From: Gemmatimonadota bacterium
GTDB taxonomy: Bacteria; Gemmatimonadota; Gemmatimonadetes; Gemmatimonadales; Gemmatimonadaceae
Assembly: GCA_019510405.1 (NCBI GenBank)
Contig: JAEKKK010000119.1
Location: 1 to 38,804 of the forward strand
Length of the DNA: 38,804 nt
Reading direction: 5' to 3'
The number at the start of each line of letters is the position of its first letter. Within the stretch, counting starts at the first letter, position 1. The translations under genes were made by a program, and so were the position numbers. Below the pieces are notes generated by a model that saw only the letters and a list, made by a program, of their open reading frames with translations, did not search any database and was not told the DNA's origin. Positions 1 through 38,804 of the stretch are shown piece after piece.

Positions 1-2
1 AC

Positions 3-389
3 CGCATCCGCGTGATGAGCATCATCGGGCGGTTCCTCGAGCATTCGCGCGTCTGGCACTTCCTCAACGGCGGGCAGGACGAGCTGTACATCGGCTCGGC
101 GGACTGGATGCCGCGCAACTTCCTGCGCCGCGTCGAGGCGGTGGTGCCGGTGGAGACGCCGGCGTTGCAGGAGCGGATGCGCAGCTTGCTCGCGGCGTGC
201 CTCGAGGACAACCGGCAGGCGTGGGACCTCGGTGCCGACGGGCGGTGGATTCAGCGCCGCCCGCAGGGCGAGGTGCGTGCGACGCACGTCCGCCTGCTCG
301 CCGATTCGTGGGGCCGCGCCGCCGACGCGGTGCGCAGCGAGGCGGGGCCGTTCAACGAGCTCTCGACGCGGCAGCCATCGGCTGACTAG
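3..389 (+). CDS. ppk1: Polyphosphate kinase 1, C-terminal fragment (gene starts before window)
   Basis: Open frame from base 3: RIRVMSIIGRFLEHSRVWHFLNGGQDELYIGSADWMPRNFLRRVEAVVPV, typical of the PPK1 C-terminal PLD-like domain. Confidence 0.93.
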   Translation, partial: RIRVMSIIGRFLEHSRVWHFLNGGQDELYIGSADWMPRNFLRRVEAVVPVETPALQERMRSLLAACLEDNRQAWDLGADGRWIQRRPQGEVRATHVRLLADSWGRAADAVRSEAGPFNELSTRQPSAD

Positions 390-431
390 CGGGGCTGAGG
401 AGACGCGGAGCTGAGGGGCTGCGGAACCGAC

Positions 432-469
432 ACGACCTCGGGGAGCGATTGCCTCTCGAGGTCGTTTTC
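432..469. terminator. Stem-loop with TTTTC tail between convergent ppk and ppx
   Basis: ACGACCTCG (432-440) ... CGAGGTCGT (457-465) followed by TTTC; lies between the two convergent stops. Confidence 0.65.
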
Positions 470-503
470 ATTCTCGCACCCCCCGCCGCCCCGCAGCCCC
501 GCA

Positions 504-2087
504 TCATTCGTCGTCGGCGGCGACGTCGTCCGACGAGAGGACGGAGCGGTCTGGTCCGACGATCTCCACCGGTACGCCGGCAAGTTCGGCGAGCGGCTGC
601 GACTTCCGATGGGCGCCCCACAACTCGAGCCGGATCGTTCCCGCGTTCGGCGCCGGCGCGGGCGCGACGCGGATGGAGCGACGCAGCCAGCGCACTCGCA
701 CGTCGCCGACCGCGCCGACGTGGCCGCGATCGAGTCCGTCGGCGAGGCGGAGGAGCGCCGAGAGCCGGACGATGCGATCGCGCAGCGCCTTGTCGAGCTC
801 CCCGAAGTTGCGGTGCTTCTTGCGCGGCGGGGCACCGCGGTGATACCGCGCGACGTTGGCGATCACGACCTGCTCGTCCGGCGAGATGCCGAGCAGCTCC
901 GCGTGCACGATCAGGTGGTACGAGTGCTTGTGGTGCCGATCGTAGTTGATGTGATAGCCGACGTCGTGCAGCAGCGCCGCGTCGGCGAGCGTGGCGCGGT
1001 CGTCCGGCACGCAGCCGATCCGTTCTCCGAGCGCGTCGAAGAGGCGCAACGCGAGCCGGCGCACCTGCGTCGCGTGGCCTTCTTCGTAGTGGCATCGCTC
1101 GGCGAACTCGCGCACCGACCGCTCGCGCGCCGCGCCCGGATCGGCGACGGTCGGCGTCACGCGCGCGAGCTCGAGGAGCAGGCCTTCGCGGATGCCGTAG
1201 CGCGACACCGTCATCTCGCGGGACTCGAGCCGCGCGAGCACCTCGGCGGCGACGGCGATGCCGGCGACGATGATGTCGGCGCGCTCGGGGTTGAGGCCCG
1301 GTACGCTGCGACGCTCCTCGGTCGACATCGCGGCGAGCGTGTCGAGGATGTGCTCGACGTCGACGCGGGGCACGACGGTCTCGTGGACGTTGCGCGCGGC
1401 AAGCATCCCGCGCCGCGCGAGATGAATCCCGGCGAGGTTGGTGAAGGTGCCGCCGGAGCCGATGACCTGCGCACCGCGCCAGTCGGCGCGCGGGAGGACG
1501 CTCTTGAGCGCGGCGCAGACCTCCTTGCGCAGCCTCCGGAGCGCCTTCGGCGATGCGCCGTCGCGCAGAAAGCGCTCCGTTAGGCGGAGCGCACCAAACG
1601 GCAGCGACGTCAGGTCGTCGAGTACGCCGTCGGCTGCGAGCGCCAGCTCGAGCGATCCACCGCCGATGTCCATCACGACGGTGCGGCCGGCGCCGAGGTC
1701 GAAGTGCGCGAGCGCGCTGAGGTAGGAGAGCCGCGCCTCGTCCACGCCGCCGATGACGCGGACCTGGAGATCCGCTTCCTGGCGCACCCGGGCGATGAAC
1801 TCGTCGGCGTTCGAGGCATCGCGCACGGCGCTGGTGGCGACCGCTTCGACGCGCGTCGCGCCGAGCTGCCGCGCGAGCGTCGCCATGCGGCCGATCGCCT
1901 GCGCGGCGCGCTCCATCGACGGGGTGCCGAGGCGGCCGGTGCCATCGAGGTCGGCGCCGAGCCGCGGCGCCTCCTTCATCTCGTCGACGACGGTGATCAC
2001 GCCGTCCGACGTGACGTCGGCGACGATCTGGCGAACCGAGTTGGACCCGATGTCGATTGCGGCGATGCGGCGAGGACCGGAAGGCAT
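504..2087 (-). CDS. ppx: Exopolyphosphatase / Ppx-GppA family phosphatase with C-terminal HD domain
   Basis: MPSGPRRIAAIDIGSNSVRQIVADV..., MDIGGGSLEL, GSGGTFTNLA, HDVGYHINYDRHHKHSYHLI. The listed ORF start (2192) overruns into phoU; ATG at 2087 is more likely. Confidence 0.93.
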   Translation of the reverse strand: MPSGPRRIAAIDIGSNSVRQIVADVTSDGVITVVDEMKEAPRLGADLDGTGRLGTPSMERAAQAIGRMATLARQLGATRVEAVATSAVRDASNADEFIARVRQEADLQVRVIGGVDEARLSYLSALAHFDLGAGRTVVMDIGGGSLELALAADGVLDDLTSLPFGALRLTERFLRDGASPKALRRLRKEVCAALKSVLPRADWRGAQVIGSGGTFTNLAGIHLARRGMLAARNVHETVVPRVDVEHILDTLAAMSTEERRSVPGLNPERADIIVAGIAVAAEVLARLESREMTVSRYGIREGLLLELARVTPTVADPGAARERSVREFAERCHYEEGHATQVRRLALRLFDALGERIGCVPDDRATLADAALLHDVGYHINYDRHHKHSYHLIVHAELLGISPDEQVVIANVARYHRGAPPRKKHRNFGELDKALRDRIVRLSALLRLADGLDRGHVGAVGDVRVRWLRRSIRVAPAPAPNAGTIRLELWGAHRKSQPLAELAGVPVEIVGPDRSVLSSDDVAADDE

Positions 2088-2106
2088 GGACAACAACTCA
2101 CCACTT

Positions 2107-2808
2107 TCACGCGCCGGCCGCAACCCTCCCCGGCGCACCGCCGCCGTGCTTGATGTTCTTTCCCTCGGCGAGGAACACCGCGTCCTCGCCAATGTTCGTC
2201 GCCAGGTCCGCGACGCGCTCGAGGTTCCGGCTGACGAGCAGGTACTCGAGCGACGGATTGATCGTCCGCGGGTCGGCCATCATGTGGGTGAGCAGGATGC
2301 GGAACACCGATTCGTGCAGGGCGTCCACCTGGTCGTCGCGCGCGCAGACGTCGCGGCCGAGTGCGCCGTCGGCACGGAGGAAGGCATCGATCGCGTCGCC
2401 GAGCATGGAACGGGCACGGCGGGCCATGTCCTCGATCTCGGGATCGGGGGTGATCGTGGAGCGCAGCGCGACGAGCCGCTGGGCCGTCTGCGCGATGTTC
2501 ACGGCGTGGTCGCCGACGCGCTCGAGGTCACTCGTGACCTTGATCGCGCTGACGATGAAGCGGAGGTCGCGGGCCATCGGCTGCTGCAGCGCGAGCAGCT
2601 CGAGCGCGGCGGCCTCGATCTCCAGCTCCATCGCGTCGACCTCCTTGTCGCCCGCGATGACGGCGTCGGCCTTGTCCTGATCCTGGCTGAGCAGCGCGTC
2701 GACGGAGAGTTCGACGAGCGCCTCCGCCTTCTCGGACATCGTGAGAAGGCGCCGGTTCAGCGCGGCGAGCTGGTCGTGGAAGTGGCGAAACGGGACGTCA
2801 GGGCTCAT
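2107..2808 (-). CDS. phoU: Phosphate-specific transport system accessory protein PhoU
   Basis: PhoU-type repeats ([63 protein letters not shown]); 4-bp overlap with the upstream pstB. Confidence 0.95.
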
Positions 2809-3608
2809 CCGAATCTCCCCGTGATATAGGCCTCGGTGCGCTCCTCGCGCGGGCTGGTGAAGAGCCGCTGAGTGTCTCCCATCTCGATCAACTTGCCGAG
2901 ATAGAAGAACGCCGTCCTATCCGAGATGCGTGCCGCCTGCTGCAGGTTGTGGGTGACGATGACGATGGTGAGATCGCGCTTGAGCTCATAGACCAGCTCC
3001 TCGACCTTCTGCGTCGCGATCGGGTCGAGCGCCGAGGCCGGCTCGTCGAGGAGGAGGACCTCCGGGTCGTTCGCCAGCGCACGTGCGATGCACAGCCGCT
3101 GCTGCTGGCCACCGGAGAGGGCGAGCGCGCTGTCGCGGAGGCGGTCCTTCACCTCGTCCCAGAGCGCCGCGCGGCGCAGCGCCGACTCGACTATGGCGTC
3201 GAGGTCGACGCGGTTCGGCTGCGCGTTGATGCGAGGGCCGTACGCCACGTTGTCGTAGATCGACTTCGGGAAGGGATTCCAGCGCTGGAAGACCATGCCT
3301 ACTCGCTGGCGCAGCGTGACGACGTCCATCCCTTTCTGGTAGATGTTCTCGCCGTCGAGGCGGATCTCGCCGGAACGCCGCGCACCGGGGATCAGCTCGT
3401 TCAGGCGATTGATCGAACGGAGGAAGGTGGACTTGCCGCACCCCGACGGCCCGATGAGCGCCGTCACGGCGCGCGGCGCGATCGACAGGGTGATGTCGTG
3501 GAGCGCCTGGGTCTTGCCGTACCAGAAGTCGAAGTGCTCGACGTCGATCCGGCCGGTGACGGTGGTCGCGGTCGGCGCAGGCGCGGCGGGCTGCAGGGCG
3601 GCGCTCAT
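2805..3608 (-). CDS. pstB: Phosphate ABC transporter ATP-binding protein PstB (copy 1)
   Basis: Walker [10 protein letters not shown], signature [15 protein letters not shown], Walker [14 protein letters not shown], PstB-like C terminus [13 protein letters not shown]. Confidence 0.95.
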
Positions 3609-4435
3609 CCGAACCGTCCGGTGATGTAGGCTTCCGTCCGCGGATCGGAGGGCGTGGTGAACATCACGCGCGTCGATGCCGTCTCGACCATCTCGCCGGA
3701 GAGCATGAACACGGTGCGGTCGGACACGCGGGCCGCCTGCTGCATGTTGTGGGTCACGATGATGACGGTCATCGACTTGCGCAGCTCGTAGACGAGCTCC
3801 TCGACTTTCTGCGTGCTGAGTGGATCGAGCGAGGCGGTCGGCTCATCGAGCAGGAGCACCTTCGGGGAGGTCGCCAGCGCGCGGGCGATGCAGAGCCGCT
3901 GCTGCTGCCCGCCGGAGATGCCCGTGGCGCTCCCCTTGAGCCGATCCTTCACCTCGTCCCACAGGGCGGCCTGCTTGAGCGCCTGCTCGACGATCGCGTC
4001 GACCTGCTTTCGGTCGAGTCGCTCGCCCGGCTGCACACGCAGCCCCGCCGCGACGTTGTCGCGGATCGACATCGTCGGGAAGGGCGTCGGCCGCTGGAAG
4101 ACCATGCCGACGTGCCGCCGCAGCGCGATCGGATCGACGTCGGGAGAGTAGATGTTCTGCCCGTGAAAGAGCACTTCGCCCTCGACGCGGGCGAGGGGGA
4201 TCGTCTCGTGCATCCGGTTGAGGCAGCGGAGCAGCGTCGACTTCCCGCACCCCGACGGGCCGATGATCGCCGTCACCTCGTTCGCCGGAAAGTCGAGCGA
4301 CACGTCGCGGACGGCGTGCGTCGAGCCGAAGTAGGCCTGCAGGGCGCGCGTCTGCATCGCGGGCGCGGCCGGCCGCTCGAGCGCGCGTCGCGCGTCTTCA
4401 GCGGGAAGGGCGTTTCGAGCAATCGCCTCAGTCAT
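3605..4435 (-). CDS. pstB: Phosphate ABC transporter ATP-binding protein PstB (copy 2)
   Basis: Walker [53 protein letters not shown] terminus [16 protein letters not shown] at 4435 overlaps the pstA stop. Confidence 0.95.
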
Positions 4436-5321
4436 TCGCCCGCCCATGCTTCGAGCGCACCACGAAGCGCGAGATCACGCTGATGATCAGTATCAGCGCG
4501 ATGAGGACGAGCGCCCCCGCCCACGCCTGCGCATGCCATTCGTCGTACGGGCTGATCGCGTAGACGAACACCTGGAGGGGCAGCGCGGCGATGGGCTGCG
4601 TCAGCTTCGTCGAGAAGAACTGATTGCCGAACGCGGTGAAGAGCAGGGGCGCGGTCTCTCCCGCGACGCGTGCCACCGCGACGAGCACGCCGGTGACGAT
4701 GCCGCCGAGCGCGGTGCGCAGCACGATCTGCAGCGAGGTCCGCCACCGCGGGAAGCCGAGGGCGAGCGCTGCCTCGCGCAGCGACTGCGGGACGGTGCGC
4801 ACCATCTCTTCCGTCGTCCGCGTGACGAGCGGGATCATCATCGCGCCGATCGCCGCACCGCCGGCGAGCGCCGAGAAGTGCCCGATGGGCCGCACGAGGA
4901 ACTCCCACGCGAAGATGCCCATCACGATGGAGGGGAGCCCGTTCAGGACGTCGGCGAGGAATCGCACGAGGTTGGCGAGCCGAGTGCCGCCGCGCTCCGC
5001 GAGGTACAGGCCGGCCCCGATGCCGATCGGCAGCCCGACGCTCGAGGCAATGCCGATGAGGATCAGCGTGCCGAGGATCGCGTTCACCATCCCGCCCCCC
5101 GCCTCGCCGACTGGCTTCGGCATGCTCGTGAAGAACTCGAGCGACAGGGCGCCGGCGCCCTGCTTGATGAGGTAGCCGAGGATCGCCACGAGCGGCACGA
5201 TCGCGAGCCCCGCGGCGACGACGGTGAGCGCGACCATGACGTAGCTCATGGCGCGGCGCCGACCCAACCCGCGCGCGCGTGGGCGGGCCACGGCGTCCAT
5301 GCGAGCTACCGTGGCCGTCAC
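4428..5321 (-). CDS. pstA: Phosphate ABC transporter permease PstA
   Basis: [48 protein letters not shown] start at 5321 in a GTGA overlap with the pstC stop. The 583-aa ORF (to 6179) is a spurious upstream extension. Confidence 0.93.
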
Positions 5322-6367
5322 GAGCGGCTCCCGCCGGTCTGCCACACCAGCCAGCGCGCGATGCCGTTGACGACGAGCGTGATCAGCAGGAGAACGAACC
5401 CGACGGCCATCAGCGCCGAGAGGTGCACGTCGTTGGTCGCCTCCGAGAATTCGTTCGCGATGAGCGACGCCATGGTGTAGCCGGGCGCGAAGAGCGACGC
5501 CGACAGCTCGTGCCGGTTCCCGATCACCATCGTGACGGCCATCGTCTCGCCGAGCGCGCGGCCGAGGCCGAGGATGACACCGCCGATGATCCCCGAGCGC
5601 GCGAAGGGGATTACCGCGCCGGTGATCGTCTCCCAGCGCGTCGCGCCGAGGGCGAGTGCCGCTTCGCGCTGCGAGCGCGGCACGGCCATCAGCACCTCGC
5701 GCGAGACGGCGGCGATGTACGGCAACACCATGATCGACAGGATCAGCCCCGCCGCGAGCACGCTCGGCCCGTACGCTGGTCCACGGAAGAAGGGGGTGGC
5801 GCCGAGATGCAGGGTGTCGCGCAGGAAGGGCATCACGTCTTCGCGGAGCAGCGGGAGGAGGAAGAACACCCCCCAGAGTCCGTACACGACGCTCGGCACG
5901 GCGGCGAGCAGATCGATCAGGAAGGCGAGTGGCTGGCGCACCCAGCTCGGCGCGAAGTCGGAAAGGAAGATCGCGCCGCCGAGCGCGAGGGGCGTCGCGA
6001 TGACGAGCGCGATGATCGACGTGATGATCGTGCCCGCGATGGCGGGCGCGGCGCCGAACTGGCCGGCGACCGGATCCCACGTGCTCGAGGTGAGGAACCC
6101 GAAGCCGAACTGGCGGAGGGCGGGCCATCCGGCGACGCCGACCTCGACGAAGATGAGGAGGAGCAGGATCGGCACGCACAGCGCGAAGCCGAAGATCGCC
6201 GCGCGATAGACGCGGTCGGCGACGACCGTCCCCTCGATGGAGACGCGTGAGGGCGGCGCGGCTGGCGAACCGGCCAGCGGTGTGGCGAGGGTCGGCAGCG
6301 TCCTGGACTCCGGCGTCGTCACGGTAGCAGGCAGCGAAGGTGTCTGCATCTGTGTACGGAAGCTCAC
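5318..6367 (-). CDS. pstC: Phosphate ABC transporter permease PstC
   Basis: [70 protein letters not shown]. Confidence 0.95.
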   Translation of the reverse strand: MSFRTQMQTPSLPATVTTPESRTLPTLATPLAGSPAAPPSRVSIEGTVVADRVYRAAIFGFALCVPILLLLIFVEVGVAGWPALRQFGFGFLTSSTWDPVAGQFGAAPAIAGTIITSIIALVIATPLALGGAIFLSDFAPSWVRQPLAFLIDLLAAVPSVVYGLWGVFFLLPLLREDVMPFLRDTLHLGATPFFRGPAYGPSVLAAGLILSIMVLPYIAAVSREVLMAVPRSQREAALALGATRWETITGAVIPFARSGIIGGVILGLGRALGETMAVTMVIGNRHELSASLFAPGYTMASLIANEFSEATNDVHLSALMAVGFVLLLITLVVNGIARWLVWQTGGSRS

Positions 6368-6396
6368 CGGAGTGCGTCTCGACTCAATGCGGGCCC

Positions 6397-6413
6397 TGTA
6401 ACGGTCGTGTCAC
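6397..6413. promoter_or_regulatory. PhoB-box-like direct repeat between pstC and the porin gene
   Basis: TGTAAC (6397-6402) ggtcg TGTCAC (6408-6413), exact 11-bp period, similar to the known PhoB box geometry (7-bp direct repeats, 11-bp pitch). Confidence 0.65.
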
Positions 6414-6519
6414 GGCGCGCACGAGAGGGTGGGAACCGCCTCGCTCTGCTCCACCGACGAAAGCGCCGTTACGAGATCGCAACATTCCGCCGTTGCGGCT
6501 GTGACTGCATGCGCGGAGC

Positions 6520-6540
6520 TTGTTACACGCCATGTAACAA
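6520..6540. promoter_or_regulatory. Perfect inverted repeat in the pstC/porin divergent intergenic region
   Basis: TTGTTACA cgcca TGTAACAA, 8-bp perfect arms built from the same TGTAAC core. Confidence 0.55.
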
Positions 6541-6603
6541 ACCGCGCTCGACCACGGTGTGCGCCGAGCGGCGCGATCACCGCGGTCGACTCGACACCGA
6601 CCA

Positions 6604-7857
6604 ATGTCCATTCGATTGATCGCTGCCTGCGTTCGACGTGCCGCGCTGGCGGCACTGATTGTCTCGAGCCGGCTCGTCGCCCAGAACGCCAAGCCGGACA
6701 GCGGCGCCGCGCCGAAGCCGGCCCCCGCACCGACTCCCGCGGCGCAGACGCTCCCGCCGGCAACGCCCGGGCTCAACTTCTCCGGCGTGATCTTCGGCTT
6801 CTGGAACTATCAGGTGCGCACGACGCCGAATCAGTTCCGTAATCAGGTGAACAGCGAGTTCAACGTCGATCGCGCATATCTCACCTTCCGCATGCCGGCG
6901 GGTGACCACACCAGCATCCGGATCACCACCGACGTGTTCCGCAGCCTGGACTCGTCGAGCAACGCGTACACCATCCGCGCGAAGTACGCCTTCCTGCAGT
7001 ACGAGAGCTCCAAGCTGTCGAACGGCCTCGTGCTGGCGGGGAAGGTCGGCATCATCGAGAACGTCGTCGTGCCGTACCTCGAGAACTTCTGGCCGCGCTA
7101 CCTGAGCCAGGCGGCGGTGGAACGCTCGGGCTACTTCGCGTCGGCCGACGTCGGGCTCGGCGGGACCGTGACGTTCCCGAACAAGATGGGAGAGATCTAC
7201 ACGACCATCGTGAACGGCCCAGGCTACACGGGGCGCGAGCGTGACCGCTTCAAGGATTACGCAATCCGGGTGACCTATACCCCGCTCATGAACGAGCCCA
7301 ATGGCTCGCTGCTGCAGACGTTCACCGTGCTGGGGTGGGGCTACAAGGGCGCATTCGCGAGCGCCTTCGTGAACGGTGGCGCCGGACAGCAGGGTGCGAT
7401 CGGCGACGCGCTCGATCGGAGCCGATTCGGCTTCTTCGCCGGCATCCGGGACCCGCGGCTCACTCTCGGCGCCGAGTTCGCGTCGCGCCACGATGGTGGC
7501 GAGATCGGGCAGAACACCCTCGTGTCGCCCCGCCTCGCGACCGAGACGAGGGGCCGTCTGCTGTCGGGCTTCACGCTGGTACGGCCGTGGGCGTTCACGA
7601 ACGTGAATCACAAGTCGCCGGTGGGTCTCGTGCTCCGCTACGACCACGTCTCGCCGACGGTGAGCTCGGAGGGATTCGTCACACCGCCGGCGACGTCGAA
7701 CGCGTATCACAACTTCATCGGCGGTCTGTTCGTCGACATCTCGCAGAAGGCGCAGCTTGCGTTCGACTATCAGGAGCAGCTCCCCTCGAACAACGGCGTG
7801 TCGTTGGCCCCCGCCGCGCTGAAGGCCTACTACGCCCACTTCAACGTCAACTTCTGA
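6604..7857 (+). CDS. Outer-membrane porin (phosphate-selective porin O/P-like or related beta barrel)
   Basis: Signal peptide then beta-barrel-like alternation (NFSGVIFGFWNYQ..., ...LKAYYAHFNVNF with terminal F); directly upstream of pstS. Confidence 0.7.
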   Translation: MSIRLIAACVRRAALAALIVSSRLVAQNAKPDSGAAPKPAPAPTPAAQTLPPATPGLNFSGVIFGFWNYQVRTTPNQFRNQVNSEFNVDRAYLTFRMPAGDHTSIRITTDVFRSLDSSSNAYTIRAKYAFLQYESSKLSNGLVLAGKVGIIENVVVPYLENFWPRYLSQAAVERSGYFASADVGLGGTVTFPNKMGEIYTTIVNGPGYTGRERDRFKDYAIRVTYTPLMNEPNGSLLQTFTVLGWGYKGAFASAFVNGGAGQQGAIGDALDRSRFGFFAGIRDPRLTLGAEFASRHDGGEIGQNTLVSPRLATETRGRLLSGFTLVRPWAFTNVNHKSPVGLVLRYDHVSPTVSSEGFVTPPATSNAYHNFIGGLFVDISQKAQLAFDYQEQLPSNNGVSLAPAALKAYYAHFNVNF

Positions 7858-7860
7858 TGG

Positions 7861-7888
7861 CGTGACGGATCCGTTACGTGATCGCGAC
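7861..7888 (+). promoter_or_regulatory. PhoB-box-like triple direct repeat upstream of pstS
   Basis: CGTGAC (7861) ggatc CGTTAC (7872) gtgat CGCGAC (7883), exact 11-bp spacing. Confidence 0.6.
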
Positions 7889-7951
7889 GGATCGCGGACG
7901 GGGCAGGGCGAGCTTGCTGGCGTACACCAACGACTACTTCAAGGAGCTCGA

Positions 7952-8986
7952 ATGCGTGTAGCCAGCAAGCTTGCCGTCGTCGCCGCGCTCGTCGCGACCG
8001 GCGCGACGGCCGCGATGGCGCAGGACCTCACGGGCGCCGGCGCGACCTTTCCGTATCCCATCTACAGCAAGTGGTTCTCCGATTACGCCGCGAAGACCGG
8101 CGTGAAGATCAACTATCAGTCGATCGGCTCCGGTGGCGGCATCCGGCAGCTCTCCGAGCAGACGGTCGATTTCGGTGCGTCGGATGCGCCGATGTCGGAC
8201 GCCGAGCTCGCGAAGGCGAAGGGCGGCGCCGTGTTGCACATCCCGACGGTGCTGGGCGCGGTGGTCGCGACGTACAACCTGCCGCAACTGACGAAGGCGC
8301 TGCGCCTCGACGGCGCGACACTCGCCGACCTGTACCTCGGCAAGATCACGAAGTGGAACGACGCGCGGATCGCCGCGCTGAACCCGGGCGCGAAGCTTCC
8401 GGATACCGACGTGCTGGTCGTGCATCGCTCCGACGGCTCGGGCACGAGCTACGTCTTCACCGATTACCTGGCGAGCGTGAGCCCGGTGTGGGCGGCGAAG
8501 CCGGGTAAGGGGAAGGAAGTGCAGTGGCCCGTCGGGCTCGGCGCGAAGGGCAACGAAGGGGTGGCCGGCCAGGTGAAGCAGTTGCCCGGTTCGATCGGCT
8601 ACATCGAGCTGGCGTACGCGAAGCAGAACAAGCTCGCCTTCGCCGACATCAGGAACGCGAAGGGGCAGTTCGTGACGCCGAGCATCGCGGCGGTGACCGC
8701 GGCGGCGGCGGGCGCGGCGGCAGCGCTGCCGGCCAACACGGACTACCGCGTGAGCATCGTGAACGCGGCCGGCGCGGGCGCGTATCCCATCTCATCGTTC
8801 ACCTGGCTGCTCGTCTACCAGACGCAGCCCGACGCGGTGAAGGGAAAGAAGCTGCTCGACTTCGTGCGCTGGGCGCTCGTGGACGGTGAGAAGTCCGCCG
8901 CGACACTCGACTACGCGCCGCTTCCGCCCGCCATGGCGAAGCAGCTGCTCAAGCGGCTCGGCACGGTGAGTCTCGCGGCGAAGTAG
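7952..8986 (+). CDS. pstS: Phosphate ABC transporter periplasmic substrate-binding protein PstS
   Basis: Signal peptide; DLTGAGATFPYPIYSKWFSDYAAKTGVKINYQSIGSGGGIRQLSEQTVDFGASDAPMSD; VHRSDGSGTSYVFTDYL. Confidence 0.96.
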   Translation: MRVASKLAVVAALVATGATAAMAQDLTGAGATFPYPIYSKWFSDYAAKTGVKINYQSIGSGGGIRQLSEQTVDFGASDAPMSDAELAKAKGGAVLHIPTVLGAVVATYNLPQLTKALRLDGATLADLYLGKITKWNDARIAALNPGAKLPDTDVLVVHRSDGSGTSYVFTDYLASVSPVWAAKPGKGKEVQWPVGLGAKGNEGVAGQVKQLPGSIGYIELAYAKQNKLAFADIRNAKGQFVTPSIAAVTAAAAGAAAALPANTDYRVSIVNAAGAGAYPISSFTWLLVYQTQPDAVKGKKLLDFVRWALVDGEKSAATLDYAPLPPAMAKQLLKRLGTVSLAAK

Positions 8987-8991
8987 TCGAG

Positions 8992-9219
8992 GTGCGGGAG
9001 ATCGTGCGCGAGTACGCGGATCTACTCACGATGCAGGGCATGTCGCCCGATCAGACGATTTCCAGTCTCCAGGCCGTCGCACGTCGCGCGCGGCCGCGCA
9101 TGCGCGAGCGTGACGCGTCGATCGCGGGCGATTCGGCGGACGACCGGATGGCATTGATCGCGCGGTGGTGTTCAGCGTGGGTTCGACGTGCCAAGGGGTC
9201 AGACACCTTCGGTATCTGA
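8992..9219 (+). CDS. Small hypothetical protein immediately downstream of pstS
   Basis: 75-aa ORF with GTG start 6 bp after the pstS stop; stop codon falls inside the 9195-9223 hairpin. No recognised family. Confidence 0.35.
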   Translation: MREIVREYADLLTMQGMSPDQTISSLQAVARRARPRMRERDASIAGDSADDRMALIARWCSAWVRRAKGSDTFGI

Positions 9220-9223
9220 CCCC
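9195..9223. repeat. REP-like hairpin (GGGGTCAGA...TCTGACCCC)
   Basis: GGGGTCAGA (9195-9203) / TCTGACCCC (9215-9223), perfect 9-bp arms, plus inner ACC-TTC-GGT stem; no T-tract. Confidence 0.6.
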
Positions 9224-9265
9224 AACTCCGACGTCAGTTCGCCGCTGCTGAAGGCGCCGGGACGG

Positions 9266-9628
9266 TCAGAGGAACATCCCGGTGAGCGCCGCCGATCGTC
9301 CGATGAACTGATCGATCCGTCTGCTCGTCGGCGGTGCAGTCTCCGGCTCGACGATATTCGCGACGTCCTCGTCGCTGGCGAACGCCAGACGAAAGCTGCC
9401 GTTACGTACCTCGCGCCAGTAGCGCACCAGCGCGCGGACGGCGTCCATCGCGCCGTCGTCGAGCGCGGTCACGCCGTGCAGGTCGAGGCGCAGCGTCCGC
9501 ACGTGCACCGGGATGTCGCGGCAGACGCCCCGCAGCGGGAATGCGTCGTAGCCGGCGAGGCGGCCCGAGAGGTAGAGGGTGGCCGAGCTGTCGCTCACTT
9601 CGAGCGCGTGCAGCAGGCGAGGGGTCAC
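9266..9628 (-). CDS. STAS-domain-like protein
   Basis: LEVSDSSATLYLSGRLAGYDAF...VRTLRLDLHGVTALDDGAMDAVRALVRYWREVRNGSFRLAF resembles the STAS/anti-anti-sigma fold. Confidence 0.55.
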   Translation of the reverse strand: MTPRLLHALEVSDSSATLYLSGRLAGYDAFPLRGVCRDIPVHVRTLRLDLHGVTALDDGAMDAVRALVRYWREVRNGSFRLAFASDEDVANIVEPETAPPTSRRIDQFIGRSAALTGMFL

Positions 9629-9729
9629 GGATCCGAGCCTTGTTGAGGTGTGCTCGAACCTTCACCGTCGTGCGCAACTATACACCCTACGACTCGCAGC
9701 GGTTGTGTAACGGCCGAAGCGCGCTCAGC

Positions 9730-11430
9730 TCACGCTGCGGGGAGCCACACGCCGACGGTCGTACCGCGTCCGACCACGCTCGTTGCCTCGACGCGCCCCC
9801 CATGCGCCTCGGCGAGATGGCGCACGATGGCCAGCCCGAGTCCGGTGCCTCCCTCGGCGCGTGAGCGTCCGGCGTCCACGCGGTAGAACCGCTCGAAGAT
9901 CCGCGGCAGATGCTCGGCGGAGATGCCGATCCCCGTGTCGCTCACCTCGACCCACACGCCGCCGTCTGCCGCGCGGGTGCGGAGCGTGACGCCGCCCTCA
10001 CGCGTGTAACGCACCGCGTTCTCGACGAGGTTCGTGACGATCTGTCGGAACGCCGTCGGATCGACGCGCACCCGGGTTGCGTCGGGTGTCACGGTCGCGG
10101 CGAGAGTCAGCCCTTTCGCCGACGCCGCGCTCTGGAGCGCGGTGAACACGTCGGTCACGATACCCGAGACCTCCACCGTGCTCACGTTCGGTCGCCAGCC
10201 CCCGCTCTCGATCCGCGAGAGGTCGAGCAGGTCGTCGACGATGCGCTGCATGCGCGTCGCGTTGTCGCGGATCGTCTCGACGAAGCGCTGCCGCTGCTCG
10301 GACGGGATCCCGTCGTCGAGCAGCGTTTCGGCGTAGCCGCTCACGGCCGTCAGCGGCGTCTTGAGCTCGTGCGAGACGTTCGCCACGAAGTCGCGGCGAA
10401 TCGTCTCCAGCCGGCGGAGCACGGTGAGGTCGAGCACCGTGACGACGCCGCCCCCGGTGCGCAGCGGCCGCGAGGCGACGGCAATCGTACGATCGTGCAT
10501 CGCGATTTCGCTCGGCGGCATGCTCGTGCCGACGCTCGCCTGCTCGATCGCCTCCCGTAGGGTGTGCTCGCGCGGGAGCAGCTCGCGCACGAACGGCAGG
10601 GGTGCCTGCACGCCGAGCAGGGTGCGCGCGCGTTGGTTGATGCGGATCACCATCCCGCGCTCGTCGACGGCGAGCACTCCCTCCTCGAGCGACTCGAGCA
10701 CGGCGGTCATGAGCTGGTCGTCCGCCTCGAGCGCGTCGAGGCGCGTCGCGAGCTGCTCGGCCATGCGGTGCAGGGCGGTCGCGAGGTCGCCGACCTCGCC
10801 GGGAGCGGAGAGCGCCGGCCGACGCGCGAGATCGCCCGCGGCGATGGCGCGTGCGACGTCGCGCAGCTCGACCACCGGTTGCGAGATGCTGCGCGCGAAG
10901 AGGAACGCCAGCGCGAGTGCGCCGACGAGGGCAAGGAGCCCACTGGCGAGGACGTCGCGTTGCGCGCCGCGCACGATCTCGTCGAGGCTGCCCGTGGTGA
11001 GCGACACGCGCACGTAGCCCAGCGGATGCTTCTGCGCGACATACAGCTCGTCGTCCCCCGCCGATGCACTGTGACGGAGCGATACGCCGACGCCGTGCTC
11101 GCGCGCACCGACGACCTCCGGCCGACTGTAGTGATTTTCCAATCGGCGCCGCGCTTCGGGGCCGAACTCGGCGTCGCCGACGACGACCCCGGTGCTGTCG
11201 ATCAGTGTGACGCGGTAGCCGAGCGCGTCGCCGGCGCGTTGGGCCAGCGCTTCCGGGTCGGTGCCTGCCTGCCACTCCGCGCTGACCACGCGCCCGACGC
11301 GAGCCAGCTCGTCGCGCTTCTCCTCGACCAGCCGGTTACGAAGGCGCCCGCCCGCGATCAGCACCACCGCGGCCACCATCGCCGTCACGACGACGAGGGA
11401 GCCGGCGAGGAGCCGACGGGCGAGGGTCAC
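9730..11430 (-). CDS. phoR: Phosphate regulon sensor histidine kinase PhoR (HAMP, PAS, HisKA, HATPase)
   Basis: H-box [31 protein letters not shown]-box [41 protein letters not shown] start at 11430 overlapping the phoB stop. Confidence 0.93.
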
Positions 11431-12143
11431 GCCGGCCGGCTCTGCGGCACCCGGAGCCGGTACCCGAAGCCGCGCACGGTCTCGATCATGTCGCCCGCCG
11501 CGCCGAGCTTGGCCCGCAGCCGCTGGACGTGCATGTCCACCGTCCGCGTCTGGATATCGGGCGCCGCTTCCCACACCGTCTCGAGGAGGTGCGCGCGGCC
11601 CTGCACCCGCCCACGCCGCTCGGCGAGGGTGAGCAGCAGCTTGAACTCCGTCGGCGTGAGCTCGATCGGTGCGCCGTCGACTTTCACCTGGTGCGCGCCG
11701 AGGTCGATCTCGATCGCACCGAGCTGCAGGCGGTCGCCGCTCGTCGCTCCACCGGCCCCGACCCGCCGCAGGATGGCGCCGACCCGCAGCACGAGCTCCT
11801 GCGGGCTGAACGGCTTGGTGAGGTAGTCATCGGCTCCGAGCGAGAGCCCGTGAATCCGGTCGGGCTCCTCGCGCCGCGCGGTGAGCATCAGGACGGCCAC
11901 GTCGCGCGTCGGCTCGTTGGCGCGGATCTGCTCGAGCACTTCGTAGCCCGTCATCCCCGGCAGCATCAGGTCGAGCACGACGAGCGACGGGCGCTCGCGG
12001 CGCACCGCTTCGATCGCCTCCGTGCCGGAGCTCGCTGTCGAGACGCGGTAGCCCGCCTTCGCCAGGTGGTACGCCACGAGGGCGACGATATCCGGCTCGT
12101 CGTCCACCACCAGCACGCGCTCGCCCGCGGTCGCCGTTGTCAT
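11427..12143 (-). CDS. phoB: Phosphate regulon response regulator PhoB (receiver + winged helix)
   Basis: [59 protein letters not shown]-terminal [18 protein letters not shown]...[15 protein letters not shown]...RGFGYRL. Confidence 0.94.
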
Positions 12144-12769
12144 CGCACGCTGGCCGGTTGGAGACGCTGCATGATCTTCGCGACGATCATCTCGATCGCC
12201 ACCGGGTTGTGTCCACCACGGGGCACGATCACGTCCGCGTAGCGCTTGCTGGGCTCCACGAACTCCAGGTGCATCGGCCGCACGGTCGACAGGTACTGGT
12301 CGAGGATCTCCGGCAGGGGCCGGCCCCGCTTCGCCATATCCCGCTTGATCCGCCGCATCAACCGGATATCCGGGTCGGCGTCCACGAAGACTTTCACGTT
12401 GCATAGGTCACGCACCCTGGAGTCGACGAAGAGCAGGATCCCATCGATGACGATCACGTCGGCCGGCGGGACCGGCACGACGGCACCACCGCGCACGTGT
12501 GCCTGGAAGTCGTAGACCGGCTTCTCGATGGAGCGTCCCTCCGCGAGCTCGGAGAGTTGCCGAACCAGGAGGTCCCAGTCGAACGCGTTCGGGTGGTCCC
12601 AGTTGATCGCCTTCCGCTCTTCGAACGGCAGATGAGAGTGGTCGAGGTAGTACGCGTCCATGTCGATGAACGCGACCGACGCATCTCCAAGTGCCGCCGC
12701 GACGTTGCGCGCCACGGTGCTCTTCCCGGAGCCGGATCCGCCCGCCACCCCGATGATCAGGGGATTCAC
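12140..12769 (-). CDS. udk: Uridine kinase
   Basis: PLIIGVAGGSGSGKSTVARNVA, DAYYLDHSHLPFEERKAINWDHPNAFDWDLL, VIVIDGILLF, RLMRRIKRDMAKRGRPLPEILDQYLSTVRPMHLEFVEPSKRYADVIVPRGGHN. Start probably GTG 12769. Confidence 0.93.
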   Translation of the reverse strand: MNPLIIGVAGGSGSGKSTVARNVAAALGDASVAFIDMDAYYLDHSHLPFEERKAINWDHPNAFDWDLLVRQLSELAEGRSIEKPVYDFQAHVRGGAVVPVPPADVIVIDGILLFVDSRVRDLCNVKVFVDADPDIRLMRRIKRDMAKRGRPLPEILDQYLSTVRPMHLEFVEPSKRYADVIVPRGGHNPVAIEMIVAKIMQRLQPASVR

Positions 12770-12843
12770 CGGACGAACCGACGCGCCATGCTCGTCTCGC
12801 GATGAAAGCTGGACGAGCGGACCGATGCAGTGCAGAGGGCCTG

Positions 12844-12860
12844 TGTCACAGTCGTGTATA
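12844..12860. promoter_or_regulatory. PhoB-box-like direct repeat in the udk / nucleotidase divergent intergenic region
   Basis: TGTCAC (12844) agtcg TGTATA (12855), 11-bp period; spacer agtcg nearly matches the ggtcg spacer of the 6397 site. Confidence 0.5.
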
Positions 12861-12967
12861 GAGCGGGCGCGCGAAAGTCGGGACGGGTCAAGTGTGCCCG
12901 GTCGGTATGGATGCGTCAACTGGACGAAACGCTCCCCGCTTCCCGGGCCGCCGACTAGCTTTTTCCC

Positions 12968-15900
12968 ATGCTGAACCGAACGTCCGCGACCATCGCCGCG
13001 ACCCTCCTCGCGGTGGCGTGTGCGCATCCCGCGTCGTCGCCTCCCCCCGCCTCCTCGACTCCCGCCGCGATCGACCTCGTCGTCGCGGCGACGACCGACA
13101 TCCACGGCCGAGTCCGCGGCTGGGACTACGACCGCGATCGCCCCGATCCGGGCGTCGGCCTCGCCCGCGCGGCCACGATCGTTGACTCGCTGCGGCAGGC
13201 GGCCGAGGGCCGCGTGCTTCTGATCGACGCGGGCGACATCACCCAGGGCAACGCGCTCGCGTTCGTCGCCGCGCGGGTGTCGCGCGACGCAGGGCCGACA
13301 CCGGTCATCGCGGCGATGAACGCGATGCACTACGACGCGGCCGCCGTCGGCAATCACGACTTCAACTACGGCGTGCCGTACCTCGAGCGGAACCTTCGCC
13401 AGGCGCGCTTTCCCCTGCTGGCCGCGAACGTTCGCCGAGCGGATGGGCGACGCCTCGTCCCCGGGTGGACGATGGTGGAGCGCGCCGGCGTGAAGGTCGG
13501 CATCGTCGGCGCCACGACGCCCGGCTCGATGGTGTGGGACCGGGACAACCTTCGCGCGGCGGACGTCGTCATCGGCGACATCCTGCCCGCCGTCCGACTC
13601 GGCGTCGATTCGGCGCGCGCCGCCGGCGCGGAGGTGATCGTCGTGACGATGCACAGCGGACTCTCCGAGCCTGCGACCTACGACACCGCGTCGACCGGAC
13701 TGCCAAGCGACAACGTCGCGGCGCGCGTCGCCCGCGAGGTGCCCGGGGTCGACCTCGTCGTGTACGGCCACTCGCACAAGGAGATGGCCGACACCTCGAT
13801 CAACGGCGTGCTGCTCGTGCAGGCGAAGAACTGGGTGCAGAGTGTCGCGGCGGCGCACCTGCGGCTCGCGCGCGAGAACGGGCGCTGGCGCGTGATCGGC
13901 AAGACAGGGACGTTGATCCACACGGCCGGCCACACCGAATCGCCCGCCGTGCTCGCGGCCACCGACTCGGCGCATCGCGCCGCCGTCGCGTGGGTGACGA
14001 CGCCGATCGGGAGGACCGACGTCGCGTGGCGTGCCGATTCGGCGCGCGTCGCCGACACGCCGCTGCAGGACTTCGTGCTCGAGGTGATGCGTCGCGCGGC
14101 GCACGCCGACCTGGCCGCCGGCGCGGCCTTCTCGCTCGATGCGTCGATCGATTCGGGGGCGATCACCGCGGCTCGACTCCAGGCGCTCTATCCGTACGAC
14201 AACACCGTCCGCGCGATCCGCATCAGCGGACGCCAGCTCCGTGAGTATCTCGAGCAGAGCGCACGCTACTTCACCGTCGACGCGTCCGGAGCGCCCACGG
14301 TGAACCGCGAGATCCCCGGCTACAACTTCGACATCGTCGCGGGCGCGGACTACGTGCTCGACGTGTCGCGTCCCGTCGGCGAGCGCGTCACGCGACTGGA
14401 GGTGAAGGGCCGGCCCGTCGCACCGGCCGACAGCTTCACGCTCGCGCTGACGAACTACCGGCAGAGCGGCGGTGGCGACTACCCGATGATCGTCGGCGCG
14501 CCGGTCGTCTACAAGTCGACCGAAGACGTGCGCCAGCTCCTCACGGATGAGGTGCGGCGCGCCGGCGTGCTGCGTCCGCAGGACTACTTCACCCGCAACT
14601 GGCGCATCGAGCCCGCGAGCGCGGTCTCGGCGTTGTACCGTCAGCTCCGCGGCGGCGTGGGGCCGGTCGCCGCCGGCGCGCCGCGCGCCGCGCAGCAGGA
14701 CACGACGCCGCTCGCCCGCCGCACGCCGCGCCCGCCGACGCGGCTCCGCATCCTCGGAACCAACGATTTCCACGGCGCGCTCGAGCCGCGCGTCGATTCC
14801 CGCGGCGTTCGCCGCGGCGGCGCGGCATATCTCGCCGCGATGATCCGTCGCGCCGCGGCGGAGTGTTCGCCTCCTCAGTGTCAGGTACTCCTCGTCGACG
14901 GGGGCGACGAGTTCCAGGGGACGCTCGCGTCCAACCTCGCCTTCGGCAAACCGATCACCGGCATCTTCAACGAGCTGGGATACGCGGCGGCGGCGCTGGG
15001 CAACCACGAATTCGACTGGGGGCAGGATACGCTCCGCGCCCGGATGCGCGACGCGCACTACGACTTCCTCGGCGCCAACGTTCGCTACAAGGACGGACGC
15101 GACGTGCCGTGGATCCGCGACGACACGCTCGTCACGCGCGGCCCGCTCAAGATCGGCATCATCGGGCTCGCATCGGTGATCACCGCGAGCACGACGCTGG
15201 CGCGCAACGTGGCCGACCTGAACTTCCTCCAACCGGGACCCATCGTCGACAGCCTCGCGCGCCGGCTCCGCGCGCGCGGCGCGGACTACGTGATCGTGCT
15301 CGCCCACGATGGCGCCTTCTGCGATCGCGGTCCGGCGTCGTGCAACGGCGAGATCATCGGGATCGCGCACTCGTTCAAGGAGCCGATCGACGCAATCGTG
15401 AGCGGGCACACTCACTCGCTCGTCAACACGACCGTCGCGGGCATCCCGATCGTGCAGGCCTACTCGAGCGGCACGGCGCTCGACGTCATCGACCTCGGTC
15501 CCGACGGCGTCACGCATCAGGTGCGGAACGTTCTTCCGGACTCGATCGCGCCGGATCCCGCTGTGGCCCGGCTCGTGGATCAGGCGCTCGTACGTGTCGC
15601 GCCGATCATCGATCAGCGGATCGCACGGATCGCCCAGACGTACACGCGCACCGACGAAGGTCCACAGCAGTTCGCCCTCGGCAACCTGATCGCCGACGCG
15701 ATGCGCTTCGCCGGCAAGGGGGACGTGGCGGTGATGAACAATGGCGGCATCCGCACCGATCTCCGTGCCGGCACCGCGACCTACGGTTCGCTGTTCGAGC
15801 TCCAGCCATTCGGTAACACGCTTTACCGCATCACCGTCACCGGCGATGCACTGCGCGCGTACCTCGAGCGCCTCGTCGCGCGCAACGATCCGCGATACCA

Positions 15901-16192
15901 CGTCTCGGGCGTTCAGCTGACGTACGATCCCGCCGCTCCGCCGGGCAATCGGTTGCGGAGCGCCACGCTGGCCACCGGGAAGCCAATCGATCCTGCGGCG
16001 CGGTACAGCATCGTGCTCAACAACTTCATGGCCGAGGGCGGGGAAGGGCTGGGCCTCAGCAAAGGCGCGATCAGGAGCGAGCATCTCTCCACGATCGATC
16101 TCGATGCGCTGGTGCGGTACCTCAGGACACTCCCTCAACCCGTGCACGCCCCGACCGAAGTGCGCATCCGTCCCACCGGAGCTACGCCATGA
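12968..16192 (+). CDS. Bimodular lipoprotein nucleotide phosphoesterase: CpdB-like module fused to UshA/5'-nucleotidase-like module
   Basis: Lipobox-like LLAVAC. Module 1: TTDIHGRVRGWDYD, GDITQGN, VGNHDFNYG, YGHSHKE, ALYPYDNTVRAIRISGRQLREYLEQSARYF, NYRQSGGGDYP. Module 2: GTNDFHGALEPR, DGGDEFQGT, LGNHEFDWGQDTL, SGHTHSLVN, NNGGIRTDL, FELQPFGNTLYRITVTGDALRAYLE. Confidence 0.9.
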   Translation: MLNRTSATIAATLLAVACAHPASSPPPASSTPAAIDLVVAATTDIHGRVRGWDYDRDRPDPGVGLARAATIVDSLRQAAEGRVLLIDAGDITQGNALAFVAARVSRDAGPTPVIAAMNAMHYDAAAVGNHDFNYGVPYLERNLRQARFPLLAANVRRADGRRLVPGWTMVERAGVKVGIVGATTPGSMVWDRDNLRAADVVIGDILPAVRLGVDSARAAGAEVIVVTMHSGLSEPATYDTASTGLPSDNVAARVAREVPGVDLVVYGHSHKEMADTSINGVLLVQAKNWVQSVAAAHLRLARENGRWRVIGKTGTLIHTAGHTESPAVLAATDSAHRAAVAWVTTPIGRTDVAWRADSARVADTPLQDFVLEVMRRAAHADLAAGAAFSLDASIDSGAITAARLQALYPYDNTVRAIRISGRQLREYLEQSARYFTVDASGAPTVNREIPGYNFDIVAGADYVLDVSRPVGERVTRLEVKGRPVAPADSFTLALTNYRQSGGGDYPMIVGAPVVYKSTEDVRQLLTDEVRRAGVLRPQDYFTRNWRIEPASAVSALYRQLRGGVGPVAAGAPRAAQQDTTPLARRTPRPPTRLRILGTNDFHGALEPRVDSRGVRRGGAAYLAAMIRRAAAECSPPQCQVLLVDGGDEFQGTLASNLAFGKPITGIFNELGYAAAALGNHEFDWGQDTLRARMRDAHYDFLGANVRYKDGRDVPWIRDDTLVTRGPLKIGIIGLASVITASTTLARNVADLNFLQPGPIVDSLARRLRARGADYVIVLAHDGAFCDRGPASCNGEIIGIAHSFKEPIDAIVSGHTHSLVNTTVAGIPIVQAYSSGTALDVIDLGPDGVTHQVRNVLPDSIAPDPAVARLVDQALVRVAPIIDQRIARIAQTYTRTDEGPQQFALGNLIADAMRFAGKGDVAVMNNGGIRTDLRAGTATYGSLFELQPFGNTLYRITVTGDALRAYLERLVARNDPRYHVSGVQLTYDPAAPPGNRLRSATLATGKPIDPAARYSIVLNNFMAEGGEGLGLSKGAIRSEHLSTIDLDALVRYLRTLPQPVHAPTEVRIRPTGATP

Positions 16193-16440
16193 GCGCCACG
16201 CTGCGCGTATTCGTGAACGGCGTCGGCTATGACCTCCCCACCGGCGCCACCGCGCTCGACGCCGTGGCCCTCCACGACGCCGACGAGGCACGGGCGGTGC
16301 GCGAGGGTGCCGTGCTCGTCACCGACAGCCGCGGCCTGCCGATCGATGCCGAGTCGCCGATGTTCGCCGGGGCGGTGTTGCGGTTGATCCCGAATCGCGG
16401 CCGCGACGCCGCCGACCCTGCCGCTCGCTTCGACGAATGA
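16189..16440 (+). CDS. Small protein, possibly MoaD/ThiS-like beta-grasp, lacking C-terminal GG
   Basis: 83 aa, RVFVNGVGYDLPTGATALDAVALHD...MFAGAVLRLIPNR; ATGA overlaps with both neighbouring genes. Confidence 0.6.
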   Translation: MSATLRVFVNGVGYDLPTGATALDAVALHDADEARAVREGAVLVTDSRGLPIDAESPMFAGAVLRLIPNRGRDAADPAARFDE

Positions 16441-17483
16441 CGCCACCGCTCGACCGCGAGCTGCTGCGGCTCCTGCCGAAGGCCGAGCTCCACTGTCATC
16501 TCGACGGCTCGCTCCGTCCCGCCTCGATGCTCGAGCTCGGGCACGAGCACGGAAAGCCCATGCCCGCCCCCGACGCCGACTCGCTTCGCGAGTTCATGCG
16601 CGTCGACGACGCGCGGCACCTCGAGGACTACCTGGAGCGCTTCGCCATCACCCTCTCCGTGATGCAGACGGAGTCGGCGCTCGAGCGCGTTGCCTTCGAA
16701 CTGGCGGAGGACGCCGCCGCCGATGGCGTGCGCTACATCGAGGTGCGCTACGCGCCGGTACTCAACACCCGCGAAGGGCTCACGCTCGAGCAGGCGGTCG
16801 AAGCGCCGCTGCGCGGTCTCGCCCGCGCAGAGCGCCAGCACGGGATCGTCGGACGGGTGATCGTCTGCAGTCTGCGCCACATGCCGCTCAGCACGTCGCA
16901 GGAGCTGGCCGAGCTGGCGGTCGCGTATCGGCACCACGGCGTCGTCGGCTTCGATCTGGCCGGCGGTGAGGTCGGCAACCCCGCGCGCGCCCACGCGCCG
17001 GCGTTTCAGTACGCTCGCTCGCACGATCTGCCCTGCACCTGCCATGCGGGTGAGGGCGACGACGCCGGCTCGGTACGCGAGGCGATCCACGTCTGCGGCG
17101 CACACCGGATCGGCCACGCCACGCGGCTCATCGAGGACACGTCGCTCACGGACTACTGCAACGACCGCCGCATCCCGCTCGAGATCTGCCTCACGAGCAA
17201 TGTCCAGACGCGCGCCGCCCGGTCGTACGCGACCCATCCTTTTCGCGAGTACTTCGATCGAGGGCTCAACGTCGTGCTCAACACCGACAATCGGCTCATG
17301 AGCGGCACGACGCTCACCGACGAGTACGTTCACGCGGCGCAGTCCCTCGAGTTCACTTTCGACGAGCTGGCCGAGGTCGCGCTCAACGGCTTCGAGAGCG
17401 CGTTCCTTCCGTACCCCGAGCGCGTGCGACTGGCCGCGCAGGCGCGCGAAGAGATCGCCGCCCTGCGCGCGCGTTCCACGTGA
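16437..17483 (+). CDS. add: Adenosine deaminase
   Basis: LPKAELHCHLDGSLRPASM, CHAGEGDDAGSVREAIHVCGAHRIGHATRL, EICLTSNVQT, VVLNTDNRLMSGTTLTDEY. Confidence 0.93.
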   Translation: MTPPLDRELLRLLPKAELHCHLDGSLRPASMLELGHEHGKPMPAPDADSLREFMRVDDARHLEDYLERFAITLSVMQTESALERVAFELAEDAAADGVRYIEVRYAPVLNTREGLTLEQAVEAPLRGLARAERQHGIVGRVIVCSLRHMPLSTSQELAELAVAYRHHGVVGFDLAGGEVGNPARAHAPAFQYARSHDLPCTCHAGEGDDAGSVREAIHVCGAHRIGHATRLIEDTSLTDYCNDRRIPLEICLTSNVQTRAARSYATHPFREYFDRGLNVVLNTDNRLMSGTTLTDEYVHAAQSLEFTFDELAEVALNGFESAFLPYPERVRLAAQAREEIAALRARST

Positions 17484-18316
17484 CCGGCGACGCACGCTTC
17501 GACGCGGTCGCCGCGCATCGCGCTGCGGACGTCGTGCGTCGTCACCTCGGCACGATCGACGAGCCGGCGCTCGCCATCGTGCTCGGCTCCGGGCTCGGCG
17601 GACTTACCGGCCGCATCGAGAGCGCGACCGCCATCGCATTCGGCGACGTCCCCGGCTTCTCGGCGGCGACCGTCGCCGGCCATGCAGGCCGGCTCATCGT
17701 CGGACGCCTCGCCGGCCGGCCTGTCGTGGCGCTCGCCGGTCGCTTCCACATGTACGAGGGACACCCCGCCGAGCAGGCGGGGTTTCCAATCCGCGTGCTG
17801 CACGCGCTCGGCGCTCGGACGTTGTTCGTCTCGAATGCGGCGGGCGGGATCAACCCCGCGTTCACGCCGGGCGACCTGATGATCGTGACCGATCATCTCA
17901 ATCTCATGTTCCGCAACCCGCTCGTCGGCAGGCTCGTCGCCGGCGACGTCCGCTTCCCCGACATGAGCGAGCCGTACGACCGCGCACTGGCCGCGCTGCT
18001 GCGCGAGCAGGGCGCCTCGCTCGGCATCGCGCTGCGCGAGGGCGTGTACTGCGGCCTCCTCGGTCCGACCTACGAGACCCCCGCCGAGGTCCGCATGCTG
18101 CGCATCCTCGGCGCCGACGCGGTAGGGATGTCCACCGTGCCGGAGGTCGTCGTCGCGCGCGCGATCGGCATGCGTGTCGCGGGCGTCAGTTGCATCACGA
18201 ACCTCGCTTCGGGCGTATCGCCCACGCCGCTCTCGCACGCCGAGGTCATCGAGACGACCGCGCGCGTCGCCTCCCAGTTCGAGTCGCTCGTCGAGCGCTT
18301 CGTCGCGGCGCTCTGA
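17480..18316 (+). CDS. Purine nucleoside phosphorylase (PNP-I, trimeric type)
   Basis: AIVLGSGLGGLTGRIE, VPGFSAATVAGHAGRLIVG, ALAGRFHMYEGH, FVSNAAGGINPAFTPGDLMIVTDHLNLM, GPTYETPAEVRMLRILGADAVGMSTVPEV. Confidence 0.94.
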   Translation: MTGDARFDAVAAHRAADVVRRHLGTIDEPALAIVLGSGLGGLTGRIESATAIAFGDVPGFSAATVAGHAGRLIVGRLAGRPVVALAGRFHMYEGHPAEQAGFPIRVLHALGARTLFVSNAAGGINPAFTPGDLMIVTDHLNLMFRNPLVGRLVAGDVRFPDMSEPYDRALAALLREQGASLGIALREGVYCGLLGPTYETPAEVRMLRILGADAVGMSTVPEVVVARAIGMRVAGVSCITNLASGVSPTPLSHAEVIETTARVASQFESLVERFVAAL

Positions 18317-18380
18317 GCTCGCGGGGTGCCGATGGCGCGCCACGCCACGGCAACGGTGAGATCACCGTGATTTGTCGCCG

Positions 18381-18430
18381 TGTAACGATCCGGCGACGCG
18401 CTGTGTAACGGCCCGTGACCGAACCGTGGC
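18381..18430 (+). promoter_or_regulatory. Cluster of PhoB-like half-sites upstream of the TonB-dependent receptor
   Basis: TGTAAC (18381), TGTAAC (18404), CGTGAC (18414), CGTGGC (18425). The last two are 11 bp apart; others are off-register (23 and 10 bp). Confidence 0.4.
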
Positions 18431-18514
18431 CGAATGCGCATTGGATCGATACCAGCCGGACCGAACTATCGAGCACGAAGCACCACTCGAAGACTCCCTC
18501 CGGTCCCATCATCG

Positions 18515-21313
18515 ATGCTGACGCGACCCTCACTGATTCGCCGGCTCGTATTCCTATTCCTCGTTGCACTGCCGTGTGCGCTCTCCGCGCAGCGCGAAGC
18601 TCAGCAGGGCACGGGCCGCATCGTCGGCCGCATCATCGACGCCGCCTCGGGCGCCGGTATCGCCGACGCCGGTGTCCAGGTTGTCGGCACGACCACCGGC
18701 GGCCGCTCCGGCGTCGACGGCCGCTTCTCGCTCGGCAACGTCCCCGCCGGCACCGTGACGATCCAGGTCCGCCGCATCGGTTTCGCCACCAAGCAGGTGA
18801 CGGGGCTCGTGCTCGAGGCGGGGAAATCGCTGGAGCAGAATGTGAGCCTTACCGCTGCCACCGTGCAGCTCGAGGCGCAGGTGACCACGGCGTCGGTCGA
18901 GCGCGGCTCCGTCAGCGGCGCGCTCGACGCACAGCGCAACGCGGCCGGTGTCGTCAGCGCGGTGACCGCCGAGCAGATCTCGAAGAGCCCCGACGGCGAC
19001 GCCGCGCAGGCAGTCAAGCGCGTCAGCGGCGTGACGGTGCAGGATGGCAAGTACGTCTTCGTGCGCGGGCTCGGTGAGCGCTATACCACCAGCTCCCTCA
19101 ACGGCGCGCGCGTGCCAAGCCCGGAGCCGGAGAAGCGCGTCGTCCCGCTCGACATGTTCCCGGCCGGCCTCGTCCAGACGATCACGACGACGAAGACCTT
19201 CACCCCCGATCAGCAAGGTGACTTCAGCGGCGCGTCGGTGGACATCAGGACGAAGGAGTTCCCCGCCACGCGATCGACGGCCTTCCAGTTCGGAAGCGGC
19301 TATTCGCCCGGCGCGACCGGCTCGCGACTGCTGTCCGCGACGAGCGTTGGTGGCGAGTCGTTCGCCATGGTCAACCACAACCGCGATCTCCCGGCGGTCG
19401 TGCGGAACCTCGGCAACTTCCAGAACATCAATCTCAACCAGGGCGACATGAACTACCTGGTGAGCACCTTCCGGAACTCCTGGACGCCGAAGGTCGCCAC
19501 CGGATCGCCGCTGCTGAACGGGTCGATGTCGGTCGGTGGCAACGATCCGGTCCTCTTCGGGCACCGCATCGGCTACCTGTTCTCGGGCACCATCTCCTCG
19601 GGCACCGATCTGAAGGACGGCCAGGTGCGCGCCCTCGCCGACCGAGGCACGACGAAGGGTGAGACGGTGGAGATTGACCGCTTCACCGGATCGACGACGA
19701 GCCAGAGCGTCCTCTGGGGCGGTCTGGCCAACCTCAGCACGCTGATCAACGAAGGCTCGCGCATCTCGTTCAACGGGCTGTTTAACCGCTCGGCTGACAA
19801 CGATGCGCGCGTCGAGGCGGGAAGCTTCGCTGCCGACGCAATCCCGGTGCAGATCACGCGCATGGAGTACACGGAGCGAGGGGTCTACTCGGGGCAGCTC
19901 ACCGGCGAGCACCAGATCGGTTCGATGCATCGCTTCGACTGGTCGGCCACCGCGAGCGGCGTGCGCCGCTACGAGCCCGACCAATCCGCGTTTGTGCAGT
20001 CGATCGATCAGGACCCGGCGGGCGGCCCGGCGGTGCTGCACTGGTATGCCGGCGGCAGCGGCAGCGCCGTGCGCACCTACTCCGATCTCAACGAGAACAG
20101 TCACGAGTACTCGGCGAAGTACACGCTGACTGTCGGGAGAGCCGGCTCGCCAACCGTCATCAAGTTCGGCGGCCTGTCGCGTCACACCTCGCGCGATGCG
20201 CAGAGCTTCTCCTACGCCATCAGTGCGCGCAATCTGACCCCTGAGCAGCTCGCACTTCCCCTCGAGGAAATCTTCGACGGGCGATTCAGCACGCCGAGCT
20301 CCAGCTACTTCAACGTCGGACCGCTCTCGCAGGGCGGATCGTACGCGGCGCGCGACCGGCTGACTGCCGGCTTCGTCATGGCGGACGTCCCGATCTTCTC
20401 GGCGCTCCACGCCATAGGCGGCGTCCGGTATGAGAGCGACAACCTCGAGGTCGACGCGTTCTCCACGCTTGGATCGCCTGTCAACACGGTGAAGAAGTGG
20501 AACGACGTGCTCCCGTCGCTGGGCCTCAACCTCCAGCTCACCTCGCGCCAGCAACTCCGGCTCTCCGGCTCACGCACCCTCGCGCGCCCCGAGTATCGCG
20601 AGCTGTCACCGATCATCAGCCGCGACGTCGTCGGCGGCGAGAACGTGCAGGGCGACGAGAACCTGTCGCGCACGCGCGTCACGAACATGGACGCGCGGTG
20701 GGAGTTCTACCCCGGCGCCGGCGAGATCCTCAGCGTCGCGCTGTTCGCGAAGAAGTTCGATCTGCCGATCGAGCGAGTCTACGGCTCCGGTAGTGGAGGG
20801 ACCGCCTTCGTGTTCTACACGAACGCCGAGAGCGCGGACAACTACGGCGTCGAGCTCGAGCTGCGGAAGCACCTGGGCGCGCTCGGCAGCCTCTTCGAGC
20901 CACTCACGCTGTTCAGCAATGTGACGTTGATGGAAAGCCAGATCCACCTGTTCGACAGCACGAAGGCGTCGGCGACGAACTTGAGCCGCCGGATGGTGGG
21001 GCAGGCGCCGTATGTACTGAACACGGGTCTGACCTACGCCTCGCGCAGTGGCGGGCTGTCCGCCACTGCGCTGTTCAACCGCATCGGTGAGCGCATCGTG
21101 GCGGCAGGCGGAACGCCTCTTCCGGACGTCGTCGAGAAATCGCGCAACGTGCTCGATCTCTCGCTGCGTCAGGCGATCCGCTCGGGCGTGCTGCTGCGGA
21201 TGGACCTCAAGAACCTGCTCGACTCGCCTTACGAGGTGCGCCAGGGGACGGTCGAGCGCGAGTTCTATCGCTCCGGCCGCATCGTGGGACTCGGGCTCCA
21301 GTGGCAGCACTGA
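18515..21313 (+). CDS. TonB-dependent outer-membrane receptor with N-terminal carboxypeptidase-regulatory-like domain
   Basis: Signal peptide; GRIVGRIIDAASGAGIADAGVQVVGTTTGGRSGVDGRFSLGNVPAGTVTIQVRRIGF; plug AEQISKSPDGDAAQAVKRVSGVTVQDGKYVFVRGLGERYTTSSLNGARVPSPEPEKR; C terminus YRSGRIVGLGLQWQH. Confidence 0.9.
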   Translation: MLTRPSLIRRLVFLFLVALPCALSAQREAQQGTGRIVGRIIDAASGAGIADAGVQVVGTTTGGRSGVDGRFSLGNVPAGTVTIQVRRIGFATKQVTGLVLEAGKSLEQNVSLTAATVQLEAQVTTASVERGSVSGALDAQRNAAGVVSAVTAEQISKSPDGDAAQAVKRVSGVTVQDGKYVFVRGLGERYTTSSLNGARVPSPEPEKRVVPLDMFPAGLVQTITTTKTFTPDQQGDFSGASVDIRTKEFPATRSTAFQFGSGYSPGATGSRLLSATSVGGESFAMVNHNRDLPAVVRNLGNFQNINLNQGDMNYLVSTFRNSWTPKVATGSPLLNGSMSVGGNDPVLFGHRIGYLFSGTISSGTDLKDGQVRALADRGTTKGETVEIDRFTGSTTSQSVLWGGLANLSTLINEGSRISFNGLFNRSADNDARVEAGSFAADAIPVQITRMEYTERGVYSGQLTGEHQIGSMHRFDWSATASGVRRYEPDQSAFVQSIDQDPAGGPAVLHWYAGGSGSAVRTYSDLNENSHEYSAKYTLTVGRAGSPTVIKFGGLSRHTSRDAQSFSYAISARNLTPEQLALPLEEIFDGRFSTPSSSYFNVGPLSQGGSYAARDRLTAGFVMADVPIFSALHAIGGVRYESDNLEVDAFSTLGSPVNTVKKWNDVLPSLGLNLQLTSRQQLRLSGSRTLARPEYRELSPIISRDVVGGENVQGDENLSRTRVTNMDARWEFYPGAGEILSVALFAKKFDLPIERVYGSGSGGTAFVFYTNAESADNYGVELELRKHLGALGSLFEPLTLFSNVTLMESQIHLFDSTKASATNLSRRMVGQAPYVLNTGLTYASRSGGLSATALFNRIGERIVAAGGTPLPDVVEKSRNVLDLSLRQAIRSGVLLRMDLKNLLDSPYEVRQGTVEREFYRSGRIVGLGLQWQH

Positions 21314-21327
21314 CCACGTGGACCCGA

Positions 21328-21359
21328 CGATGGTTTCGTCGCTCGCGACGAAACCATCG
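21328..21359. terminator. 15-bp perfect stem hairpin after the TonB-dependent receptor gene
   Basis: CGATGGTTTCGTCGC tc GCGACGAAACCATCG; begins 15 bp after the stop, no T-tract. Confidence 0.6.
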
Positions 21360-21365
21360 CGTTCG

Positions 21366-21393
21366 CGTGACCTGTTCGTGACCACCGCGTAAC
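21366..21393 (+). promoter_or_regulatory. PhoB-box-like triple direct repeat upstream of the beta-helix lipoprotein
   Basis: CGTGAC (21366) ctgtt CGTGAC (21377) caccg CGTAAC (21388), exact 11-bp period. Confidence 0.65.
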
Positions 21394-21492
21394 GCGCTCC
21401 CAACACGGCGAGCGTTGATTCGTCCGTGGCGACCTCCGCCGCGTTCCCCGTTTCGATCCCACCTGATTCATCACTTCCTCTCGAGGATTGGC

Positions 21493-23244
21493 ATGACGCT
21501 CATTGGTCGGGCACTCGCCGCTACCGCGGCAGTGCTCCTGGTCGGCGCCGTTGCGTGTGGCAGCGACAACAGCACCGGTACGACGACTCCCGCTACTCCC
21601 GTACTCGGTCTCGCCGCGACGGCGAAGAGCACGACGTCGGTCGATCTGACGTTCAACGGCACGGCCGGTGACAACAGCTACGACATCGAGCGCGCCGAAG
21701 GCGCTGCCGGTACGTTCGCCGCCGTCGGCTCGGTGCCGGCGCCGGCGGCCGGTGGCCCGGTGACGTATACCGACACGGCACTCAAGGTGAACACGGCGTA
21801 CCGGTATCACATCATCACCAATCGCGGTGCGCTGAAGAGCGTCGCCTCCGGCGAGGCGACGGTAACGACGAAGGACTTCGGTTTCGCCGCCAACGCGATC
21901 AGCACGGACATCACGGCGAGCCGCACCCTCTACGCCGACACCGCCTATACCCTCAAGGGCTTCATCCACGTCGCCAACGGCGCCGTGCTCACGATCCAGC
22001 CCGGCACCAGGATCTACGGCGACTACGCCACGCTCGGTTCTGCCCTCATGATCATGAAGGGCGCCAAGATTCAGGCCGTCGGCACTCCGGCGGCGCCGAT
22101 CGTCTTCACCTCGTCGCGCGCGGCCGGCCAGCGCCAGCCTGGCGATTGGGGCGGGCTACTCCTCGTCGGCAATGCGCCGAACAATCGCTCCGGCGTCGTG
22201 AACGTCGAGGGGACGGGTACCGACGGCAACACTGTGGTCGGCGGGAAGAACTACACCGTGCAGTACAACGGCGGCAATGTCGCGACGGACAACTCGGGCA
22301 CGCTGCAGTTCGTCCGCGTGGAGTTCGCCGGTTTCGCCCCGCTCCAGGACCAGGAGTTCAACTCGTTTACCTTCTGCGCACTCGGCTCCGGCACGCGCGC
22401 CTCGTTTCTCGAGTCGCTGAGCCCACTGGATGACGCGTTCGAATTCTTCGGTGGCGGCTTCGACATCGATCACCTGATCGCTTTCGAGACGGCCGACGAC
22501 ATGTTCGACATGTCCGAGGGCTGGCAGGGGCGGATGCAGTACCTGATCGGCATCAACACCGTGCAGCTCACGCCACGCACCGGCGCCGGCTTCTACTCCG
22601 TCGATCTCGAGGGGATCGAGAACGACGGGTGCAACGGCACGGGCTGCGATCTCGGGTTCAACTCGACCCCCTTCACCATCCCGCTCGTCGCGAACTTCAC
22701 GATGATCGGCTGCGGTTTGTCCTCCTGCGTCGGCGCGAGCGGCGGCCACGGGATGATGCTGCGTCGCGGTACGGGCGGCTACTACGTCAACGGCGTCGTC
22801 GCGCGGTTCCCGACCGACGGCATCTCCCTCCGCGATCAGGCGACGTACGATCGCGCGGGTGACACCGGGACGCCCTCCGCCACGGCGGATCTCCAGCTGA
22901 AGAACATCTTCTTCGCCGAGGTGAACGGGAAGCTGTTCCAGCCGCTCTCCGCGAACCAGTTCGAGCTCGACTCTACCGCGAACAACCTGAAGCTGAGCAC
23001 CGGCACGGCGGCCTCACTCTTCACGACCCTCCCCGCCGTCGGAACGGCTCCAGCCGATATCACAGCATTCGACTTCACCCCGGCCGCGGGTTCACCCATC
23101 GCCACGGGCGGGCTCAACGCCTTCACCGGCGCCATCGCCACCAAGGCCGGCACGTTCGTCACCGCGACCGCGTACCAGGGCGCCGTGGCGCCGGGGGCCG
23201 GCGGCAAGTGGTGGGCGGGCTGGACGACCTACGCTCGCAACTGA
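21493..23244 (+). CDS. Secreted lipoprotein with FnIII-like N-terminal domain and beta-helix-like body
   Basis: Lipobox LLVGAVACGSDN; GLAATAKSTTSVDLTFNGTAGDNSYDIERAEGAAGTF (FnIII-like); GAVLTIQPGTRIYGDYATLGSALMIMKGAKIQAVGTPAAPIVFTSSRAAGQRQPGDWGGLLLVG (beta-helix-like). Confidence 0.7.
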   Translation: MTLIGRALAATAAVLLVGAVACGSDNSTGTTTPATPVLGLAATAKSTTSVDLTFNGTAGDNSYDIERAEGAAGTFAAVGSVPAPAAGGPVTYTDTALKVNTAYRYHIITNRGALKSVASGEATVTTKDFGFAANAISTDITASRTLYADTAYTLKGFIHVANGAVLTIQPGTRIYGDYATLGSALMIMKGAKIQAVGTPAAPIVFTSSRAAGQRQPGDWGGLLLVGNAPNNRSGVVNVEGTGTDGNTVVGGKNYTVQYNGGNVATDNSGTLQFVRVEFAGFAPLQDQEFNSFTFCALGSGTRASFLESLSPLDDAFEFFGGGFDIDHLIAFETADDMFDMSEGWQGRMQYLIGINTVQLTPRTGAGFYSVDLEGIENDGCNGTGCDLGFNSTPFTIPLVANFTMIGCGLSSCVGASGGHGMMLRRGTGGYYVNGVVARFPTDGISLRDQATYDRAGDTGTPSATADLQLKNIFFAEVNGKLFQPLSANQFELDSTANNLKLSTGTAASLFTTLPAVGTAPADITAFDFTPAAGSPIATGGLNAFTGAIATKAGTFVTATAYQGAVAPGAGGKWWAGWTTYARN

Positions 23245-23313
23245 TTGCGCTCGACTTCGCACGGAGTCGTTGGCCGAGTGGCCGGCGGCTCCGTGCGCGT
23301 TGAACCCACACCG

Positions 23314-24057
23314 ATGACACTCGAGATGATTCGCGCTGCTTCCGCACGACTGATCGCTCCGCTCTTTCTCGCGATGGCCTTCGCTGCGTGCAAAGACCAG
23401 CCACGGTCGAACGATGCGCCAGCCGCGACGCCCACGGTTCTCATCGCCAACGCGACGCCCGCGCGAAGCGCCGCCGCGCGGGATTCCGCACGAGCCGACG
23501 AGGTGCGCCGCGCGCGGCAGGATTCGATCAACCGCACGCTCCCGGGTTATGTGGTCGATTCCATCTTCCCGGTCGACGAGGAGCTCCGCCGCTTCCGGAA
23601 GGCACTCGGTGGCGACAGCGCGCTCGTCTTCAGCGGTGGCAGCCCTTCGCGAGAGGCTCTCGTGCGACGGTTCATCACGGCGCTCGTCGCGAGCGACACC
23701 AACGAGTTCCGCACCATGGCCGTCCACGGCCGCGAGTTCGCGGATCTTTACTACCCTGGTTCGCCGTACTCGCGCGCACCGTACCACCAGCCGCCGCAGC
23801 TCGCCTGGAGCCTCATCCAGAATCCCAGCGCTGATGGTATCACGAAGCTCCTTCGCACGATGGGCGGGAAGCCCATCTCCTACGTGAGCCACCGCTGCGA
23901 TCCAACGGCGCTGCACGAAGGTCGGGTCACGCGCTACGCCGGCTGTATCGTTCGCATCGCCGATACAAAAGGCGACACGACGACGCGCCTCATGTTCGGA
24001 TCCGTCGTGGAGTTCGGCGGCGTGTACAAGTTCCTCAGCTACACCAATCGTCTGTAA
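23314..24057 (+). CDS. Hypothetical lipoprotein
   Basis: Signal peptide with lipobox-like MAFAACKDQ; no recognised domain; downstream of the beta-helix lipoprotein. Confidence 0.6.
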   Translation: MTLEMIRAASARLIAPLFLAMAFAACKDQPRSNDAPAATPTVLIANATPARSAAARDSARADEVRRARQDSINRTLPGYVVDSIFPVDEELRRFRKALGGDSALVFSGGSPSREALVRRFITALVASDTNEFRTMAVHGREFADLYYPGSPYSRAPYHQPPQLAWSLIQNPSADGITKLLRTMGGKPISYVSHRCDPTALHEGRVTRYAGCIVRIADTKGDTTTRLMFGSVVEFGGVYKFLSYTNRL

Positions 24058-24082
24058 CGTCGGGCAGGGCCAGAGCCATCCA

Positions 24083-24114
24083 GCGATGGGCCGGGGAATC
24101 CCCCGGCCCATCGC
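24083..24114 (+). terminator. Stem-loop terminator
   Basis: GCGATGGGCCGGGG aatc CCCCGGCCCATCGC then gcgttt; 14-bp perfect stem 26 bp after the stop. Confidence 0.8.
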
Positions 24115-24168
24115 GCGTTTATGCTCTATGTCGTGATCCTTGCGCGTGTTACGTCGTCCTTGCCCCAT

Positions 24169-24207
24169 CGTCACGGGAATGTATCTTGCCTGTCACGAAA
24201 CCGTATC
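24169..24207 (+). promoter_or_regulatory. PhoB-box-like quadruple direct repeat upstream of the metzincin gene
   Basis: CGTCAC (24169) gggaa TGTATC (24180) ttgcc TGTCAC (24191) gaaac CGTATC (24202), exact 11-bp period; an in-phase TGTTAC also lies at 24147 (22 bp upstream). Confidence 0.65.
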
Positions 24208-24264
24208 GGATTCGAGAGGCCACTGGCGACCTCTCGAGATGCACCTCCGCGAGGGCCCATCGCC

Positions 24265-24981
24265 ATGTTGCTGCTCGCTTCACTCGCCACGGTCGCGACG
24301 CTCCTGTCGCCCGTTGGCACGCCAAGCGACACCACCCTCGGTGCGAATCAGAGCGTCGCGTGCGGAGCAGAGCCCACAGCGGCGCCCTCCGTCGCCAACG
24401 CCCTTCGCGCAGCGGTCGCCGTCCATGGCGGAGCCGTCCGATGGGACCTGCGACGCGGCGCCATCCGTCTCTGGGTACAGCGGCGCCCCGCAATTGCCGC
24501 CGACGTCAGCGTCCTCGGGTCGGACTGGCGCCGCGCCATCGCCGTGGCGGCTGACGCATGGAGCGATGTCGTCCCTGGTCTCGCATTCGTGATCGAATCG
24601 GACTCGTCGCACGCGGACGTGATCGTCACCTGGGAGCGCGATCTGCAGAGTGCAGCAGCGGATGGCGACTTTGCCTTTCTCACCGCCGGCCGCACCGCGC
24701 TGGTGCCAGGCGCCGACGGGCGCGCGCTGGCGGCGCACGTGCGGCTCGCCATCTTCGCTCCGGACGGTGCGCGCTATTCGGTCGACGATGTCCGCGCCGT
24801 CGCGCGGCATGAGCTCGGGCACGCGCTGGGCCTCGCCCATCACGCAGCTCCTACGTCCGTGATGGCCCCGCTCGTGCGCGCCGAACGGCTGAGCGATGAT
24901 GATCGGGCGACGCTTCGCGCGCTCTATGCGCTGCCAGTCGGTGCCCGCTGTTCCCTCCCGGCGCAGACGCTCGGGGGATGA
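24265..24981 (+). CDS. Secreted matrixin-like (M10/metzincin) zinc metalloprotease
   Basis: HELGHALGLAHH (HExxHxxGxxH) followed by TSVMAP Met-turn; putative signal peptide MLLLASLATVATLLSP. Confidence 0.75.
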   Translation: MLLLASLATVATLLSPVGTPSDTTLGANQSVACGAEPTAAPSVANALRAAVAVHGGAVRWDLRRGAIRLWVQRRPAIAADVSVLGSDWRRAIAVAADAWSDVVPGLAFVIESDSSHADVIVTWERDLQSAAADGDFAFLTAGRTALVPGADGRALAAHVRLAIFAPDGARYSVDDVRAVARHELGHALGLAHHAAPTSVMAPLVRAERLSDDDRATLRALYALPVGARCSLPAQTLGG

Positions 24982-25017
24982 GCGGCGCAGCACCCCTCGG
25001 GCGGGGCGGCTACTCGC

Positions 25018-25812
25018 TCAGGCGAAGTGATTCAGCGGCCCGTGCCCTGCGCCAAGCCCCGGCGCGCTGACCAGCGCTCGGCGCACGTACTCCAGTCCCA
25101 GCTCCACCGCATTCTCCAGCGGGACACGGAGCGCCAGCCCCGCCGCGATCGCCGCCGACAGCGTGCACCCTGTGCCGTGCGTGCTCGTGGTGTCCACCCG
25201 CTCGTGGGTGAACCGGCGCACCGTGCGCCCGTCGAACAGCACGTCCACCAGTTCGGCGCCCGCGAGATGTCCCCCCTTCACGAGCGCCGCTCGTGCCCCG
25301 CGCTTCGACACCAGTTCCCGCGCGGCGCGCTCCATCGCGGCGACGTCCGTCGGGCGCTCGCCCGTCAGGATCGCGACTTCGTCCAGGTTCGGCGTCACGA
25401 GCGACGCCAGCGGAAACAGCTCGCCGACGATCGCCGATACCGCGTCGGGCTCGAGCAGCGGATCGCCCGATGTCGCGACCATCACGGGGTCGAGCACGTA
25501 TGGCCGGAGCGCGTGCGCGCGCACGCCGTCGGCGACCGCGCGCACGACCTCGGCGTCGCCCAGCATCCCGGACTTGATCGCCGCCGGCCGCAGGTCCGCC
25601 GCCACGGCGTCGATCTGTGCGCGCACGAGCGCGGGCGACACGCGCTCCCACGCGCGTACGCCGAGCGTGTTCTGCGCCGTCACCGCCGTGATGGCGGAGG
25701 TGCCGAACACGCCGAAGCGCATGAACGTCTTGAGGTCAGCCTGGATCCCGGCGCCTCCGCCGGAGTCGGAGCCGGCGATCGTCAGCGCGATCACGCGTGG
25801 AGCATCAGCCAT
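25018..25812 (-). CDS. thiD: Hydroxymethylpyrimidine/phosphomethylpyrimidine kinase
   Basis: [85 protein letters not shown]. Confidence 0.95.
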
Positions 25813-25820
25813 GAAACGAA

Positions 25821-25850
25821 AGATGCGCCGCGCGACGGCGCGGCGCATCT
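25821..25850 (-). terminator. Perfect hairpin between the M48 peptidase gene and thiD
   Basis: AGATGCGCCGCGC gacg GCGCGGCGCATCT, 13-bp perfect stem; minus-strand 3' side reads TTCGTTTCAT. Confidence 0.65.
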
Positions 25851-25872
25851 CGATGTCGCTGTCTGTCGCGAC

Positions 25873-26679
25873 TCAGCGCGACGCGCGCGGGGTCGGCGAT
25901 GGCGGCAATGCGCGGATGCGCTGCTTGAACGACTGATACCGCTGCGAATCTGTGCTCAGCGTGCGCATGATCGATGGGCTGATCTGCGCGATCTGCGCCC
26001 GCGTCGACGCGATGCGGTCCTCCTCCAGCGGGTGCGTCGAGAACCATCCCTCTACCGAAGATGGATTCGACTGCCGCTCGGCGATCAGGATCTCGAACAT
26101 CTCGGGAATCCCGTTCGGGCTGATCCCGGCCCGCACCACGTTCTTGATCCCCTCGGCGTCTGCCTCCGCCTCGTCGGAACGGCTGAACTTGGCGAACAGC
26201 GCCGTGCCTCCCACCTGGATCGCGGCCTGACTCGCCTGCGTGTCGCAGATGCGGGTCAGGATGCAGGCAAGCGTGACGCCGATGTTTGCGCCCTGCTGCT
26301 GCTGCATCTGCTTGATGGAGTGCCGGCGGACGACGTGCCCGATCTCGTGGCCGAGCACACCCGCGAGCTGGTCCATCCGCTGCGTCCGCTCGATCAGCCC
26401 GCGGTTCACATAGACGTACCCGCCCGGCACGGCGAACGCATTCACTTCCTTGCTGTCGACGATGTAGAACTTCCAGTCCTGGATGTCCGTGCGCGACGTC
26501 AACTTCGCGATCGAGTCACCGAGCAGGTTGATGTATCGGTTGGCCTCGGGGTCGCTTATGATCGGAAGCTGCGCGTTGATCTGCTGGGAGTACTGCGCTC
26601 CCATCTCGATCTCCTGTTGCGTCGAGACGCCACAGGCCGTCAGTGTCACCGCCAGCGCCAACACAGCTAATTTTCTCAT
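25873..26679 (-). CDS. M48-family zinc metallopeptidase lipoprotein (BepA/Oma1-like catalytic domain)
   Basis: [82 protein letters not shown]. Confidence 0.92.
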
Positions 26680-26752
26680 CGTGTCTCCCGGTCGAAGCGG
26701 TCGTGGGGAACGAGAGCAAGAGCCATTCCCGTACGGCATTTAACGTAACGCC

Positions 26753-27511
26753 TTGAAGTTACTCACCTTAGCCCGCGACCTCAGGCGCCGGCGGGCCCGC
26801 GAGCGACAGCAGCTCTTCGTCGCGGAGGGAGTGCGTGCCGTCGAAGAGCTCCTCCGCTCCCCCCTTCGCGTTCGCGGGATACTCGTTGCACCACAGCTGG
26901 CCGGCGCGCTACGCGGGTCCGCTCTGCTCGACGCCGCCCGCCGCAGCGGGAGGGAACTGCTCGAGGTGGACGAGCGTGAGTTCGCCAGTGCCGCCGAAAC
27001 CGACTCCCCGCAGGGGGTGCTCGCCATAGGCGAGATCCCCGACGCGAAGCTCTCCAACCTGACCCTTCCCGAGCGCGCCCGCCTGGTCGTCCTCGATGCC
27101 GTCCAGGATCCGGGGAACGTCGGGACCATTCTCCGCACTGCCGCCGCCCTCGACGCCACCGCCGTGCTGGCGATGCCGGGCACGGTTGACCTCTGGAACG
27201 CGAAAGTCGTCAGGAGTGCGATGGGCGCGCTGTTCCATCGCCCGGCACTGATGTGTACCTGGGCCGAGCTCGATACGTTCCTGCCGCCCAACGCCGTTGC
27301 CCTCTGGGGCGCCGATGCGGCGGGCACCCCACTGGACGAGATGACCCCTCCCGCACGACTCGGAATTCTCGTCGGCAATGAGGGCGCGGGCCTGACCCCC
27401 GAGGGGCTCGCGCGCGTCCAGCACCGCGTGTCACTCCCCATCAGCTCCACCGTCGAATCGCTCAACGTGGCCGTGGCGACGGGTATCCTCCTCTATCAGC
27501 TCAGGACGTGA
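26753..27511 (+). CDS. SpoU/TrmH-family RNA 2'-O-methyltransferase
   Basis: QQLFVAEGVRAVEELL, VLDAVQDPGNVGTILRTAAALDATAVLAMPGTVDLWNAKVVRSAMGALFHRP, ILVGNEGAGLTPE, VSLPISSTVESLNVAVATGILLYQL. Exact start uncertain (TTG). Confidence 0.9.
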   Translation: MKLLTLARDLRRRRARERQQLFVAEGVRAVEELLRSPLRVRGILVAPQLAGALRGSALLDAARRSGRELLEVDEREFASAAETDSPQGVLAIGEIPDAKLSNLTLPERARLVVLDAVQDPGNVGTILRTAAALDATAVLAMPGTVDLWNAKVVRSAMGALFHRPALMCTWAELDTFLPPNAVALWGADAAGTPLDEMTPPARLGILVGNEGAGLTPEGLARVQHRVSLPISSTVESLNVAVATGILLYQLRT

Positions 27512-28371
27512 TCCCTCCCGCCCTCGCCACCGCGTACGCCTTCGTCCTCGGGCTCTGCGTCGGCTCCTTCCTCAACGTTTGCATCGCCCGTTGGCCGCAC
27601 GACCTGAGTGTGGTCCGCCCGCGCTCACGCTGCCCGAAGTGCGGGCATCAGCTCGCGTGGTTCGAGAACATCCCGCTTCTGAGCTGGATCGTGCTGCGCG
27701 CCCGCTGCCGCTGCTGCGACGAGCCGATCTCCGCGATCTATCCCGGTATCGAGCTCCTCGTCGGCGTTCTGTGGGCGGTCATCGTTCACCAGTACGGCGC
27801 GACCTTCACCGCACTCCGCCTCGGCCTCTTCGTCACGCTGCTTCTTGGCGTCGCGATCACCGATCTGCAGCACTATCTGATTCCCGACGGCTACACCATC
27901 ACGGGACTCATCACGATGCTCGCCGGCGCGCTGCTCGCGCCCTTCCTCGGCGAGTCCACGATCTTCGCCGGACCGTTCGACGCCCTCGTCGGCGCCTGCG
28001 CCGGCGCGGGACTCATCGCCATCGTCGGCTGGCTTGGCGAGGCGGCACTCGGCCGCGAAGCGATGGGCATGGGCGACATGACCCTCATGGCCTTCGTCGG
28101 CGCCGCGCTCGGACCGGCGCGTGCCATCGCTACCATCTTCGTCGGCGCGACCATCGGCGCGGTCGCGTTCCTCGCCATCGTATACCCGATCGCGATGCTG
28201 CGCCGCGGTCGCGGCCGGAGCGCGAGCCAGACCGAGCTCGCACTTGACGCGGCGCCGGATAAGCTGCGGCTCCCGCTCGTCCCCTTCGGCGTCTTCCTCG
28301 CTCCTGCCGCCGTCGTGATGCTCATCTGGGGCGAGCGCCTCCTCGGCCGCGTCTTCCTCACTCCCTACTGA
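27508..28371 (+). CDS. pilD: Prepilin peptidase (A24 type IV leader peptidase/N-methyltransferase)
   Basis: GSFLNVCIARWPHDLSVVRPRSRCPKCGHQLAWFENIPLLSWIVLRARCRCC; TDLQHYLIPDGYT; GMGDMTLMAFVGAALG. Confidence 0.93.
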   Translation: MIPPALATAYAFVLGLCVGSFLNVCIARWPHDLSVVRPRSRCPKCGHQLAWFENIPLLSWIVLRARCRCCDEPISAIYPGIELLVGVLWAVIVHQYGATFTALRLGLFVTLLLGVAITDLQHYLIPDGYTITGLITMLAGALLAPFLGESTIFAGPFDALVGACAGAGLIAIVGWLGEAALGREAMGMGDMTLMAFVGAALGPARAIATIFVGATIGAVAFLAIVYPIAMLRRGRGRSASQTELALDAAPDKLRLPLVPFGVFLAPAAVVMLIWGERLLGRVFLTPY

Positions 28372-28513
28372 ACGCGCGAGCGGCGCGCAGCCGAACGCGC
28401 GCCACTGGGGTAGGAAACCGCATCGCGACGCACTGCGTACGCACCGCAGCAGCGCCTGTCGCGGCTGGTGCCGGGCGTGTTCCTTGCGCCCGCGGCGCCG
28501 GGGTGTTCGCATT

Positions 28514-28542
28514 CCCTCATTCCCGCATCCCCTCATTCCCGC
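28514..28542 (+). repeat. Short direct repeat in front of the Clp-like gene
   Basis: CCCTCATTCCCGC (28514-28526) and CCCTCATTCCCGC (28530-28542), identical, 16-bp period, ending 1 bp before the probable ATG. Confidence 0.7.
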
Positions 28543-28543
28543 G

Positions 28544-29722
28544 ATGATCGACGATTCCTTCCACTCCGAACGCATCGACTCCGGCGCCCTCGCGCGGTTC
28601 ACGCGCGACCTCACCGCCGACGCGCGTGCCGGCCGGCTCGAGCAGGTTCGCTGCCGCGACGAGGAGATCGCTCGCACCATCGACATCCTCCTCCGGCAGG
28701 GCAAGAACAACCCGGCGCTCGTCGGCGCCGCCGGTGTCGGAAAGACCGCCATCGCCGAAGGGCTCGCGCAGCGCATCGCGGCGGGGTCGGTCCCCATCGC
28801 CATGCGTGAGCTGCGCCTCCTCTCGCTCGACTCCGTCGCGCTCCTCGCCGGCACTACGTACCGTGGGCAGTACGAGGAGCGCCTGCGCGCGCTCGTCGCC
28901 GAGACGAGCAGCGCGGGCGACGTACTCCTCTTCGTCGACGAGATGCACAACCTGATCGGGCAGGGCAGCGCCAGCGGCTCCGCCATGGACGCCGCCAACA
29001 TGCTCAAGCCCGCCCTCGCGCGCGGCGACTTCCGCATGCTCGGCGCTACGACGGACGAGGAGTATGAGCGCTGGATCCTCGGCGACCCCGCCCTCGAGCG
29101 ACGCTTCCAGAAGATCGCCGTCCGTGAGCTCTCCCCGGCGGAGACACTCGAGATCTTGCGCACGCGGATTCCGTCGCTCGCATTGCACCATCACGTCGTC
29201 ATCACCGACGCGGCCATCCGCGCCGCCATCGAGCTCACCGATATCTGGGTGCCCGAGCGCCGTCGTCCGGACAAGGCCATCGACGCGCTCGACGAGGCAT
29301 GCGCACACACGCAGGCCACCGCGACATTTTCGCCCCATCTCGAGTCGCTCATCGCGCGTCGCCGCGCCTGGCGCCGGCGCGCACCATCCGACGCGGCGAA
29401 TGCTCCGCGCGGCACCGGCAGTGAGAACATCGATCGCATCGCGCGCGACGGCTTCGCCGTCCTGGAACGGCTCGGCGCGGAGATCGAAGACGCGTTGACG
29501 CGCCCCGCGCCGGTCGAGAGCTTCGCCGATCGTCCCGCCACGGCGCGCGCCGCGGCACCGGCCGCGCCTCCTGCGCCGGAGGAGCCGACCGGCGCCGACC
29601 GCGCCGCGCTCGACATCGAGTTGGAGCGCCAGCTGCTCGACGAGGGAATCGTCGTGCGCGGCCACGACGTTGCACGCGTCGTCGGCCTCATGATCGGCCG
29701 TACCGTCGAGTGGGAGGAGTGA
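28544..29722 (+). CDS. Clp-family AAA+ ATPase with only the D1-type module
   Basis: GAAGVGKTAIAEGLAQRI, GTTYRGQYEERL, VLLFVDEMHNLIG, LERRFQKIAV, ERRRPDKAIDALDEACA; ends VRGHDVARVVGLMIGRTVEWEE where ClpA/B/C would continue into D2; no N-terminal Clp_N repeats. Confidence 0.85.
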   Translation: MIDDSFHSERIDSGALARFTRDLTADARAGRLEQVRCRDEEIARTIDILLRQGKNNPALVGAAGVGKTAIAEGLAQRIAAGSVPIAMRELRLLSLDSVALLAGTTYRGQYEERLRALVAETSSAGDVLLFVDEMHNLIGQGSASGSAMDAANMLKPALARGDFRMLGATTDEEYERWILGDPALERRFQKIAVRELSPAETLEILRTRIPSLALHHHVVITDAAIRAAIELTDIWVPERRRPDKAIDALDEACAHTQATATFSPHLESLIARRRAWRRRAPSDAANAPRGTGSENIDRIARDGFAVLERLGAEIEDALTRPAPVESFADRPATARAAAPAAPPAPEEPTGADRAALDIELERQLLDEGIVVRGHDVARVVGLMIGRTVEWEE

Positions 29723-30999
29723 CCGTGCGCCACTCGCCATTCGTCGTGCTCGGTGCGGTACTGCTCTTCACCGCGTGCAGGCCCGGCGGCGATGCCGCCG
29801 GCAACGGCCCGTACGCGCGCGAAGTCGCCGATGCCGTCCCGCGCATCGAGAAAGCGACGGGCCTGAAGTTCAAGACGCCGCCAAAGGTCGAGGCGCGCAC
29901 CAAGCAGCAGGTGAAGGACTTCCTCCTCGCGAAGTTCAACGAGGACGCGCCGTCCAAGGAGATTGCCGGCGAGGAGAAGGCGTACAAGCTGCTCGGGCTC
30001 ATCCCCGATTCGATGGATCTGCGCACCTTCTACCTGCGCGTCCTCGGCGAGCAGGTCGCGGGGTATTACGACCCGAAGGCAAAGACGCTGTACGTCGTGG
30101 AGGCGGCGAAGACCGACGAGGAGAAGCTCGCCGCCAACGTCACCATCACGCACGAGCTGGTGCACGCGCTGCAGGATCAGTACGCGAACCTCGACTCCAT
30201 TCAGAAGTCGAACGCGAACAGCGATCGTCTCGCCGCCGCGCAGGCGCTGATCGAGGGCGAAGCGCAGTTCGAGCAGATCTCGATCATGCTCGGCGGCGCC
30301 GATCAGCTGGAGTCGCGGCTGCCAGGCTCGTGGAATCGCATTCGCGAGGAGATTCGCAACCGGCAGGATCAGATGCCGGTCTTCAACGAAGCGCCGATGG
30401 TGATCCAGGAGACGCTGCTCTTCCCGTATCTGAGCGGCGCCGAGTTCGTGAACCGCGTCAAGGAGAAGAAGGGCAACGTCAACCTCTTCTCCGACGTCCC
30501 ACGCTCCACCGAGCAGGTGATGCACCCGGGGAAGTTCCTGAGCACCCCGGCCGACGAGCCGACCACCGTCACTCTCCCCGCGCCGCGTGGCGCGACGAAG
30601 GTCTACGAGAACGACATGGGAGAGTTCGGGACGCGTCTGGCGCTATACCGCTACCTGAAGGATCCGGCCATGTCGGCGCGCGCCGCCGAAGGGTGGGATG
30701 GCGATCGCTTCATGGTGGTCGAGGGGAAGGGCGGCACGGGCATCGTGTGGGCGCTCGTCTGGGACTCCGCGATCGACGCGGCGGAGTTCTCCGATGCGCT
30801 CTCACGCGTCGTACGTCTCCGCACGGCTGCGTCCGAGCGCACCGTGCCCGGAGGAGGGGCCACCTTCGCGAGCAAGGGGCGCACGGTCTCGATCCTGCCG
30901 CGCAGCATCGGCGATCGTGCGCTCGTGATCTACAGCGATCTCCCCGACGCGATGGGGAGCAGCGTCGTCGATCCCGCCGGAATTACCCTCGGGAAGTGA
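29719..30999 (+). CDS. Putative lipoprotein zinc metallopeptidase (HELVH...EGEA)
   Basis: VVLGAVLLFTACRPGGD lipobox; ITHELVHALQDQYANLDS with downstream ALIEGEAQFEQ; GTG start in GTGA overlap with the Clp-like gene. Confidence 0.75.
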   Translation: MTVRHSPFVVLGAVLLFTACRPGGDAAGNGPYAREVADAVPRIEKATGLKFKTPPKVEARTKQQVKDFLLAKFNEDAPSKEIAGEEKAYKLLGLIPDSMDLRTFYLRVLGEQVAGYYDPKAKTLYVVEAAKTDEEKLAANVTITHELVHALQDQYANLDSIQKSNANSDRLAAAQALIEGEAQFEQISIMLGGADQLESRLPGSWNRIREEIRNRQDQMPVFNEAPMVIQETLLFPYLSGAEFVNRVKEKKGNVNLFSDVPRSTEQVMHPGKFLSTPADEPTTVTLPAPRGATKVYENDMGEFGTRLALYRYLKDPAMSARAAEGWDGDRFMVVEGKGGTGIVWALVWDSAIDAAEFSDALSRVVRLRTAASERTVPGGGATFASKGRTVSILPRSIGDRALVIYSDLPDAMGSSVVDPAGITLGK

Positions 31000-33535
31000 C
31001 CGCGTCGTCCGTCGGCTCGGGATGCACGCCGTTTTCCATCGACGGCCCATCGGGAGATACGACGGACGACACCGATGCGCCGGGCTCCGTCGCCACCGGG
31101 AGCTGAGCCGCGTTCTCGGTGTGGCTGCCGCCGAGTGCCCGTGCGTCGTCCGGCGGAGCCGTGTCACTCTCGGCGGGCGGCAGGAGCGTGAGCCGGAGCA
31201 CCTCGTCCATTCGCTCCACGAAGGTGAACGTCACTTGCGCCTTCACCTCGTCCGGCACGTCGCGCAGATCCTTCTCGTTCGCCTTCGGCATGATCAGCTG
31301 TCGCAGGCCGGCGCGATAGGCTGCGAGAACTTTCTCTTTCACCCCACCAATTTCCAGCACCTTGCCGCGTAGCGTCACCTCGCCCGTCATTGCGACGTCA
31401 CGCCGCACCGGGCGGTAGGAAAGAGCGCTGGCAATCGCCAACGTCAGCGTGATCCCCGCGCTCGGTCCGTCCTTCGGGATCGCACCCGCCGGCAGGTGTA
31501 CGTGGATGTCGAAGTCCTTGAACGCCGAGTCGGGGATGCCGATCTGCGCCGCGCGTGACCGCACGTACGAGTACGCCGCGTCCACGCTCTCGCGCATCAC
31601 GTCGCCGAGCTGGCCGGTGACGGTGAGCCGTCCACTGCCGGGCATGCGCAGCGCCTCGATGACCATGAGGTCACCGCCCGTGGCCGTCCACGCCAGGCCG
31701 GTGACGACGCCGATCTCGGGGATCAACTCCGCTTCCTCGACCGCGTAGCGTGGAATGCCGAGGATCTCCTCGACCTTTTCCATGTCGATGACCCACGCTC
31801 CCTCCTCGCCCTCCGCCTTGCGGCGCGCACGCTTCCGCATGATCGCCGCGAGGTTGCGCTCGAAGTTCCGCAATCCGGCCTCGCGCGAGTAGCGGTTGGA
31901 GATGAACGAGAGCGACTCGTCGGTGAACTGGATGTCGGTGTCGCTGATTCCGTGCTCCTCGAGCAGCCGGGGCAGCAGATACCGCCACGCGATCTCGACC
32001 TTCTCCTCCACCGTGTAGCCGGCGATCCGGATGATCTCCATCCGGTCGCGCAGCGGGGCAGGGATGTCGAACAGGCTGTTCGCCGTGCAGATGAACAGCG
32101 CACCCGAAAGGTCGAACGGCAGGTTCAGGTAGTGGTCCACGAACTCGTCGTTCTGGTTCGGGTCCAGCACCTCGAGCATCGCCGCGGTGGGGTCCCCGGA
32201 GGGGCCCCCACCACTCATCTTATCAATTTCGTCGATCATCAGCACAGGATCCTTCACCTGCACGCGGCGCAGCGCCTGGATCAGCATGCCGGGCAGCGCG
32301 CCGACGTACGTGCGGCGATGCCCGCGGATCTCCGCCTCATCGCGCACGCCGCCCACCGAGATGCGATAGAACTCACGCCCGATCGCGCCGGCGATCGCTT
32401 CACCGAGTGAGGTTTTCCCCGTGCCCGGGGGCCCTACAAAACACAGGATGGGGCCGTGGGGGTCTCCGCCGCGCAGCTTGCGCACGGCGAGGAACTCGAT
32501 GATCCGCTCCTTGGCCTCGCTCAGGCCGTAGTGTCGCGCATCGAGGGTTTCTTCGACCTTCTTGAGCGCGATCTCCTCGTCGCCTGAGCGCTTGTTCCAC
32601 GGCAAGGCGAGGATCCAGTCGAGGTACGTGCGGATGACCTGATATTCGCTCGACGCGGGCGACAGCTGGCGCAACCGCTCGGTCTCGCGCCGCGCTTCCT
32701 GGCCCACGCGCTCGGGGAGCTTCGCCTCGTCGATCTTCTTGAGCAGCTCGACCGCTTCCTTCTCGCCTGGGTCGGCCTCGCCCAGCTCCGCCTGGATCGC
32801 CCGCAGCTGCTGGCGCAGGTAGAACTCGCGCTGATGCTGCTCGATCTTGATCTCGGTCTGGCGCTTCACGTCCTCCATCACTCGCGCGCGCGCCACTTCG
32901 CGCTCGAGGCGGTTGAGGATGAAGCGGAGCCGCTGGCCGACGTCGAGCCGCTGCAGCACCTCGTCCTTGTCCGAGATGCGGAAGTTCATGTTCGTCGCGG
33001 CCAGGTCGGCGAACCGCCCCGGGTCCGAGACGTTCATCTTGAGGATTGCCGGCACTTCGTCCGGGATCCGATCCACGAGCTCGGCCAGCGTCTCCGCCGC
33101 CGACACCACGCGCGTCACCAGATCGTCGAGTTCGGCCGGGTCCGCCGGCGTCTCCTTCGCCGCACGGATCGACGCCACTGGGTACGGCTCCGTCCGGTCG
33201 ATCCCCTCGACCACGATGCGCCGCAGTCCCTGCAGGGTGATCTGGACGGTGTCGCCGGGAAGGTTGATCCGCTCGTGCACGCGTGCCGCCACGCCCACGC
33301 GGCCGATGAAGCGCTGCGAGTCGATCGGGTCGTCGTGGTCTCCGCCGGCCACCACGAGCGCCACCACCAGCCCGGCCTCTTCGTGCCCGCGCAGCAACGC
33401 GAGATTCTCTGGCGCTCCCATCTGTACTGCGATCGTGCCGAGTGGGTAAACGATCGTCGACCGCAGCGCCATGAGCGGCAGCGTCGGGGGGAGCTCGGAC
33501 TTCAGAATCTCTTCCTTGCGCTGTGGCTTCGGCAT
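30983..33535 (-). CDS. lon: ATP-dependent protease Lon
   Basis: LPLMALRSTIVYPLGTIAVQ; GPPGTGKTSLGEAIAGAIGREFYRISVGGVRDEAEIRGHRRTYVGALPG; DGPSAGITLTLAIASAL; MTGEVTLRGKVLEIGGVKEKVLAAYRAGL. Confidence 0.97.
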   Translation of the reverse strand: MPKPQRKEEILKSELPPTLPLMALRSTIVYPLGTIAVQMGAPENLALLRGHEEAGLVVALVVAGGDHDDPIDSQRFIGRVGVAARVHERINLPGDTVQITLQGLRRIVVEGIDRTEPYPVASIRAAKETPADPAELDDLVTRVVSAAETLAELVDRIPDEVPAILKMNVSDPGRFADLAATNMNFRISDKDEVLQRLDVGQRLRFILNRLEREVARARVMEDVKRQTEIKIEQHQREFYLRQQLRAIQAELGEADPGEKEAVELLKKIDEAKLPERVGQEARRETERLRQLSPASSEYQVIRTYLDWILALPWNKRSGDEEIALKKVEETLDARHYGLSEAKERIIEFLAVRKLRGGDPHGPILCFVGPPGTGKTSLGEAIAGAIGREFYRISVGGVRDEAEIRGHRRTYVGALPGMLIQALRRVQVKDPVLMIDEIDKMSGGGPSGDPTAAMLEVLDPNQNDEFVDHYLNLPFDLSGALFICTANSLFDIPAPLRDRMEIIRIAGYTVEEKVEIAWRYLLPRLLEEHGISDTDIQFTDESLSFISNRYSREAGLRNFERNLAAIMRKRARRKAEGEEGAWVIDMEKVEEILGIPRYAVEEAELIPEIGVVTGLAWTATGGDLMVIEALRMPGSGRLTVTGQLGDVMRESVDAAYSYVRSRAAQIGIPDSAFKDFDIHVHLPAGAIPKDGPSAGITLTLAIASALSYRPVRRDVAMTGEVTLRGKVLEIGGVKEKVLAAYRAGLRQLIMPKANEKDLRDVPDEVKAQVTFTFVERMDEVLRLTLLPPAESDTAPPDDARALGGSHTENAAQLPVATEPGASVSSVVSPDGPSMENGVHPEPTDDAVTSRG

Positions 33536-33709
33536 GGGCTCTAAGGTAACTGCGGATTTAAAGCGCGGGCACCGGGACCTAGGGCAGTGCGCGCACAAAT
33601 GAGTGCGCAGGCTCTGGCAGACGACCATGTGCGACAAGCGTTTCCGGACTGAGCCGCTTTCTATAGGCTCGCTTGTTCCAAGCCCGCTCCGCGCCTACGT
33701 TTAAAGGCT

Positions 33710-35071
33710 ATGTTTGACGAGCTCTCAGAGAAACTGGAGGCCGCCTTTGCGCGGCTGCGTGGCCGCGGCGTCCTGACCGAAGCGGACATCAAGGAAGGAC
33801 TGCGCGAGGTGCGCCGCGTCCTCCTCGAGGCCGACGTCAACTTCGCCCTCACCCGCGAGTTCCTCGAGCGCGTCGAGAAGAAGGCGGTTGGCGTCACGCA
33901 GCTCAAGACGGTCTCGCCCGCGCAGCAGCTGGTGAAGGTCGTCTACGACGAGCTCACTGCCATGCTCGGCGAGCGTCGCGAAGGTTTGAAGTTGAGCTCG
34001 GTGCCGCCCACCGTCGTCATGATGGTCGGGCTGCAAGGCTCCGGTAAGACGACCACCGCTGCGAAGCTGGCGCGAAAGCTCAAGGCCGAGGGGCGCCAGA
34101 CGCGCCTCATCGCCGCCGACGTCTATCGACCCGCGGCGATCGACCAGCTCGAGACACTCGGCCAGCAGCTCGACATTCCGGTCTACGCCGAGCGCGGACA
34201 CCAGGACGTCATCAAAATCGCCCGCAATGGCATCGATCAGGCGCGCCGCGGCCGCGATCGCGTCGTGATCGTCGACACCGCCGGCCGCCTGCAGATCGAC
34301 GACGACATGATGGCGGAGCGCGAGAAGCTCAAGGCCGCCATCAAGCCCGACGAGATCCTCCTCGTCGCCGACGGCATGACGGGCCAGGACGCCGTGAAGA
34401 TCGCGCAAGGCTTCGACGCGCGGCTCGACGTCACCGGCGTGATCCTCACCAAGATGGACGGCGATGCGCGCGGTGGCGCCGCGCTCTCGATCTACGGCGT
34501 CCTCAAGAAGCCGATCAAGTACATCGGCGTCGGTGAGAAGACCGATGCGCTCGAGGATTTCCATCCGGACCGGATGGCGGGCCGCATCCTTCAGCAGGGC
34601 GACATCGTGTCGCTCGTCGAGAAGGCGCAGGGCGCGTTCGACGAGGACGTCGCCCGCAAGATGGAGAAGAAGGTCCGCAAGGAGGGGATGGACCTCGAGG
34701 ACTTCCTCACCGCGATGAAGCAGATGGAGAAGCTCGGACCGCTCGAGGGGCTGCTGAAGATGCTCCCCGGCGTGAACAGCAAGATGCTCAAGCAGGTGAA
34801 GGATGCGCAGGCGGCGGATCCGAAGCGCATGAAGCACCTCGAGGCGATCGTCCTCTCGATGACGAAGGAGGAGCGCAAGAAGCCCGAGCTGATGAACGGC
34901 TCGCGCCGCGCGCGCGTCGCGAAGGGCAGCGGACGCTCGATCCAGGAAGTGAATCGCCTCCTCGAGCAGTTCCGCGAGATGCAGAAGATGATGAAGAAGG
35001 TCGCCGGCGGCGGTGGCCCCGGTGGCGGACGCCGCATGATGCCGCCCGGCATGTTCGGCGGACTTCGCTGA
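33710..35071 (+). CDS. ffh: Signal recognition particle protein Ffh
   Basis: GLQGSGKTTTAAKLARKLKAEGRQTRLIAADVYRPAAIDQLETLG; VDTAGRLQIDDDMM; TKMDGDARGGAALSI; Met-rich M domain. Confidence 0.97.
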   Translation: MFDELSEKLEAAFARLRGRGVLTEADIKEGLREVRRVLLEADVNFALTREFLERVEKKAVGVTQLKTVSPAQQLVKVVYDELTAMLGERREGLKLSSVPPTVVMMVGLQGSGKTTTAAKLARKLKAEGRQTRLIAADVYRPAAIDQLETLGQQLDIPVYAERGHQDVIKIARNGIDQARRGRDRVVIVDTAGRLQIDDDMMAEREKLKAAIKPDEILLVADGMTGQDAVKIAQGFDARLDVTGVILTKMDGDARGGAALSIYGVLKKPIKYIGVGEKTDALEDFHPDRMAGRILQQGDIVSLVEKAQGAFDEDVARKMEKKVRKEGMDLEDFLTAMKQMEKLGPLEGLLKMLPGVNSKMLKQVKDAQAADPKRMKHLEAIVLSMTKEERKKPELMNGSRRARVAKGSGRSIQEVNRLLEQFREMQKMMKKVAGGGGPGGGRRMMPPGMFGGLR

Positions 35072-35210
35072 CGCCTTTTCTCACGTCCAGGTACTCACTA
35101 CCCGCTACTCGCTACTAGCTTTTGTAGTTCGTTGTCCCCCTGGGTGCGCACCGGAAATGCCGGCGTCGCGAGGAGCCCAGCGCAGCACGAAACACCATTG
35201 GAGAACACAA

Positions 35211-35534
35211 ATGGCCGTCAAGATTCGCCTTCGTCGTGTTGGTCGTAAGAAGGCCCCCATGTATCGCATCGTCGTCGCCGATTCCAAGAGCCCGCGCGAC
35301 GGCAAGTTCATCGAGATCGTCGGCCAGTATCAGCCGCGCACGGGGGACCAGCCGCTCAACCTCGACACGGCGCGCATCCACCACTGGCTCGACGTCGGCG
35401 CGCAGCCGACCGACACGGTGCGCTCGCTGCTCCGCAAGGCGGGCGTGCTGAAGCAGCGCCACGAGGCGCGCCTCGCGAACAAGCTGCAGGCGGCCGCAGT
35501 TCCCGTCGCCGAGTCCAAGTCCGAAGAGGCGTAA
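35211..35534 (+). CDS. rpsP: 30S ribosomal protein S16
   Basis: MAVKIRLRRVGRKKAPMYRIVVADSKSPRDGKFIEIVGQYQP; GGAG ribosome-binding site upstream. Confidence 0.97.
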   Translation: MAVKIRLRRVGRKKAPMYRIVVADSKSPRDGKFIEIVGQYQPRTGDQPLNLDTARIHHWLDVGAQPTDTVRSLLRKAGVLKQRHEARLANKLQAAAVPVAESKSEEA

Positions 35535-35545
35535 CCCTCGGCCCG

Positions 35546-36088
35546 ATGACGACGCCCGCGTTCATCATCGTCGGGCGGGTCCGCAAGGCTCACGGCATCC
35601 GCGGCGAGGTCGTCGTGGAACCGATCACCGATGCGCCGGACGCGATCTTCGCGTCCGGCCATCGTGTTTTTGCGGGCACCGCCAGCGGCGACATCGCGCC
35701 GAACCGCGCTGAGCTCCACGTCGATTCGAGTCGTCCGTTCAGCGATGGATATCTGATCGCGTTCGCCGAGGTGCCGGACCGCAACGCGGCCGAGACCTGG
35801 CGCGGGCGCTACCTTCTCGTGCCGGCCGACGAGCTTCCGCCCCCCGCCGACGACGAGGTCTACGTGCACGAGCTGCCGGGCATGCGCGTCGAGCTGTCGG
35901 ACGGGCAACTGATCGGTAGCGTCGAGGAGACCTACGAGCTCCCCCAGGGGCTCGCCATCGACGTGCGCCGCGCGCCGCCGCGCGAGCGCGAGACCATCCT
36001 GTTGCAGTTCGACGAGCGTACGATCGCGTCAGTCGACCGCGACACGCGCGTGATCGTCGTGACGCCGCCCGAGGGACTGCTCGAGTGA
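35546..36088 (+). CDS. rimM: Ribosome maturation factor RimM
   Basis: IIVGRVRKAHGIRGEVVVEPITDAPD... PRC-barrel C-terminus; position between rpsP and trmD. Confidence 0.92.
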   Translation: MTTPAFIIVGRVRKAHGIRGEVVVEPITDAPDAIFASGHRVFAGTASGDIAPNRAELHVDSSRPFSDGYLIAFAEVPDRNAAETWRGRYLLVPADELPPPADDEVYVHELPGMRVELSDGQLIGSVEETYELPQGLAIDVRRAPPRERETILLQFDERTIASVDRDTRVIVVTPPEGLLE

Positions 36089-36756
36089 AGATCAACGTCG
36101 TCACGATCTTTCCCGAGTTCTTCGCCGCGCTTCGCCTGAGCATCCCGGCGCGGGCCGCCGGCGCCGGCCTGGTCGACTACCGGATCGTCGACCTGCGCGA
36201 TCACACCCACGACCGGCATCGCACCGTCGACGACTATCCCTATGGCGGCGGGGCAGGGATGGTCATGAAGCCCGAGCCCTTCTTCGAGGCCGTCGACGCG
36301 CTCGCGCCCACCGGGCCGATCGTCCTGATGAGCGCGCGCGGCCGGCGCTTCGTGCAGGCCGATGCGGTGCGGTACGCCGCGGAGCCCGAGCTCACCTTCC
36401 TCTGCGGCCACTACAAGGACGTGGACCAGCGCGTAGCGGACCATCTCGCCACCGAAGAGCTCTCGCTGGGGGACTTCGTGCTGACGGGTGGCGAACCCGC
36501 CGCGCTGGCCGTCATCGACGCCACCGTGCGGCTGCTTCCGGGGGCGATGAGCGATCAGGAGAGCGCCTTCGGCGACTCGTTCTGGGAGCGGGGACTGTCC
36601 GCGCCAAGCTACACCCGTCCGCCGGAGTTCCGCGGATTTCGTGTTCCCGACGTGCTCCTGTCGGGTGATCATGGGAAGATCGCGCGCTGGCGAATCACAG
36701 AGGGAAAAAGGCTCACACGCGACCGTTTGGAGCGCACAGAGTCGTCCGAGGAGTGA
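36085..36756 (+). CDS. trmD: tRNA (guanine-N1)-methyltransferase
   Basis: MKINVVTIFPEFF, DDYPYGGGAGMVMKPEP, LGDFVLTGGEPAALAVIDATVRLLPG, YTRPPEFRGFRVPDVLLSGDHGKIARWR. Confidence 0.95.
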   Translation: MKINVVTIFPEFFAALRLSIPARAAGAGLVDYRIVDLRDHTHDRHRTVDDYPYGGGAGMVMKPEPFFEAVDALAPTGPIVLMSARGRRFVQADAVRYAAEPELTFLCGHYKDVDQRVADHLATEELSLGDFVLTGGEPAALAVIDATVRLLPGAMSDQESAFGDSFWERGLSAPSYTRPPEFRGFRVPDVLLSGDHGKIARWRITEGKRLTRDRLERTESSEE

Positions 36757-36799
36757 CGCGACGAGGCGTGTGAGGGTGCATGGGCGGCAGGGTTTTTTC

Positions 36800-36827
36800 T
36801 TGACAGCGCGGGCCGTCCTGCCAATCT
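36800..36827 (+). promoter_or_regulatory. Possible sigma70-type promoter upstream of the barrel gene
   Basis: TTGACA (36800-36805) with weak -10 CAATCT (36822-36827), 16-bp spacing; preceded by TTTTTT. Confidence 0.35.
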
Positions 36828-36875
36828 TGCGCCGCCCGCGCCCGCTTCGCGGTCTCTCCCCACTCCCCCGTCGCG

Positions 36876-37850
36876 ATGTCTCAGTCCCTCACGTGCGCCC
36901 TCCTCAGGCGCCCCGCCGCGCGTGCGTCATCGATCGCGCGATCGCTCTCACTCGCCGCGCTGATCGTCGCCGTCGTCGCCGCGCCGCGTGCCATGCACGC
37001 GCAGACGCTCGAAGACGCCGAGCTGCTCGCGCCACGCGAGCTCTCTGCCACGGTGATGTACGGTCACGACGCGTGGAGCAAGTACTGGGAAGGTGGCCTC
37101 AAGCGCAGCAACGAGAACATCGGCACGCTCACGACGAGCAGTGTCACGACGACGGTCGGCTATGGCCTCTCGCCGCGCCTCACGCTGTTCGCGTCGTTGC
37201 CGTACGTGCAGACCGAGGCGAGCAAAGGCGTGCTGCAGGGAATGAGCGGACGCCAGGACCTCACGCTCATGGCGAAGTATCGCCTGCTCGATCCATTGAT
37301 CGGCGGCCGCGCACGACTCAAGCTGCTCGCCGTCGGTGTGGCGGGCGTCCCGACGAGCGACTACACGCCGGACTTCCTGCCGCTGTCCATCGGCCTGCAC
37401 AGCAAGAGCGTCACCGCACGCGGTGCGGCCCACCTGCAGGATCGCACAGGGTGGTTCTTCGACGGATACGCCGAGCGGATCTGGCGATCGAACATCACGC
37501 TCAATCGCGTCGGCTACTACGCCAACAATCAGTGGATCGAGAGCAATGAAGTCGCCATGCCCGACATCGCCGAGTATCGAGGCACGGTCGGTTGGCAGCG
37601 TGGTGCCTGGTGCGTACCGGTCGGTGTGACGACGCATCGTACGCTCGGCGGCAGCGACATCCGGCGGCAGGACATGCCGTTTGCGTCCAATCGGATGAAC
37701 TTCACGATGGCGCACGCTGAGCTCATGTACTTCCTCCCGGGCGTCTCCGGTCTCCGGCTCGACCTCGGAGTCGGCCGCACCATCTCCGGCCGGAACGTCG
37801 GCCAGTCCACCACCATCATGACGGGGCTCACGTATGCGCTTCACCTCTGA
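36876..37850 (+). CDS. Predicted outer-membrane beta-barrel/transporter-like protein
   Basis: Signal peptide ending AMHAQ; alternating beta-strand pattern; C-terminal TTIMTGLTYALHL. Confidence 0.55.
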   Translation: MSQSLTCALLRRPAARASSIARSLSLAALIVAVVAAPRAMHAQTLEDAELLAPRELSATVMYGHDAWSKYWEGGLKRSNENIGTLTTSSVTTTVGYGLSPRLTLFASLPYVQTEASKGVLQGMSGRQDLTLMAKYRLLDPLIGGRARLKLLAVGVAGVPTSDYTPDFLPLSIGLHSKSVTARGAAHLQDRTGWFFDGYAERIWRSNITLNRVGYYANNQWIESNEVAMPDIAEYRGTVGWQRGAWCVPVGVTTHRTLGGSDIRRQDMPFASNRMNFTMAHAELMYFLPGVSGLRLDLGVGRTISGRNVGQSTTIMTGLTYALHL

Positions 37851-38804
37851 GCGCGTACGGCGCGCTGTCGGCCGGCGCTCGCCGATCCAGCGCCGACACG
37901 CTGTCTCCCTCGCGGTGATCGCCGGGGTCGCGATCACGCTCGCGAGCTGCGACAAGACCATCACCTTGCCCAGCGCCTCGCTCCCGGCCATCGAGGCGAC
38001 GAGTGTCGATCCGGCGGCCGGCACGTGGAGGATGCTCGTCCTCACCTCGCCGGATCAGGTCGTGGTACCCGATCCGACGGCGACGACGAGCACCGCCTAT
38101 CAGGCCGAGCTCACCGCGGTGAAGGCGGCGCAGGCCATCATGACGGACGCACAGCGCGTCAACGTGCAGTACTGGACCGGTGCCGGCGTCCTCCGGTGGA
38201 ACGAGATCGAGCGTGAGCTCGTGGCGCGCTACAATCTGCCGCCGGCGCCCACCGCTGCCGGCAGCTACCCGTTGCCGGACGCCGAGAATCCGTTCGCCGA
38301 TCCCGTCTTCCCCTTCTCGAACCCGCCGTACGCAGCGCGCGCCTACAGCTACGTCAGCGTGGCGCAGTACGAGGCACTGAAGGCGGCGTGGTACTACAAG
38401 TACAAGTTCAACCGGGCCGCGCCCTCCAAAGTCGACCCCGCCGTCGTCTCCGCCATTCCGGCCAGTACGCTCCCGGCCTATCCGTCCGAGGATGCGGTGC
38501 TTTCGGGGGTGACGGCCGAAATGCTCAAGCTGCTCTTCCCGGGTGCGCTCGAGGAGATCACTCGCAAGGCAGCCCAGCAGCGTGAGGCGGCCCTCCTCAG
38601 TGGTCGCGCGACGGCGAGTGACGTCGCCGCCGGGCTCGCACTGGGCAAGGCCGTCGCAGCGCTGGTGATCAACCGGGCCCGCGCCGACGGCATGGGCGCG
38701 GCCGCGGGGAGCCCTCTCATGTGGAAGTCATTGTCCGACGCCGCGACGGCGAAGGGCGAGATCTCCTGGCTGAGTCAGGAGAGCCCCAAGCGTCCCCCGT
38801 TGCT
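37834..38804 (+). CDS. PAP2 / vanadium-haloperoxidase-like lipoprotein, truncated by window end
   Basis: Open frame from ATG 37834 (absent from the ORF track because no stop is reached): MRFTSERVRRAVGRRSPIQRRHAVSLAVIAGVAITLASCDKTITLP...VQYWTGAGVLRWNEIERELVARYNLPPAP...SWLSQESPKRPPL; lipobox ITLASC. Confidence 0.7.
   Translation, partial: MRFTSERVRRAVGRRSPIQRRHAVSLAVIAGVAITLASCDKTITLPSASLPAIEATSVDPAAGTWRMLVLTSPDQVVVPDPTATTSTAYQAELTAVKAAQAIMTDAQRVNVQYWTGAGVLRWNEIERELVARYNLPPAPTAAGSYPLPDAENPFADPVFPFSNPPYAARAYSYVSVAQYEALKAAWYYKYKFNRAAPSKVDPAVVSAIPASTLPAYPSEDAVLSGVTAEMLKLLFPGALEEITRKAAQQREAALLSGRATASDVAAGLALGKAVAALVINRARADGMGAAAGSPLMWKSLSDAATAKGEISWLSQESPKRPPL

Follow-up and report, generated by a model that had tools for sequence, protein, structure and literature searches.

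A predicted PhoB-controlled phosphate island with 11-bp-spaced operator boxes in Gemmatimonadaceae

Tandem YGTNAC half-sites lie upstream of several gene units in a stretch of Gemmatimonadota DNA that also encodes a phoBR-type regulatory pair. This raises the question of whether the repeats are operators of that regulator, and how many of the neighbouring genes it would control. The stretch analysed (the window, contig C230, 38,804 nucleotides) makes up 1% of genome G000, a 3.74 Mb assembly in 327 contigs that is 77% complete. The window holds a Pho gene set: pstCAB-phoU-ppx, a porin, pstS, phoBR, a nucleotidase and nucleoside-salvage genes. No PhoD phosphatase was found in the genome, of which the assembly covers 77%. 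In a search for the family of the lipoprotein described below, the nearest relatives were Gemmatimonadaceae metagenome assemblies. The sequence-only reading had taken the whole block to be one phosphate-starvation island under PhoB, including genes not usually associated with Pho.

The left part of the window is organized as follows.

504..6367, minus strand: pstCAB-phoU-ppx operon, head-to-tail (Pfam; gene order matches that of relatives)
5318-6367, minus strand: pstC (BPD_transp_1 is among the Pfam matches of the operon)
~4431-5249, minus strand: pstA, same operon as pstC
3605-4447 and 2805-3608, minus strand: two PstB-like ATPases (Pfam ABC_tran, twice)
2107-2808, minus strand: phoU (Pfam PhoU)
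504-2192, minus strand: ppx (Pfam Ppx-GppA)
6397..6414, unstranded: box 1, between divergent pstC and porin, TGTAACGGTCGTGTCAC, 10/10 pair, 26.4 bits
6467..6483, plus strand: possible secondary box in the pstC/porin intergenic region, 9/10, 10.8 bits
6604..7857, plus strand: outer-membrane porin-like protein (the ORF opens at 6559; likely start 6604)
7861..7888, plus strand: box 2, CGTGACGGATCCGTTACGTGATCGCGAC, 10/10, 21.0 and 15.1 bits, ~90 bp upstream of pstS
7952..8986, plus strand: pstS (TIGR00975, 400.6 bits)
9696..9713, minus strand: possible box, 13.1 bits, 68 bp upstream of a STAS-like gene

The box scores in bits refer to a weight matrix trained on the gaps upstream of lipoprotein, pstS, porin and pstC genes of relatives only, so that the window sites were unseen by it. 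The fractions give the match to the strict pattern YGTNAC-N5-YGTNAC. Scanning of both strands revealed 10/10 pairs with the exact 11-bp pitch at 6397, 7861, 21366 and 21377, the site at 21366 being a triple. The matrix ranked the same regions highest (26.4 bits at 6398, 21.0 at 7861 and 19.3 at 21366), followed by 18414 with 16.3 bits. Box 2 begins 4 bp past the porin stop codon and thus provides pstS with a box of its own. In relatives, boxes also precede pstC and porin. Assignment of the porin by sequence was dropped, as it has no Pfam, NCBIfam or PDB sequence match; it is present in 54 of 99 relatives, mostly adjoining pst genes. The tandem of PstB-like ATPase genes (2805-4447) is a feature of the lineage, since the regions of relatives show an equivalent pair. 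The STAS-like gene (9266-9628) is present in few close relatives only.

The strongest boxes of the right part belong to a TonB receptor and a lipoprotein.

18414..18431, plus strand: box 4, upstream of the TonB receptor gene, CCGTGACCGAACCGTGGC, 16.3 bits
18434..21313, plus strand: TonB-dependent receptor with carboxypeptidase-regulatory-like plug extension (PF00593, PF13620, PF07715)
21366..21393, plus strand: box 5, triple CGTGAC-CGTGAC-CGTAAC, 10/10 twice, 19.3 bits, 127 bp upstream of the lipoprotein ATG
21493..23244, plus strand: ElpS/FII-type lipoprotein with lipobox, FN3 domain and beta-helix domain
23245..24057, plus strand: lp270, a small lipoprotein conserved 3' of the beta-helix lipoprotein

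The TonB receptor probably starts at ATG 18515. The repeats at 18381 had been described as a looser cluster, and they are indeed irregular and out of register (TGTAAC units 23 and 10 bp apart); the best site of this cluster is box 4. The lipoprotein carries a VGAVAC lipobox at the N-terminus of its translation. Its AlphaFold2 model has a mean pLDDT of 91.4. A fold search of the PDB with this model returned FN3 hits together with a weak pectate-lyase match of low TM-score, and among solved structures the sequence matched relatives in the FN3 domain alone. The beta-helix region matches Bacteroidota homologues at 32-43%; it also matches proteins from Indioceanicola (33%, 2e-33) and Sphingomonas (29.5%, 2e-11) that lie in an ElpS-type gene arrangement. 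Homologues in Gemmatimonadota and Bacteroidota have a TonB receptor gene directly upstream, and an adjacent receptor was seen in nearly all loci checked. Genomes G023 and G050 (L202, L192) contain two copies of the lipoprotein.

The distribution of the repeats was examined in 40 regions from related genomes, taken around lipoprotein or pstS homologues. The same modules recur there in shuffled order: udk-phoB-phoR, nucleotidase-83aa-ada-pnp, TonB-lipoprotein-lp270, pstSCAB-phoU-ppx and porin. Clustering of phoBR, pst, phoU and ppx with the nucleotidase and the TonB-lipoprotein genes is seen across the family and partly across the order. The gaps between genes contain 87 strict pairs at pitch 11 (183.6 per 100 kb) against 0-8 at each of the remaining pitches between 6 and 21, and harmonics appear at pitches 22 (25 pairs) and 33 (23 pairs). 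Only 2 strict pairs (0.4 per 100 kb) occur in coding DNA, which is ten times as large. A strict box is found upstream of the lipoprotein in 20 of 28 gaps, of pstS in 16 of 30, of porin in 9 of 16 and of pstC in 10 of 22. Gaps inside operons are almost box-free: none was found upstream of lp270 (0/26), pstA (0/21), ada (0/18) or pnp (0/17), nor upstream of pstB and phoR. When the matrix was applied to held-out genes, at least 10 bits were reached upstream of TonB in 14 of 14 gaps, of udk in 95% of 21 and of the nucleotidase in 86% of 22 (shuffles, ~4% or less), these gene classes being partly non-independent because divergent genes share some of the gaps.

The central part of the block encodes the regulators and a nucleotidase-salvage operon.

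9730..11439, minus strand: phoR-type sensor kinase (HAMP, PAS, HisKA, HATPase_c)
11427..12143, minus strand: phoB-type response regulator (TIGR02154 PhoB is the best of 103 NCBIfam models)
12140..12781, minus strand: udk-like kinase of the PRK/uridine kinase family (PF00485, 1.2e-46)
12844..12861, unstranded: box 3, weak, between the divergent udk-phoBR and nucleotidase operons, TGTCACAGTCGTGTATA, 10.2 bits
12968..16192, plus strand: 5'-nucleotidase / cyclic nucleotide phosphodiesterase, large, with two domains (Metallophos twice, 5_nucleotid_C twice; PRK09419 family)
16189..18316, plus strand: 83-aa protein, adenosine deaminase and purine-nucleoside phosphorylase, with no box of their own
16437-17483, plus strand: adenosine deaminase (ada), of the same group
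17480-18316, plus strand: purine-nucleoside phosphorylase (pnp), of the same group

The two-domain nucleotidase is a probable lipoprotein. The genes ada, pnp and lp270, each box-free, would be transcribed by read-through from upstream. In three genomes the nucleotidase gene was not found between udk and the 83-aa gene, which there lies directly opposite udk; half of the 6 scored gaps upstream of the 83-aa gene hold a site of 10 bits or more. In the G005 assembly the matches to the nucleotidase and the TonB receptor are split (L180 5362-8557, 10838-13683).

The last box of the block precedes a protease gene.

24169..24208, plus strand: box 6, CGTCAC-TGTATC-TGTCAC-CGTATC, 11-bp pitch, 9/10 three times, 12.3 and 11.7 bits
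24265..24981, plus strand: secreted matrixin-type metzincin (M10; PF00413, 3.1e-14)

The 9/10 pairs at 24169, 24180 and 24191 form a four-unit array. The metzincin probably starts at ATG 24265 and not at the ORF start 24121; with this start, box 6 would be non-coding and lie upstream of the gene. The repeats noted in the sequence-only reading are confirmed: those at 6397, 7861 and 21366 are exact, those at 24169 form a near-exact array, and the site at 12844 is weak. A strict pair of 9.4 bits precedes another matrixin-type protease gene on contig C261 (L305 4990-5911). Conserved genes for thiD, an M48 protease, an rRNA methyltransferase-like protein and a prepilin peptidase (25018-28371 in the window, and in relatives) often adjoin the island and are box-free.

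The two weaker boxes leave room for a narrower reading, in which PhoB would act on the core only (pst, porin, pstS and TonB-lipoprotein), udk/nucleotidase and metzincin being mere neighbours with sites too weak for control. Box 3 (a TGTCAC/TGTATA pair) reaches just 10.2 bits and box 6 12.3 bits, and 8 clusters at 10 bits occur in the background of 253 kb (20 contig stretches of the same genome). The box between udk and the nucleotidase, however, recurs in most held-out relatives. As for the metzincin, its close relatives were found in G005 and G024 only; in G005 the array of four units is preserved in the gap from lp270 to the metzincin, and G024 has a similar array in a promoter region common to the metzincin and a divergent TonB gene. 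The metzincin boxes and those of udk/nucleotidase have a GTCAC-N6-GTATC form in common, which is suggestive, though drawn from three genomes. Restriction of control to the core seems unlikely to us, though it is the most serious of the alternatives. The assignment to PhoB has good support in the case of pst, porin, pstS, TonB receptor and lipoprotein and reasonable support in that of udk-phoBR/nucleotidase; for the metzincin it may be proposed tentatively.

Identity of the regulator is a separate point. The response regulator scores 240.4 bits with TIGR02154, under the curated cut-off of 296.2, and the kinase is likewise under its cut-offs (290.1 vs 334.2 for the PhoR model, 339 vs 400 for PnpS). 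Both proteins are therefore named from their best match and their context, and the proposal that the block itself encodes PhoB and PhoR holds in this qualified form. In an alternative reading the repeats are genuine operators, but of a different OmpR-family regulator and not of the PhoB encoded in the block: regulators of this family bind to tandem repeats, OmpR-type members other than PhoB use 11-bp direct repeats as well, and the PhoB model score is under its cut-off. Such a reading is improbable, as the PhoB-type protein is the sole response regulator found in the block and the boxes are concentrated at pst, pstS and phoBR promoters across dozens of genomes.

Enrichment of the sites was estimated against shuffled sequence and against the rest of the genome. 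Above thresholds of 10 and 14 bits, the matrix gives 13 and 5 hits in the window, as compared with 3.5 and 0.3 in dinucleotide shuffles. At 12 bits or more, the block has 6 clusters (32.8 per 100 kb) and the 253,545 bp of other contigs 2 (0.8 per 100 kb), i.e. a ~40-fold enrichment over the background of its own genome; at 15 bits there are 4 clusters against 0. The strict pattern gives 28 strand-hits in the whole genome versus 6 for the reversed control, and 6 of the 28 fall in the window; 17 strict sites outside the window were examined, 12 lying within predicted genes and 5 not. The expected enrichment over shuffled and genomic sequence was thereby borne out. Chance GTNAC matches in GC-rich DNA, conceivable for a motif so short and nearly identical on both strands, are a practically negligible explanation in view of the pitch dependence, the intergenic restriction, the shuffle, reversed-pattern and background tests, and the conservation.

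Boxes occur outside the block as well. Contig C306 (L304, 2223-6901) carries a second phosphate cluster with DUF47 (PhoU_div), a Pit transporter, pstS2 and ppk (polyphosphate kinase), and a 15.1-bit box is located at 3918, upstream of pstS2. On contig C38 (L306, 7500-7528) a triple half-site box of 20.0 bits is situated between methyltransferase and HAD-phosphatase genes; the latter is a likely further member of the regulon. The predicted regulon is therefore not limited to the island. Geometry, position, gene content and conservation agree with the single PhoB-controlled island that the sequence-only reading had put forward. The block very probably is a Gemmatimonadaceae Pho island whose PhoB-type regulator acts via 11-bp-spaced boxes.

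The following sequence of events can be proposed. At low phosphate, PhoR would phosphorylate the PhoB-type regulator encoded in the block, which would then bind head-to-tail on tandem CGTGAC units, the 11-bp spacing corresponding to one DNA turn. It would activate pstCAB-phoU-ppx, porin, pstS, the TonB receptor and the ElpS-type lipoprotein, and probably also its own operon udk-phoBR, the divergent nucleotidase-salvage operon and the metzincin. The porin would pass phosphate across the outer membrane, and PstSCAB would bind and import it. The nucleotidase would free phosphate from nucleotides while the salvage genes would recover the nucleosides. The lipoprotein and the TonB receptor may act at the surface to capture a substrate that bears phosphorus.

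The PHO box is described as two 11-nt direct repeats with a consensus that differs by species (PMC4415409), and the boxes here fit this description, being tandem direct repeats at 11-bp pitch in the promoter regions of phosphate genes. As in the E. coli-type Pho regulon (PMC4415409), they stand ahead of pst and phosphate-regulator genes and accompany the same core gene set. In contrast to it, the unit here is CGTGAC/TGTNAC (YGTNAC in general) and not CTGTCAT, with GT-A in common with (C)TGTCAT; the genes lie in one island, and the boxes are predicted. Within the same phylum, pstSCAB and PhoR-PhoB are reported in a Gemmatimonadota inventory (PMC10581226), which in the portion considered here describes neither an operator motif nor an island structure nor the TonB-lipoprotein link. 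Literature joining Gemmatimonas, PhoB and phosphate starvation was scarce in our search. The following appears to be new: a Pho box is defined by comparison for Gemmatimonadaceae, the TonB-lipoprotein pair is deeply linked to pst-phoBR, an 11-bp array of similar type stands ahead of this pair in Bacteroidota, and a conserved box precedes a metzincin gene. The comparison yields a testable, sequence-level operator model for phosphate control in a lineage that lives in soil and fresh water and of which few members have been cultured.

The sequence-only reading had included genes unusual for Pho. The TonB receptor and the lipoprotein are not such genes, as lipoproteins of matching pairs are already published as phosphate-starvation-induced; for the metzincin the idea stands tentatively, on its conserved box. 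The pair is a known kind of phosphate-starvation system because it matches the published ElpS/CC0171 and FII/TBDT pairs. In Caulobacter crescentus, the lipoprotein ElpS (CC0170) is produced under phosphate starvation and cc0171 is constitutively expressed (PMC2996285). ElpS is probably a lipoprotein of the same family, and it adjoins a TonB receptor, the likeness being drawn via gene arrangement and the Indioceanicola and Sphingomonas proteins. The order in Caulobacter, Sphingomonas and Indioceanicola (plasmid-borne in the latter two) is lipoprotein-TonB-type II secretion genes; the window differs in having the order TonB-lipoprotein, adjoining pst-phoBR. Among the annotated genes around the window's pair there were no linked type II secretion genes, only a prepilin peptidase nearby (27508). 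No clear YGTNAC array was seen upstream of ElpS-like genes on proteobacterial plasmids, and weak TGTCAT-like pairs were found upstream of such genes in Sphingomonas and Pseudoalteromonas only.

A further parallel is PUSIV of Flavobacterium johnsoniae, which comprises phoBR, TBDT Fjoh_0545, lipoprotein FII Fjoh_0546 and OprP Fjoh_0542; Fjoh_0545 and Fjoh_0546 are strongly induced at low phosphate (PMC8115612, where the term PHO box is not used). Both PUSIV and the window bring together, in a single locus, phoBR, a porin, a TonB receptor and a lipoprotein of the pectin-lyase fold. Plant-associated Bacteroidetes are described as devoid of PstSABC (PMC8115612), whereas the window's pair adjoins pst. 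Upstream of the TonB gene, 14 of 25 Bacteroidota loci have an 11-bp pair of at least 9/10, versus 0-1 at pitches 8-10 and 12-14. These 11-bp-phased pairs (L267-L298) are of the GTTAC/GTAAC type, a candidate Pho box for Bacteroidota. It is possible, with a likelihood we would put slightly short of even, that TonB receptor and ElpS-type lipoprotein represent an ancient PhoB-controlled outer-membrane phosphorus importer, one that Gemmatimonadota and Bacteroidota have in common and operate from the same 11-bp operator, and that the secreted metzincin was recruited to the regulon in this lineage. With its TonB receptor, the poorly understood lipoprotein of ElpS/FII type takes a central place in the phosphate island. 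This makes it more credible that the two proteins import phosphorus compounds or capture them, and the array in Bacteroidota suggests a regulatory logic in common that is testable in cultured strains.
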